DNA of 52,131 nt from Paludibacter sp. (GTDB lineage Bacteria > Bacteroidota > Bacteroidia > Bacteroidales > Paludibacteraceae): positions 1 to 52,131 of the forward strand of contig JACDZH010000002.1 of the NCBI GenBank assembly GCA_013426815.1, given 5' to 3'. The notes beneath the pieces were generated by a model. The model did not search any database. It was not told the DNA's origin and saw only the letters and a program-made list of their open reading frames with translations. Below, in pieces: positions 1 through 52,131 of this stretch (within the stretch, counting starts at the first letter, position 1; each line of letters starts with the position of its first letter). The translations under genes and the position numbers were made by a program.

Positions 1-53
1 ACCAAATGATGATTTGAGCAAATTAACCGCATTTATATAAGTCGCTTATTATA

Positions 54-61
54 TAAATTTG
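54..61 (+). promoter_or_regulatory. -7 promoter element (TAAATTTG)
   Basis: The octamer fits the Bacteroidota -7 consensus TAnnTTTG. It lies 29 nt before the ATG at 91. Transcription starting just after it would exclude the TTG codon at 64 as the start of the first gene. Confidence 0.6.
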
Positions 62-90
62 AATTGAATAAACCGCATAGTACTGATAAA

Positions 91-738
91 ATGAAAAACA
101 CAATGAAAATTGTAATACCTTTATTGTTCTGTTTGACATTAAGTTTATATGCTCAAACAACTGATAGTTTGATAATTAAATCTACAAATTTAACATTATC
201 ATATAATAGTTCACTGATTTATCCGGGAGCAAGATTTGGGTTTGAATTTCCGGTAACGAATATTGAAATAAAAAAGAAAAAGTCAAACGGAGAAAAAGTT
301 GTTATTAACGAAAAATTTATCACTGCTCAATTAGGTTGGTATCATCATCCTTACTTTCACGATAATTTTTATTTTACAGGGGGTTGGACAACAAGAAGAA
401 TCAAACCCAGTGGTTTTTTTAGTCAATTTTCGCCGGAAATAGGATATAGCAGAACTTTTTTAGGAGGCACAACATATACAGTTGAAGAATACAATGAAGT
501 GAATATAACCAAATGGGCGGGATACAATTATTTACTATTATCGCTTGGAGTAGGGTTGGGATATGATTTTGAAAAGATTAAAGATAAACCATTTGCTGTT
601 TTTTCAAAGTTTAATTTGTTAATGATGTATCCTTATAACAGCACTTTTTATTTACGACCAACTATCGAATTGGGTATTATTTATAAACCCAAAAGCTTTT
701 TGAATCATACTATAAATTCGAAAATCAAAACCAAATGA
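91..738 (+). CDS. Small secreted protein, probable outer-membrane beta-barrel
   Basis: The protein is 215 aa from the ATG at 91; an ATG at 103 is equally possible. A TTG at 64 would lengthen the frame but overlaps the inferred transcription start. The N-terminus is a signal peptide ending near LYAQ. The rest alternates hydrophobic and polar residues with many aromatics (for example YLRPTIELGIIY near the end), as in small Bacteroidota outer-membrane barrels. The last residues (TKIKTK-like, basic) are not the aromatic end typical of barrels. The stop overlaps the next ATG by four bases (ATGA), so the hydrolase gene is probably co-translated. I do not recognise a named family and assign no function beyond an envelope location. 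Confidence 0.6.
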   Translation: MKNTMKIVIPLLFCLTLSLYAQTTDSLIIKSTNLTLSYNSSLIYPGARFGFEFPVTNIEIKKKKSNGEKVVINEKFITAQLGWYHHPYFHDNFYFTGGWTTRRIKPSGFFSQFSPEIGYSRTFLGGTTYTVEEYNEVNITKWAGYNYLLLSLGVGLGYDFEKIKDKPFAVFSKFNLLMMYPYNSTFYLRPTIELGIIYKPKSFLNHTINSKIKTK

Positions 739-1775
739 AGCCTTTTTTAATTTTATTAGCAAGTCTGTTTTTAACAATATCTTGTCAAAATGAAAATATT
801 GATTTAGGTTTAAATGTTTCTGATACATTTTATGTGGAAAACGAAGGAGCTTCCATGCGTGTACTGGTTGAAGGAAATACCGGGAGTAATACTTTTCTGC
901 TTTTTGTGCATGGTGGTCCGGGTACAAGTTCCTATTTTTACAATACAGATTATATTAGCAAAAACATCGAAGACAAATTTGCTTGTGTTTATTGGGACGA
1001 AAGAAATGCAGGAGCTTCACAGGGAAATTCTAATTCCGAAAATCTTAATTTGACTCAGATGACTGACGATTTGAAAAAGGTAATTACTGTTTTAAAGTAC
1101 CGTTACGGTCAGGATGTAAGTGTTTTTATTATCGGACACAGTTTTGGAGGGCTCTTAACCTCGTCGTTTATGACAACTGGAAACAACCAATCAATGGTTA
1201 AAGGTTGGATTTTTGCCAGTGGCTCTCACAATTATGCTTTAAACGATTCATTAACCAGATTAATGATGCTTGACCTTGGAAGACAACAAATTACGTTGAA
1301 TATCAATACAGATAAATGGACACCAATTATAGAATATTGCAATCAACATACAGGAAACTTCACTTTTGAGGAATCAAATCAACTTAACGCTTATGCTTCA
1401 GACGCTGAAACCTATTTTGATGAAGTTATAAAAACAGACTTTATTGAAATCTTAAAGGGAAATGCTATAAAGTATAATTGGCCTTTAACTTCAATTTTAT
1501 TGAATCAAAAATACTCTTCCAAAGCAGATTTCAATAAGGATTTGGCAAAAACAGAATTTTCGTCTACCCTTTATAAGGTTACAACACCAACTTTAGTTTT
1601 AGGTGGTAAGTATGATTTTATTTGTCCAAGCGAATTGGGTGAAAATGTGTATAATAATATTAGTACGAATGAAAAGAAAATTGCAATTTCCCCAGTCAGT
1701 GGACACAATATATTTTATCAGGATGAATCCATTTTTTGTTTTGAAGTAAATGAATTTATTGAAAAATATAAATAA
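735..1775 (+). CDS. Alpha/beta hydrolase lipoprotein, proline iminopeptidase-like
   Basis: The 346-aa protein has a lipoprotein signal (LTISC, Cys17), so it is probably anchored to a membrane facing the periplasm or surface. The oxyanion motif HGGPG is at 59-63, the hydrolase family signature shared with proline iminopeptidases. The nucleophile elbow GHSFGG puts Ser136 as nucleophile; Asp294 (GGKYDF) and His324 (SGHN) complete a plausible triad. Length fits the family. The start overlaps the stop of the barrel gene, so the two form one translational unit. HGGPG enzymes cleave N-terminal proline or hydrolyse small esters and amides; the substrate here is unknown. A lipid-anchored member is less common than a cytoplasmic one. 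Confidence 0.85.
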   Translation: MKPFLILLASLFLTISCQNENIDLGLNVSDTFYVENEGASMRVLVEGNTGSNTFLLFVHGGPGTSSYFYNTDYISKNIEDKFACVYWDERNAGASQGNSNSENLNLTQMTDDLKKVITVLKYRYGQDVSVFIIGHSFGGLLTSSFMTTGNNQSMVKGWIFASGSHNYALNDSLTRLMMLDLGRQQITLNINTDKWTPIIEYCNQHTGNFTFEESNQLNAYASDAETYFDEVIKTDFIEILKGNAIKYNWPLTSILLNQKYSSKADFNKDLAKTEFSSTLYKVTTPTLVLGGKYDFICPSELGENVYNNISTNEKKIAISPVSGHNIFYQDESIFCFEVNEFIEKYK

Positions 1776-1842
1776 AAACACTTAACTGTCTATATCACTA
1801 TTCGTTATAAATTATTAGTATTATGTCTTAAAAAATAAAAGT

Positions 1843-2541
1843 ATGAAAACAAAAATTATTTCAGGAATTCTTATTCCAACAATTGCAATCATTATGTATT
1901 TGTTAGGTAATTCTTGGGTCGAAGTGATTCCATTAGATTTTGTAGAAAACGAAAAAATAAATCATCTTATTAAATTTCAATCGTTCGGTTTGATTCTAAG
2001 TTTTATAACACTTTCTTTAACTCTTCATATAGCTCCAAAAAGCAAGAAGTTTCTGAAATTTGGTAATTTATCTGAGTTATCACAACCTGTAAAAATTTTA
2101 GGTATAAATGCAAACGATAGTTGGTATAAAACGGGGCTTTCATTTCTAGTTGTAATTACGGCTTCAACAGCATTGTTCATGTATTTGAGTTTAGGTAAAT
2201 CGGCTAGTTGGGACGGTCTAATTCCTTTGTTGCCTTATGTTCTTATTTTTTCGTTAACAAACTCTTTTAATGAAGAGATAATTACCCGTTTTGCAGTAGT
2301 AGGTTTACTCGATGGATATTTAAAACCACTAAAAATTATGTGGTCGGCAGCTTTAATTTTTGGACTTATTCATTACTTTGGACAACCAGGTGGTCCTATT
2401 GGTGTGCTAATGGCTGGATTTTTAGGTTGGTTAATGGCTAAATCCATAATTGAAACTGAGGGTATTGGAGTGGCTTGGGTAGTTCATTTTTTTCAAGATG
2501 TTGTGATTTACAGTTTTCTTTTAATCTCAATATGGAAATAA
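1843..2541 (+). CDS. CPBP-family intramembrane metalloprotease (CAAX protease-like)
   Basis: The 232-aa protein has six or so hydrophobic segments. The three family motifs are visible: EExxxR (Glu144, Glu145, Arg149 in NEEIITR), FxxxH (His177 in FGLIH) and a C-terminal HxxxD (His215, Asp219 in HFFQD). These form the glutamate/histidine metal site of Rce1/ABI-type membrane proteases. The N-terminal 70 residues carry two extra membrane segments. It stands 67 nt after the hydrolase and 44 nt before the HXXEE gene, all in the same direction, so one transcript is possible. Family members process prenylated proteins or peptides or serve in self-immunity; nothing here tells which. Confidence 0.85.
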   Translation: MKTKIISGILIPTIAIIMYLLGNSWVEVIPLDFVENEKINHLIKFQSFGLILSFITLSLTLHIAPKSKKFLKFGNLSELSQPVKILGINANDSWYKTGLSFLVVITASTALFMYLSLGKSASWDGLIPLLPYVLIFSLTNSFNEEIITRFAVVGLLDGYLKPLKIMWSAALIFGLIHYFGQPGGPIGVLMAGFLGWLMAKSIIETEGIGVAWVVHFFQDVVIYSFLLISIWK

Positions 2542-2585
2542 AAACAAGGTAAACAATGTAATTGTAAAAAATTAATTCGTGATTT

Positions 2586-3089
2586 ATGGACACAAATTTA
2601 AACTTTTTGATTTCGATATTGCCTTATGCCTTTGCTCTACATAATCTTGAGGAAGTTATAAGTATGGAAAAATGGTCAGAATCAATCCCTAAATCTTTTC
2701 ATCCTCCTGTTTCAACTGCTCAATTTTCAATAGCAATAACCCTTTTTACTATACTAGGGTTTGTAGTTGTTTTGTATAAAGATTATTATCCATCGGAAGA
2801 CATTTACCTGCTTTTTGTGTCCGGTTTTGCTGGCATGTTATTTCTGAATACTTTTTTCCCTCACCTTATTGCCACTATTTATCTGAGAAAATATGCTCCA
2901 GGAGTGATTACCGGATTATTGATAAATGCTCCACTTACTGCAATAATTCTGTGGTTGATATATGATAATCAATTAATTAGTAATTTGCAAATTACACTTT
3001 CTGTATTAATTGGTGGTTTTACGGGAGCAGTGCTAGCCTTTTTGTTTTTAAAAATCGGACATCTACTCACAACAAGAAAATGGAACTAA
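2586..3089 (+). CDS. HXXEE domain integral membrane protein
   Basis: The 167-aa protein carries the family's defining H-x-x-E-E motif near the N-terminus (His19, Glu22, Glu23 in ALHNLEE), followed by four or five hydrophobic segments. The size matches HXXEE proteins, whose function is unknown; the conserved His/Glu set in a membrane protein suggests metal binding or enzymatic activity. The last ten bases overlap the start of the metallo-hydrolase gene, so translation of the two is probably coupled. With the CPBP protease upstream this gives two membrane proteins with His/Glu motifs followed by a metal-dependent hydrolase. Confidence 0.8.
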   Translation: MDTNLNFLISILPYAFALHNLEEVISMEKWSESIPKSFHPPVSTAQFSIAITLFTILGFVVVLYKDYYPSEDIYLLFVSGFAGMLFLNTFFPHLIATIYLRKYAPGVITGLLINAPLTAIILWLIYDNQLISNLQITLSVLIGGFTGAVLAFLFLKIGHLLTTRKWN

Positions 3090-3862
3090 TATACAATTGG
3101 ATAGGTGGTGCCACATTTGTGTTATGCATTGGAAATCTAAACATTGCTTGCGATCCTGTATTGTGCCCGCAAGGAACAGTTCAGGACTTTTTCTGGTTCA
3201 AATCCAAACGCATTGAAGCTCCAGTTTATGATGCTAAAACATTCTCGGATATTGACCTTTGGCTGATAACTCACAATCACGAAGACCATTTAGACAAAAT
3301 CGGTTTGTCGAAAATAAATACACAATCAACCGTAATTTGCAACCCGAATTCTGCCGGTATTTTAAAGAAAAATAGAATTACTGACTTGAATATATTAAAT
3401 TGGCATAGTATTCAGAAACTATCCATAAAAGGTTATGAAATAAGCATTGAAGCTATTCCTGGCATTCATGGTGTGAACCCATTGAGTGCCTTTTTTGCCG
3501 GAAAAGTAAATGGTTATTACCTGACTATTGCTAATAAAAATGAGAAAGTTCAGATTTATATAACGGGTGACACTGTATATAAAGATAAGGTTATCAATGC
3601 ATTAAAAGGAAAGGCGATTGACCTGTTAATTCCAAATATGGGAGCTGCCAAACAGGGAAGTTGGATAATGACACTGACTTTGAACGCTACCATGCTGCGA
3701 AAAATGATAGCCGTACTTCATCCAAAACATGTAATTCCCGTACATTTTGGCACTTTTGAGCATTATGTAGAACCAGTATCCGAAATTCAAAAATTGGAAG
3801 ATAATCGAATAGAAATATTAAATCCAGTTGACCATTCATCCGCCATTTTCCTCATTCAGTAA
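3080..3862 (+). CDS. MBL-fold metallo-hydrolase, UlaG-like
   Basis: The 260-aa cytoplasmic protein begins with the UlaG-like motif NWIGGATFVL and carries the zinc signature HxHxDH (His65, His67, Asp69, His70 in THNHEDH). Further metal ligands are likely in the GIHG segment, YITGDT and HVIPVHFGTF. No signal peptide is visible. The beta-lactamase-fold family hydrolyses lactones, phosphodiesters or similar bonds; the substrate is unknown. The gene overlaps the HXXEE gene by ten bases and the start ATG lies inside it, which supports operonic translation. A second, larger protein of the same superfamily is at 44531. Confidence 0.85.
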   Translation: MELIYNWIGGATFVLCIGNLNIACDPVLCPQGTVQDFFWFKSKRIEAPVYDAKTFSDIDLWLITHNHEDHLDKIGLSKINTQSTVICNPNSAGILKKNRITDLNILNWHSIQKLSIKGYEISIEAIPGIHGVNPLSAFFAGKVNGYYLTIANKNEKVQIYITGDTVYKDKVINALKGKAIDLLIPNMGAAKQGSWIMTLTLNATMLRKMIAVLHPKHVIPVHFGTFEHYVEPVSEIQKLEDNRIEILNPVDHSSAIFLIQ

Positions 3863-3917
3863 GTTTTTTTAGAGAATATCCGTATCTAATAATACTTTTA
3901 ATCAATAAATTTACATT

Positions 3918-5075
3918 ATGAAAACAATTTACTTTCTATTTTTTGTGTTTTTTCTTTCTGCTATTAGTGCTTGCTCAAAAATATCCAATTTTGATTGCAT
4001 GTGTAGGGAAGATTATCCTGTAAATGCTTTTATTACAGCTGATAAAGCTTCTGAAATAGCCAACGAAGTATGTGGGTGTATAAACAGCGAAAAAGTACCA
4101 GCCATTCAAATTTCAATTATCGATAGTGTTGGAAGGATTTGGACATTATCTTCTGGATCTTCCGATTTAAAAAGAAAAAATCTTATCAATGATGAAAGTA
4201 TTTTCCGCTTGGCAAGTATTACTAAAACTTTTACTGCTACCGTTATTCTGAAGCTTATAGAAGACGGTCAATTATCATTTGACACCAAACTTACTGATTA
4301 CTTTCCCGAATTTGTGAATGCTCAAAATGTAACGATTAAGAATTTATTGAATCATTCTTCTGGTATTAAAGAATTACTCATGTTGCCTTATATTCTTACA
4401 AACTCGACACTGTTCACAGACAAAATTTGGGATGTGAATGATATTATTAAAACAATTTCTAAGAAAAAAACTGTTTTCGAAACGGATACCGACCACCAAT
4501 ATTCAAATACTAATTTCGTTTTACTTGGACTAATTGCTGAAAAAGTAACAGGTAAAAAAATGGCAGTTTTATATGATGAGATTATTTTTTCACCTTTGGC
4601 AATTACGAATATAAAATTACTTCCACAACAACAAAAACCTGATTTTCTGATAAGTGGTTATGATCGAAAATTATTGCCAACTCCCGGAATATATGAAATA
4701 ACTCCTGATAATACAGCCTGGTCGTCGAATGCTTTCACTTCAGGGGCATTGGTTGGAAATACAAAATCGACTTCTATATTTTATCATAATTTATTGTTAG
4801 GTAGGATAATAAAAAATGCTTCTCTTAATGCGATGAAGTCTTTCGAACAGCCTGTTTTGAACGAAAGTGAATTTTTGAACCAGTTTGGATTAGGCTTATT
4901 TAAATACGAAATTAATGGTAATACTTATTTCGGTCATGAGGGCTTATTTATTGGTTTTGATAACATAACCTGTTTCAGAGAGATAGATAAAACGACCATA
5001 GTGATTTTGGGAAATATATCTTCTTTTGAAAAATTCCAATTGCTGAAGAAAATTGACAAAATCATAGCTTTATGA
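3918..5075 (+). CDS. Serine hydrolase lipoprotein, class C beta-lactamase/penicillin-binding fold
   Basis: The 385-aa protein has a lipoprotein signal (AISAC, Cys19). The SxxK motif is Ser100-Ile-Thr-Lys103 (ASITKTF), the YxN motif is Tyr195-Ser-Asn197 (QYSNTNF), and an HEG near the C-terminus (YFGHEG) corresponds to the third HxG/KTG box. The arrangement and length fit the beta-lactamase domain family of D-aminopeptidases, esterases and class C enzymes. Location would be periplasmic or surface, lipid-anchored. The stop overlaps the next start by four bases (ATGA), tying it to the small barrel gene. This order, lipoprotein hydrolase next to a small barrel, also occurs at 91-1775. Substrate unknown; true beta-lactamase activity is not implied. 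Confidence 0.85.
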   Translation: MKTIYFLFFVFFLSAISACSKISNFDCMCREDYPVNAFITADKASEIANEVCGCINSEKVPAIQISIIDSVGRIWTLSSGSSDLKRKNLINDESIFRLASITKTFTATVILKLIEDGQLSFDTKLTDYFPEFVNAQNVTIKNLLNHSSGIKELLMLPYILTNSTLFTDKIWDVNDIIKTISKKKTVFETDTDHQYSNTNFVLLGLIAEKVTGKKMAVLYDEIIFSPLAITNIKLLPQQQKPDFLISGYDRKLLPTPGIYEITPDNTAWSSNAFTSGALVGNTKSTSIFYHNLLLGRIIKNASLNAMKSFEQPVLNESEFLNQFGLGLFKYEINGNTYFGHEGLFIGFDNITCFREIDKTTIVILGNISSFEKFQLLKKIDKIIAL

Positions 5076-5584
5076 AAAAAAATGCCCTGATAATATTTAG
5101 TTTATTGCTTAACATGAATATGTTTTCGCAAACGTCAAAAGATAGTGTTACTGATAAAAACCACATTTATTTATCCGTTGGTGCGCCATCGATGTATGCA
5201 GGCATTTCCTATGAACGTCAAATTTATCAAAAGGGAAAGCTAAGTTTCATGACTGACCTGGGGCTTGGCTTTAATATCTTTAATCCGTCCTTTGGCAAAG
5301 AGTTTAACATCCAAACCGGAGTTACCACCCTGATTGGGAATAGCAATCACAAGGCAGAGTTTGGCTTAGGTTTCATTCATTATTTCCTGAACCAAACTGA
5401 TATAGTTACAGATTTAAATTTTTATTCTTACAAACCAATTTTGTATGGTTTAGTGGGCTACAGATATCAATTTGAGCATATTCCTATCGGGCTAAAAATT
5501 GGTATTACACCAATTTTTGTATTGAATAAAGATAAATTGACTTTTTTTCCTTTAGCTGAAATTGGCATTGGATATAGATTTTAA
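5072..5584 (+). CDS. Small outer-membrane beta-barrel protein
   Basis: The 170-aa protein has a signal peptide (MKKNALIIFSLLLNMNMFSQ) and alternating amphipathic strands with GLGF and GIGY patterns. It ends in a terminal Phe (GIGYRF), the usual C-terminal signal for barrel assembly. An eight-stranded barrel is plausible for this length. The start codon overlaps the stop of the serine hydrolase, so the two are co-translated. I recognise no specific family. Confidence 0.7.
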   Translation: MKKNALIIFSLLLNMNMFSQTSKDSVTDKNHIYLSVGAPSMYAGISYERQIYQKGKLSFMTDLGLGFNIFNPSFGKEFNIQTGVTTLIGNSNHKAEFGLGFIHYFLNQTDIVTDLNFYSYKPILYGLVGYRYQFEHIPIGLKIGITPIFVLNKDKLTFFPLAEIGIGYRF

Positions 5585-5622
5585 ATTGAAGAAAAATATC
5601 AGAGCATTTGAATTAAAGCATT

Positions 5623-6186
5623 ATGAATCAAATAATAAACACATTTAGTAAGTTTGGCTTTGCGGGGAATGACCTAACTGAAATTGCGGAATTTTTTAGT
5701 CTAAAGAAATACAAAAGCGGTGAATTTTTTATTCAAAATGGATTCGTTGCCGATTATTTGGGTTTTGTCAACCAAGGCATCTTTCAATTTTATTTTGAAG
5801 ATAATGGCGATGAAAAAACAACTTACATGGCTTTAAAAGGTGATGTTATTGTTTCAGTTCAAAGTTTTTTTGCAGGTTTACAGTCAAAAGAAAATGTAAA
5901 AGCACTGGTTGATGCTGATGTTTGGATAATTAAAAAATCAGATTTTAAACAATTAATCGACAAAATTGCAGGTTTCAAAGAATTTTATATCTCTGTATTA
6001 GAGCACCTTTTGGTATGCATTGATGAAAGCAGGTTCGATTATATCACTTTATCGCCCGATGAACGCTATGCGAAACTAATGAAAAATGAACCTGAGTTAC
6101 TACAGCAAGTTCCATTGAAATATTTGTCGGCATTAATTGGCATTACACCGCGCCATTTGAGCCGAATTCGGAAAAACATCAAGTAA
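5623..6186 (+). CDS. Crp/Fnr family transcriptional regulator (paralogue 1, altered recognition helix)
   Basis: The 187-aa protein has a cyclic-nucleotide-binding-type beta-roll (about 20-120) and a short C-terminal winged helix. Its recognition helix reads PRHLSRIRK (from 176). The other three Crp/Fnr proteins here read PE[TS][IL]SRIRK, like E. coli Fnr (ETISR). Arg replaces the Glu that contacts a G:C pair in Fnr/Crp-type sites, while the S-R pair is kept. There is no N-terminal Cys cluster, so this is not an Fe-S Fnr. A palindrome of altered sequence follows 11 nt after the gene at the operator position of the 6268 gene, which makes that gene the likely target. The sensed signal is unknown. 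Confidence 0.85.
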   Translation: MNQIINTFSKFGFAGNDLTEIAEFFSLKKYKSGEFFIQNGFVADYLGFVNQGIFQFYFEDNGDEKTTYMALKGDVIVSVQSFFAGLQSKENVKALVDADVWIIKKSDFKQLIDKIAGFKEFYISVLEHLLVCIDESRFDYITLSPDERYAKLMKNEPELLQQVPLKYLSALIGITPRHLSRIRKNIK

Positions 6187-6196
6187 AAAATATTTA

Positions 6197-6241
6197 TAGA
6201 CAAATGTCTTCTATTTAATAATTTAAGTATATCTACTTTTG
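6197..6241 (+). promoter_or_regulatory. Promoter of 6268 gene with variant Crp/Fnr-type palindrome
   Basis: The -7 element TACTTTTG is at 6234-6241. Upstream, AGAC-AAAT-GTCT (6198-6209) is a perfect four-base inverted repeat around N4. Its centre (6203.5) is 37.5 bp from the end of the -7 element, the same distance as the Fnr-like boxes elsewhere in the window. The half-site differs from TTGAY, as does the recognition helix of the adjacent regulator. Confidence 0.5.
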
Positions 6242-6267
6242 CGATATAATTTTAAAATATTACTAAT

Positions 6268-6897
6268 ATGAAGACACTGAAAATTAAAGTGCTTACAATT
6301 TTTCTTGGATTGTACACATTTGCAATCGGTCAAACATCCGACAGTTTGAATATAATTTCTGAAAAACAAAGTTGGAAAGTTTTTTCTGAAATTGATTTAG
6401 GTTTAATTGCATTTACCGGTGGTTTTGCAAATTATTTTGGAGTGCGCAACGGACCTCATGGTTTTGAATTGGGTTATCAACATTTCCCTGCACCCAGCTC
6501 GCTTTTCAGTGGAGTTCCCGAAGGTTTTGATTTAACTGTTGAGCATATTTACTCAATACATTACAGCTATTTTTGGAACGGAAAAACTGATAAAGGATTA
6601 TATACTAGATTTATGTATCACAACAAAATGCAGATTGTGACCGAACAAAACACAAATACGTCCAAAAAACTTTATTCAGATTGTGTGGGTGCTGAATTGG
6701 GTTATATTTGGTATTTTTCCAAAAATTTTTATCTGACACCACGGGTTGGAGCTCTTTATTATATCAATAGTCCTCAATGCAAGGAAAATAATCCTGTTTT
6801 GGTTGGGAGCAGTTATTACGACAACAAAAGGCACAAAACATGGGATACTTACTTTATTCCAACAATTTCGATAGGATATTCAATACCATTAAAATAA
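6268..6897 (+). CDS. Secreted protein, probable outer-membrane beta-barrel
   Basis: The 209-aa protein has a signal peptide (cleavage after FAIGQ) and a barrel-like pattern of alternating aromatic and polar residues (GFELGYQHF, AELGYIWYF, YFIPTISIGYSI). The end is PLK rather than aromatic, so barrel assignment rests on the pattern and the signal. The gene stands alone behind its own promoter (-7 at 6234) and directly after Crp/Fnr paralogue 1, whose probable operator is in that promoter. I recognise no named family. It resembles in size the proteins at 91, 5072 and 12679. Confidence 0.6.
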   Translation: MKTLKIKVLTIFLGLYTFAIGQTSDSLNIISEKQSWKVFSEIDLGLIAFTGGFANYFGVRNGPHGFELGYQHFPAPSSLFSGVPEGFDLTVEHIYSIHYSYFWNGKTDKGLYTRFMYHNKMQIVTEQNTNTSKKLYSDCVGAELGYIWYFSKNFYLTPRVGALYYINSPQCKENNPVLVGSSYYDNKRHKTWDTYFIPTISIGYSIPLK

Positions 6898-6990
6898 AGT
6901 TTTTAACTATTCTCAAATCATCAGTTAGCTTAAAGATTTGGGAAAATGAAATTTTAAAACCATGAAACGAACATGACAAAATTTAATCTA

Positions 6991-7077
6991 TTTAGGACAC
7001 ACAAAGAGATGATTATAAAATAACAATAACTCAATGTACCTGTCTTTTCCCCCCTTTAGGGGGTTAGGGGGCAGGTA
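6991..7077 (+). repeat. Composite dispersed repeat, copy 1 (conserved 26-mer plus C/G-run hairpin)
   Basis: The segment TTTAGGACACAC...GATGATTATAAA (6991-7020) closely matches 43208-43236. It is followed in both places by a C-run/G-run stretch. Here this forms nested inverted repeats: TACCTG (7037-7042) with CAGGTA (7072-7077), and CCCCCT/AGGGGG inside. Its translation (SFPPFRGLGG) extends the next gene's open frame artificially. Such elements are common between genes in Bacteroidota. Confidence 0.6.
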
Positions 7078-7093
7078 TATAATTTATAAAACC

Positions 7094-7675
7094 ATGAAAC
7101 AGAGCATTAAAGCATTTCTAAAAGAACAATTGCATTTGGAAAACGATGTAATTGAAGAGTTTGTTGCGGAGTTTACGGAAGCAGAATACAAGGCAAATGA
7201 CTATTTTTTAAAAAATGGACAAGTTTGTAAGAAAATTGCATTTATTGTAAGCGGTGCAATGTATTGTGTGTATAATAAAAATGGGAATGATAGAATTGAT
7301 GAGTTTTCGTTTGAAAATGACTTCATTACTGATTATTTAGGATTCTTAACCGGTGCTCCTGCCGACAAAGATATTGTTTGTTTGGAGGATTGCAAATTGT
7401 TGGTTATTGACAAAGCATCGTTAGAAAATTTGTACAAAAAAGATATGCGCTTTGAACATTTAGGACGCTTAATGGCCGAAGGTTTATTTATCAACTGGCA
7501 CTTAAAAGCCAAATCTTTATTTCTGGATGATGCAGAAACCCGATACTTCAAACTTGTGGCTACCAAACCTCAGCTCAATCAACGCGTTCCTCAATATATG
7601 ATTGCTTCCTATCTCAATGTAAGTCCTGAAACCATTAGCAGAATAAGAAAAAAAACTTCGAAAAAACTTTATTGA
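7094..7675 (+). CDS. Crp/Fnr family transcriptional regulator (paralogue 2)
   Basis: The frame is open from 7034, but its first 20 codons are the C/G-run repeat, so I place the start at the ATG at 7094 (193 aa, MKQSIKAF). A beta-roll sensor domain is followed by a C-terminal helix-turn-helix with recognition helix PETISRIRK (178 on), matching the Glu, Ser and Arg that read TTGAT in Fnr. Cysteines occur (45, 58 and later) but not in the Fnr cluster spacing. The stop codon TGA lies inside a perfect Fnr-like box (7672-7685) serving the nitroreductase/TonB receptor operon, so this protein is the obvious candidate to bind it. The 5' leader contains the hairpin repeat. Confidence 0.88.
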   Translation: MKQSIKAFLKEQLHLENDVIEEFVAEFTEAEYKANDYFLKNGQVCKKIAFIVSGAMYCVYNKNGNDRIDEFSFENDFITDYLGFLTGAPADKDIVCLEDCKLLVIDKASLENLYKKDMRFEHLGRLMAEGLFINWHLKAKSLFLDDAETRYFKLVATKPQLNQRVPQYMIASYLNVSPETISRIRKKTSKKLY

Positions 7676-7716
7676 TGTAGGTCAACGAACTAGGTTAATT
7701 GTTAAATGTACTTTTG
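7672..7716 (+). promoter_or_regulatory. Fnr-like box and -7 element of the nitroreductase/TonB receptor 1 operon
   Basis: TTGAT-GTAG-GTCAA (7672-7685) fits the Fnr half-site pattern on both sides and includes the TGA stop of the regulator (7673-7675). The -7 element TACTTTTG is at 7709-7716, 37.5 bp from the box centre to its last base. With transcription starting a few bases later, the box would be near -41.5, the class II activator position. Confidence 0.75.
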
Positions 7717-7758
7717 TTGAAACAAACAATAAGTATAAATTTTAAAACAATTATCCCC

Positions 7759-8889
7759 ATGAAAAAGAAGATTTTTTTAATGTTAGTAATAACATCGGTT
7801 TATTCATTTACACTTTTATCACAAAATAAGTACGAAAAAAGAGCAAATCCGGACAATTATTCGGCTCCGGTTATGAAAGCAATTACCTATGGGCTCACTG
7901 CTCCCAGTCCTCACAATACACAATCGTGGTACATCGATACCATTTCCTCCACTGAAATGTTGCTTTATGTAAAGCATCAATTACCAAAAACAGACCCTCC
8001 TTCACGCCAGATTCATATAGGAGCAGGGTGCTTTATCGAATTGGTTTCAATTGGCATGAGTAACGAAGGGTATGAAACTCAGGTTCAATACTTTCCGCAA
8101 GGTGATTACACATTAAACGCTTATGAAATGGCTCAAAAACCTGTTGCAAGAATTAAGCTTGTTAAAAATGCTAGCACAGTTAAAGATAATTTGTACGATT
8201 ATATTTATGAACGTGGAACAAATCGTGGACCTTATACAGGCGAAATGATTACTCCCAATGAATTTAGTGAAATGAAAAATTTAATGGGAAAGGCAGAATG
8301 TGAATTGATATATATATCGGGTACGAATGAAATGAAACCTTATTTGGATATTTTTAGCAAAGCAATGGAAATAGAAACACGAACCAATGCCACCAATGAA
8401 GAAACTCGTTATATGTTCCGATTCAATGAAAATGAACGGTCAACTAAAAAGGATGGAATAAGTATTCCACAAATGGGGTATAGTGGTTTTATCATAAAAA
8501 TGGCAGAAAAATCTCTTAAAAATGGTGACAGTATAACTTGGCATTCAGAAAAAAATTCTAAGGCTACAATGAAAGGAATTAATAAAGGAATTTACAGTTC
8601 AAAAGGAATTATTCTTTTCAAAACAAAGTCAAATACTCCATTGGATTGGGTTTTGGCAGGTCGAGATTATGCCCGATTTAATGTTGCTATTGCTAAAATA
8701 GGAATTGTAACCCATCCCTATAATCAAGTAATTCAGGAATACAACGAAATGGATGAGTTGCAAAATCAGTTTACAACTTTGTCAAAAATAAACCATCCAG
8801 AAAAAATACAAATGATAGTAAGAATTGGACGTGCCAGAAGTACTTACAAATCATGGCGCAAAATGCCGGAGGATTATTTAATCAAATGA
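7759..8889 (+). CDS. Acg-family nitroreductase-like flavoprotein, exported
   Basis: I start at the ATG at 7759 (376 aa): the upstream TTG at 7699 precedes the -7 element. The N-terminus MKKKIFLMLVITSVYSF is a signal sequence. The motif APSPHNTQSW is the FMN-site signature of the Acg/nitroreductase-like family; a second nitroreductase-like half follows (GRDYARFNVA, residues about 310-330). Family members are often exported or lipoproteins in Bacteroidota; in Mycobacterium tuberculosis Acg is part of the DosR hypoxia regulon and seems to sequester flavin rather than reduce substrates. Control from a perfect Fnr-like box fits an oxygen or nitrosative-stress role, but that is inference. It is co-transcribed with TonB receptor 1. 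Confidence 0.75.
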   Translation: MKKKIFLMLVITSVYSFTLLSQNKYEKRANPDNYSAPVMKAITYGLTAPSPHNTQSWYIDTISSTEMLLYVKHQLPKTDPPSRQIHIGAGCFIELVSIGMSNEGYETQVQYFPQGDYTLNAYEMAQKPVARIKLVKNASTVKDNLYDYIYERGTNRGPYTGEMITPNEFSEMKNLMGKAECELIYISGTNEMKPYLDIFSKAMEIETRTNATNEETRYMFRFNENERSTKKDGISIPQMGYSGFIIKMAEKSLKNGDSITWHSEKNSKATMKGINKGIYSSKGIILFKTKSNTPLDWVLAGRDYARFNVAIAKIGIVTHPYNQVIQEYNEMDELQNQFTTLSKINHPEKIQMIVRIGRARSTYKSWRKMPEDYLIK

Positions 8890-8903
8890 TAAAAACCAAA
8901 ATT

Positions 8904-11366
8904 ATGGAAACTTTAAAAATAGACAAGTCAATCAAATCGAGCTATTTATCATTAAAACATAGATCCGCAATAGTCTTAATTTCAATAAGTTGTATTATAT
9001 CAGCTCAAAGCAATTCTCAAACTATTAAACCAGAAAGCATAGTTTCGGCATCCAATCTGGAAATTAACAAACCTGCGCCGATGACTACAATTTATCAAAC
9101 ACTTAAAGGGAGTGTGGTAGATATTGAAACCAATTCGCCACTTATTGGTGCTTACGTTTTGTTGCTGGGAGTGAGTCCGGCTAAAGGTGCTATTACCGAT
9201 GTTGATGGAAATTTTAAAATTGAAAAAGTGCCTGTTGGACGATATAATATTCAATTTGGATACATGGGGTATCAACCTTCGGTGGTTTCGGAAACAATGG
9301 TAACTTCCGGAAAAGAAGTAATTATAAATGTAGGATTGAAACAATCGATGGTGCAAATGAAAGAAGTTGTTGTAAAAGCTAATGCGCAAAAGGACAGGGC
9401 TTTAAACTCTATGGCTTCTATCAGTGCACGTTCATTTTCGGTAGAAGAAACCCGCCGTTATGCAGGCGGATTGGATGACCCTGCTCGTTTAGCATCATCG
9501 TTTGCCGGTGTAACTATGGGAAGTATTACCGACAATGGCATTGTTATTCGCGGAAATTCAGCCAAAGGCGTTTCGTGGCGGCTCGAAGGTGTTGATATTC
9601 CCAATCCAAATCATTTTGCAGGAGCAACGGTTGCGGGAGGTGGCATAGTTACGGTTTTCAGTAGTCAGATGTTGGCAAATTCCGATTTCTTCACTGGAGC
9701 TTTTCCGGCTGAATATGGAAACGCCATGGCTGGAATTTTCGATATGAAGTTTAGAAATGGAAACAATGATAAACGTGAATATACAGCTCAAATTGGACTT
9801 TTAGGTATCGATTTATCATCTGAAGGACCTTTCAAAAAAGGTTCAAAAGCTACTTATTTATTCAATTACAGATATTCAACTTTTGGAATTTTAAAAGCAT
9901 TGTTACCGCCAAATATGGGAATTCCCGAATATCAGGATATTAGTTTTAAATTTAATTTTCCTACCAATCGAGGCGGTTTTTCATTGTGGGGAATTGGCTC
10001 ATCAGATAATTGGCTAAAAAATCAAGTAACAGATTCTACTAAATGGAATTCGGCAGATGATAGACGATTCTTTGATTGGAACTTGAAAATGGGAGCTGCA
10101 GGCATCTCTTATCGACACAGATTGGGTGAAAATACATACATTAATTCAACCATTGCCGGAAGTGGTACGCTCAATGCAATGGATGAAAAACGATATGATA
10201 ACACGATGATTGCTCGTCCCAATTGGCTTTTGAAGGACAATTCCTCGAAAGTTATTTTCAGTACATTATTGAACCACAGATTCAACGAACGCTTACTAAC
10301 CAAAACAGGTGTAAATTTACATAAGATGTTTTATAACATCGACTTAAACAGCACATTGAATAACAATCCTTCTACATTTCAAAATTTCGTAAAGGAAAAA
10401 GGCAATGCTAATTTGATGGAATACTACATCCAAACGAAATACAATGTTACGCAAAACCTGTCTTTATTTGCCGGATTTAACAGCATGTATTTTGAACTCA
10501 ACAAGGATTTCACCTTCGACCCACGCATAAGTCTTAATTGGGATTTTATCCCAAATCATTCGCTTAGTTTTGGATTCGGCAAGCATAGTCAGTTGGAAGA
10601 ATTAAAAATATATATGATTAATAAACAGGTAAATGGCGGAGTAGAACTACCAAATAAAAACCTCGAACTATCACATTCCTTACAATATGTATTGGGTTAC
10701 AACTGGCGTATAAACGAAAATACACGACTTAAAGTGGAGCCCTATTATCAACATTTATACAACATTCCCGGAATTGCCGGCACTTCTTTTTCGATGATAA
10801 ACTTTAATCAGGACTGGACTTTCAGAAATCAATTAGAGAACAACAGTAAGGGGAAGAATTATGGTGTTGACTTTACCTTAGAGCAATTTTTGAATAAAGG
10901 ATTTTATTTTTTGGTAACCGGTTCTGTTTTTAAATCCGAATATCAAGGCGATGATAAGGTTTGGCGAAACAGCAGATTTGATAAAGGCTACGTGGGAAAT
11001 ATTCTTTTTGGGAAAGAGTATAATTTGAAAAACAATAGGGTATTTGGAGTGAATGCAAGGGTAAATTTTATGGAAGGCGATAGGTTAAATCCAGTTGATG
11101 TTTTGAAATCGATGCAGGAAAGATCTATCTATTACGATGATTCTAATGCTTTTTCGGCTCAATTACCTGCATCCCAAAACGTTGATTTAACCCTTACTTA
11201 CCGAAAAAATACCCCAAAGTATTCAGGAGTTTGGGCTTTACAAATAAAAAATCTGTTGGCAGAACCATCGTACAACGGCTATATTTACAATTTAAAAAAG
11301 AATGAAATTGAATTATCGAAAATGGTACTTATATTGCCTATTATCAGTTACAAAGTGGAATTCTAA
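8904..11366 (+). CDS. TonB-dependent receptor 1 with carboxypeptidase-regulatory-like domain
   Basis: About 820 aa from the ATG at 8904. Starts at 8886 (ATGA overlap with the nitroreductase stop) and 8853 are also possible. After a signal segment, a CarboxypepD_reg-like beta-sandwich (about 60-145, SVVDIETNSPLIGAYV, FGYMGYQPS) precedes the plug (about 170-290, with RYAGGLDDPARLASSFAGV and GIVIRGNSAKG) and a 22-strand-type barrel ending in YKVEF. There is no SusD partner and it is shorter than SusC proteins. It is clearly homologous over its length to receptors at 34615 and 47905: all share RYAGG[LF]DDP, LANSDF-type and GAFPAEYGNA motifs. Ligand unknown. Confidence 0.9.
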   Translation: METLKIDKSIKSSYLSLKHRSAIVLISISCIISAQSNSQTIKPESIVSASNLEINKPAPMTTIYQTLKGSVVDIETNSPLIGAYVLLLGVSPAKGAITDVDGNFKIEKVPVGRYNIQFGYMGYQPSVVSETMVTSGKEVIINVGLKQSMVQMKEVVVKANAQKDRALNSMASISARSFSVEETRRYAGGLDDPARLASSFAGVTMGSITDNGIVIRGNSAKGVSWRLEGVDIPNPNHFAGATVAGGGIVTVFSSQMLANSDFFTGAFPAEYGNAMAGIFDMKFRNGNNDKREYTAQIGLLGIDLSSEGPFKKGSKATYLFNYRYSTFGILKALLPPNMGIPEYQDISFKFNFPTNRGGFSLWGIGSSDNWLKNQVTDSTKWNSADDRRFFDWNLKMGAAGISYRHRLGENTYINSTIAGSGTLNAMDEKRYDNTMIARPNWLLKDNSSKVIFSTLLNHRFNERLLTKTGVNLHKMFYNIDLNSTLNNNPSTFQNFVKEKGNANLMEYYIQTKYNVTQNLSLFAGFNSMYFELNKDFTFDPRISLNWDFIPNHSLSFGFGKHSQLEELKIYMINKQVNGGVELPNKNLELSHSLQYVLGYNWRINENTRLKVEPYYQHLYNIPGIAGTSFSMINFNQDWTFRNQLENNSKGKNYGVDFTLEQFLNKGFYFLVTGSVFKSEYQGDDKVWRNSRFDKGYVGNILFGKEYNLKNNRVFGVNARVNFMEGDRLNPVDVLKSMQERSIYYDDSNAFSAQLPASQNVDLTLTYRKNTPKYSGVWALQIKNLLAEPSYNGYIYNLKKNEIELSKMVLILPIISYKVEF

Positions 11367-11512
11367 AAACAACAATAAAATCAAAATTTCGGAAACCGGA
11401 AGATTCGATTTGTTGAAAGTCAAAATGGATCTAAAGCTTAAGAAAAATGACGAAATTGGTATATAAATGTGTTAAAGTATCTAAATTTGTTTGCAATTTC
11501 AAATCAATCATC

Positions 11513-11520
11513 TATCTTTG
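11513..11520 (+). promoter_or_regulatory. -7 promoter element (TATCTTTG) without an intact gene
   Basis: The octamer fits TAnnTTTG and lies in the decayed region after TonB receptor 1. The next open frame (11645) looks like a relic, so this promoter may have lost its gene. Confidence 0.4.
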
Positions 11521-11554
11521 CAAACAAAATATAGTGAATATATAGTTATTGTAA

Positions 11555-11887
11555 TTCTCTATCATTTTAAAACAATTTTGGTTATTACATTTATTTCAGA
11601 TAAATATCAAAGGTGTTGAAACAGAGAATATTTCGGCAAAAGTAATGTCGGAATTACTCAATTTTCCAAATTTTAAAATGACTGTTATATATAGCAATTT
11701 TGACAGCAGGTATTTTGGAATCGAAAAAAGGTATCAACTGAGGCGTACTATTTGCAAGGATTACGATCAAATTAATTTGCATGATATTTTATTGGCAAAC
11801 AATATCCAGAAATTAAATTTCCTTACCAATTTCGATCTGAATGCAACAGGTCAAAGTCCAGATAGTGCAAAAAAATATTATCATTGA
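11555..11887 (+). pseudogene. Possible gene remnant, unknown family
   Basis: A frame is open from 11555 to the stop at 11887. The only ATG is at 11645, in the middle, giving 80 aa (MSELLNFPNFKMTVIYSNF...). The residues before the ATG (INIKGVETENISAKV) look as protein-like as those after it. That suggests a truncated gene rather than a small intact one. I recognise no family. It lies between a -7 element and a methyltransferase relic in a 1.3-kb stretch with no convincing intact gene. Confidence 0.3.
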
Positions 11888-12026
11888 AACCTTATCGCAG
11901 ATAGAAAAAGTGATGAAAAAGAATTAAGGAAAACATCAATACATGATTTACTTAGAACAAATCAATTTTTTACCAATATCTACACATTCACAATATGTAG
12001 TATGTACATTAATAAATAAATAAAAT

Positions 12027-12274
12027 ATGTCAGCATTTTTAAAAGCACAAGACAGTGAGTGGCATTCAGAATATTGCTTCCCGATTTAGAATCCATTTTA
12101 AAGGACGCAAATAATTTGAAAGTACTTGATTTTGGCACAGTACCCTTAAAATTACCTATACTAAATATCCATGGGAATAGCAAATTAGGAATAATTGAAA
12201 TTAATCCGCCATTGATTGAAATTGCCAAAGAAGAAGTCAATACAAGAAGTTTAGATTTGAGATTCAAAGTTTAA
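12027..12274 (+). pseudogene. Relic of a SAM-dependent methyltransferase
   Basis: An ATG at 12027 opens MSAFLKAQDSEWHSEYCFP, then the frame breaks. A second frame from about 12059 continues with LPDLESILKDANNLKVLDFGT...LGIIEINPPLIEIAKEE. The VLDFGT segment followed about 20 residues later by an acidic GIIEIN strand matches motif I and motif II of class I methyltransferases, but the glycine-rich loop is damaged and the C-terminal half is missing. The sequence up to 12678 holds only short open frames. Confidence 0.5.
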
Positions 12275-12678
12275 ATGAGCACTTAATTATAAAGTCAATA
12301 GTTTTTATCCAAGTACACTTAGTTCGATTTTTATTTCATTAGAACAAAAAAGCACGAACATTTTTAATGTACAAAGCCAAAAGAGTTCTAAAGTTGTCAG
12401 AAAAATTGAAATTCTTACGCTTTGTTACAAAAAATCAATTCTTAATGCTGTTTGAGAAATTAACTCATTTTCACCTTCAAAATACAATTGGACATTTCTA
12501 GATTGGAATACTCTCAATTCGAAACGTAGTAAGAAATGGTAAGGAGAAAAATGGTTTAAATAATATGCAAGTTCAGGAAGTTTAAAATAAATCTAAAACA
12601 TTTGTATAACATAAATCCAGCAACTGATGAAATTTACATTTACAAAACATAGAAATAATCAAATTAATTTAAAAAAAA

Positions 12679-13407
12679 ATGAAAATGAAAACAAAATTCA
12701 AAAAAATCGCTTCTTTTTTATTGGGAATTATCTGTTCCTCAGCAATTTTAGTTAATTCTCAGGAAAATGTATTGGACAGTAAAACTCTTTTTGCGCTTGA
12801 TACTGATACAAAAATGCAATCAATTGAAAATCAAAATCCTATGAATGAATTTGCAGAATCTAAATCAGAATTCTCTTTCGAAATTGATCCAATTGTACCA
12901 ATTGTTTTAAATGGAATTGGTGGACATCTTTGGTGGAAACCAAAAGGCTCCAAACACTTTGTATATGGATTAGCAATCGTTGCTTTAGGTACTTATCCAA
13001 AAGCAATAATCAATGCAAATTCAAAAAATAAAAATCAAGGTTGGCATTACAAAATAAATCAAGGGCTTGGTATAGAAGGAGAGTACTATTTTAAAAAGGC
13101 TAATCAGAACTGGTTTGTAGGAGTACAACTATTTACAAATGAAATAAATTTAACAAATGATAATGTTCCTGAAGTAAAGAAACATAGAACAAATATGGGA
13201 ATGGTAGTTATTAATGCCGGTTATAAATGGTATCCTTTCAAAAAGGAGCATTTCTTCTTAAAACCTTGGGCTGGTCTGGGATATACAGGTATAATGAAAG
13301 GTGCATTTTCTTCTGAAGTTATTCACAATACAACTGTAGGAAATTATACATATGATATTCAAAAGTTTACTCCTTTTGCTACGGTTCATATTGGTTATAG
13401 ATTTTAA
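12679..13407 (+). CDS. Outer-membrane beta-barrel protein
   Basis: The 242-aa protein has a signal peptide (to about VNSQ), a linker of about 45 residues, then a barrel starting FSFEIDPIVPIVLNGIGGHLWW and ending in HIGYRF with terminal Phe. The strand pattern (GLGIEGEYYF, VGVQLF, NAGYKWYPF, KPWAGLGY) resembles porin-like Bacteroidota barrels of 200-240 aa. It is preceded by a long gene-poor stretch and followed at once by a decayed tandem copy (13476-14079), which supports this being a real gene. No -7 element is obvious. Function unknown. Confidence 0.7.
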   Translation: MKMKTKFKKIASFLLGIICSSAILVNSQENVLDSKTLFALDTDTKMQSIENQNPMNEFAESKSEFSFEIDPIVPIVLNGIGGHLWWKPKGSKHFVYGLAIVALGTYPKAIINANSKNKNQGWHYKINQGLGIEGEYYFKKANQNWFVGVQLFTNEINLTNDNVPEVKKHRTNMGMVVINAGYKWYPFKKEHFFLKPWAGLGYTGIMKGAFSSEVIHNTTVGNYTYDIQKFTPFATVHIGYRF

Positions 13408-13475
13408 ATTATTTACTTCCGAAATTTAACAAGACAAAAATTTAAATACAATCAATATTATTAACAATGTAAAAT

Positions 13476-14079
13476 GATTTAAAAAAAGAAAACAAATTTT
13501 AGTAGAATCGTCTATTTATTTTTTGCAATTAGTAGTTTACAACAAGTTTGTTGAAAGCTCATGAGAGCGAAGTTTCAAATAAAACCACTATTTTGGCAGA
13601 AACAGACTTTTCCACTTTTATATTGAGGGTTCTGCATTAATTCTGTGTTCAAACCCGTCAACAGCCAACATTTTGTTGTTGGACTTCGAACTTATGCAAT
13701 AGATGTGCCTGATTTTCTGATAGATAAAGATAATAGCGACAATGGTTGGAATGTGGGCATCAACAGTGCATTAGGATTATTTGGAGAGTATTATTTTTCC
13801 GAAACTATCAGCAAAGGTTTGCTGGCTTGCAGTTGGGTGCTCAAAATTACAAAAACGCCAACGATAATTTAGCAGGGCTGGAAACGAATTATCCAAACCA
13901 ACTTGTAATGCTTTCGATTGGTATAAGTGGAAACCGTTTAAATTTCCATTGTATATCAAGACCTGGCTCGGTGTAGCTTATACCACCACAGTTTCGGGAA
14001 GTTAAATATTGGGAAGTTACAACTATGTGGTAACACCAATTGTTCCGTCACAACCGTGCATATTGGCTTTACATATTAA
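13476..14079 (+). pseudogene. Decayed tandem copy of the 12679 barrel gene
   Basis: Fragments in three frames line up with the gene at 12679. HFVVGLRTYAI (after 13660) matches HFVYGLAIVAL; NGWNVGINSALGLFGEYYF matches QGWHYKINQGLGIEGEYYF. After frame changes come YKWKPF-like, IKTWLGVAYTT and finally VTTVHIGFTY ending with TAA at 14077-14079, matching ATVHIGYRF. A signal-like segment (RIVYLFFAISSL) is near 13505. Several indels and stops disable it. The 3' boundary is firm, the 5' one approximate. Confidence 0.7.
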
Positions 14080-14302
14080 AAACATCATAAAATGTAGTTA
14101 GTACAATATAAAATTTAGTCTGTAATGACTTAAATATCAATAGAAAAAATATATTTAGAATTTGATTAATTTCTCGTTAGGGAATAAACATATATCCAAT
14201 AACGAGGTATTTCATTTTTAGGTTGATAATTTCTAAGATAAGAATTCCATACTAGCAAATTAATTATATAAGCATTTTCATTTTTAATGAGAAAAAAACC
14301 TG

Positions 14303-14310
14303 TATTTTTG
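14303..14310 (+). promoter_or_regulatory. -7 promoter element (TATTTTTG) of the AraC-type gene
   Basis: The octamer fits TAnnTTTG and ends 30 nt before the ATG at 14341. The 260 bases between the upstream pseudogene and this gene hold nothing else I can identify. Confidence 0.6.
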
Positions 14311-14340
14311 TATAATAAAATTGATTAAAAAACCCAACTT

Positions 14341-15279
14341 ATGTACAAAAATACTCATTACTTTAAACCAGAATATGAGCAAATGATGCTCAAGGTACAA
14401 CATTATATCAATCAGCACTTGGCGGAAGATTTGTCGTTGGAATCGCTGGCAGCTGTTGGGAATTATTCAGTATTTCATTTTCAGAAGATTTTTTCAGATT
14501 CTATGTCGGAATCACCTAAACAATATGTCATTAGGCTTCGGTTGGAAAGGGCAGCACATTCTATAAAAATATTTCCCCAACTGCCTATCAACGAGATTGC
14601 TGCAAATTGCGGATTTTCATCCAATTCTATATTCAGTAGGGCATTTAAAAACTATTTTGGCGTTTCGGCGGATCTGTATAGAAATCTTCCGTCGGATAAA
14701 CTAAATGATATTAATAAAAAGAAAAATCAGTTTCTGCACACGGCGAATGATTCATGGATAACTCCAATAACAAATATTCAGCAAAAGGTTGAAAGCGTAA
14801 TATTGACCTCAACGCCTACCGTAAATACTGTTTATTCATTCCACTTAGCTTGTATTCAGACCACATTGAGTCATCCTGAAAATATTACTTTTGCTTTCCA
14901 AAATTTATTGCAATGGGCACGTCCACGTGGATTAATCTTTCCCACTACTAGATATTTTGGTGTATGGCTCGATTTTCCGTTTATTACTCCCCCCGAAAAA
15001 TGTAGATATTTATGCGGAATGGAGATAAATGCAGACACAAAACTGCCCAAAGGTTTACATCTTCAAACTGTAAGGAAGGCACAATACCTTAATTATGAAA
15101 TGCAAGGCAGCATAAATAATGCCCTAGATGTAATGCTCGCACTAAACCATAAGTATTTGGATATTATGGGCTACGTTATTTCGGAAATGATTTGTTATGA
15201 GCAGTTTGATGAATGTCCAGCCGATAAATTTTATCAAGAAATTGACCGCCATCTTTTATTTCCAATAAAGTTGAAATAA
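14341..15279 (+). CDS. AraC-family regulator with C-terminal GyrI-like ligand-binding domain
   Basis: The 312-aa protein has its DNA-binding part first: two helix-turn-helix motifs in residues about 15-115 (LSLESLAAVGNYSVFHFQKIF and PINEIAANCGFSSNSIFSRAFKNYFGVS). After a linker, residues about 150-310 form a GyrI-like/effector-binding domain (GLIFPTTRYFGVW, PKGLHLQTVRKAQYLNYEMQG). This order is that of the Rob/SoxS-like multidrug-sensing AraC proteins, which bind hydrophobic small molecules. A palindrome just downstream, upstream of TonB receptor 2, is a likely operator, so the regulator probably controls the receptor and the ABC exporter operon. The -7 element at 14303 supports the start. 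Confidence 0.9.
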   Translation: MYKNTHYFKPEYEQMMLKVQHYINQHLAEDLSLESLAAVGNYSVFHFQKIFSDSMSESPKQYVIRLRLERAAHSIKIFPQLPINEIAANCGFSSNSIFSRAFKNYFGVSADLYRNLPSDKLNDINKKKNQFLHTANDSWITPITNIQQKVESVILTSTPTVNTVYSFHLACIQTTLSHPENITFAFQNLLQWARPRGLIFPTTRYFGVWLDFPFITPPEKCRYLCGMEINADTKLPKGLHLQTVRKAQYLNYEMQGSINNALDVMLALNHKYLDIMGYVISEMICYEQFDECPADKFYQEIDRHLLFPIKLK

Positions 15280-15294
15280 TGCGGATTCACAAGA

Positions 15295-15352
15295 TTTGCA
15301 TATAACATCGCAAGAAATGCAAACTCGTTGGCGTTGATACCCCCTACTTTTG
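15295..15352 (+). promoter_or_regulatory. Promoter of TonB receptor 2 operon with inverted repeat, likely AraC-type operator
   Basis: TTTGCAT (15295-15301) and ATGCAAA (15317-15323) form a perfect seven-base inverted repeat with arm centres 22 bp apart. The -7 element TACTTTTG is at 15345-15352. The repeat centre (15309) is 43 bp from its end. The position just after the AraC gene suggests it binds that protein. Confidence 0.5.
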
Positions 15353-15378
15353 TATTCATAATTTTAAAAAATATGATT

Positions 15379-17775
15379 ATGAAACTACAATCCAAAATTA
15401 TTACACTTTTTATAACTAATTTAATTGTAATAACCGCTTTTTCCCAGAATATTCCGTCGGGAATAATGAAGGGTAAAGTAATTGACAAAACTACCAAGCG
15501 AGCACTTGAAGGTGCAACTATTTTAATTAAAGGAACCAAGAAAGGAATTTCTGCAGATTCAACAGGAACATTTATTTTAAAAGATATACCTGAAGGAACT
15601 TACCTTTTAAATGTAAATTATTTAGGGTATCAGGAGAAGCAGATAAATGATGTTCAGATTATCAGTAAAAAGACAACCTATCTCGAAATTGAAATCGAAG
15701 AAGCAGCTATAGGCGTGAAAGAAGTTACCGTTACAGCACATCGGTTCGAGAATGTAAGATTGGCGCCTGTTTCCAATTATGGTTTTTCAAGGGAAGAAAT
15801 CGCGCGCAATCCTGGAGCTCAGGGTGATATTTTTAGGGCAATAGGTATGTTACCGGGTGTTTCGAGCAGTGGTGGTGAATACTCTGCCATTGCAGCTAGA
15901 GGTCAGGGAACACGCGATAATGTTTATATGGTTGATGATATTCCCGTTTCACAGGTTGGTCATCTAGAAGGGTATCCTTCATCGGAGACGGGCTTTAACG
16001 ATCCAAATGGTGGAAGATTCAGTATTTTTGCACCAAGGGTTATTGATAACGCAGAGTTTCAGGGTGGTGGTTTTAATGCACAATATGGAAGAAAAAGTGC
16101 ATCATATCTGGGATTAGGAATTAAGGAAGGTAACAAAGAAAATCCATTGATTGATGGTCAGATCGATTTAATGGGAGTGACTTTAAACTACGACGGACCA
16201 AGTTATATTTTTAAAAATACTGGATTGTTTCTATCGGCTAGATATCAGGATTTGCAAACAGTAGAAAATATTGCAGATATGAAAAATCTCGGTCATCCGA
16301 AGTATCAGGATTTTATTTTTAAATCAACTTCACAAATTGGCACAAAAAACAAACTTTCGGTAATTGCTATTTATAGTCCTGAAAGTTTCGAACGTACAAC
16401 AGATAATGTAAAGGAAGATAAAGATTTAAATAATCTTTTGATAATTGATAATACCAAAAACAATACAATTCTCGGACTCAATTTAAGAACGCTTGTCGGT
16501 AAAAATAACTATTTCAAAAACATCTTATATTACAATCGGTTCACCTCAATAAATTCATTTGGAAAGTCTTATCCGCAAACAGATGCTTCAGGTAAACTTA
16601 TTAACCCCGACAATATTCCTTTCGAAGCCGGAGTCAGAACATCCGATTACACAGAATCAAAATTGGGTTTCAGATCTATTCATACCATTCGTTTTTCAAA
16701 TGGTTCAAACCTGATTTCCGGTATTGATTTGGACAGAGTAAATTTAAGTAATGTTCGGAATTTATCACGCACCGATACTTCTTATGTATTTAATACCGGC
16801 GATAACAGTTCAAATCCACTAAAGTATTATACGCTTGTAGAACCTGCATTTTTCAACGTGGATGTGAATAAACATTCTAACAATGCTTCAGCGTATATGA
16901 ACTATTCATTTCTAATTTCCGAAAAATTCTCAGTAAATGCCGGATTACGTTACGATTATACAGGCTTTGCCGATCAACACACCATTTCACCCCGACTAAG
17001 CGGTAGTTACAGGTTGAACGAATCGAACAGCATTAATTTTGCAACAGGTATATTTTATCAGGATCCTGTCAATTCTGAAATTGCTGACCAGCCAGATTCA
17101 TTCAAACTGAAAAATGAGAGAGTTATCGAATTTATTGCCGGTTATAAAAAATTCTTTACTCCAGATTTAAGATTGACTATCGAAGCTTGGTATAAAAATT
17201 TCGATAATATGGTTGTACGTCCGGAATCAGGAAAAGTAGAACAAAACAATTCAGGAACCGGAAATGCGTATGGTTTGGATATTAATGTTACAAAACGTTT
17301 AACAGAAAAAGTTCATGGACAAATTGGCTATTCCTACATGCAAAGTAAACGAAATGATAACAACGGATTGGGTGAATACAATTTTGCTTTCAGTCAACCC
17401 AATCAGGTTAATTTCTTAATAGGTTACAAACCGGATAAACACTGGATACTTTCAACAAAATTCCGTTATGCAACAGGCAAACCTGCAAACGAATATATTT
17501 TTCATACCAATATATTTAATGACCCCAATAAAATTCGGTATTCAGCCGAAATAACTAATAAAAATACAAAACGTTTAGCTGATTTTATTAGTCTGGATAT
17601 TCGCGCCGATTATATGTTTAAGATTAATCAGCTAGGAATCATTGCTTTTATTGATATTGCAGATGTAATGAACAGACAAAATGTGAACGGAGAAAGTTTT
17701 AATCCAATAATCGGTAAAATGTTTGCAGATGGAATTTCCATATTTCCTACTTTTGGATTCAAATTCAATTTGTAA
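15379..17775 (+). CDS. TonB-dependent receptor 2 with carboxypeptidase-regulatory-like domain
   Basis: About 798 aa from the ATG at 15379 (15373 possible); the frame's TTG at 15328 lies before the -7 element and is rejected. The signal peptide ends near TAFSQ. A CarboxypepD_reg-like domain (about 25-105, GKVIDKTTKRALEGATILI, YLGYQEKQI), a plug (about 115-235, GDIFRAIGMLPGVSS, AIAARGQGTRDNVYMVDDIPV) and a barrel ending GFKFNL follow. It differs from receptors 1, 3 and 4: it lacks RYAGGxDDP and has DGQIDLMGV-type strands, so it belongs to a related but distinct branch. It heads an operon with the ABC exporter (34-nt gap). Transport of, or response to, the exporter's substrate is a reasonable inference. 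Confidence 0.9.
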   Translation: MKLQSKIITLFITNLIVITAFSQNIPSGIMKGKVIDKTTKRALEGATILIKGTKKGISADSTGTFILKDIPEGTYLLNVNYLGYQEKQINDVQIISKKTTYLEIEIEEAAIGVKEVTVTAHRFENVRLAPVSNYGFSREEIARNPGAQGDIFRAIGMLPGVSSSGGEYSAIAARGQGTRDNVYMVDDIPVSQVGHLEGYPSSETGFNDPNGGRFSIFAPRVIDNAEFQGGGFNAQYGRKSASYLGLGIKEGNKENPLIDGQIDLMGVTLNYDGPSYIFKNTGLFLSARYQDLQTVENIADMKNLGHPKYQDFIFKSTSQIGTKNKLSVIAIYSPESFERTTDNVKEDKDLNNLLIIDNTKNNTILGLNLRTLVGKNNYFKNILYYNRFTSINSFGKSYPQTDASGKLINPDNIPFEAGVRTSDYTESKLGFRSIHTIRFSNGSNLISGIDLDRVNLSNVRNLSRTDTSYVFNTGDNSSNPLKYYTLVEPAFFNVDVNKHSNNASAYMNYSFLISEKFSVNAGLRYDYTGFADQHTISPRLSGSYRLNESNSINFATGIFYQDPVNSEIADQPDSFKLKNERVIEFIAGYKKFFTPDLRLTIEAWYKNFDNMVVRPESGKVEQNNSGTGNAYGLDINVTKRLTEKVHGQIGYSYMQSKRNDNNGLGEYNFAFSQPNQVNFLIGYKPDKHWILSTKFRYATGKPANEYIFHTNIFNDPNKIRYSAEITNKNTKRLADFISLDIRADYMFKINQLGIIAFIDIADVMNRQNVNGESFNPIIGKMFADGISIFPTFGFKFNL

Positions 17776-17809
17776 AACCAAATATTTTTAATAAAAAATA
17801 ACCACAAAC

Positions 17810-18496
17810 ATGAATCAACCCATTCTCTCCCTTCAAGGCGTTAGTAAGGAATATCAATCGAAAGAAAGAACTTTTGCAGCTTTGAAGAACGTTAGCCTTA
17901 CCGTTGAAAAAGGCGAATACCTAGCTATTACTGGTAAATCAGGCAGCGGAAAATCTACTTTGCTGAATATGATTACAGGCATCGACCATCCAACTAGTGG
18001 AAAAGTATTGGTTGACGGGTTGACTATTGGTGAGTTAAGCGAGAGTAAACTAGCTAAATGGCGAGGTCAGCATATCGGTATTGTATTCCAATTTTTTCAA
18101 TTAATTCCTACGCTTACCATTAGCGAAAACTTATTACTTGCCATGGAATTTGTGGATGTAATTCCGGCTGCCAACCGTGCCAATAGGGTTACCGAACTTT
18201 TAACGCGAGTGGGAATAGCCGAACAGGCAAATAAGATGCCGTCGACTCTATCCGGTGGTGAACAACAGCGAGCAGCCATAGCACGGGCATTGGCTAATAA
18301 TCCTGAAATTATTGTTGCCGACGAACCAACTGGTAACCTCGATAGTAAAACTGCTGACTCCATCAATGCTATTTTCAGTAACTTAGCACAGTCGGGAAAA
18401 ACTGTTATTGTGGTTACGCACGAGAAAAATACGGATCTGAAATACCGTCGCATTGTGAACCTCAAAGATGGTGAAATTGAAATTCCAACTACTTAA
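17810..18496 (+). CDS. ABC transporter ATP-binding protein, MacB/LolD type
   Basis: The 228-aa ATPase has Walker [10 protein letters not shown] (42-50), Q-loop (FQFFQL near 94-98), signature LSGGEQQR (147-154), Walker B IIVADE (167-172) and an H-loop in VVTHEK. Size and sequence fit the MacB/LolD/FtsE class that partners with FtsX-type permeases, which work by mechanotransmission and not by classical import. The permease follows after 12 nt, the TonB receptor precedes by 34 nt. Expected at the inner-membrane cytoplasmic face. Whether the system extrudes a compound, moves lipoproteins or remodels the envelope cannot be told from sequence; the AraC/GyrI regulator favours small-molecule efflux. 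Confidence 0.92.
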
Positions 18497-18508
18497 AAAA
18501 TTACAGCT

Positions 18509-20878
18509 ATGAATATGAAACTAAAAAAGGCTTTCAGTGACTTGCTGATAAGTCCTAAGCGCACCTTGTTAGTGGTTTTTGCATTGGTTTTGGGTATTTG
18601 GGGTGTAGGTACGGTATATGTGTCTAATTTTATTATGACTAACGATCTGAATGCCAACTATCAAAGTACTATTCCAAGTCAATTGATTTTGCACTCGGAT
18701 CGGTTTGAAAAGCTTGATTTGAAGCAATTCAACAACCTTCCCGAAGTTGAAACGGCTGAACTCCGCGATTTTACATTGCAACGCGTCGAAATTTATCCGA
18801 ACGTATGGATTCCGCTTTTTCTCTATGGCGTTGACAATTTTGATGATATGAAACAGGCGCGAATTTTCTACGAAACAGGAAAGAAGATTCCAGATTCAGG
18901 AACCATCTTGATGGAACGCGATTGCAAAGGTGTAACATCAATTGATACAGGTGATTCCCCACGTGTACGTATTGGAAGCAAAATTACGCAAGTGACTGTT
19001 AGTGGTATATGTTTTGACCCTGCACAAGCTCCCGCCACTCAGGATGCATTTGTTTATGCTTATACCGATAAAAAAAGTTTCAGCCAAATTACGGGTTTAC
19101 CTTCTAACCGACGAATGATAATTCGTCTAAACAATGTATATTCCTCAGATGATGTAAAACGGGTTTCATATGGCTTGGTGAAAAAATTAAATGCACAAGG
19201 AATCGTCATTAGCTCTGTGGAAATACCCCTATTCAACGAGCATCCACACCAATGGCAATTAAACACCTTGATTTTCCTGATTGGAACAATAGGTTTACTG
19301 GCTTTTATCATGGGTGCAGTATTGGTTTCGCAACTTATGCGGTCGATTATGGCAAGTCAAGTTCGCCAAATCGGTATTCTGAAAGCTATTGGTGGTTCGC
19401 AATTTCAGATTTTTCAAATCTATATTGCTATGCTATTGTTGATGGGATTTATAGCAGGAATAATTGCAGTGCCATTATCAGTTATTAGTGGAAGTGCATT
19501 TTCACAATTCGTGGCAACTAAGCTGAACTTCAACATTCTGACTACTACTATTCCCCTGTCGGTGTACGCTATTTTAATTGCAGCCAGTTTATTTCTGCCC
19601 GTAGTTTTGTCTTTATCTATTTTAATCAAAGGCACGGCTATATCGGTGAAACAAGCCTTAAGCGATTATGGAATTTCGCAGAATGCAAATTCACGCGAAT
19701 CTAAAGCATTTAAAAAGTCGCATTTTTCGAATACCTTTAGATTGGCTGCCCGAAATTCAATGCGCAATAGTGGGCGACTGGCGGTAACAATATTAGCTAT
19801 GGCATTGGGTGTGGCAATTTTCAGCACTGGTTTCAATGTGAGGCAATCCTTATACAATCTGCTTTCGGATGTAAAAAACGAAATGCGCTACGATGTGCAA
19901 GTGGTGCTTAGTAAACAAGTTTCACGAGAAGAGGCGCTACTTCCATTCAAGTCGCTTGAAAACGTGAAACTCGTTCAAATGTGGAACGGCGGTAGGGGCG
20001 AAATACAATCTAAACTGCTTTCTACCAATAAAGGTGCAGGAATTGTGGCTCTTCCAACCAATACCGATTTGCTTAAAATGAAAATGATTCAAGGTTCATG
20101 GCTAGCGATGTCGTCCGATAATGAAATTGTAATGAACCAACAAGCTTGGGATATTTACAAACAACCAGCTTTAGGTTCGGAAGTGATATTGACCATCGAA
20201 AACCAAAATATCAAAACCCGATTAGTGGGCATTTCCGAGCAGTTTGAAAAGGCAAAAGTATATATGGATATTGATAAATATGATGCAGTTTTCAATCCGA
20301 ACCATTTGGTCAACAATATATTATTTGTTGCTAAAACAAATGATTATGAAAATGTTATAGCGATGAAGAAAAATATTGAAAAAGCCATTGTATCTACTGA
20401 TTTTCAGGTACTTTACGTGATGTCGCAAGCAGAAAGGGTGAAAATTATCTACGACCATTTGAATATCATACTCATGACCATTGTTTTTCTATCATTTCTG
20501 GTATTGATGGTAAGTGCTATCGGTATGGCATCGGCTACGGGTATTAATATTATGGAGCGAACGCGCGAAATTGGTGTAATGCGTGCCATTGGTGCAACTC
20601 CTCAAAAGATTTACTCGCTGTTTGTAATGGAAGGTATGATTACCAGTATTTTGAGTATCGGACTTGGTTTAATACTATCGGTGCCATTAAGTAAATTAGC
20701 AGCCATTTTCTTCGGAAATTTGATGTTGGGCAAAGAAGCCGTACTTCAATATGCCTTTAGTCCTTTAGGATTTGTAATTACAGTAGTGGTTACCATTTTA
20801 TTTGGATGGTTAGCGAGCCAAATTCCAGCTAAATCGGCAATTTTAGTTCCAACTCACAAAGCATTGTCTTACGAATAA
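18509..20878 (+). CDS. ABC transporter permease with two FtsX domains
   Basis: The 789-aa protein has an N-terminal membrane segment (TLLVVFALVLGIWGVG), a periplasmic domain, three membrane helices near 250-380 with the FtsX motif (QVRQIGILKAIGGSQFQIF), a second N-terminal-type helix near 420 (RNSGRLAVTILAMALGVA), a second periplasmic domain and three C-terminal helices with ERTREIGVMRAIGATPQKIYSLF. This is the duplicated FtsX/MacB-like layout. Start at 18509; 18515 is also an ATG. It forms the transporter with the ATPase immediately upstream. No TolC-like or membrane-fusion partner is in the operon, unlike MacAB. Confidence 0.9.
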   Translation: MNMKLKKAFSDLLISPKRTLLVVFALVLGIWGVGTVYVSNFIMTNDLNANYQSTIPSQLILHSDRFEKLDLKQFNNLPEVETAELRDFTLQRVEIYPNVWIPLFLYGVDNFDDMKQARIFYETGKKIPDSGTILMERDCKGVTSIDTGDSPRVRIGSKITQVTVSGICFDPAQAPATQDAFVYAYTDKKSFSQITGLPSNRRMIIRLNNVYSSDDVKRVSYGLVKKLNAQGIVISSVEIPLFNEHPHQWQLNTLIFLIGTIGLLAFIMGAVLVSQLMRSIMASQVRQIGILKAIGGSQFQIFQIYIAMLLLMGFIAGIIAVPLSVISGSAFSQFVATKLNFNILTTTIPLSVYAILIAASLFLPVVLSLSILIKGTAISVKQALSDYGISQNANSRESKAFKKSHFSNTFRLAARNSMRNSGRLAVTILAMALGVAIFSTGFNVRQSLYNLLSDVKNEMRYDVQVVLSKQVSREEALLPFKSLENVKLVQMWNGGRGEIQSKLLSTNKGAGIVALPTNTDLLKMKMIQGSWLAMSSDNEIVMNQQAWDIYKQPALGSEVILTIENQNIKTRLVGISEQFEKAKVYMDIDKYDAVFNPNHLVNNILFVAKTNDYENVIAMKKNIEKAIVSTDFQVLYVMSQAERVKIIYDHLNIILMTIVFLSFLVLMVSAIGMASATGINIMERTREIGVMRAIGATPQKIYSLFVMEGMITSILSIGLGLILSVPLSKLAAIFFGNLMLGKEAVLQYAFSPLGFVITVVVTILFGWLASQIPAKSAILVPTHKALSYE

Positions 20879-20896
20879 AAACAAACAAAAAAAAAC

Positions 20897-21338
20897 ATGA
20901 ATAAGCTAATTGTCATTCTATCAATCGTATTGCTTTTTGCAGTATTCAATATCTCGGTTCAAGCACAACAAAAAACGGACAATCTCATATTCAATTTAAG
21001 CGGATTTGCCGATAATTCAGGACAGGTATTAGTACAATTATTTCGCAAAACCGATAAAGTTCCCACAGAACCCTTCAAGGTGTTAAAAAGCCCAATTGCC
21101 AACTACAAAGCTGTTGTCGTTTTTTCACATCTTGAATACGGAGAGTATGCAGCCATTATCGTTCACGACCAGAATTCAAATGGTCACATCGACCACAGTT
21201 TGGGAATGCCCAGCGAACCGTTGGGTTTCTCTAATGGCTGTAAAATTATCACTTTTCTCTGGCATGCCATCTTTTGAAAAGTTGAGATTTAAGTATAGTG
21301 ATTTAGAAAAAAACATTTCGATTAAAATGAAAAATTAA
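20897..21338 (+). pseudogene. DUF2141 secreted protein, frameshifted at an A-run
   Basis: The first frame gives a signal peptide (to VQAQ) and a DUF2141-like domain (GQVLVQLFRK, YGEYAAIIVHDQNSNGHIDHSLGMPSEPLGFSN), then runs out at 21277. The family's C-terminus continues in the +1 frame as LSLFSGMPSFEKLRFKY and ends at 21338. Dropping one A from the run AAAA at 21242-21245 joins the two seamlessly into about 146 aa. So it is either a one-base insertion or a sequencing error. It closes the TonB receptor 2/ABC operon (18-nt gap); DUF2141 proteins are small beta-sandwich exported proteins of unknown role. Confidence 0.75.
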
Positions 21339-21754
21339 TTTTAATTTTTTGGACTGTACATGTATCTAAACGTGTTGTTACTGTTACTATTGTTGGCAAA
21401 TTTTGTAAATAAAGATGATGTTGATAGTAACATTAATAATTGTGTTTATCAGATAGAACTACTGCTTTATCTACCATTTTCCCTATTTAGTAATTTTTCC
21501 TAATTTGTGGCTTGCATTGGTGCACAAATTTTAAATAAATTATTGTGTTGAAAAACGGAGAAACACAATGTTGGAAAGTGCTTAAAGTAAGCCTTTTTCA
21601 TTAGAAAAAGCGAGTTTAAAGTATTTCAAATTTGTTTACGAAGAATATTATTAGCATGGTATTCGAAGAAATAGTATAAAAAACTTATTTCTTTATACTC
21701 TTAATAAATTGCTCTATAATCCAAGTTTCGAAATTACTATTTTTCAATAGCTTC
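21339..21754. other. Intergenic stretch between convergent genes, two hairpins
   Basis: No gene is seen. TGTTACTAT (21382-21390) pairs with ATAGTAACA (21424-21432) across a 33-nt loop. ATTGTGTT (21542-21549) pairs with AACACAAT (21562-21569) across 12 nt. Either could slow or end transcription between the convergent units, but neither has a clear U-run. Confidence 0.35.
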
Positions 21755-22166
21755 TTAAAAATTCGCTAAAAATTCTTCCAATGTTTGACCTTTCTCGTTT
21801 TTGAATATTAAATTGCCAAATTCCTCTTTCATAAGGTTTACATTAATATGTCCATTACCATCTTTCAAAATTTGATTACCCAAAATATCTTCCTCATAAG
21901 TTGCAATTTTCTCGCCGTTACCAATTTTTACAACAATATTCCCAAAAATGTCTTTTTCATAAGTTGCAATTTTCTGACCATTGCTATCTTCAACTACCTT
22001 ATTTCCAACTATATCTTTGGTAATAACCATAAGTTTATTTCCAGATTGGGCTTTCTACAAGGGTATCACCTATTAAGTCAGAGAAGGAAAGAGGATTTGT
22101 ACAAGTTTGTATAAAACCTAAAGTAGTTACAAACAGAAATCCAAATACTAAAAATATTTTTCTCAT
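21755..22166 (-). pseudogene. Secreted protein with 21-residue repeats, frameshifted
   Basis: On the minus strand an ATG at 22166 opens MRKIFLVFGFLFVTTLGFIQTC, a signal or lipoprotein-like leader, and reaches a stop after about 43 codons. A second frame overlaps the end and continues as SGNKLMVITKDIVGNKVVED to 21755. One indel near 22045 would join them. The body is three and a half copies of a 21-aa unit, best seen in KIATYEKDIFGN and KIATYEEDILGN; the DNA repeat has a 63-bp period (21894 and 21957). The unit resembles short beta-hairpin repeats but I cannot name the family. Frameshift or sequencing error cannot be told apart. Confidence 0.5.
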
Positions 22167-22229
22167 AATTGAATACATTTAAAGCGAGTTTATGACTTTT
22201 TTGCTTTTTGCCTATGAGGTGCTAAGATG

Positions 22230-22595
22230 TTAGTGACAGCTTTCAGTTTCCACAATTATTTTAAATTGAATAATCCTTTGTTTCATTTCTTGCAGTTGAA
22301 TAATTTTTTCTTCAATCAACAAAAGCTTTTCGTCTAAAACTCCCAATTTTTCATCATTTGTTATTTTATTATTGTACCATGCGTCCATTAATTGGGATAT
22401 TTCATTTATTGTAAAACCAATTGATTTTGCATCGCGCACCAATTTTAATTTCTAAACTGTTTGAACATCATAATGAAAATAATTGTTAGATGTTACACAT
22501 TCGTCTCTTTTACCTTTTATTAATCCCGATTTTTCATAAAATCGGATTGTATGGGCGGTAACGCCTGTTCGTTTTGATAATTCATTTATTAACAT
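22230..22595 (-). pseudogene. MerR-family regulator interrupted by an in-frame amber codon
   Basis: From the ATG at 22595 on the minus strand, 47 codons encode a MerR helix-turn-helix (MLINELSKRTGVTAHTIRFYEKSGLI). A TAG at 22452-22454 follows. The same frame then continues without any shift as KLKLVRDAKSIGFTINEISQL..., the second half of the MerR domain plus a coiled coil, ending at 22230. A family member would be about 120 aa, as here. The stop falls in the middle of the DNA-binding domain. Divergent position beside the SDR operon is typical of MerR control; if inactive, that operon has lost its regulator. A start at TTG/GTG after the stop would lack DNA binding. Confidence 0.75.
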
Positions 22596-22599
22596 TGTG

Positions 22600-22607
22600 C
22601 AAATATA
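22600..22607 (-). promoter_or_regulatory. -7 element (TATATTTG, minus strand) of the MerR gene
   Basis: The minus-strand octamer fits TAnnTTTG and ends only 4 nt before the ATG at 22595. A transcript from it would be leaderless or nearly so. Confidence 0.5.
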
Positions 22608-22675
22608 AGCAATTAATTATAAAAAAATACAAGTATAGACTTCACTCTAATGTTTTAGGTTTGTAAATCATATTG

Positions 22676-22683
22676 TATTTTTG
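22676..22683 (+). promoter_or_regulatory. -7 element (TATTTTTG) of the SDR operon
   Basis: The octamer fits TAnnTTTG and ends 25 nt before the ATG at 22709. It faces away from the MerR promoter, with about 70 bp between them that could hold a shared operator. Confidence 0.6.
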
Positions 22684-22708
22684 TAGAAAAATTTTAAATT
22701 TTAAAAAT

Positions 22709-23488
22709 ATGGCAACAGCTTTAATTACAGGAGCCTCTAATGGAATAGGATTAGAGTTAGCAAAAATACACGCCTCAAAAGGTGACGATTTAGTTTTAGT
22801 GGCAAGAAACGAAACTAAATTAAAAGTACTTAAAACGGAATTGGAGCAAAAGTTTAAAGTCAAAGTATTCGTTATTGGTAAAGACTTATCGGAGCAAAAT
22901 GCAGCTCAACAGGTATATGATGAAACCAAAAAACAAAATATTCAAATTGATTACTTAATTAACAATGCGGGTTTTGGCGACTTTGGAATGTTCGTTGAAA
23001 CTGATTGGAACAAAGAATTACAAATGATTAATCTGAATATTACTACTTTGACACAATTCACTAAATTGTATTTAAAGGATATGGTACAACGCAGAAAAGG
23101 TAGAATAATGAATGTGGCTTCAACCGCAGCTTTTCAATCGGTACCTACTATGGCAGTTTACTATGCAACAAAAGCTTTTGTGTTAAGTTTTTCAGAAGCT
23201 ATTGATAATGAAGTATCTGATAAGAGTATAAGCGTTACTGCACTTTGTCCCGGAGCAACCGAAAGTGGTTTTCAGGCAGCAGCAGCCATGGAAGAAAGTG
23301 CATTGGTAAAAGGTAAAAAATTACCTTCTTCAAAAGAAGTTGCGGAATATGGCTATAAAGCCATGATGAATGGAAAAACCGTAGCTATTCACAGTGTTAT
23401 GAATTGGTTGATGGCAAATTTGGTGAGATTTACACCAAGAGCATTAGTTGTAAAAATAACTCGAAAATTGCAAGATAAAGCACATTAA
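22709..23488 (+). CDS. Short-chain dehydrogenase/reductase (SDR)
   Basis: The protein is 259 aa from the ATG at 22709, chosen because the frame's earlier codons overlap the promoter. Cofactor motif TGASNGIG (residues about 7-14), NNAG (about 90), catalytic Ser in NVASTAAF and Tyr-x-x-x-Lys in YYATKAF are all present, so this is a classical SDR. Arg in VLVARNE after the second strand suggests NADP(H). It belongs to the DltE/YqjQ-like group by its start. It is followed after 1 nt by an SRPBCC protein and then a saccharopine-dehydrogenase-like protein, an operon that may act on one small lipophilic substrate. Control was probably by the now broken MerR gene. Confidence 0.9.
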   Translation: MATALITGASNGIGLELAKIHASKGDDLVLVARNETKLKVLKTELEQKFKVKVFVIGKDLSEQNAAQQVYDETKKQNIQIDYLINNAGFGDFGMFVETDWNKELQMINLNITTLTQFTKLYLKDMVQRRKGRIMNVASTAAFQSVPTMAVYYATKAFVLSFSEAIDNEVSDKSISVTALCPGATESGFQAAAAMEESALVKGKKLPSSKEVAEYGYKAMMNGKTVAIHSVMNWLMANLVRFTPRALVVKITRKLQDKAH

Positions 23489-23489
23489 A

Positions 23490-23921
23490 ATGAAAGAGTA
23501 TCATACCTCAATTATAATTAATACATCCGCCCTCAATGTTTGGAAGGAATTAACCAACTATAAAAAATATCCTGAATGGAACCCTATTGTAGGAGCATTG
23601 GAAGGTGAAATGAAAGAAGGTTTTCAAATTTCTACATATATCGTTCCATTGGGAAAAACCTATCATCCTACTATTTTGAGCTATAAAGAAAATAGGGAAT
23701 TGGTATGGAAAGGAAATCAATTGGCTGATTTTTTGATGGCAGGGAAACATTATTATCAGCTAGAAATAATCTCCGAATATCAAACCAAACTATTACATGG
23801 AGAGTATTTTACGGGGCTTTTTTCTTATTTTATCCCTGCATCGATGCTGGCAAAGATGAAAATAGCATTTGAGCAGCACAATATAATCCTAAAACAACGC
23901 ATTGAAAATGGAAAAAAATAA
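23490..23921 (+). CDS. SRPBCC (START/polyketide-cyclase fold) protein
   Basis: The 143-aa protein starts with the SRPBCC pattern HTSIIINTSALNVWKELTNYKKYPEWNPIV, continues with the central strand block and ends in a long C-terminal helix (MAKMKIAFEQHNIILKQRI). The W-N-P segment after strand 2 is characteristic. The fold has a deep hydrophobic cavity for lipids or cyclic compounds. It begins 1 nt after the SDR stop and overlaps the next gene by 14 nt, so all three are translated together. Enzyme or binding protein cannot be distinguished. Confidence 0.85.
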   Translation: MKEYHTSIIINTSALNVWKELTNYKKYPEWNPIVGALEGEMKEGFQISTYIVPLGKTYHPTILSYKENRELVWKGNQLADFLMAGKHYYQLEIISEYQTKLLHGEYFTGLFSYFIPASMLAKMKIAFEQHNIILKQRIENGKK

Positions 23922-24915
23922 GATTTTGGTTTACGGTGCAGGGGGCTTTATGGGACAGCTATTTCTAAAAACGATACAAAATCAACACTTCGATATTGTT
24001 TTGGGTTCTCGAAATAGCTTTGTTACCAATTATCCCCTTCGCGTTTTTTCTTTGGATTACAAATCCATAGTGATTGAAAATATTAAAGATATTAAGTTGG
24101 TTATAAACCTTGCCGGACCATTTAAGTTTACAAACATACAAATGGTGGAGGCTTGTATCGAAAATGGAACGCATTATATAGATATTGCAGGCGAAATGCC
24201 CGAATTGGAAGCTGTTTTTAAATTTAACGAAATGGCTAAAAATGCGAATATTATGTTAATGCCCGGAGCTGGATTTGGAGTTGTTCCTACAGATTTGGTA
24301 GCTAATTTAGCTAAGCAAAAACTACCTGATGCAACCCATCTCAAAATTGCGTATGTTACCAATGGTGGAGCATCGCGAGGAACATTAAAAACAATTCTGG
24401 CAGATATAAATAAGGAGGGTGTTGTTTTAGAAAATGGATTTTACAAAAAAGCCATGCCAGCTTTTAAATCCTTTGTTTTACAAGCAAATAACCTGAAATT
24501 TAATTTGGTATATAATCCGTGGCGAGCCGATTTGTTCTCTGCAAAGTTATCTACCGGCATCCAAAACATTGAAACATTTTCAAATTTTCCGGTTTTTATA
24601 ATTAAAATGATGCACGGAAAACTACTTTGCTTAAGAGATCTTATGCTAAAAAGATTGATCAACTTTTTGCCAGTAGGTCCGTCAGACAAGCAACTTCAAA
24701 AAGGAAACACCATTTGCTATGCTGAAGTAATAAATTCAAAAGGAGAAAAGGCAACAAGTATTTTGTATGGACCAGAAGCATATATTTTTACCGCATATAC
24801 ATTAATTGCCATTGCATCCAAAATAATCCAGAATGATTTCAAAAATGGTTATAATACGCCGAATTTATACGGGGCAGAATTGTTGAAAAGCATTCCTGGT
24901 ATTAGCGTCGAATAA
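23908..24915 (+). CDS. Saccharopine dehydrogenase-like NAD(P)-binding protein
   Basis: The protein is 335 aa from the ATG at 23908; a TTG at 23902 adds two codons. The Rossmann motif GAGGFMGQ at about 10-17 is followed by the family's INLAGPF and ACIENGTHYIDIAGE blocks and MPGAGFGVVPTDL, all hallmarks of the saccharopine-dehydrogenase/trans-acting enoyl reductase family. Lysine-pathway function is unlikely for such a lone gene; other members reduce lipids or polyketides. The overlap with the SRPBCC gene and the SDR before it suggest a three-step redox modification of a hydrophobic compound, which is inference. Confidence 0.85.
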   Translation: MEKNKILVYGAGGFMGQLFLKTIQNQHFDIVLGSRNSFVTNYPLRVFSLDYKSIVIENIKDIKLVINLAGPFKFTNIQMVEACIENGTHYIDIAGEMPELEAVFKFNEMAKNANIMLMPGAGFGVVPTDLVANLAKQKLPDATHLKIAYVTNGGASRGTLKTILADINKEGVVLENGFYKKAMPAFKSFVLQANNLKFNLVYNPWRADLFSAKLSTGIQNIETFSNFPVFIIKMMHGKLLCLRDLMLKRLINFLPVGPSDKQLQKGNTICYAEVINSKGEKATSILYGPEAYIFTAYTLIAIASKIIQNDFKNGYNTPNLYGAELLKSIPGISVE

Positions 24916-25229
24916 TATCAATAATGTGTTCAGGGTTTTTAAAAGTAAATAAGAAAAGGCAAAATGTGATTATTTACATTATGGTAATTTTTATATAAAA
25001 TAGATTTACAATATTTGCATATAAAATTAGAACATTGGCAATTATGGCGTGAGTTTTTTTGTAAAAAATTTTTATTTTAAATAAAATTCAGTCGCTAGAA
25101 TTACCCTCATGAAAAACCAGTTTGTTAATTTTTTCTCTTTACTAATATTTATTTCTCATAATGCTCTTTTAAAACAATTTATAAAAAGCCTCCTATTTTA
25201 TTCACTGCTTAAAAACTATAATTAAAATT
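24916..25229. other. Intergenic stretch, no gene identified
   Basis: The 314 bases are very AT-rich. A 38-codon frame from about 25110 begins with a signal-like MKNQFVNFFSLLIF and may be a chance frame or a relic. An AATATTTG at 25010-25017 is close to the -7 consensus but far from the next start. I see no firm feature. Confidence 0.3.
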
Positions 25230-26102
25230 ATGCAATTAATTATCACTAATTTACAGAAAACTTACAGTAATGGAGTTCATGCACTTAACGATGTATCGTT
25301 GACAATTGATACGGGTTTGTTTGGTTTGCTTGGTCCAAATGGGGCAGGTAAATCGTCGTTAATGCGCACTTTAGCTACACTACAGAATGCTGACAGTGGT
25401 ACCATTCAGTTTGGCGATATCGATGTATTGAACAATAAAGACGAACTTCGAAAAGTGTTGGGTTATTTGCCTCAAGAGTTTGGAGTATATCCAAAAACTT
25501 CAGCCATTGATTTATTAGATCATTTAGCTGTGCTGAAGGGATTTAATAAACTCAACGAACGTAAGGATATGATTGATAACTTACTGAATAAAGTGAATTT
25601 GTACGAACATCGTAAAAAAAATGTAAGCAGTTATAGTGGTGGTATGCGCCAACGATTTGGAATTGCTCAGTGTTTAATTGGCACTCCAAAACTTATTATT
25701 GTGGATGAGCCAACAGCTGGATTAGATCCTGGAGAAAGGAATCGATTTTATAATATCTTAAGTGAAATTGGCGAGAATATTATTGTCATTTTATCAACTC
25801 ACATTGTACAGGATGTACATGTTTTGTGCCCACAAATGGCAATAATCAATCAAGGAAAACTGCTATATAGTGGAAGCACCGACGACACTTTGAAACAAAT
25901 AAAAGGCAAAGTATGGGAGAGAAAAGTAGAAAAATCAGAACTTGCTGAATACAAAGAAAAATATCAGATTATATCAGATAAATTAGTTGGCGGAAAGCCA
26001 CATATTCATGTTTTTTCGGATAATAAATTAGAAAGTGGATTCAGCAAAACTGAAGAAAACCTCGAAGATGTATTTTTTGCAAAAATAAACCAGTTAATTT
26101 AA
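25230..26102 (+). CDS. ABC transporter ATP-binding protein, ABC-2 type
   Basis: The 290-aa ATPase has Walker A GPNGAGKSS (residues about 35-43), a Q-loop (YLPQEFG), signature YSGGMRQR (about 136-143), Walker B LIIVDEPTAGLDP and an H-loop in LSTHIVQD. The C-terminal 70 residues after the ATPase core are typical of ABC-2 exporter ATPases. It is 18 nt upstream of the permease/M1 fusion and is its obvious energy partner. It is a different class from the ATPase at 17810. Substrate unknown. Confidence 0.92.
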   Translation: MQLIITNLQKTYSNGVHALNDVSLTIDTGLFGLLGPNGAGKSSLMRTLATLQNADSGTIQFGDIDVLNNKDELRKVLGYLPQEFGVYPKTSAIDLLDHLAVLKGFNKLNERKDMIDNLLNKVNLYEHRKKNVSSYSGGMRQRFGIAQCLIGTPKLIIVDEPTAGLDPGERNRFYNILSEIGENIIVILSTHIVQDVHVLCPQMAIINQGKLLYSGSTDDTLKQIKGKVWERKVEKSELAEYKEKYQIISDKLVGGKPHIHVFSDNKLESGFSKTEENLEDVFFAKINQLI

Positions 26103-26120
26103 TCGATAAATGATAAAGTT

Positions 26121-29100
26121 ATGTGGAAATTTATAAAATATGAATTAAAATACTGGCTTCATTCGCCCATGCTATGGATATTTCTCCTTGTCAACACCTT
26201 ACTTATTTTTGGGGCTATTTCCACTGATAACATTTCTATTGGGGGTGGCGTAGGTAGTGTGCATAAAAATGCTCCTTACGTTATTCAGATGTATTACGGT
26301 ATTATGTCGATAATGAGTTTACTGATGACAACAGCATTTATGAATTCAACTGCTAATCGTGACTTTCAGTATAACATGCATCAGTTTGTATTCTCTTCGC
26401 CCATTAAAAAGCGTGACTATTATTTTGGAAAATTCATAGGTGCTGTAATAATTTCAGTCATTCCGCTGCTTGGAGTAAGTTTAGGAAGTATCATTGGACC
26501 ATTTATGCCGTGGGTGGAGCCGAGTAGGTATGGTGATATAATATGGTCAGGGCATTTGCAGGGTATTATCACTTTTGCTATCCCAAATACCATTATTGTA
26601 GGTGTATTACTTTATTCGCTCGCTGTACTTTTCAGGAGTAATATAGTTTCATTTATTGGATCAATGTTAATTTTGGTATTTTATATTGTTTCATTGGGCT
26701 TTACAAAAGATATTGAAAAGGAGTGGTTGGCTAACATACTCGATCCGTTTGGTTTAAGACCCGAAAGAATATTATCGAAATATTTAACTGTTGACGAAAA
26801 GAACTTGAATGCAGTAGCTCTATCGGGTCAATTTTTATTCAATAGAGTAGTTTGGTTGAGCATCAGTTTTGTAATATTGTTTGTATCTTATCTTAAATTC
26901 TCGTTCAGTACCAAAAAAGAGAAAGTAAAAAAAGAATCGAAACAAGTAGATGAAAAAGCAAAGATATTCAATTCAAATATAGCTTATAAGCCTAATAGGG
27001 CAAATGTTTTTTCGCTTAAAGCACTTTGGTATTTAATAAAATTCGAGACCCATACAATTATCAAGAATCCCACATTTATTATCATTATTGGCATTGGATT
27101 AATAAATCTAATTACTAGTTTAACCAGTTTTACTACCAATTATGGAGCCGATCAATATCCTGTTACATATAGTGTTATAGATCAAATAAAAGGTTCGTTC
27201 TATTTATACATTATTGCGATAATTACTTTCTATCCGGGAGTATTGGTATGGAAAGACCGAGATTATAAAATGAACGAGATACAAGATGCCACACCTGTAA
27301 AATCAGGTTTGCTGTTTACATCAAAGTTAATTGCCTTGCTTGTGGTTGTAGAATTTGTCTTAATGTTGGGAATATTTGTGGGAATGATCGCTCAAACTGC
27401 TTTTGGATATACCAATTATGAAATCGATGTGTATTTTAAATCACTTCTGGTAAGCGATTTCTTCACATTTGCAACTTTAATTGTTATAGCCTTATTTTTC
27501 CAGTATATTATCAACAACCGATATGTCGCATATTTTTCATTCGTTGTATTTGTCATTTTAAATGTATTTATTTGGCAACTATTTGATATAACCTCCAATA
27601 TGCTTATATTTGGCAGTACGCCAAGTGCAATTTATTCCGATATGAATGGTTTTGGTCCTTATGTTGACGCATTAGTTTGGTTTAATATCTACTGGATATT
27701 GGCTTCCATTGTTATAGTATTTGTAATATTCTCATTTTACATTAGAGGAAAGGAATTGGGATTTAATTACCGAATGAAAAACGCGATTGAAGTGTTGAGT
27801 AGAAACAAATATTATGTGTCTGCATCCATTGTATTGTTTGCCTTATGTGCCAGTTATGTATTTTATAATACCCAAATAATCAATAAATACGATGCTGAGG
27901 ATACGCAAGAAAATAAACAAATTGCTTATGAAAAAACCTTTAAGAAATATGAAAATACAACTCAACCCCATTATTATAATCTGAATTTCAACATCGATAT
28001 ATCGCCTTACGAACGGTGTATGAGTATTCATATTGATGCTTGGGCACGAAACATTTCGAACATAGAAATTAGCGAGATACACTTTACAATGCCTCAAGTT
28101 AGCGATAGTTTAATCATAACCATTGCCGGAAGTAAAATAAAACTACGAAACAACGATTTAAAATATCGGATTTACCAGTTAGACAAGCCTTTAAAACCAA
28201 ACGATTCAATTTTAATAAGAATTGATAATTATAAGATTACCAAAGGGTTCGAAAACGAAGTAAGTTTTACCCAACTTACCCAAAATGGTACGTTTTTTAA
28301 TTCGAAAGATATTTTACCAAGTTTTGGTTACAACAAAGATTACGAGATTTCAGATAAAAACAAACGAATCAAATTTGACTTACCCAAAAGGAATCGGATG
28401 CCCAAACTTGATGAAAATAATTTTAAAGCAAGGGCGAATACTTATTTTACAAATGATGCCGACTGGGTAAATGTAACTACTACAATAAGCACATCGGCTG
28501 ATCAAATTGCGATTGCTCCAGGTTCGTTAATAAAATCGTGGAGCGAAAATGGAAAAAAATACTTCAAATACACCTTAGATCACAAGTCGTTGAATTTTTA
28601 TACATTTATTTCGGCTAAATATGAAATAGCTCGACAAAAATGGAATGGAATTGATTTGGAAGTGTATTACATAAAACAACACGATTACAATGTCCCTAAT
28701 ATGCTCAGGAGCATGCAAAAATCGTTGGAATATTACACCAAAAATTTTGGTCCATACTATCACAAACAATGCAGAATTATCGAATTTCCAAGATATTCAA
28801 ACTTTGCTCAATCATTTCCGGGAACCATGCCTTACGGCGAAGGAATAGGTTTTATTACCGATTTACGAAATGTTACAAAAGAAGATATTGACTTGGTATA
28901 TTATGTTGTGGCACACGAAATTGGACATCAATATTGGGCGCATCAGGTATGTGGTGCCGATATGCAAGGTAGCGAAATGATGAGCGAAGGATTTTCGCAA
29001 TACTCAGCTTTAATGGTAATGGAAAAGGAATATGGAAAGGATAAAATGAAGAAGTTTTTGAAATACGAAATGAATAGTTACCTTAGTGGAAGAGGCAACG

Positions 29101-29696
29101 AATTGGAGGCAGAACAGCCTTTAATGAAAGCCGAATCGCAACAATATATTCATTACGCAAAGGCAAGCGTGGTCATGTACAACCTCAAAGAAATGATAGG
29201 AGAAAACAATGTAAATGTAGCTTTGCGGTCATTAATTGACACATTCGCATATAAAGAACCACCGTATCCTACTTCAATATCTGCCGTTAAGGCTTTCAGA
29301 AAAGTTACACCCTATTCGTTGCAGTATATCATCGATGATATTTTTGAGCACATAACACTTTTCTCGAATCGAGTCATGGAAGCTAACTATAAGAAAATTG
29401 AAAAAGAATATGAAGTTACTATTAAAACCATTTCAGAGAAATTTAGAGCCGATTCGTTTGGCAAAGAAACCAACCAACCCATAGCTGACTTCATTGATAT
29501 CGGCGTATTTGCAGAGACGGAAAACGAACTGAATATGGGAAAAGTGTTGATTTTAAAACGTTTTAAGATTACCAAGAAGGAAAATACATTTACTTTTAAA
29601 ACAAAAGAATTGCCATATCAAGTTGGAATTGATCCTTATAATTATTTAATTGATCGATATCCCGAAGATAATGTAAAGAAAGTAGTAGAAGAATGA
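26121..29696 (+). CDS. ABC-2 permease fused to an M1-family metallopeptidase
   Basis: The 1191-aa protein has two blocks of six or so membrane helices (about 15-270 and 300-600), each like an ABC-2 permease, then an extracytoplasmic domain of about 590 residues. In it HEIGHQYWAH gives zinc ligands His932 and His936 with Glu933, and Glu956 (MMSEGFSQY) is the third ligand, 19 residues later. GxMEN-like substrate recognition is replaced by GTMPYGEG at about 895. This fusion is known in Bacteroidota and other phyla, annotated as ABC permease/M1 aminopeptidase. A peptide exported or sensed by the transporter could be trimmed at the membrane; no peptide precursor gene is visible nearby. Confidence 0.9.
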   Translation: MWKFIKYELKYWLHSPMLWIFLLVNTLLIFGAISTDNISIGGGVGSVHKNAPYVIQMYYGIMSIMSLLMTTAFMNSTANRDFQYNMHQFVFSSPIKKRDYYFGKFIGAVIISVIPLLGVSLGSIIGPFMPWVEPSRYGDIIWSGHLQGIITFAIPNTIIVGVLLYSLAVLFRSNIVSFIGSMLILVFYIVSLGFTKDIEKEWLANILDPFGLRPERILSKYLTVDEKNLNAVALSGQFLFNRVVWLSISFVILFVSYLKFSFSTKKEKVKKESKQVDEKAKIFNSNIAYKPNRANVFSLKALWYLIKFETHTIIKNPTFIIIIGIGLINLITSLTSFTTNYGADQYPVTYSVIDQIKGSFYLYIIAIITFYPGVLVWKDRDYKMNEIQDATPVKSGLLFTSKLIALLVVVEFVLMLGIFVGMIAQTAFGYTNYEIDVYFKSLLVSDFFTFATLIVIALFFQYIINNRYVAYFSFVVFVILNVFIWQLFDITSNMLIFGSTPSAIYSDMNGFGPYVDALVWFNIYWILASIVIVFVIFSFYIRGKELGFNYRMKNAIEVLSRNKYYVSASIVLFALCASYVFYNTQIINKYDAEDTQENKQIAYEKTFKKYENTTQPHYYNLNFNIDISPYERCMSIHIDAWARNISNIEISEIHFTMPQVSDSLIITIAGSKIKLRNNDLKYRIYQLDKPLKPNDSILIRIDNYKITKGFENEVSFTQLTQNGTFFNSKDILPSFGYNKDYEISDKNKRIKFDLPKRNRMPKLDENNFKARANTYFTNDADWVNVTTTISTSADQIAIAPGSLIKSWSENGKKYFKYTLDHKSLNFYTFISAKYEIARQKWNGIDLEVYYIKQHDYNVPNMLRSMQKSLEYYTKNFGPYYHKQCRIIEFPRYSNFAQSFPGTMPYGEGIGFITDLRNVTKEDIDLVYYVVAHEIGHQYWAHQVCGADMQGSEMMSEGFSQYSALMVMEKEYGKDKMKKFLKYEMNSYLSGRGNELEAEQPLMKAESQQYIHYAKASVVMYNLKEMIGENNVNVALRSLIDTFAYKEPPYPTSISAVKAFRKVTPYSLQYIIDDIFEHITLFSNRVMEANYKKIEKEYEVTIKTISEKFRADSFGKETNQPIADFIDIGVFAETENELNMGKVLILKRFKITKKENTFTFKTKELPYQVGIDPYNYLIDRYPEDNVKKVVEE

Positions 29697-29753
29697 TTTG
29701 ATTTTTGACTTCTAAAAAACATTTTAACTGATAATTATTGAGGAATTTAATGA

Positions 29754-29783
29754 AAATATCCATGGGGTTTCTCGTGGATATTT
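29754..29783 (+). terminator. Stem-loop after the permease/M1 gene
   Basis: AAATATCCATG (29754-29764) pairs with CGTGGATATTT (29773-29783) with one G:T pair and an 8-nt loop. It lies 58 nt after the stop codon. There is no strong U-run after it, so termination is only suggested. Confidence 0.45.
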
Positions 29784-29909
29784 ATTCATAATAACATGGT
29801 ACAATTGTAATTTTTGGAAATAATTTGGTAGAATATTTTTATATTAGTTCGTTCGTCAGCCATTTCCTCCGTTCAGTAAGTTTTTTTTCATAAAACCGTT
29901 ACAATGCTA

Positions 29910-29917
29910 TATCTTTG
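29910..29917 (+). promoter_or_regulatory. -7 element (TATCTTTG) of the amidase gene
   Basis: The octamer fits TAnnTTTG and ends 23 nt before the ATG at 29941. Confidence 0.6.
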
Positions 29918-29940
29918 AGGTCAAATTTTTCATTCGTTTT

Positions 29941-31464
29941 ATGAGAAAGAACATATTTATTATCACCATTTTAATTATAATTGTACAAATTATGTCACAG
30001 AACACAATTTTATTTTTGTCGACACAAGATTTGGCAAAAAAGATAAAAAACGTAGAACTTACTTCATACGAAGTAGTTACAGCTTTCTATTCGCAAATTG
30101 AAAAATACAACAGTATGTACAATGCTGTTATTACACTCAATAAAACTGAGGCACTCAAACGAGCTAAAGAGGCTGATGTTGCCCTTTCAAAAGGTCAGAT
30201 TTGGGGAAAATTACACGGCGTACCCATTACGATAAAAGATAATTACAAAACAAAGGGAATAAAAACCACTTCTGGATATTTGACATTAAAGGACAATATA
30301 CCGACCGAAAATGCAGAAATTGTGAAGTTGCTGTTGGCGGAAGGTGCTATCATTATTGGAAAAACGAACCTTTCGGTATTGGCTATGGACATGCAAGCCA
30401 CCAATCCCGTTTTTGGCACAACAAATAATCCGTGGGACACCACCAAAACATGTGGTGGAAGCAGCGGCGGTTGTACTACGGCATTAGCAACCGGCATGAC
30501 ACCGCTTTCGTTTGGTAACGACCTTGCAGGATCTTTGCGAATTCCGTCGGCTTATTGTGGAGTTTATGGTTTTAAACCAACATTCGGAGTTGTTTCTATT
30601 CAAGGAATTCAGACCGACCCGAAAGAAAAAGTAAATGGTTTGAAATCATTGGCAGTTGCTGGTCCTTTGGCGCGTAATATCGAAGATTTGGAATTTGCTA
30701 TGGACATTATTGCCGGAAATACTGAAAATGATAAAAGAATAATTGCATTAAACAGATGTTCAGACTCGATATATATCAAGGAGTTAACCATCGCTTGGAC
30801 CGACGAATTTGGAAGCGTAGCCGTTGATAATGAGATAAAAGAAAAGATAAAAGCGTACATTTCGAAGTTGGAAAAAGCAGGGGCAAAATGCAATAAAATT
30901 ACGCCACCGATTGATTTTAACAAAGCATGGAAAACCTGGGGTAGCTTTGTAGGTATGCAGGGAGGATACAGCACTTCAAATTTTGTAAAATGGATGGGTT
31001 TGCCATTTACAAAAGGCGTTTTGAAAGACGTACCCATGCATCAAAATATCGTAAAACCAACTTCGGTTGAGAAATATATGACGGCTGTAAATATACAGGA
31101 AACTATGATTACCGAAATGGATAATTTTCTGAGCCAGTATGATGTTTTTATTTGTCCAGTAAGTTCCACTAAAGCTTTCAATCACCACGTCCCAACCAAA
31201 AATTATGGTACTTTCAGTATTTACAACGAACCTTTGCTTGCAAACAATGAAAAAGTACACTATTATATGGCTACTCAAGGGTATACCATTCCTTTTACCC
31301 TTACCGAAAATCCGGTTTTATCTATGCCCATTTCGTTAGGTTCCGATTCATTACCCATTGGAATACAACTTATAGGCAAACGATGCTCAGACTTCAAATT
31401 ATTAAAAACAGGTATTGAATTAAATAAATACGCAGAGAAATTGATATTGCCGCTTCAGAAATAG
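29941..31464 (+). CDS. Secreted amidase-signature hydrolase
   Basis: The 507-aa protein starts with a signal peptide (IIIVQIMSQ). The amidase-signature triad is present: Lys99 (TIKDN), cis-Ser174/175 (CGGSSGG) and nucleophile Ser198 (DLAGSLRIPSAYCG). The usual GGS[IV]RxPA box here reads AGSLRIPSA, a mild variation. Length is normal for the family. An exported amidase acts on amide bonds in the periplasm or outside; substrate unknown. It is not GatA: there are no GatB/C genes, and GatA is not secreted. It has its own promoter and stands alone. Confidence 0.9.
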   Translation: MRKNIFIITILIIIVQIMSQNTILFLSTQDLAKKIKNVELTSYEVVTAFYSQIEKYNSMYNAVITLNKTEALKRAKEADVALSKGQIWGKLHGVPITIKDNYKTKGIKTTSGYLTLKDNIPTENAEIVKLLLAEGAIIIGKTNLSVLAMDMQATNPVFGTTNNPWDTTKTCGGSSGGCTTALATGMTPLSFGNDLAGSLRIPSAYCGVYGFKPTFGVVSIQGIQTDPKEKVNGLKSLAVAGPLARNIEDLEFAMDIIAGNTENDKRIIALNRCSDSIYIKELTIAWTDEFGSVAVDNEIKEKIKAYISKLEKAGAKCNKITPPIDFNKAWKTWGSFVGMQGGYSTSNFVKWMGLPFTKGVLKDVPMHQNIVKPTSVEKYMTAVNIQETMITEMDNFLSQYDVFICPVSSTKAFNHHVPTKNYGTFSIYNEPLLANNEKVHYYMATQGYTIPFTLTENPVLSMPISLGSDSLPIGIQLIGKRCSDFKLLKTGIELNKYAEKLILPLQK

Positions 31465-31484
31465 AAAATATTGAGAAATTGTAC

Positions 31485-31492
31485 TATTTTTG
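31485..31492 (+). promoter_or_regulatory. -7 element (TATTTTTG) before the small membrane protein gene
   Basis: The octamer fits TAnnTTTG, 67 nt before the ATG at 31560. No operator-like palindrome is seen at the usual upstream distance. Confidence 0.5.
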
Positions 31493-31559
31493 TATTCGAA
31501 ATCATACATTTAAACGAGAAATAACAAATAAATATTTTTAAAGTAAAAAAGTAAAATTT

Positions 31560-31943
31560 ATGAAAACACTAAAAAACACAATTCTGCCAATTGTTTTGGC
31601 AATGCTATGGATTAGTATTTCAGAATTTGGAAGGAATGAATTTCTTCTAAAGACTTATTGGACAACACATTTTGAAAATCTTGGAATTGTATTTCCATCC
31701 GAACCAATCAATGGTGCAGTTTGGGGGTTGTGGTCACTATGTTTTGCTATTGCCATTTTCATTATTGGAAAGAAATTTTCGTTGGTACAAACTACGCTGC
31801 TATCGTGGTTTGTAGGCTTTGTATTGATGTGGATTAGTTCAGGCAATTTGGGCGTACTTCCTTTTAGATTGCTATTGTATGCTGTGCCGTTAAGTTTATT
31901 CGAAGCATTTTTGGCAAGTTATATTGTAAAGAAACTGAGCTAA
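31560..31943 (+). CDS. Small membrane protein, four predicted helices
   Basis: The 127-aa protein has hydrophobic stretches at about 7-20, 55-72, 78-93 and 100-122, the last after FRLLLYAVPLSLF. I recognise no family. It is 22 nt before the GyrI-like gene, so the two are probably co-transcribed. A decayed copy of this gene lies at 37735-38035, in front of an unrelated-looking gene, which shows it has been duplicated locally. Small membrane partners of GyrI-like proteins are not an established pair, so no function is given. Confidence 0.7.
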   Translation: MKTLKNTILPIVLAMLWISISEFGRNEFLLKTYWTTHFENLGIVFPSEPINGAVWGLWSLCFAIAIFIIGKKFSLVQTTLLSWFVGFVLMWISSGNLGVLPFRLLLYAVPLSLFEAFLASYIVKKLS

Positions 31944-31965
31944 ACAGAAATATAATTTTAAAGCC

Positions 31966-32592
31966 ATGAAACACGATTGGAAAAAGAACGACAAGCAGTT
32001 TTATCTGCCTAAAAACAAACCGGAAATCGTTACAGCTCCAAAATTCAATTTCTTCACCATCGAAGGAAAGGGAAACCCGAACGATGTTTTTTTTGCAGAT
32101 TACATAGGTGTTTTATATTCATTATCTTACGCCATAAAAATGAGTCCAAAACAAGGCTTTGCACCTCAAAATTATGAAGAATATACTGTTTTTCCGCTCG
32201 AGGGCGTTTGGGATATTGATGAGGAAACAAATAAGAATTATGATGGCACATTGGATAAAAACGCATTGATTTTCAAACTCATGATGCGCCAACCGGACTT
32301 TGTTACCCCTGAATTTGCTAAGGAAGCAATTACTCGAACCATTAAGAAAAAGCCTCATCCATTATTGGAAAAAGTGAAGTTTGAAGCAATTGAAGATGGA
32401 CTTTGTGTACAAATGCTTCACGAAGGAAGTTACGATAGCGAACCAGTTAGTTTCCAAAAAATGAAGGAATTTGCAGAAGCCAATAATCTTACAAGAATAG
32501 CACAAACTCACCGCGAGATATATTTATCGGATGCACGAAAAGTGGCGGCTGAAAAATTGAAAACGGTATTACGGTTTAAAGTTGTAAAATAA
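31966..32592 (+). CDS. GyrI-like domain protein
   Basis: The 208-aa protein belongs to the stand-alone GyrI-like group (start MKHDWKKNDKQFYLPKNKPE, then APKFNFFTIEGKGNPND and the YIGVLYSLSYAIKM block). These are soluble proteins with a ligand-binding fold related to Rob and GyrI effector domains; some hydrolyse or bind hydrophobic compounds. The conserved aromatic/acidic cavity residues cannot be placed exactly from sequence. It follows the small membrane protein by 22 nt. A broken copy of its first 15 codons is at 33584. The AraC protein at 14341 carries a related domain. Confidence 0.85.
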   Translation: MKHDWKKNDKQFYLPKNKPEIVTAPKFNFFTIEGKGNPNDVFFADYIGVLYSLSYAIKMSPKQGFAPQNYEEYTVFPLEGVWDIDEETNKNYDGTLDKNALIFKLMMRQPDFVTPEFAKEAITRTIKKKPHPLLEKVKFEAIEDGLCVQMLHEGSYDSEPVSFQKMKEFAEANNLTRIAQTHREIYLSDARKVAAEKLKTVLRFKVVK

Positions 32593-32703
32593 CTAAAGCT
32601 TTTATTAATCAAGATTAGTTCTGTTTTGATTGCTACTTTATACTTTTTCATGAAGTTTATTGGTAGCTTTTTTTGATAAGCCAAATCATTAAAAAATTGG
32701 GTT

Positions 32704-32731
32704 GAAGTAGCAAAGTGAAAATTTTAAAAAA
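32704..32731 (+). pseudogene. Relic resembling the start of the 38053 gene
   Basis: The segment AAGTAGCAAAGTGAAAATTT (32706-32725) matches AAGTAGCAAAATGAAAATTT at 38043-38062, covering the leader and first codons of that gene, with GTG in place of ATG. Similarity fades after about 28 nt. It suggests a deleted copy. Confidence 0.4.
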
Positions 32732-32804
32732 AAATCAACTTAAATTGTGTAAGTCTATAGGATTTTTGAGTGTATTAATCAATCGTTTTTTAAAATGATG
32801 AATT

Positions 32805-33572
32805 ATGGAAAAAATTATAAGTATTGACAAGTCAAATATTGACAAAGAGCATATTTGTTGCGCGTTTTCTGACAAAAAATATGCTAACAGTTACGAAGCT
32901 AAAAAGAACTGGTTAAGAAAAGAATTTGACAACGGCTATGTTTTTTGCAGAATTGATGCACGTGCAAAAGTTTTTATTGAATACTGTCCTGCCGAAAAAG
33001 GCTGGGTGCCAGTTAATGCACCAAATTATTTATTGGTGAATTGCTTTTGGGTATCAGGCCAATATAAAGGAAAAGGTTATGGTAAAGAGTTATTGCGACT
33101 TGCACTCGAGGATGCTGAGAATCAAGGAAAAGACGGTTTGGTAACAGTTGTTGGCACCAGTAAGTTTCACTTTATGAGTGATACCAAATGGCTATTGAAA
33201 AACGGTTTTGAAAGCTGCGAAAAGTTGAGTTCGGGATTTAGTTTGCTCGTTAGAAAAATAAACCCGAAAGCAGAAAATCCAACATTCAAAGAAGTTGTAA
33301 AATCGGGTGAATGTGCAGACAAAAATGGATTAGTGGCTTACTACTCAAATCGCTGTCCATTTTCTGAATTTCATGTAACAACATCATTGACAGAAACAGC
33401 CGCAAAAAGAAACCTGCCTTTAACGTTAATAAAACTGGACACAATAGGAAAAGCATTATCAGCACCGACTCCTGCAACCATTTTTAGTTTGTTTTTCAAT
33501 GGAAAATTTGTAACAACAGACTTGAGCGTTTGTATGGATAGCCGATTTGATAAAGTGTTAGAAAAGAAATAA
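32805..33572 (+). CDS. GNAT acetyltransferase with YoaP-like C-terminal domain
   Basis: The 255-aa protein has a GNAT fold in residues about 20-150, with the acetyl-CoA loop QYKGKGYGKE (motif QxxGxGxG) after the VNCFWV strand. Residues about 165-255 form a YoaP-like domain (YYSNRCPFSEFHV, thioredoxin-like look with a single Cys after R, and FSLFFNGKFVTTDLS). This two-domain order is that of YoaP-family acetyltransferases. Acetyl acceptor unknown. Cys residues in NRCPF and ADKNG contexts may be functional. No promoter element is clear in the 212 bases before it. Confidence 0.85.
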   Translation: MEKIISIDKSNIDKEHICCAFSDKKYANSYEAKKNWLRKEFDNGYVFCRIDARAKVFIEYCPAEKGWVPVNAPNYLLVNCFWVSGQYKGKGYGKELLRLALEDAENQGKDGLVTVVGTSKFHFMSDTKWLLKNGFESCEKLSSGFSLLVRKINPKAENPTFKEVVKSGECADKNGLVAYYSNRCPFSEFHVTTSLTETAAKRNLPLTLIKLDTIGKALSAPTPATIFSLFFNGKFVTTDLSVCMDSRFDKVLEKK

Positions 33573-33583
33573 ATATACGAAAT

Positions 33584-33625
33584 AATGAAACACAATTGAA
33601 AAAAAAGACAAGCGAATTTTTATAT
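33584..33625 (+). pseudogene. Truncated remnant of a GyrI-like gene start
   Basis: The DNA begins ATGAAACACAATTGAAAAAA and continues to match the 31966 gene's first 42 bases with small indels, but codon five is TGA where the intact gene has TGG. Nothing of the rest of the gene remains before the LuxR-type gene. Confidence 0.5.
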
Positions 33626-33632
33626 ATTGATT

Positions 33633-33640
33633 TATATTTG
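33633..33640 (+). promoter_or_regulatory. -7 element (TATATTTG) of the LuxR-type gene
   Basis: The octamer fits TAnnTTTG and ends 22 nt before the ATG at 33663, which decides that start over 33627. Confidence 0.6.
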
Positions 33641-33662
33641 TAGCAGTAAATTTATTAAAGTT

Positions 33663-34451
33663 ATGAAAATATCAGATATTGAACAACTTGCAATTGCATT
33701 TTCAGCTGAGTTGTCGAAATATACATACCGAGCAGAAGATTTAGATTATTCAATCTTCGAAAAGCAAATACCAATACTTCAGTCGCTTGCTACCATCAGC
33801 AACAGTGGTGTGAGTATATTCGATCTCAACAAAAAAGAACATTTGTTTTATTCCCCCAATTTTGGCGTTTTGCTAGGTTACGATTTGAAAGAAATATTGG
33901 AGCGTGGGCAAGAATTTTTGGATCAAAAGATTTTCACTGATGACTATGTCAGCCTGATGAAAAATGGGATTCTATTATTTAAGCTTTTTAATCAGTTTTC
34001 GGACGACGAAAAAGCAAATTATAAGCTAATCAATGAATATAGGGTTTTGAATTCCGACAATAAGTATGTTAGGGTAATTGAACAGCATCAATCTTTGCAA
34101 ATGGATGCCCGTGGAAATATGTGGCTGATTATGAGCACCATCGACATTTCGCCCAATCAAGAAAGCAACGACGTATTTAAGAGTCAATTACTTAACTTCA
34201 GAACAGGAAAGACTATTCCAATACTCGACGATTCAAAAAACATATCTGAAGATATTTCATTGGGATTAACAAAAAGAGAAGTTCAAATTTTACAATTGGT
34301 AAAAGATGGATTTTTGAGCATGGAAATTTCCGATAAGCTTGCCATAAGCGTTCATACAGTGAACACTCACCGTCAACGATTCCTCGAAAAACTGGGTGCA
34401 AACAATTCAATAGAAGCTGTGGTTTTTGCATCTAAATTGGGTTTGATATAA
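33663..34451 (+). CDS. LuxR-type regulator with N-terminal PAS-like sensor domain
   Basis: The protein is 262 aa from the ATG at 33663. Residues about 40-170 resemble a PAS domain (SNSGVSIFDLNKKEHLFYSPNFGVLLGYDLKEI, then the RVLNSDNKYVRVIEQHQSL strand block). Residues about 195-262 are a LuxR/GerE helix-turn-helix (LTKREVQILQLVKDGFLSMEI, SVHTVNTHRQRFLEKLGA). There is no receiver domain or phosphorylatable Asp pattern, so it is probably a one-component sensor, a common type in Bacteroidota. A perfect palindrome sits in the promoter of TonB receptor 3, 80 nt downstream, and is the likely target. Signal unknown. Confidence 0.85.
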   Translation: MKISDIEQLAIAFSAELSKYTYRAEDLDYSIFEKQIPILQSLATISNSGVSIFDLNKKEHLFYSPNFGVLLGYDLKEILERGQEFLDQKIFTDDYVSLMKNGILLFKLFNQFSDDEKANYKLINEYRVLNSDNKYVRVIEQHQSLQMDARGNMWLIMSTIDISPNQESNDVFKSQLLNFRTGKTIPILDDSKNISEDISLGLTKREVQILQLVKDGFLSMEISDKLAISVHTVNTHRQRFLEKLGANNSIEAVVFASKLGLI

Positions 34452-34530
34452 GAAGATATCAGAGCAAAGAGCATAGAACAAAAGTTGTTATTGGGTTTAA
34501 GTCGAAGTTATTCCATTCCTGTGATTTAAT

Positions 34531-34577
34531 TACTGATAAATCAGTATTGTAGTAACTATGAGTTTAGAATAATTTTG
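34531..34577 (+). promoter_or_regulatory. Promoter of TonB receptor 3 with TACTGAT-N2-ATCAGTA palindrome
   Basis: The perfect seven-base inverted repeat (34531-34546, centre 34538.5) lies 38.5 bp from the end of the -7 element TAATTTTG (34570-34577), about the spacing of the Fnr-like boxes. The LuxR-type gene ends 79 nt before it. Confidence 0.6.
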
Positions 34578-34614
34578 TTCCAAAAAAAAACAAACATTTT
34601 TAAACTCAATCAAC

Positions 34615-36963
34615 ATGAAACGAAACAGATTTAATTTAATGGTACTTTTGCTTTTTACATATTCAATGTATTCCATTGCGCAACTATCTACCCAAATAGT
34701 TAGGGGAACAGTAATTGATAATTCATCAAACTTTCCCCTACCCTATGCTACGATAGTAATACTTAATTCCAATCCCTTAAAATCAGCCACAGCCGACGAA
34801 TCCGGAAATTTCACTATCCAATCAGTTCCTTTGGGAAGGTTTGACATTAAGGTGTCAATGGTAGGATACGAACCCTTTATTATTAGGGAAATGGTGGTGT
34901 CAGCGGCTAAAGAAACTTTTCTGGCTGTAAACCTCAAAGAAAGTTCCACTATGCTTAAAGATGTGGTAGTGAGGCCTAACGTAAACAAAGAACAGCCTTT
35001 AAATCAGATGTCTTCTGTAAGTGCACGTATGTTGAGCGTGGACGAAGCAACACGTTATGCCGGCGGTTTTGATGACCCTGCACGTTTGGCATCTTCGTTT
35101 GCAGGTGTGGCAAGCAACAATGGCGATAATGGTATTTCGGTGCGTGGTAACCATCCTAAATTTCTGCAATGGAAAATGGAAGGTGTTGAAATTCCAAGCC
35201 CCAATCATTTTGCCGATTTATCTACTTTTGGTGGTGGTGCATTAACAGCTATGAGCAGTCAGTTACTGGCAAACTCCGATTTTCTAACTGGTGCTTTCCC
35301 TGCCGAATACGGCAATGCACTCAGTGGTGTGTTCGATATTTTTATGCGTAATGGCAATAATAAGAAAATGGAAAATACTTTTCAGGTAGGAATTATTGGT
35401 ATCGATGCTGCTTCCGAAGGTCCTTTTCGCAAAAATGGAAAGTCGTCTTATTTATTTAACTACCGATACTCTACTTTGGGACTTCTTATGCCTCTGATGC
35501 CAAAAACCACTGATGGAATTACATACCAGGATTTGTCTTTCAAATTGAACTTTCCAACTAAAAAAGCTGGTATTTTCTCAATATGGGGCATTGGGTTGAT
35601 TGACCATTCGGGCGCAGCTGAGAAAACAGACAGTACAAAATGGTTTTACGACAGCGATAAAGAAAATCAGGATGCCAATCAGTTTATGGCAGCCAGTGGT
35701 GTAACGCATAAATACCTTATCAACAACAAGATGTATTTGAAAACAAACTTAGTGGCTTCGGTCAACGGAGTTAATTTTAATATTGAAAGACTAATCGATA
35801 CCATCACATTAACACCATATAGTCAAATAAACAATAAAAGCTGGAATTTTGTGCTGTCGTCATTTATCAATACAAAATACAATGCCCGCCATACCAACAA
35901 AACTGGATTTGTATTAACAGGATTGATGTACGATGTTCTACTCCAAAAAAGTTTGGTACAATACACCCCGCTGCAAACACTTGTGGATGAGAATGGCTTC
36001 AGTTCTTTGATTTCTGGCTATACAAATTCGTCGATAGAAATAAGTCGCAATTTGTTGTTAAATATTGGCATAAATTCCCAACTATTTACGCTCAATAATA
36101 ATTATACGGTTGAACCTAGAATTGGTCTGAAATGGAAAGTTGGAGACCTTCAATCATTTAGTTTTGCATACGGATTACACAGTAGGTTGGAGCGAATCAA
36201 CTATTACTATACCAAAGACATTACGCACAATAACAATCTATACAACAAGAATCTGGATTTTAGCAAAGCCCATCATTTGGTGATGAGCTATGACCGCAAT
36301 ATTGGCGAACATATTCATTTTAAGGCAGAAACATATTATCAAATGCTTTATAACATTCCAGCAGTAGCCGATAGTTCCTTCTCATTTATTAACCTACAAG
36401 CCGATTGGTTTTTCAATCATCAATTGCAAAACACTGGCAAAGGACAAAATTACGGACTGGATCTTTCACTGGAAAAATATCTCTCTAATGGTTATTATTA
36501 CATGTTAAATTCTTCATTGTTCAACTCAAAATACAAAGGCGGTGATAATGTATGGCGAAATACACGCTATAATCGCAAGTATCTGATTAACTTTCTGATA
36601 GGAAAAGAATGGCAAGTTGGAGCTGGTAGGCAAAATGTATTAAGTGCCAATTTACGAATTAGTTATCAAGGCGGTGACTGGTATTCACCTGTAAACATTA
36701 CACAATCAATATTAAAAAAAAGTGTAGTGTATGATGAAACTAACGCTTTCTCAAAACAACTTTCGCCCTCGGTTCTCGCCCATTTTACAATGAGTTATAA
36801 AGTAAACAAGAAAAACAAAGCACAAGAATTTGCGCTAAAAATGCTGAATATCACACAACAAAAAGACTTTTACGGTTATAAGTACAATTACAAATCCAAA
36901 AGCATTGAGGAAAACTCGAAAGTGATTTTCATACCAAATATAAGTTACAAAATTGAATTTTAA
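34615..36963 (+). CDS. TonB-dependent receptor 3 with carboxypeptidase-regulatory-like domain
   Basis: The 782-aa protein has a signal peptide (to about SIAQ), a CarboxypepD_reg-like domain (about 30-110, GTVIDNSSNFPLPYATIVIL, VSMVGYEPF), a plug (about 125-230, RYAGGFDDPARLASSFAGV, GISVRGNHPK, GAFPAEYGNALSGVF) and a barrel ending in SYKIEF. It is a paralogue of receptors 1 and 4. It has its own promoter behind a palindrome and a LuxR-type regulator, unlike receptors 1 and 4, which have Fnr-like boxes. No partner SusD or enzyme gene follows. The 1.1-kb stretch after it has no intact gene. Ligand unknown. Confidence 0.9.
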   Translation: MKRNRFNLMVLLLFTYSMYSIAQLSTQIVRGTVIDNSSNFPLPYATIVILNSNPLKSATADESGNFTIQSVPLGRFDIKVSMVGYEPFIIREMVVSAAKETFLAVNLKESSTMLKDVVVRPNVNKEQPLNQMSSVSARMLSVDEATRYAGGFDDPARLASSFAGVASNNGDNGISVRGNHPKFLQWKMEGVEIPSPNHFADLSTFGGGALTAMSSQLLANSDFLTGAFPAEYGNALSGVFDIFMRNGNNKKMENTFQVGIIGIDAASEGPFRKNGKSSYLFNYRYSTLGLLMPLMPKTTDGITYQDLSFKLNFPTKKAGIFSIWGIGLIDHSGAAEKTDSTKWFYDSDKENQDANQFMAASGVTHKYLINNKMYLKTNLVASVNGVNFNIERLIDTITLTPYSQINNKSWNFVLSSFINTKYNARHTNKTGFVLTGLMYDVLLQKSLVQYTPLQTLVDENGFSSLISGYTNSSIEISRNLLLNIGINSQLFTLNNNYTVEPRIGLKWKVGDLQSFSFAYGLHSRLERINYYYTKDITHNNNLYNKNLDFSKAHHLVMSYDRNIGEHIHFKAETYYQMLYNIPAVADSSFSFINLQADWFFNHQLQNTGKGQNYGLDLSLEKYLSNGYYYMLNSSLFNSKYKGGDNVWRNTRYNRKYLINFLIGKEWQVGAGRQNVLSANLRISYQGGDWYSPVNITQSILKKSVVYDETNAFSKQLSPSVLAHFTMSYKVNKKNKAQEFALKMLNITQQKDFYGYKYNYKSKSIEENSKVIFIPNISYKIEF

Positions 36964-37222
36964 TGAAATCATAACTAATTTTTTGCTCAAATTGCAGTGG
37001 GTTTTTTAGAATTGGTATTTTAATACAAATTTTTTTTTCATTTCTGACATCAATTATAAATATATTCATCTTTCATTATACATTATGGCTTTTATGATTT
37101 TTATAGCAATTGGGTTTCAGAAAAATTATCGAGGAATTGTTTAAAGTTTGCTTTATTTGTCAAGTTTTATTTTGTTATTATATTTTTATCAATCATAATT
37201 CTATTTTTTGCAGATTTATCTT

Positions 37223-37323
37223 AAAAGAAACAGTAACACGGATTTAGCGGATTATTTTTTGAAATGAATTCTTATATCTGTTTTAATCTGCCTTATTCGT
37301 TAAATCTGCGTTGCTATTCTTTT
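37223..37323. repeat. Imperfect inverted-repeat element (about 100 bp)
   Basis: The left arm (37223-37253, containing GTAACACGGATTTAGCGGAT) pairs with the right arm (37293-37323, containing ATTCGTTAAATCTGCGTTG) with a few mismatches. The centre is about 40 nt. It resembles the short palindromic elements common in Bacteroidota intergenic DNA. No gene is inside. Confidence 0.6.
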
Positions 37324-37631
37324 GAATTTCTTTCCTTGAAAATTAATCTTTAATATGTCAAAGTAGAAATAATTTTGAATAATAAACTTTGCATTATTTT
37401 AAATCTAATGCAATTAAATAGTGTTATGATTTCAAAATAAGTAAATATTAAAACGATTATTAGTTAAAAAATATTATAAATTATGAAATAAATTAAAAAT
37501 ACAAGATTTTGCTCGTAATTTTGGCAACACTTTGTATTAAGTATTTCCGAATTTTGAATAATGAACCCATTCCGATAAGTGTTTTCTGAACACAAATACC
37601 TTAAGACACAAAAATTATCCCGCATTCGGGA

Positions 37632-37690
37632 GTCGCAAAGAAAAAATGGTGCAGTATACCTGAACTTTGAGTCATAGTATCTTTGCGGAC
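37632..37690. repeat. Second short inverted repeat in the same gap
   Basis: GTCGCAAAGA (37632-37641) pairs with TCTTTGCGGAC (37680-37690), one base bulged. Directly before it TCCCG-CATT-CGGGA (37618-37631) makes a small perfect hairpin. Confidence 0.45.
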
Positions 37691-37734
37691 TTAGCGTTCA
37701 AAATGTAATATTGACTTTTCAGAGTGGACTCAAT

Positions 37735-38035
37735 AATTAAATTTCTAATAAAAAACCTATTGGACAATAAATTTTGAAATCTTGGAATAGTTTTACATTA
37801 CGATACTTTTAATAGTACCGTTTAGTGAAAATGGTCACTTTGATTTGTAATTGCCATTTTTATTAATTCAAAGGAATTTTAGTTATTTCGAACTACCCTG
37901 ATTGCATGGTTTGTAGACTTTATATTGATGTGGCTAAGTTCTGGCAATATGAGTGTAAAGCTTTTTTTATAGCTGGCTTATTCTGTTCCTTTGAACTAAT
38001 AAGAAGCATTTTAGGAAAGTAATATCGTTAAAAAT
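37735..38035 (+). pseudogene. Decayed copy of the 31560 small membrane protein gene
   Basis: TTGGACAATAAATTTTGAAA (from 37759) matches TTGGACAACACATTTTGAAA in the intact gene. Later TGGTTTGTAGACTTTATATT (from 37908) matches TGGTTTGTAGGCTTTGTATT, followed by ATGTGGCTAAGTTCTGGCAA against ATGTGGATTAGTTCAGGCAA. Indels and stops break every frame. The end near 38035 is 17 nt before the 38053 gene, so that gene once followed a membrane protein gene, as the GyrI-like gene still does. Confidence 0.7.
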
Positions 38036-38052
38036 GTAATTAAAGTAGCAAA

Positions 38053-38766
38053 ATGAAAATTTCAAAAACTGCATTAAAAGCCATAAATGGGTATGGTGGT
38101 ATTGATCTTTGGAAAAATAGTAAGTATATTGAAGCAGATGTTTCAGTAAAAGGACTTGCTTTTACATTGAAGCAAAGACCTTTTTTTAGACATGCCAAAA
38201 TCAAAATGGAAATTGAGCGACCTTATTCAAAAATAACCCCAATTGGGAAGAATAAAAACATTTCGGGTGTCTTTGATGGTAAGGATGTTAGGTTAGAAAA
38301 TTCGGATGGAATTGTAATTTCAGAGCGCAAAAATGCAAGAAAATTTTTCCCTTATGGTCGAAGACTTTTTTATTGGGACGATCTGGATATGGCTTACTTT
38401 GCCAATTATGCTTTTTGGAATTACTTTACACTCCCTAATCTATTGCAATCGTCTGAAATACAATGGGAAGAAAAATCAGAAGGCTTTCTTCAAGCAGTAT
38501 TTCCCGATGACTTTCCAACTCACAATAAAGTTCAGGAATTCTACTTTGATTTAAAATCAGGGTTGTTGAAACAACACAATTATACAGTCGAAATAATTAG
38601 TACTTTAGCTAAAGCAGCAAATGTAGTAGTACATCACAATAAATCAAGTGAAATATTTTATCCATCCAGAAGAATTGTAACTCCAAGAAGTAGCAACGGG
38701 AAAGCTTTGAAAAAACCTATTTTGATTGATATAACTGTACATAATTTCAGATTTACAAATGATTAA
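38053..38766 (+). CDS. Conserved hypothetical protein, soluble
   Basis: The 237-aa protein has no signal peptide or membrane segment. It opens with ALKAINGYGGIDLWKNSKYIEADVSVKG, a pattern (small residue, GG, W, then beta strands) seen in LolA-like and related beta-sheet proteins, but I cannot assign a family with confidence. Alternating strands and conserved-looking aromatics (FFRHAKIKMEIERPYSK, PYGRRLFYWDDLDMAYFANYAFWNYF) suggest a half-barrel binding a hydrophobic ligand. It lies 6 nt before Crp/Fnr paralogue 3, so the two are probably one transcript. A decayed membrane-protein gene precedes it. Confidence 0.6.
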   Translation: MKISKTALKAINGYGGIDLWKNSKYIEADVSVKGLAFTLKQRPFFRHAKIKMEIERPYSKITPIGKNKNISGVFDGKDVRLENSDGIVISERKNARKFFPYGRRLFYWDDLDMAYFANYAFWNYFTLPNLLQSSEIQWEEKSEGFLQAVFPDDFPTHNKVQEFYFDLKSGLLKQHNYTVEIISTLAKAANVVVHHNKSSEIFYPSRRIVTPRSSNGKALKKPILIDITVHNFRFTND

Positions 38767-38772
38767 GTTGAA

Positions 38773-39348
38773 ATGAACGAACTACATAAAATATTACAAG
38801 AACTAATTGGATTAAACGAAATTGATTGGGGAAATTTTAGCAATAAACTTATCAGGAAAGAATTTAATGCCAAAACGCAAATTGTTAAAGAAGGAAGTGT
38901 TGCACAAAATTTGTATTTTATAGAGTCCGGATTGTTACGAACTTATTATTTGCTTGATGGTAAGGAAATTAATACCTATTTTGCTTGCGATAAACAATTT
39001 ATATCTACCTATTCTAGTTTTATTAGTCAAACAATATCTTATGAAATTTTAGAGACAATTGAAGATAGTGTTGTTTATGAACTATCATATCAAAATTTAG
39101 TTGCATTATACAAGGAGTCTTCAAAATTTGAAAAACTTGGACGAATTATAGCTGAAAAAAACTACTTGTGTGTTCTCGACAGAACATTGTCAATGCAAAC
39201 AAAAACTGCAAAACAAAGATACCTGGATTTCATAAAAAATTACGACAAAAAAATAGTTCAAAGAATCCCTATTCATCAAATAGCAAGTTTTCTAGGGATT
39301 GCACCTGAATCATTGAGTCGTATTAGAAAAGAAATTTCCATTTCCTAA
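38773..39348 (+). CDS. Crp/Fnr family transcriptional regulator (paralogue 3)
   Basis: The 191-aa protein has the beta-roll sensor domain (about 25-115, EFNAKTQIVKEGSVAQNLYFIESGLLR) and a C-terminal helix-turn-helix with recognition helix PESLSRIRK (from 178). Glu, Ser and Arg match those of Fnr. No Fe-S cysteine cluster is present. It starts 6 nt after the 38053 gene. Its stop codon overlaps a weak Fnr-like box (39345-39358) in the promoter of the next gene, the same layout as paralogues 2 and 4, which suggests that gene as a target. Confidence 0.85.
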   Translation: MNELHKILQELIGLNEIDWGNFSNKLIRKEFNAKTQIVKEGSVAQNLYFIESGLLRTYYLLDGKEINTYFACDKQFISTYSSFISQTISYEILETIEDSVVYELSYQNLVALYKESSKFEKLGRIIAEKNYLCVLDRTLSMQTKTAKQRYLDFIKNYDKKIVQRIPIHQIASFLGIAPESLSRIRKEISIS

Positions 39349-39388
39349 CAAATATCAATTCCTATCTGTTTTTTCTAGAGTAATTTTG
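39345..39388 (+). promoter_or_regulatory. Promoter of the 39416 gene with degenerate Fnr-like box
   Basis: CTAAC-AAAT-ATCAA (39345-39358) matches eight of ten Fnr-like positions, with an intact right half. Its centre is 36.5 bp from the end of the -7 element TAATTTTG (39381-39388), as at the perfect boxes. The TAA stop of the regulator is inside it. Confidence 0.4.
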
Positions 39389-39415
39389 CATTTATAAATT
39401 AAAAAATTAAGCAAA

Positions 39416-40516
39416 ATGAAAATTAAAACAACTATTAAAACAGTTAGTGCATTGATGATTTTGGGATTCATTGCGAGCGCAACACTTCCATCGTGTTCAT
39501 TACAACCATTGTCATATACACCACCTGTAAAACCAAAATTAGAAGGTGTTTTGGCAGAGAATGAACTTTTAAGTACCACAAAGTGGATAGACTTAAAAGG
39601 ATGGTATGGTCCTGAAGATATTGCAATTGACAAGCAAGGAAATGCATATTGTGGTGCACATATTAGCAGAACAGATTTTACCGACGGACGAATTTTGAAA
39701 ATTGATACAACAGGTAAAGTTGAAGTATTTTGTAATACAGGTGGATGGGTAACAGGACTGCATTTTGACAAAAACGAGAATCTGATTGCTTGCGACCAAA
39801 AACGAGGATTAATAAGTGTAGATAAGCGTGGTAAAATAACCGTTTTGGCTAGCGAGGATAAAAAGGGTAATAAATTTCTAATACCCAACGATGTAGATAT
39901 TGCCAGTGATGGAATAATCTATTTCTCGAATACATCCTCCAAAGTATCATTCAGCAGAAAACACGCACGCAAAATACTGCTCGAAGCAAAATCTGATGGT
40001 GGGCTTTACAGCTATAATCCAATGACGAAAGAGATTACCACATTAATTGACAGTTCTTTTTTTGGCAATGGTGTTGCTGTATCCAAAAATGATGATTTTG
40101 TACTAATGGTAGATTTAACAAAATACAGAGTTGTCAGGCATTGGCTGAAGGGTGAAAATAAAGGAAAAACAGATATGTTTTTAGAGAATTTACCAGGTTT
40201 ACCAAACGGAATTTCAAGAAGAAAAGATGGCAGTTTTTGGTTAGGATTTACAACCAGAAGAGACGATTTACTGGATAACATTCAACCCAAAATTTGGTTA
40301 AAAAAAATCATTTATGCCATTCCTCTTTGGCTTCAGCCAAAACAAGAACCTTTTGGAATGGTTATGCACATTAGCGAAAATGGAGAAATTTTAAAAACGT
40401 ACTACGATACAACCGGAAAATACGTTTCTGAAGCTAGTTCCATTGAGGAGTCGGATGGGTTTATCTATTTGGGTGGTGACTTAACCGACCATATTGGAAA
40501 GTATAAACTTGATTAA
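39416..40516 (+). CDS. Lipoprotein of the gluconolactonase/strictosidine-synthase-like beta-propeller family
   Basis: The 366-aa protein has a lipoprotein-type signal (ATLPSC). The blades show the family's strings: YGPEDIAIDKQGNAYCG, GWVTGLHFDKNENLIACD, IPNDVDIASDGIIYFSNTSSKVS and LPGLPNGISRRKDGSFWLGF. This is the SMP-30/strictosidine synthase/APMAP type of six-bladed propeller, usually calcium-dependent lactone or ester hydrolases. The likely metal ligands are Glu in GPED, Asn in PNDV and Asp in the NGVA/SKNDD region. It has its own promoter right after Crp/Fnr paralogue 3. Substrate unknown. Confidence 0.85.
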   Translation: MKIKTTIKTVSALMILGFIASATLPSCSLQPLSYTPPVKPKLEGVLAENELLSTTKWIDLKGWYGPEDIAIDKQGNAYCGAHISRTDFTDGRILKIDTTGKVEVFCNTGGWVTGLHFDKNENLIACDQKRGLISVDKRGKITVLASEDKKGNKFLIPNDVDIASDGIIYFSNTSSKVSFSRKHARKILLEAKSDGGLYSYNPMTKEITTLIDSSFFGNGVAVSKNDDFVLMVDLTKYRVVRHWLKGENKGKTDMFLENLPGLPNGISRRKDGSFWLGFTTRRDDLLDNIQPKIWLKKIIYAIPLWLQPKQEPFGMVMHISENGEILKTYYDTTGKYVSEASSIEESDGFIYLGGDLTDHIGKYKLD

Positions 40517-40682
40517 GCCATTTTTTGGAAAATAGATAAGACTGATTCATTGAAAAGTTAAATTTCACATATATTTCACAACCATTATGCGTCCATTGAA
40601 AACCGATTATTGTCAATCAAATAGTAATGTATCTGGTTTTTTAATCTTAATAAATTAGTAGAATAAGATAAAACCAATTTTT

Positions 40683-40726
40683 TTGACATAGATCAAGGAA
40701 ATTACTAAAAATAATCACGATATTTG
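40683..40726 (+). promoter_or_regulatory. Fnr-like box and -7 element of the NTF2-like/DUF6194 operon
   Basis: TTGAC-ATAG-ATCAA (40683-40696) fits the Fnr-like pattern in full. The -7 element GATATTTG (40719-40726) is one base off TAnnTTTG. Box centre to element end is 36.5 bp. The gene start is 14 nt later, so the leader is very short. Confidence 0.7.
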
Positions 40727-40740
40727 CAAAAAAAAATATC

Positions 40741-41205
40741 ATGGAAAATACAGTTTCTGTTATCACAGGTTCTGAGCTTGTTTCGGATATAACGAGCAAA
40801 GAGTTAAAAATCCTCATTCAGTTTTATAAAGCATTCAATCAGTGTGATATGAACTTAATGCAACTGGTTTGGTTTAATAGCAAAGAAAGCTCAATGAATA
40901 ATCCGCTAGGCGGAATTATGAGGGATTGGGACGAAATTAGAAGTGTGTATAATAGAATTTTCACAGGCGAAGCCACGGTTTATGTTGAATTTTTCGACTT
41001 TACGTTGCACGTTACTGAAAACATGTTTTTTGCAACCGGTCGTGAAAGGGGATATGTTGAAATGGGAAACGAAAGAATTGATTTGGCAATCAGGACATCG
41101 CGGATTTTTATTAAATGCCACAACGAATGGAAACAAATTCAACATCATGGCTCGATTGACAACCCCAACTTACTAAAAAAATACCAACAAGCCATTTTAA
41201 AATAA
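40741..41205 (+). CDS. NTF2-like (SnoaL-type) protein
   Basis: The 154-aa protein shows the NTF2-like pattern: an N-terminal helix (ELKILIQFYKAFNQCDMNLMQLVWF), then a cone of strands ending in RIFIKCHNEWKQIQHHGSI. Its SIDN and HHGS end is typical of the ketosteroid-isomerase-like subgroup without clear catalytic residues. It may bind a small hydrophobic ligand. It has a short leader behind a perfect Fnr-like box and is followed after 13 nt by the DUF6194 gene, so the two are co-transcribed. No signal peptide: cytoplasmic. Confidence 0.8.
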   Translation: MENTVSVITGSELVSDITSKELKILIQFYKAFNQCDMNLMQLVWFNSKESSMNNPLGGIMRDWDEIRSVYNRIFTGEATVYVEFFDFTLHVTENMFFATGRERGYVEMGNERIDLAIRTSRIFIKCHNEWKQIQHHGSIDNPNLLKKYQQAILK

Positions 41206-41218
41206 GTAAAAAAACTGA

Positions 41219-41674
41219 ATGACAGCAGCACAATTTGAAATCGAAATACTAAATTCATATAAAGGATTAGTAGTGCTGAATGCGTATGCTGAACTGAGTT
41301 TCTTTTACAATCCGATTGGAGCATTTCCCAAAGGGATTTACTTTGTCACAATAAAAGAAAATGACGGACCAAACGACAAGGCATCTGCACTTTTCAGAGA
41401 AGATGTTTATCGAATCAACGTTGGAATATCAAAAACTTCGTACGAAAAACACTTTGGTAAAAAGCCTTCCAGACCTCCAAAAGGCGGAATTGTTTCGACC
41501 GGACACGATTTTGCAAAGCTTAACCAACTCACTCCGCATCCCATTTACGCTTGGTTACATTGGGTGGCAATTCTCAATCCCGATGCTGATTCAATTCCTC
41601 TAATCAAAGGATTATTGGACGAAAGTTATGCGCTTGTTTTGAAAAAATATGAACAAAAAATGAAGCTACTGTAA
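41219..41674 (+). CDS. DUF6194 family protein
   Basis: The 151-aa protein matches the DUF6194 pattern: FFYNPIGAFPKGIYFVTIKENDGPNDKASALF, REDVYRINVGISKTSYEKHFG and the HPIYAWLHWVAILNPDADS end. The family is of unknown function. It is the second gene behind the Fnr-like box at 40683. Cytoplasmic, no signal peptide. The start (ATG at 41219) is 13 nt after the NTF2-like stop. Confidence 0.75.
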   Translation: MTAAQFEIEILNSYKGLVVLNAYAELSFFYNPIGAFPKGIYFVTIKENDGPNDKASALFREDVYRINVGISKTSYEKHFGKKPSRPPKGGIVSTGHDFAKLNQLTPHPIYAWLHWVAILNPDADSIPLIKGLLDESYALVLKKYEQKMKLL

Positions 41675-41740
41675 GGTGGTTTCTATTTGACTCCTGTTCG
41701 GGGATTTAAGAAAAATGACAGGAATTGAATTTTATTCCAA

Positions 41741-41748
41741 TATTTTTG
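41741..41748 (+). promoter_or_regulatory. -7 element (TATTTTTG) of Crp/Fnr paralogue 4
   Basis: The octamer fits TAnnTTTG, 48 nt before the ATG at 41797. Upstream, TCCTGT (41692-41697) and ACAGGA (41718-41723) are inverted and may be an operator or a weak terminator. Confidence 0.5.
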
Positions 41749-41796
41749 TACTTTTACGAATAATTTATATTTACTCATCTTGAAAACCTTAGCATT

Positions 41797-42360
41797 ATGT
41801 GTATGCGAGAACAATTAACAATATTTTTACCTGAAAATCGAATTGATGAATTAATATCGATAGGTAAAGAAAAAACAATTGAAAGTTCAGCCTACTTCAT
41901 TCGAGAAGGAGAAATTCCTACTAAAATTGCTTTTGTTATTTCGGGTTTGTTTCGATATGTTTATATCAAGGACAATGGCGAAGAATTTACAAAGGGAATA
42001 TTAACCGAAAACAATTTTCTTAGTTCATATTCTGCAATGATATTGAAACATCCTTCCCATTTCTTTATCGAAGCACTCGAAACATCGAAGGTATTAGAAA
42101 TTAACTGGTTAACTTATATGTTATTAGTAGAAAAAGACATATTTTGGGTTAAGTTTCTTTTGAAATTAGTTGAAAAAGGCTACATGATAAAGGAAAAAAG
42201 AGAAAGAGACCTACTTCTGCTTGATGCCGAAACAAGATATAAAAACTTCCTCACAGAATTCCCCGGAATGGAACAACGAATAAAACAAGGAATAGTAGCA
42301 TCATACTTAGGTATTCAACCCGAAACTTTAAGCAGAATCAGAAAAAGAATGCTTTTTTGA
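41797..42360 (+). CDS. Crp/Fnr family transcriptional regulator (paralogue 4)
   Basis: The 187-aa protein (an ATG at 41803 is also possible) has a beta-roll sensor domain (AYFIREGEIPTKIAFVISGLFRYVY) and a C-terminal helix-turn-helix with recognition helix PETLSRIRK (from 175), keeping the Glu, Ser and Arg of Fnr. No Fe-S cysteine cluster. Its TGA stop (42358-42360) is inside a perfect Fnr-like box that precedes the SDR gene, so it probably controls that gene and perhaps the three other genes or operons with such boxes. It is closest to paralogue 2 in the DNA-binding part (VASYLGIQPET against IASYLNVSPET). Confidence 0.88.
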   Translation: MCMREQLTIFLPENRIDELISIGKEKTIESSAYFIREGEIPTKIAFVISGLFRYVYIKDNGEEFTKGILTENNFLSSYSAMILKHPSHFFIEALETSKVLEINWLTYMLLVEKDIFWVKFLLKLVEKGYMIKEKRERDLLLLDAETRYKNFLTEFPGMEQRIKQGIVASYLGIQPETLSRIRKRMLF

Positions 42361-42400
42361 TGTAGGTCAATGCATCCCTAATTTGTATACGATATTTTTG
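42357..42400 (+). promoter_or_regulatory. Fnr-like box and -7 element of the second SDR gene
   Basis: TTGAT-GTAG-GTCAA (42357-42370) is the same 14-mer as at 7672 and includes the regulator's stop codon. The -7 element TATTTTTG is at 42393-42400, 36.5 bp from the box centre. From the -7 region on, the sequence closely matches the promoter of TonB receptor 4. Confidence 0.75.
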
Positions 42401-42430
42401 CAGTATTATTCACTCAAAAATATTAGTTAT

Positions 42431-43171
42431 ATGAATCTAAAAAACAATACCGTACTTATCACAGGTGGCAGTTCAGGCATAGGACTACAACTAAGCAAAG
42501 TGTTATTACAAAGTGGTAATAAAGTAATTATTTGTGGCAAATCGAATGAAAAGCTCGTGGTTGCAAAGAAATTAATTCCTGAACTCATTACTTATCAATG
42601 TGATCTTTCCAACAGTGTAGATTGCGCTGATTTTGCAAAAAAAATCAGCGTAAATCATCGGGATTTAAACATCCTAATCAATAATGCTGCTACTGTCAAT
42701 AAAGTTGACTTCTTCAACCAACCAGATGCTCTATTGTTGGCAGAGAATGAATATCAAACTAATCTTTTGGCTCCTATTCGGTTAATAAAGCTGCTTTATA
42801 GCACATTGACAACTAACAATGCGCCTGCAATTATAAATATAACTACAGGTCTCATTTACGCGCCACGTGTTATCTATCCATTCTACAATTCATCAAAATC
42901 AGCACTACATTCATTTACTCAAACCTTAAGATTAAATTTGAATAACGAAAAAATCAGTGTGATTGAAGTTATGTTTCCGGCAGTTGATACGCCTTGGCAC
43001 AAAGGAACACCGCCTAAGATTGCCATTTCCGTAGAAAAAGCTGTTGCGGAAATGATAAAAGGTCTTGAAAAAGGAAAATCAGAAATAAAAGTTGGGGGAG
43101 CAAAAATACTCTACTTGATGTCCAGAATTGCGCCTGCATTTGCAATTAAAAAAATGAATGAAATAGAATGA
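42431..43171 (+). CDS. Short-chain dehydrogenase/reductase, DltE-like
   Basis: The protein is 246 aa from the ATG at 42431; the frame is open from 42383 but that lies before the -7 element. Motifs: TGGSSGIG (cofactor loop near the N-terminus), NNAAT (active-site region), TTGLIY and YNSSKSALHSF giving the Tyr-x-x-x-Lys pair. The catalytic Ser/Thr before the Tyr is Thr in NITTG. It is controlled from a perfect Fnr-like box, right after Crp/Fnr paralogue 4. The SDR at 22709 is a distant relative only. Substrate unknown; likely cytoplasmic. Confidence 0.88.
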   Translation: MNLKNNTVLITGGSSGIGLQLSKVLLQSGNKVIICGKSNEKLVVAKKLIPELITYQCDLSNSVDCADFAKKISVNHRDLNILINNAATVNKVDFFNQPDALLLAENEYQTNLLAPIRLIKLLYSTLTTNNAPAIINITTGLIYAPRVIYPFYNSSKSALHSFTQTLRLNLNNEKISVIEVMFPAVDTPWHKGTPPKIAISVEKAVAEMIKGLEKGKSEIKVGGAKILYLMSRIAPAFAIKKMNEIE

Positions 43172-43207
43172 AACACACATGTACGAAGTATCCAGATAAC
43201 TATCGGG

Positions 43208-43333
43208 ATTAGGACACACGAGGGAATGATTATAAATTTTACAAACCTCTCTCTTTCCCCCTTCTTTCTCCCTCTCCATTCCCGCTTGCTGGACAAGTTT
43301 CCGAGGGTTGGGGTGAGGTCTGGGTTAGGGGGC
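43208..43333 (+). repeat. Composite dispersed repeat, copy 2
   Basis: ATTAGGACACACGAGGGAAT and GATTATAAA (43208-43236) match copy 1 at 6991-7020. A pyrimidine run (CTCTCTCTTTCCCCC...) then a purine run (GAGGGTTGGGGTGAGG...) follows, able to fold back imperfectly. It lies directly upstream of the ICMT-like gene, as copy 1 lies before Crp/Fnr paralogue 2. Confidence 0.6.
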
Positions 43334-43346
43334 TAATAATAAACAG

Positions 43347-44510
43347 ATGAAAACTACCATGACAGAATCAACTAAAAAAAACAAATTTCTAAACCTTGCT
43401 TGGTTTCCATACATTTTAATTCTATTCGAAATGCTTTATATGGCAACCCCATTTGCTGCATTTTTTTATTCGGTGTATGAAATTCCGTTGAAATTTTTAA
43501 ACGAGAACGCTCTTACAGCCAGATTGATACAGACCATTTTGCCACATTTTATTGAAACAGACAGCACAATCATACCTTTTCTAATTAACGCTGGGTGGAT
43601 AATGATGGCAATCGGATCAATAGTATTTATTGTAGGATTTATTCAAATTTATTATTCCAAATTTACAAAAAAAGGGGCTGTAACCGGCGGGATTTACAAC
43701 TTTATCCGCCACCCACAATATGCAGCATGGATACTTTTTGGGTTTGGGATGTCGCTTGTCTGGTCAAGATTAATTGTCTGGATTATGTTCGTATCTATGA
43801 TTTTTATATACTACTTACTTGCCAGAGCCGAAGAAAAGGAATGTATGATGAAATATAAGGATACATATCCACCCTATTTCAATAAAACTGGGATGTTTTT
43901 TCCTAAGATATTACACTTAGGTATATCAAATTTCCATTTTCCAAAAAATAAATTTCTATATGGTTCAACCATTTTGTTTATTTATGCGTCGGTAATAAGT
44001 ATAACCATTTTATCGGCTATCGGCTTAAGAAATTACTCCATTTCAAAAATGTCAACTTCTTGTGGAAGTGATTATTTAGCAGTTTCGGTAACCAATATTT
44101 CGCAGCGAGTAACCGATAAGACTATTGATATTATGCTCGGCGACAGGAAGGTACAAGAAGAAATATCAACATTATTCAAAAAAGGAGACTCCAAAATATT
44201 CTATGTTATGCCGCAAACTTGGATTTTTCCTGAATTAGGAATGACAAATGAGTTAAATGAACACAATAATCCACAAGCGCGAACATCATCTCATGGAAAT
44301 TTAGAAGATACTGCTCCAACAAAAAAGAGAGTTTTGATTTCATTGGCAAAACTAATTAAGGATACAGAACCATCAAAAATTCTCAATTACTTAAAACAGC
44401 AGATACCAATGTTATATGTTGACATCGATTTAGAAAAGGGTGAAGTTGTAGGCATATCAAAGCCGCCTCACGAAGGAATATATTCTGATATTCCGGTGCC
44501 TATGTTTTAA
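43347..44510 (+). CDS. ICMT/PEMT-like membrane methyltransferase with C-terminal extension
   Basis: The 387-aa protein has four or five membrane helices. Residues about 110-180 hold the isoprenylcysteine-carboxyl-methyltransferase signature: GGIYNFIRHPQYAAW, then ARAEEKECMMKYKDTYPPYFNKTG, where RHP, the EE pair and Tyr are typical of SAM/substrate binding. Helix 6-like segment YGSTILFIYASVISITILSAIGL follows, then about 160 C-terminal soluble residues of unknown function (ERxRTSSHGNLEDTAPT region). The extension is longer than in usual ICMT-like proteins. The start ATG at 43347 follows the composite repeat; an ATG at 43359 is possible. Confidence 0.75.
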   Translation: MKTTMTESTKKNKFLNLAWFPYILILFEMLYMATPFAAFFYSVYEIPLKFLNENALTARLIQTILPHFIETDSTIIPFLINAGWIMMAIGSIVFIVGFIQIYYSKFTKKGAVTGGIYNFIRHPQYAAWILFGFGMSLVWSRLIVWIMFVSMIFIYYLLARAEEKECMMKYKDTYPPYFNKTGMFFPKILHLGISNFHFPKNKFLYGSTILFIYASVISITILSAIGLRNYSISKMSTSCGSDYLAVSVTNISQRVTDKTIDIMLGDRKVQEEISTLFKKGDSKIFYVMPQTWIFPELGMTNELNEHNNPQARTSSHGNLEDTAPTKKRVLISLAKLIKDTEPSKILNYLKQQIPMLYVDIDLEKGEVVGISKPPHEGIYSDIPVPMF

Positions 44511-44530
44511 TAGAAATATGCTATTTATTT

Positions 44531-45601
44531 ATGAAAACCCGGATTATAATATCACATTGTATTCAAGATTTGAATATGCCGATAACAAAAATGTTGATAT
44601 TAACATATTTTGCAATTGTTTTTAATTCTTGTGCATCCTTTTTGGTAACAGATCATTGCGATGGAAATGAATTTTATAATCCAGCGATTGATTCAACTGA
44701 GCATAGTTTCTCAATGACTATCAAATGGATGTGGAAAATGAAAACTGTAGAATGGCCTAAATGGGTAAACGATCCTCCTCAGCCAGCTCCTCCAAGATAT
44801 GTAAAGAAAGGGGAGTTAAAAGTTACCTATATAAACCATGCAACGATTCTGATACAAGTTGATAGTGTAAATATTCTGACAGACCCTATTTTTTCGGATT
44901 ATGCCGGCCCTATATCATTCATGGGTGTAAAACGTGTCCGAAAACCAGGAATACCAATTGATAGTCTTCCAAAAATTGATATCATATTAATAAGTCATAA
45001 TCATTATGATCATTTAGACTTACCTTCACTTGAAATACTTGCAAAGAGAGACAAACCGATTCTCATTACTGGATTGGGAGTTAAAAAACAGCTCGATGAT
45101 ATTCCTTTCGACAAAGTGCAAGAGATGGACTGGTGGAATAAATTCACTCTAACGCCTGATAGTATTGATGTTACATTTGTTCCGGCTTTACACAAATCGG
45201 GCAGAGGATTGTTTGATGGCAACGAATCGCTTTGGGGTGGATTTGTCATTTCGAATGCTGTTGGTAATATCTACTTTGCAGGCGATACCGGATACGGGAG
45301 TTTTTTGGAGAAATTAAGCCACCGTTTCTCAAGCTTTCGATTAACTATATTTCCTATTGGGAGTTATGAAAAAAGATGGTTTATGAAAAAGCAACACATG
45401 AACCCTGATGATGCCGTAAAAGCACATATTTTGCTCCAATCAAAACAAAGTATAGGTATGCATTACGCCACATTCGCAGAACATCCGGAACAAACCATCG
45501 ATCAGCATGAAAAAGATTTAGATACCGCAATGAATTACTATCAACTACCAAAAGATAGATTTCTTGTTCTAAAATTCGGAGAGGGGATTTATATTCCATA
45601 A
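44531..45601 (+). CDS. NAPE-PLD-like MBL-fold hydrolase, probable lipoprotein
   Basis: The frame gives 356 aa from 44531. An ATG at 44576 (or 44591) gives a better lipoprotein signal ending in FNSC, so the true start may be there. The zinc signature is HNHYDHLD (SHNHYDHLDLPSL); other ligand boxes are VPALHKSG and FAGDTGYG, and IGMHYATFAEHPEQ near the end. The KGELKVTYINHATILIQVD and TDPIFSDYAGP strings are those of NAPE-PLD/UlaG-like phospholipase or lactonase proteins. It sits 20 nt after the ICMT-like gene and 24 nt before the methyltransferase, suggesting an operon acting on lipids or small esters. Confidence 0.85.
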   Translation: MKTRIIISHCIQDLNMPITKMLILTYFAIVFNSCASFLVTDHCDGNEFYNPAIDSTEHSFSMTIKWMWKMKTVEWPKWVNDPPQPAPPRYVKKGELKVTYINHATILIQVDSVNILTDPIFSDYAGPISFMGVKRVRKPGIPIDSLPKIDIILISHNHYDHLDLPSLEILAKRDKPILITGLGVKKQLDDIPFDKVQEMDWWNKFTLTPDSIDVTFVPALHKSGRGLFDGNESLWGGFVISNAVGNIYFAGDTGYGSFLEKLSHRFSSFRLTIFPIGSYEKRWFMKKQHMNPDDAVKAHILLQSKQSIGMHYATFAEHPEQTIDQHEKDLDTAMNYYQLPKDRFLVLKFGEGIYIP

Positions 45602-45625
45602 TTTTTTTCAAATACATGAACAAAT

Positions 45626-46174
45626 ATGAAAGAACAAACGCACCTATACCCTGCCCATCAATCAAAAATTCTGGACAATAAAATCAGAAGGTTGCTACAA
45701 AACCCTTTCAAAATTTTAAAACCATATATATCAACGGGAATGACAGTTTTGGATTATGGCTGCGGAAGTGGATATTTTTCTATACCGCTTTCGGAAATAG
45801 TAGGGTCTACCGGTAAAGTGTATTCGGTTGATATACAGAAGGAAATGTTAGACAAATTAAAGTCTAAGATATTGAAATTGAAGATTGCTAACATCATTCC
45901 GATTCATACTGCTAATAATAACACCAACTTGCAAGTTAGTATTGATTTTGTGATAGCAGCTAATGTTATACATGAAATTCCTGACAAGTATAACTTTTTT
46001 AAAGAAGTATTTGAAACATTAAAACCCAATGGCAAATTGTTAATGATTGAGCCTGATTTCATTGTTTCAAGGCAAAATTTCGATAATACACTTGCAATTG
46101 CAAAACAAGTAGGATTCTTTGAATATAAGACGATAAATTTACTATTAAGCAAGACAAGAATACTGATAAAATAA
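45626..46174 (+). CDS. Class I SAM-dependent methyltransferase, copy A
   Basis: The 182-aa protein has motif I VLDYGCGSGYFSIPLS (near 40-55), an acidic end of strand two (VYSVDIQKEML) and the IHEIPDKYNFFKEVFETLKPNGKLLMIEPDF block, as in small UbiE/methyltransferase-11-type enzymes. It ends soon after that block; the usual last strands are short. The methyl acceptor is unknown. A close paralogue (copy B) is at 50688, sharing NKIRRLLQNP[FY]KIL at the N-terminus and the same C-terminal end. In both places the multi-His membrane protein gene follows. Confidence 0.88.
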   Translation: MKEQTHLYPAHQSKILDNKIRRLLQNPFKILKPYISTGMTVLDYGCGSGYFSIPLSEIVGSTGKVYSVDIQKEMLDKLKSKILKLKIANIIPIHTANNNTNLQVSIDFVIAANVIHEIPDKYNFFKEVFETLKPNGKLLMIEPDFIVSRQNFDNTLAIAKQVGFFEYKTINLLLSKTRILIK

Positions 46175-46321
46175 TATCAAAAAAACTTGTAACAATACAA
46201 AACATGCATGCTAAGGTTGATTATTATTGAAAAAAAATCACATTCATACTGCAAAAACAGTGAATCCAAACCACGAAAGTGGAAATAATTAAGTACAAAC
46301 TATTTACTAAATTACACACAA

Positions 46322-47023
46322 ATGAAAAAGCTAATTGTAGCCATTTTGGTTATATTGAATACAAATATGGCTTTTACTCAATCGGACATAGATAATATGA
46401 GTGATAATTCCAAATTATCAACCGACTCAATGGATCAACCCAAGCAAGTTCTAATAGTAAATACAATTGACGACACGACTCAGTTTGTTAAATTGGTTTC
46501 TCCGTCCGATTCCACAATTCCATTGCCACGAAAGATGTTTTTAACTCAACGATTACTTTGGGGCAAAAAGGGATTGATGAGAAACTTTGATAGATTTGAA
46601 TTGTCCCATTCCTACAGAGAAAGAGAAATATCAATCAGAGATAAAATGATTTCTGCTCATCAATTTTTAGGATATGCTACATTAATAGGCTTAGCAAGTG
46701 TTGGTGTGACAGGAATAATGATAAAAAATGACAATGATGTGAGGGATTTACACGAAGGATTAGCCGGCGTTACCAATCTACTCTATTTTTCGACTGCAAC
46801 TATGGTGCTATTTGCCCCTCCCCGATTAAAAGATAGAGACAGTGGTTGGTCTAAGGTTAAAATACATAAAGTACTTTCAATTTTGCACTTTATAGGTATG
46901 ATAACTACCAATGTATTGGCCGAAAGGTCAACACACAATTCAGATTTATTAAAATACCACAAGATAGCCGCAATCACTACATTCGCAGCGTATTTTGCTT
47001 CAACAATAGTAATTAAAATTTAA
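46322..47023 (+). CDS. Multi-His membrane protein, possibly b-type haem-binding, copy A
   Basis: The 233-aa protein has a signal-like start, a soluble stretch of about 90 residues (with VKLVSPSDST and KMFLTQRLLWGKKGLMRNFD) and four or five membrane helices. Histidines sit in or next to helices: His113 (SAHQFLGY), His144 (DLHEGLAG), His189 (ILHFIGM), His213 (KYHKIA); all four are kept in copy B at 51389. His182 is Asn in copy B. Such paired helix histidines suggest cytochrome b561-like haem ligation, an inference from spacing only. It is followed by a two-helix protein and a superoxide-reductase-like protein, so a redox role is likely. Confidence 0.65.
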   Translation: MKKLIVAILVILNTNMAFTQSDIDNMSDNSKLSTDSMDQPKQVLIVNTIDDTTQFVKLVSPSDSTIPLPRKMFLTQRLLWGKKGLMRNFDRFELSHSYREREISIRDKMISAHQFLGYATLIGLASVGVTGIMIKNDNDVRDLHEGLAGVTNLLYFSTATMVLFAPPRLKDRDSGWSKVKIHKVLSILHFIGMITTNVLAERSTHNSDLLKYHKIAAITTFAAYFASTIVIKI

Positions 47024-47041
47024 TCGATATTATTTAATAAT

Positions 47042-47242
47042 ATGGAAAATTTTCCAATTTATGAAACATCAATTTGGATAGGAATTATTGGCTTTATACT
47101 CATTATTTTCACATCTTTATTAGGGTATAGAATCATCAAAACACCCGTAAAAATGCATCTTCATAGGCGTATTGGCATACTTGGATTAGTTGCTTGTACA
47201 ATCCATTCATTCATCATGTTTTACTTCTATTTATTCACTTAA
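47042..47242 (+). CDS. Two-helix membrane protein
   Basis: The 66-aa protein has two hydrophobic helices (IWIGIIGFILIIFTSLLG and IGILGLVACTIHSFIMFYFYLF) with His in the loop (KMHLHRR) and in helix two (CTIHSF). It starts 19 nt after the multi-His protein and 15 nt before the superoxide-reductase-like gene. The His placement again resembles half of a haem-binding helix bundle, so it may be a subunit of the same complex. No family recognised. Confidence 0.6.
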   Translation: MENFPIYETSIWIGIIGFILIIFTSLLGYRIIKTPVKMHLHRRIGILGLVACTIHSFIMFYFYLFT

Positions 47243-47256
47243 AAAATTGATTTATT

Positions 47257-47592
47257 ATGAAAATATATGTCTTAATATTACTGCTTTTGGCATCTTCATT
47301 TTTTATTTATGTAAAGCCTGACCCTGCAAAGAAAATAATTTTGTCGTACAATCATGGTCTTTTATACATTGAGGTAATACATCCGGTAAAAAACGTAAAT
47401 TCACATTTCATTGATATGATTAAAATTATGGTCGATGGAAAGGAAGTAAAGAAAATAAAACTAACGAAACAATCGAGCCCTGAAGCTGAAATTCAGGAAC
47501 TTGTAATAACAGAAATTAAACCTGGATGTACAGTTGAGGTAAAAACACATTGTAATGAATTTGGAAATAAATCAGCAAAGCTGAAGTTATAA
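47257..47592 (+). CDS. Superoxide-reductase-like (SORL/desulfoferrodoxin-family) exported protein
   Basis: The 111-aa protein has a short hydrophobic leader. It matches the SORL fold pattern: YNHGLLYIEVIHPVKN with His33 and His42, NSHFIDMIKIMVDGKEV with His50, PEAEI and a C-terminal CN-x-x-G (THCNEFG, Cys99). The canonical iron site of superoxide reductases uses four His and this Cys; in CN-x-H-G the last His would be at 102, which here is Phe. So at least one ligand is missing, and His98 next to the Cys may or may not replace it. Exported SORL-like proteins are known in Bacteroidota. It is third in the gene group starting at 46322. Activity unproven. Confidence 0.55.
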   Translation: MKIYVLILLLLASSFFIYVKPDPAKKIILSYNHGLLYIEVIHPVKNVNSHFIDMIKIMVDGKEVKKIKLTKQSSPEAEIQELVITEIKPGCTVEVKTHCNEFGNKSAKLKL

Positions 47593-47830
47593 ACTCAATC
47601 TTTTTTGTAAACGTCAGGTTCATCGTGAAATGGTTGATATGAAAATTCATCCTTTTTCTACTTATTGCTCAATTGTCTATAAATTGATTAATAATAACGT
47701 AGAAGTATTATCAACTCATCATCCTATTAAAATTCGAAATCACACCTACTACTTCGAAAAACACGAAATTCGAATTTTTTCATTTCTTTAATATCAATCC
47801 TTTCGCTTTTTTTTTATTTACAATAGATTT

Positions 47831-47874
47831 TTGACTTGAGTCAATGCACGTAAAATATTGGCACGATACTTTTG
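47831..47874 (+). promoter_or_regulatory. Fnr-like box and -7 element of TonB receptor 4
   Basis: TTGACTTGAGTCAA (47831-47844) is a perfect TTGAC-N4-GTCAA. The -7 element TACTTTTG (47867-47874) ends 36.5 bp from the box centre. The other bases of the 312-nt gap hold no gene that I can see. Confidence 0.8.
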
Positions 47875-47904
47875 CAGTATTGTTTAACTAAAAAATATAT
47901 CGTT

Positions 47905-50220
47905 ATGAAAAACAAGAAGAATATTGGAATTACAATTGCATTTTTTGTAATCAGTTTTTTACATGCTGGAAGCATAAATGCACAATACACACAAACAATT
48001 AAAGGAAATGTGTACGACCAAGCGAGCCAAGATAAATTACTTGGCGTAAGTGTTATACTATTATCGACTAACCCAACATTAGGTTCTACTACCGACAATG
48101 ATGGAAAATTCAAAATCAACAATGTGCCTATTGGCCGATACGATATTCAGTTATCTTATATAGGCTATGAAACTAAAGTTATTCCAGCGGTTATGGTTAC
48201 TTCGGGGAAAGAAGTGATCCTAAATGTTGATTTGAAAGAAGCGGTAACAACCTTGAATGAGGTAGTTGTTAGTGCTCGCGGCAAAGAGAAGCCATTAAAT
48301 TCAATGATAACATTGAGTGGTAGATCATTCACTGTAGAGGAAACAGGTCGTTATGCCGGAGGGCTCGATGACCCCGGAAGGCTGGTATCCACGTTTGCCG
48401 GAGTTTCAGATGGTTCATTACAATCAAATGGAATTGTAGTACGCGGAAATGCTCCATTTGGTACCGGATACCGAATTGAAGGACTCTCTGTGGATAACCC
48501 CAATCATTTTGCCGGAGAAGACTTTTTGGGTGGAGGTTTTGTATCCATTTTAAGTAAACAAGTGCTAAGCAATTCCGATTTCCTAACCGGTGCATTTCCG
48601 GCAGAATATGGTAATGCACTTTCATCGGTTTTCGATATGAAACTTAAAACCGGAAATACAGAGAAATATGAACATACTTTTCAAGCAGGAGTATTGGGTC
48701 TGGATGTGGCTTCGGAAGGTCCTATTATTAAAAACACAAATTCATCTTATATTTTCAATTATCGATATTCAACATTTGGCATCGTTCAAGACATCCTGCC
48801 TGATGAAACCGGATTACCTGTTTATCAAGATTTAAGTTTTAAATTTAATTTTCCCACAAAAATAGGTATTTTCTCGCTGTGGGGTTCAGGAGGTTTAGAA
48901 AGTTATAAATCTGGTAATGAATTGGATAAGGAAAAAGAAAAAGAAATCATAGATGACAAATCAAGTACAGGGATTCTTGGATTAAAACACAAATTGAATA
49001 TTGGTCATACAGCATATATTTCAACTTCGATTGGAGTGAATGCTTCGACAAAGAACAATATATTAAAAAATTTATATACTGACGATATTTATTATTGGGA
49101 CGAGAAAATGGACAATATCTATGGGAAATACATGTTTTCGACAAGTTTCAACCAAAAAATATCTTCTCGTTTGTTTGTGAGAACTGGAATTGATGCTGAA
49201 TATCTGTTTTACGATATCAAAAATTATAAATCGAACTCGAGACCAAATCCTATGGTGCAACTTGTAAACCATGATGGTAACACTAACATGTGGCAAGGTT
49301 ATTTACAGATAAAATACGATTTGCTACAAAATATCAACATCAATGCAGGAGTACACCAACAGCACTTAGCATTAAATAATACGAATAGTACTGAACCTCG
49401 TGTTGGTATTCAATGGTCTGTAAATAATAAAAATACACTTAGTTTTGCTTACGGAAGACACAGTCAAATTCATAGTCTCAATGTTTACTTTGTTGAAAAA
49501 TCATCACAAACAGGAATAATTTTGCCAAATAAAAATCTAGATTTTATGAAAGCGAATCATTTTGTTTTTGGGTATGATTTGTCTATTAGCAATAATATTC
49601 GACTTAAAATTGAGCCATATTATCAAACCCTATTTGATGTACCAGTAGAAGAAAATACAGCCTTTTCGATAATTAACCTAATTGATTTAAATACATTCAA
49701 TAAATCATTGGTTAATAAAGGTACAGGACGAAATATGGGTATAGACCTTACCTTAGAGCGTTTCTTTGAGAACAATTATTATTATACAATTACAGCATCG
49801 CTTTTCGATTCAAAATTTAAAGGAGGTGATGGGATTGAGCGCAATACCATTTATAATAAAAAATTTATTACCAATATACTCGGAGGAAAAGAATTTATAA
49901 TAAATAAAAAAAACATACTGAGTTTAAACGGCAGATTATATATCAATCTTGGAAATTATATTAGTCCGGTCGATTATAGCAATCAAACCAATCAGTCAGC
50001 GTATTTTGAAACTCAGCAACCTACAAATTATCGTTTCGATATTAGTGCTAGTTATACAAGAAATCGTGAAAAAATCAACACTACATGGTCTATTCAGATC
50101 CTTAATATTTTAAATTCAAAGAGTCCAATGAGTCCAACTGAAGACTTATTAACTAATGAATTTTATTATAAATATGAAAGTGTAATGCTGCCATCACTTA
50201 GTTGGAAAATTCAATTTTAG
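47905..50220 (+). CDS. TonB-dependent receptor 4 with carboxypeptidase-regulatory-like domain
   Basis: The protein is 771 aa from the ATG at 47905; the frame is open from 47872 but that overlaps the -7 element. A signal peptide ends near INAQ. The CarboxypepD_reg-like domain (about 25-105, GNVYDQASQDKLLGVSVILL, LSYIGYETK), plug (about 120-225, RYAGGLDDPGRLVSTFAGVSDG, GIVVRGNAPFG, GAFPAEYGNALSSVF) and barrel to the final QF are complete. It is a full-length paralogue of receptors 1 and 3. Its promoter has a perfect Fnr-like box. It lies between the two copies of the methyltransferase/multi-His pair. Ligand unknown. Confidence 0.9.
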   Translation: MKNKKNIGITIAFFVISFLHAGSINAQYTQTIKGNVYDQASQDKLLGVSVILLSTNPTLGSTTDNDGKFKINNVPIGRYDIQLSYIGYETKVIPAVMVTSGKEVILNVDLKEAVTTLNEVVVSARGKEKPLNSMITLSGRSFTVEETGRYAGGLDDPGRLVSTFAGVSDGSLQSNGIVVRGNAPFGTGYRIEGLSVDNPNHFAGEDFLGGGFVSILSKQVLSNSDFLTGAFPAEYGNALSSVFDMKLKTGNTEKYEHTFQAGVLGLDVASEGPIIKNTNSSYIFNYRYSTFGIVQDILPDETGLPVYQDLSFKFNFPTKIGIFSLWGSGGLESYKSGNELDKEKEKEIIDDKSSTGILGLKHKLNIGHTAYISTSIGVNASTKNNILKNLYTDDIYYWDEKMDNIYGKYMFSTSFNQKISSRLFVRTGIDAEYLFYDIKNYKSNSRPNPMVQLVNHDGNTNMWQGYLQIKYDLLQNININAGVHQQHLALNNTNSTEPRVGIQWSVNNKNTLSFAYGRHSQIHSLNVYFVEKSSQTGIILPNKNLDFMKANHFVFGYDLSISNNIRLKIEPYYQTLFDVPVEENTAFSIINLIDLNTFNKSLVNKGTGRNMGIDLTLERFFENNYYYTITASLFDSKFKGGDGIERNTIYNKKFITNILGGKEFIINKKNILSLNGRLYINLGNYISPVDYSNQTNQSAYFETQQPTNYRFDISASYTRNREKINTTWSIQILNILNSKSPMSPTEDLLTNEFYYKYESVMLPSLSWKIQF

Positions 50221-50237
50221 TTTTTGCAATAATAAAT

Positions 50238-50454
50238 ATAACGTGAGTTTGATATAAGAATATAATTAAAATGCTGTAATACAAAGTTTTATATTTCCCG
50301 TATGGATTTCAATCCAATAAATATTGCATTCAAGAAATGAATTCCACCGATTGGATATTAATATGTCTCCATGTGGGAAATAATTCAAAATTAACTTTTT
50401 TTCTATTGATATTAAAGTCCTTACGAACAAATGATTATATCAAACTCGCGTTAA
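50238..50454. repeat. 217-bp imperfect palindrome (MITE-like element)
   Basis: The ends pair: ATAACGTGAGTTTGATATAA (50238-50257) against TTATATCAAACTCGCGTTAA (50435-50454), with two mismatches in 20. Inside, TATTTCCCGTATGGA pairs with TCCATGTGGGAAATA, and CAATCCAAT with ATTGGAT-type sequence near the centre. The whole stretch could fold as one long hairpin. It fills most of the 467-nt gap after TonB receptor 4 and contains no gene. Confidence 0.7.
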
Positions 50455-50687
50455 TAATATATCTCCTCAAAAAAAAACATTAAAATTAAGATAGTTTATT
50501 AAGCAAGTCAAAATGAGGGGTATTACTTAATTCATAATATTATTTATAACAATTAGTGTAATTGGTAATCAAATATTTCATAAAAATTATTCTTAAGTTG
50601 AATTGATTTGATTTGAATAATTGCATGTGAAAGTTTAGCAATTTGAGCCGTTTTAACTAAGTATAAATTTAAAAAATAAATAAACAG

Positions 50688-51260
50688 ATGAAAGTAGAAA
50701 AAAACCATATTTTTTCAGCACAAAAGGCAGATACATTGGATAACAAAATTAGAAGATTGTTGCAAAATCCCTACAAAATTCTAGCACCTTTTGTTGAAAA
50801 AGGAATTACAGTATTGGATTATGGTTGCGGAAATGGCTATTTTACTATTCCTTTATCTGATTTGGTTGGGAATGAAGGAAAAGTATATTCTGTTGATATT
50901 CAAAAAGAAATGCTGGTGAAATTAGCTACTAAAATATTTGATTTACAGATTTCTAATATTACTCCAATTCTTGTAACTGAAGGATACACAAACCGAATGG
51001 AATTAATTGATTTAATAATAACAGTTTATGTTATACATGAAATTCCTGACAAGAATAATTTCTTTCAAGAAATGTTTGAAATATTAAAACCTACGGGTAG
51101 ATTGTTAATCATTGAACCTGATTTCATAGTTTCCCGCCAAAATTTTGCAAATACAGTTGATATTGCAAAAAAAGTAGGATTTATAGAAAACCAGAAGTTA
51201 AATTTTCTGTTAAGTAAAGCACGTTTATTTTCAAAAATCGAGTTAAAAAAACTCCATTAA
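50688..51260 (+). CDS. Class I SAM-dependent methyltransferase, copy B
   Basis: The 190-aa protein is a close paralogue of copy A at 45626: motif I VLDYGCGNGYFTIPLS, VYSVDIQKEML, then VIHEIPDKNNFFQEMFEILKP and IEPDFIVSRQNF are nearly the same. The C-terminus is eight residues longer (SKIELKKLH). Both copies are followed by a multi-His membrane protein gene with a gap of about 130-150 nt, so the pair was duplicated as a unit. The TonB receptor 4 gene lies between. Methyl acceptor unknown. Confidence 0.88.
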   Translation: MKVEKNHIFSAQKADTLDNKIRRLLQNPYKILAPFVEKGITVLDYGCGNGYFTIPLSDLVGNEGKVYSVDIQKEMLVKLATKIFDLQISNITPILVTEGYTNRMELIDLIITVYVIHEIPDKNNFFQEMFEILKPTGRLLIIEPDFIVSRQNFANTVDIAKKVGFIENQKLNFLLSKARLFSKIELKKLH

Positions 51261-51388
51261 AAGTACACTTCTCGAATAAAATAATTGATTATCATTGCAT
51301 AGTTTTTCCAATTTTTACTGATTGAAAATCGATTCGAAAATCAGAAAGTTAAAAAAAACACGATTAATATACTTAAAATGACACATGT

Positions 51389-52123
51389 ATGAAAAAAATA
51401 ATAGGATCCATTTGCTTTGTATTACAAAGAATTATTGGGTTTGCACAATCAGATACTTTGTTTTGGAGTGATGATACATTTTTAACATCCAATACAGTGG
51501 TTAAACCCACGCTTCAACCAACTGTGAATACAACTGAGGACACCACAACCATGGTTAAATTGGTTTCTCCGTCCGATTCTTCTAATCAAATACCACAAAA
51601 GATGTTTTTAACTCAACGATTACTTTGGGGCAAAAAGGGATTAATGAGAAACTTCGATAAATTTGATTTGTCCCCTTCAGATAGAGAAAGAGAAATTTCA
51701 ATCAGAGATAAAATGATTTCTGCACATCAATTTTTAGGATATGCTACTCTAGCAGGATTGGCAAGTTTTGGTGTTACAGGAATAATGATTAATAAAGATA
51801 AAGAAATCAGGGATTTACATCAAGAATTAGCAGGTGTTACCAATCTCCTCTATTTTTCTACAGCAACTATGGTTTTATTTGCTACACCACGGTTAAAAGA
51901 TAGAAACAGTGGTTGGTCTAATGTTAAAATTAATAAAACACTTTCAATTTTGCACTTTATAGGTATGATAACTACCAATGTTTTAGCCGAAAGGTCAACC
52001 CATGATCCTGATTTAGTTAAATACCACAAGATAGCAGCAATCTCTACATTTGCAACTTATCTTGCTTCAACAATAGTTATTAGACATTATATAAGTTATA
52101 AAATCATTGATACATTATTTTAA
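51389..52123 (+). CDS. Multi-His membrane protein, copy B
   Basis: The 244-aa protein parallels copy A from VKLVSPSDS onward (MFLTQRLLWGKKGLMRNFD is identical), with the same helix histidines (SAHQFLGY, DLHQELAG, ILHFIGM, KYHKIA), while the signal region and the linker after it differ. The C-terminus has 11 more residues than copy A (after STIVI). The stop is eight bases from the window end, so whether a two-helix protein and a SORL-like gene follow, as for copy A, cannot be seen. Confidence 0.65.
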   Translation: MKKIIGSICFVLQRIIGFAQSDTLFWSDDTFLTSNTVVKPTLQPTVNTTEDTTTMVKLVSPSDSSNQIPQKMFLTQRLLWGKKGLMRNFDKFDLSPSDREREISIRDKMISAHQFLGYATLAGLASFGVTGIMINKDKEIRDLHQELAGVTNLLYFSTATMVLFATPRLKDRNSGWSNVKINKTLSILHFIGMITTNVLAERSTHDPDLVKYHKIAAISTFATYLASTIVIRHYISYKIIDTLF

Positions 52124-52131
52124 AATTAGAA

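Follow-up and report, generated by a model that had tools for sequence, protein, structure and literature searches.

The window analyzed here, a stretch of 52,131 nt from Paludibacter sp. (GCA_013426815.1, contig JACDZH010000002.1, positions 1 to 52,131, forward strand), encodes four Crp/Fnr regulators, each with a putative operator at its 3' end, and two further boxes of the same kind (Table 1). The target families proposed in an earlier note on this DNA were recovered, namely an Acg family oxidoreductase (above the NCBIfam cut-off), SnoaL_3, DUF6194, and a short-chain dehydrogenase (SDR), while a Pfam search gave no match for the target at 6268. For the Acg, SDR, and TonB-4 genes, the ORF list gave starts upstream of or inside the -7 region; these were corrected to the first ATGs behind it (7759, 42431, and 47905, respectively).

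Table 1. Regulators, predicted operators, promoter elements, and target genes in the window.
Feature	Position	Strand
Crp/Fnr regulator 1, 187 aa, stops directly behind recognition helix TPRHLSR	5623..6186	+
Predicted 3'-end operator of regulator 1, core AGAC-AAAT-GTCT (6198-6209)	6197..6210	+
-7 element TACTTTTG of gene at 6268	6234..6241	+
Cassette 1 target, 209-aa protein	6268..6897	+
Crp/Fnr regulator 2, 213 aa, helix SPETISR	7034..7675	+
Predicted 3'-end operator of regulator 2, TTGATGTAGGTCAA; its TGA (7673-7675) is the stop codon	7672..7685	+
-7 element TACTTTTG of cassette 2	7709..7716	+
Cassette 2 target, Acg-family FMN oxidoreductase (ATG start; ORF list had 7699)	7759..8889	+
Crp/Fnr regulator 3, 191 aa, helix APESLSR	38773..39348	+
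Predicted 3'-end operator of regulator 3, CTAACAAATATCAA, ESLSR class; TAA stop (39346-39348) inside	39345..39358	+
-7 element TAATTTTG of cassette 3	39381..39388	+
Cassette 3 target, SMP-30/strictosidine-synthase-like protein	39416..40516	+
Putative satellite box TTGACATAGATCAA, not directly preceded by a Crp/Fnr gene	40683..40696	+
-7-like element GATATTTG behind box 40683 (first T missing)	40719..40726	+
SnoaL-like and DUF6194 genes behind box 40683	40741..41674	+
Crp/Fnr regulator 4, 187 aa, helix QPETLSR	41797..42360	+
Predicted 3'-end operator of regulator 4, TTGATGTAGGTCAA; its TGA (42358-42360) is the stop codon	42357..42370	+
-7 element TATTTTTG of cassette 4	42393..42400	+
Cassette 4 target, short-chain dehydrogenase	42431..43171	+
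Putative satellite box TTGACTTGAGTCAA	47831..47844	+
-7 element TACTTTTG behind box 47831	47867..47874	+
TonB-dependent-receptor-like protein 4 (ATG start); Pfam match to CarboxypepD_reg domain only	47905..50220	+

The pattern TTGAYNNNNRTCAA matched the window exactly four times (7672, 40683, 42357, and 47831), compared to a mean of 0.76 matches in 100 dinucleotide shuffles, none of which reached four. From the box end to the end of TTTG, distances of 31, 30, 30, and 30 nt were measured in this order, corresponding to 38, 37, 37, and 37 nt between the box centre and the end of the -7 element (36.5–37.5 bp to its last base). The combination of box and TTTG at that spacing occurred four times in the window, and 1000 shuffles yielded a mean of 0.026 and a maximum of 2; the box alone with one mismatch allowed was not enriched in the window (13 vs. 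15.6 expected). Counts and shuffles thus agree that the four perfect TTGAY-N4-RTCAA boxes at a fixed distance from the -7 element, as described in the earlier note, are real, and they are very probably Crp/Fnr sites. In class II Crp/Fnr promoters, the site of the activator is centred near -41.5, and the distances determined here fit the class II-like position proposed for the boxes relative to predicted start sites. Two further operator-like boxes of other sequence, at 6197-6210 and 39345-39358, were missed by the TTGAY pattern; the latter is asymmetric and fails a strict repeat test.

The whole-genome scan suggested as a check placed the pattern above chance frequency. In total, 49 TTGAY-N4-RTCAA boxes were counted in the 3.77 Mb genome compared to 13 for the reversed control pattern, and the window holds four of them in 52 kb, where 0.7 would be expected from genome density. 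Half of the 22 box-TTTG matches (11) fell on a span of 44 or 45 out of 15 possible spans; four of these are in the window and seven, representing candidate promoters, outside, compared to two matches of the reversed control. Similar boxes with TTTG at this spacing were found at C254, C373, and C451 (twice).

All four regulators of the window scored above the cut-off for PF00027, the effector domain of the cNMP-binding fold, and all 23 members of A2 matched it at E ≤ 0.001; only four of these 23 matched HTH_Crp_2 itself. The structure predicted for regulator 41797 (pLDDT 95.9) features a long helix (115-141) followed by helices 144-154, 164-170, and 175-186, that is, a C-terminal helix-turn-helix behind the dimerisation helix. 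In this model, no strand of a beta wing follows helix 175-186 of the 187-aa protein, and the regulator is accordingly modelled as wingless, ending in its recognition helix. Among 247 family members, a median of seven residues follows SR/SK. The nearest solved structure by sequence is PDB 3dn7 (194 aa; E 4e-53 over profile positions 3-187 of 189), a 'cyclic nucleotide binding regulatory protein', which likewise ends right behind the helix; unlike the window regulators, its helix (TPEYLSE) is devoid of SR. Inspection of the four translations bore out the earlier observation that four Crp/Fnr genes without an FNR-like N-terminal cysteine cluster reside in this region. Furthermore, an ExxSR helix together with TTGAY half-sites suggests FNR-type specificity for the two ETxSR proteins, whereas the box of 38773 (ESLSR) matches by half and that of 5623 (RHLSR) is of the AGAC type.

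Because two of the TTGAY boxes overlap regulator stops and the two remaining Crp/Fnr genes carry terminal boxes of different sequence, the sequence argues for separate regulator-operator-target cassettes, with 40683 and 47831 as satellites. Box, -7 element, and leader at 47831 resemble the promoter of the 41797 cassette, most closely that of genome G004. Boxes 7672 and 42357 are identical 14-mers, so that some cross-talk, amounting to a small regulon shared within the window, may exist. Related loci were found in other genomes: regulator, box, and target of cassette 1 stay together in G023 (target 97% identical), the same box precedes a 95% identical version of the cassette 3 target in G004, and G004 and G033 carry TTGACTTAGGTCAA at the junction corresponding to operator 42357. 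The 14-mer of operator 7672 recurs in a related Flavobacteriaceae contig (L091) with a target 68% identical. The regulator on L091 reads in three frames.

To describe the geometry across Bacteroidota, the -7 element was picked without regard to repeats, and an inverted repeat was defined by at least 4 of 5 arm pairs. Among 157 related Crp/Fnr genes, the distance between its centre and the TTTG end was 37 nt in 56 cases and 38 nt in a further 17 (73 in total, no double counting), and any other offset between 20 and 61 was represented by 0–14 genes. Among 195 other ORF 3' ends from the same loci, which were not selected for a co-directional next gene, four were at 37 and one at 38 nt. Genes from new genomes showed the same distances in 30 out of 71 cases. 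In a second count, a strict box with TTTG 36–75 nt behind the stop was detected in 78 of 181 genes (43%). The next ORF was co-directional in all 78, and the strict box was absent from all 12 genes whose next ORF points the other way and from all 6 that lack a next ORF. The median distance from TTTG to ATG was 25 nt, and 22 of the 78 boxes include the stop codon. More than half of the genes fail this strict definition; asymmetric boxes, judged by eye, are present in many of these, and some have no box despite a co-directional next gene. An unaligned search for the best repeat around stops discriminated poorly and was rejected (71 of 181 genes with strict repeats vs. 22% of shuffles), as the signal resides in the fixed spacing.

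Members of the short family, up to 21 per genome, were present in 51 of the 99 Bacteroidota genomes sampled. In the genome studied, the 3'-end box layout was judged by eye to be present at 13 of 16 Crp/Fnr loci. The same layout in 5 of 28 winged Crp/Fnr genes indicates that it is not exclusive to the short family. It may reach Pseudomonadota megaplasmids too. In ten named plasmid records, the automatic repeat picker caught the 3'-end box in five and other repeats in five, the 3'-end boxes of the latter resting on reading by eye.

The sequence of the box covaries with the residues of the recognition helix. Among gene pairs sharing helix residues at an effector-domain identity below 35%, boxes were more alike by a difference of 0.158, compared to a mean of 0.001 and a maximum of 0.084 in 2000 permutations. 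Strong mutual information linked half-site position 3 to helix position 3 (z 6.3 in the distal and 10.3 in the proximal half) and half-site position 5 to R/K at helix position 7 (z 3.3 and 7.2, respectively); helix position 5 carried none with the box in the same test. Position 1, for which base contact is not expected, was also informative on proximal half-site position 3 (z 6.8), but this association was gone on a tree built without the HTH (2.3 v 3.5 of 19 contrasts). On that tree, E/R at position 3 and the proximal G changed in the same direction in 7.0 of 10 independent contrasts and in the opposite one in 0.5 (median p 0.03). Significance was not reached by position 3 and the distal half-site (3.3 v 0.6 of 10 contrasts) or by position 7 (4.4 v 1.1 of 7), and the RH helix type provided two contrasts only.

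Furthermore, a helix-box code trained on one gene set was applied to genes from new genomes. The right box class ranked first for 26 of 50 genes (permuted mean 4.6, maximum 10 in 300) and not for the remaining 24. For genes below 50% identity to any training gene, 7 of 17 were right (permuted 1.6, maximum 5 in 200); below 40%, where the comparison lacks power, 3 of 7 were right and permutations reach 4.

Two box types proved nearly exclusive to cassettes. AGACN4GTCT-N24..34-TTTG matched the whole genome three times, representing cassette 1, the C468 cassette, and a decayed copy of the latter. TTGCCN4GGCAA at spacing 37 gave four matches in 11 genomes, all of them cassettes, and one match at spacing 38 (G119) lies in a 3-kb locus without a family member. 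Control of the neighbour only would fit AGAC boxes and, at spacing 37, TTGCC boxes, but not TTGAY with its satellites. Regarding autoregulation, the operator was not enriched upstream of the regulator's own ORF (4 of 77 with at most one mismatch, 2.4 expected; 9 with at most two, 16.4 expected).

Taken together, we assign a probability of about 0.83 to the reading that the four short Crp/Fnr regulators of the window each belong to a self-contained activation cassette. Each regulator gene ends straight after its DNA-recognition helix, and its proposed own operator, an inverted repeat of ~14 bp, sits at the 3' end, where it often includes the stop codon (T[TGA]Y or T[TAA]C) and is centred 37–38 nt upstream of the point at which the -7 element of the following gene ends. 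On the model of class II Crp/Fnr promoters, a dimer bound near -41.5 would bring RNA polymerase to a single downstream gene or operon, the products of which would often be small redox or detoxification proteins. A few helix residues would set the operator sequence, so that insulation is expected between paralogues with different helix types. Small local regulons would arise where boxes are identical or where a promoter was copied to another gene (47831, perhaps 40683).

The local regulon proposed in the earlier note stands as regards the real boxes and a spacing preferred genome-wide, but the boxes do not simply form one regulon. That a single Fnr-like regulator runs all four of them, locally or globally, with the other Crp/Fnr genes being unrelated, would agree with the two identical 14-mers, the common TTGAY-N4-RTCAA pattern, and the similar boxes at C254, C373, and C451. 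Nevertheless, it appears unlikely, as the stop codons of two different Crp/Fnr genes lie within 7672 and 42357, the remaining two regulators are followed at the corresponding position by boxes of other sequence in keeping with their other helices, regulator, box, and target are kept together at related loci of other genomes, and C254 itself is a regulator-box cassette. Repression instead of activation of the next gene is improbable to a similar degree: occupancy of a box from about -48 to -35 might block polymerase as well, and the helix data are silent on the sign of regulation, but class II activators classically bind with their centre near -41.5, and the base profile of 78 promoters featured no conserved TTG at -33, just a T-rich stretch behind the box.

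Inverted repeats directly after stop codons are often terminators, and the boxes could accordingly be terminators or RNA hairpins of the regulator gene. This explanation is extremely unlikely given the fixed distance to the downstream -7 element, the stop codon lying within the repeat in 22 of 78 cases, the covariation with the recognition helix, and the weak RNA folds of the four cassette boxes (z 0.04 to -1.34); of the satellites, 47831 folds similarly (z -0.44) and 40683 unusually well (z -3.5). Shared ancestry of close paralogues as the only cause of the helix-box covariation is likewise very doubtful. The genes come partly from related genomes, supported tree contrasts are few (10–11), and predictive power is lost below 40% identity; however, box likeness persists below 25% effector identity (0.68 v 0.52), the helix type switches no fewer than 61 times across 176 tree rows, and prediction holds for genes less than 50% identical to training genes.

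Reportedly, the 'singleton regulons' of Crp/Fnr, ArsR, and GntR regulators described family by family by Kazakov et al. in 2013 in Desulfovibrionales are local as well; like the cassette regulators are predicted to, those regulators control a neighbouring operon, but they belong to another phylum. The TTGAY-N4-RTCAA boxes, the ExxSR helix, and the predicted centre near -41.5 are reminiscent of class II promoters of E. coli FNR and CRP as they are commonly known. Unlike E. coli FNR, a global regulator with an Fe-S cluster and a winged HTH, mostly one regulator per target is predicted here, the cysteine set is absent, and the protein stops behind the recognition helix. Among other Bacteroidota Crp/Fnr regulators, CrpPg of Porphyromonas gingivalis was described as a global regulator and HcpR and PgRsp as stress or redox sensors, and the regulator-operator cassette layout was not found for them in the parts of that article consulted (PMC12040651). 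Operators at the 3' end of Crp/Fnr genes were not recognised in the literature searched, a corpus outside which most subscription papers fall and which included parts of PMC12531629 (its main text lacks the term 'bacteroid'), PMC12040651, PMC5045206, PMC8222616, and PMC8510549; the same corpus yielded no paper with the term 3DN7.

Beyond the window, and with less assurance, we lean towards a phylum-wide family of wingless Crp/Fnr regulators representing portable 'regulator plus operator plus promoter' cassettes with the operator in the gene's 3' end, so that any gene landing behind would come under its control. The operator of a bacterial regulator is usually unknown, whereas here its position alone points to a candidate. 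As each gene would name its own site, hundreds of natural helix-operator pairs would be documented by the family itself, and the DNA-recognition code of a large regulator superfamily would become directly testable. If true, this would also explain how paralogues stay insulated, provide orthogonal activator-promoter pairs for Bacteroidota, and suggest target swapping by rearrangement.

Exactly four TTGAY-N4-RTCAA boxes are present in the window, as listed in the earlier note, and the fixed spacing claimed there was confirmed, with TTTG ending 30 or 31 nt past the box in all four cases. In 1000 dinucleotide shuffles of the window, this arrangement was obtained 0.026 times on average (maximum 2). 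Behind each of the four Crp/Fnr genes of the window, a box was found together with the -7 element of the next gene (see table), a layout referred to as cassette, in which the box represents the putative operator and the next gene the target. The pattern of the earlier note describes the boxes behind genes 7034 and 41797 (named by start position) but misses those behind the other two. The AlphaFold2 model of the 41797 regulator (187 aa), predicted with alignment A2 of family members (mean pLDDT 95.9, pTM 0.88), ends in helix 175-186 of 187, corresponding to the recognition helix, and no wing strands were predicted. Binding, activation, start sites and signals of the cassettes are what we infer from sequence.

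Boxes and recognition helices of Crp/Fnr genes in the window, the own genome, the phylum and plasmids (phylum classes assigned by inspection and majority, with some exceptions)
Source	Crp/Fnr gene	Helix	Box	Remark
Window	5623-6186	TPRHLSR	AGACAAATGTCT	behind gene
Window	7034-7675		7672-7685	overlaps last codons; stop TGA is TGA of box
Window	38773-39348	APESLSR	CTAACAAATATCAA	behind gene; asymmetric
Window	41797-42360		42357-42370	overlaps last codons; stop TGA is TGA of box
Own genome		RHLSR	TTAGAC-N4-GTCTAA	
Own genome		PQSLSR	TTACC-N4-GGTAA	
Own genome		NVSFSR	TTATC-N4-GATAA	
Own genome		PETFSR	TTGAT-N4-GTCAA	
Phylum		ETxSR	TTGAY-RTCAA	
Phylum		EFxSK	TTGAA-TTCAA	
Phylum		ESxSR	TTAMC-RTCAA	asymmetric
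Phylum		RHxSR	[AG]GAC-GTC[CT]	
Phylum		QSxSR	TTAMC with GGTAA or GTGAA	
Phylum		SS/TS/YS, some	TTGCC-GGCAA	
Phylum		VSxSR	TTWAC-GTAAA	
Phylum		PNALSR	CTACC-GGTAG	
Phylum		PTQLSR	TCAAC-GTAAA	
Flammeovirga and Persicobacter records		RHLSR	AGAC...GTC	
Bernardetia record		ETLSR	TTTGATATAAATCAAA	37 nt from TTTG
Bacteroides finegoldii 4404-bp plasmid (L374)		TPETVSH	TTGAGATACTTCAA	across stop codon, 36 nt
Rhizobium tropici megaplasmid		ESLSR	TTACC...ATCAA	

The window (33% GC, contig C421) belongs to a genome of 3.77 Mb in 499 contigs (99.95% complete), in which TTGAY-N4-RTCAA occurs 49 times, compared to 13 for the reversed control pattern. The genome-wide scan suggested in the earlier note also bore out the arrangement: TTGA-N6-TCAA followed by TAnnTTTG at a gap of 17-27 was found 13 times (reversed control 0), six times at gap 22-23. 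Spans of 44-45 nt were favoured beyond the window too (7 of 18 box-TTTG matches outside it). On contig C451 (49522-49638; L032, L240), two TTGAY-N4-RTCAA boxes lie about 30 bp apart in opposite directions, both with TTTG at cassette spacing, and no adjoining Crp/Fnr gene was recognised.

A profile search of the own genome gave 17 matches, counted as 16 loci after joining two C37 pieces, and 13 of these, read by eye, carry a box at cassette spacing at the 3' end, several being asymmetric and one belonging to a decayed copy. This Crp/Fnr gene copy (C37:30-423) has decayed, yet its box AGACATTTGTCT is intact and the -7 element is kept. At C176 a repeat is present, but the frame holds an internal stop and TTTG is absent from the right place; the 3' ends of C261 and C468:991 showed no box by eye, the next ORF being on the opposite strand. 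Box type varies by paralogue, with pairs beyond the four tabulated.

Across the phylum, the family of short regulators was detected at E≤1e-15 in 51 of 99 genomes (own included), with up to 21 copies per genome; matches at E≤0.001 in 30 of 40 relatives include weak ones to long ordinary Crp/Fnr proteins. The phylum set comprised all rows outside the own genome among the matches listed (30 taken as loci, of which one is from the own genome, plus 108 others), and weaker members are under-sampled because it rests on the stronger rows among those matches. Together with the own genome and further relatives, 198 profile hits were obtained, and 181 were kept after removal of those that did not reach profile position 180, duplicates of one DNA stretch and two short of downstream DNA; the 181 include a few low-scoring ordinary Crp/Fnr proteins (L082, L083, L084, L088) and unthinned close relatives. 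TTTG, picked by its TA alone, was present at least 12 nt past the stop in 157 and absent in 24. Repeats with at least 4/5 arm pairs were located 37 nt from box centre to the end of TTTG in 56 of the 157 and at 38 nt in 17 (any other offset, 0-14). The 3' ends of other ORFs served as control (323, of which 195 had TTTG), and here repeats stood at 37 nt in 4 and at 38 nt in 1 of the 195; in shuffled downstream DNA, the values were 15 and 12 of 445.

With TTTG restricted to 36-75 nt past the stop, 133 of the 181 remained, 78 having a strict box (≥4/5 arm pairs); strict boxes thus accompany fewer than half of the family members. Among these 78, TTTG followed the stop at 40 nt in 19 and at 48-49 nt in 20, and the stop codon lay within the box in 22 (13 TGA, 9 TAA). 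The layout was also found in 5 of 28 winged Crp/Fnr genes and therefore reaches beyond the short family. Behind the stop codons of winged genes L274, L272, L267 and L261 (helices ETVIR or SREVISR), ATGAY-N4-RTCAT or TGTGAC-N4-GTCACT boxes stand at cassette spacing.

An SR or SK helix was present in 122 of the 133 genes, and the association of helix and box persisted among pairs whose effector domains share <35% identity. Mutual information with the box was high at helix positions 3, 4 and 7 and none at position 5; some signal was also seen at position 1 (z 6.8 with position 3 of the proximal half). In contrasts on a FastTree tree (HTH left out, 176 rows), E/R at position 3 changed with proximal G in the same direction in 7.0 versus 0.5 opposite of 10 (median p 0.031, 0.008-0.289), and for S at position 4 and A at distal position 3 the figures were 6.1 versus 0.4 of 11 (0.039). 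K at position 7 with proximal A (4.4 versus 1.1 of 7) and the pairing of position 3 and the distal half (3.3 versus 0.6 of 10) were not significant (both 0.375), and control positions 5 (0.2 versus 0.6 of 6) and 1 (2.3 versus 3.5 of 19) gave nothing. The RH helix contributed two contrasts only.

In a second genome draw, partly including earlier genomes, the family was found in 119 of 228 at E≤1e-30. From unused genomes, 80 new genes were taken among the matches listed (19 loci and 60 stretches; three further listed rows and two with internal stops were left out). TTTG was present in 71, and 30 of these had a repeat at 37 (20) or 38 (11, one gene in both), no other offset having more than 5. 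The own helix class ranked first of 16 in 26 of 50 scorable genes and among the top three in 35, compared to 4.6 and 11.5 with permuted labels (maxima 10 and 19 in 300). Because new genomes may contain orthologues of training genes, the ranking was repeated below set limits of identity to the closest gene of the training set, computed without the last 25 residues: the class came first in 17 of 35 genes below 60% (permuted 3.1, maximum 8), 7 of 17 below 50% (1.6, maximum 5) and, not significantly, 3 of 7 below 40% (1.1, maximum 4).

Regarding exclusivity, AGACN4GTCT followed by TTTG occurs at three sites in the own genome, namely at 6198 in the window, on C468 and in the decayed copy on C37 (6 matches for the reversed control). 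TTGCCN4GGCAA followed by TTTG gave 14 matches in 11 genomes (reversed control 5): the four at spacing 37 were the four known cassettes, the one at 38 (G119) lies in a locus without a family member, and of nine at other gaps two adjoin a family gene (behind it in L283, before it in L276) and seven none. The L276 repeat (G115:C1:770848-770897), directly upstream of a gene with helix TPFTLSR and not behind it, possibly reflects autoregulation or chance.

Ten were examined out of 103 named plasmid records that contain a relative, and a 3'-end repeat was read by eye in all ten, including megaplasmids of Ensifer and Pseudoalteromonas. Automatic repeat picking agreed in five of the ten. In all four Pseudomonadota records, TTTG at cassette spacing was absent and the 3'-end repeat alone was read. 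On L374, a methyltransferase gene follows the Crp/Fnr gene.

The 7034 regulator is kept together with an identical box and the Acg target (68%) in the Flavobacteriaceae locus L091, where the regulator is spread over three reading frames, perhaps through sequencing errors or decay. Regulators at L090 and C488 are about 51% identical to 7034, and their next gene is not Acg. The junction of 41797 and the SDR gene is kept in G004 and G033, with TTGACTTAGGTCAA. The 47831 promoter resembles a G004 cassette promoter across box, -7 element and leader, and so looks like a copy of a cassette promoter. For the SnoaL and DUF6194 genes that follow box 40683, the 8.6-kb contig of G004 gave no match. A duplicated two-gene block (45626-47023 and 50688-52123) flanks TonB-receptor-like gene 4; its methyltransferase-like and 233/244-aa genes are 63% and 72% identical between copies, and the first copy of the latter had no Pfam match.

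Targets were surveyed as 126 first downstream co-directional ORFs with TTTG 36-75 nt past the stop (strict box optional). At E≤1e-5, these included matches to short-chain dehydrogenases (14), CMD (8), NmrA (6), polyketide cyclase-like (6), YceI (5), GNAT (5), nitroreductase (3) and DJ-1 (3) proteins. These target types suggest that the putative regulators may sense small molecules.
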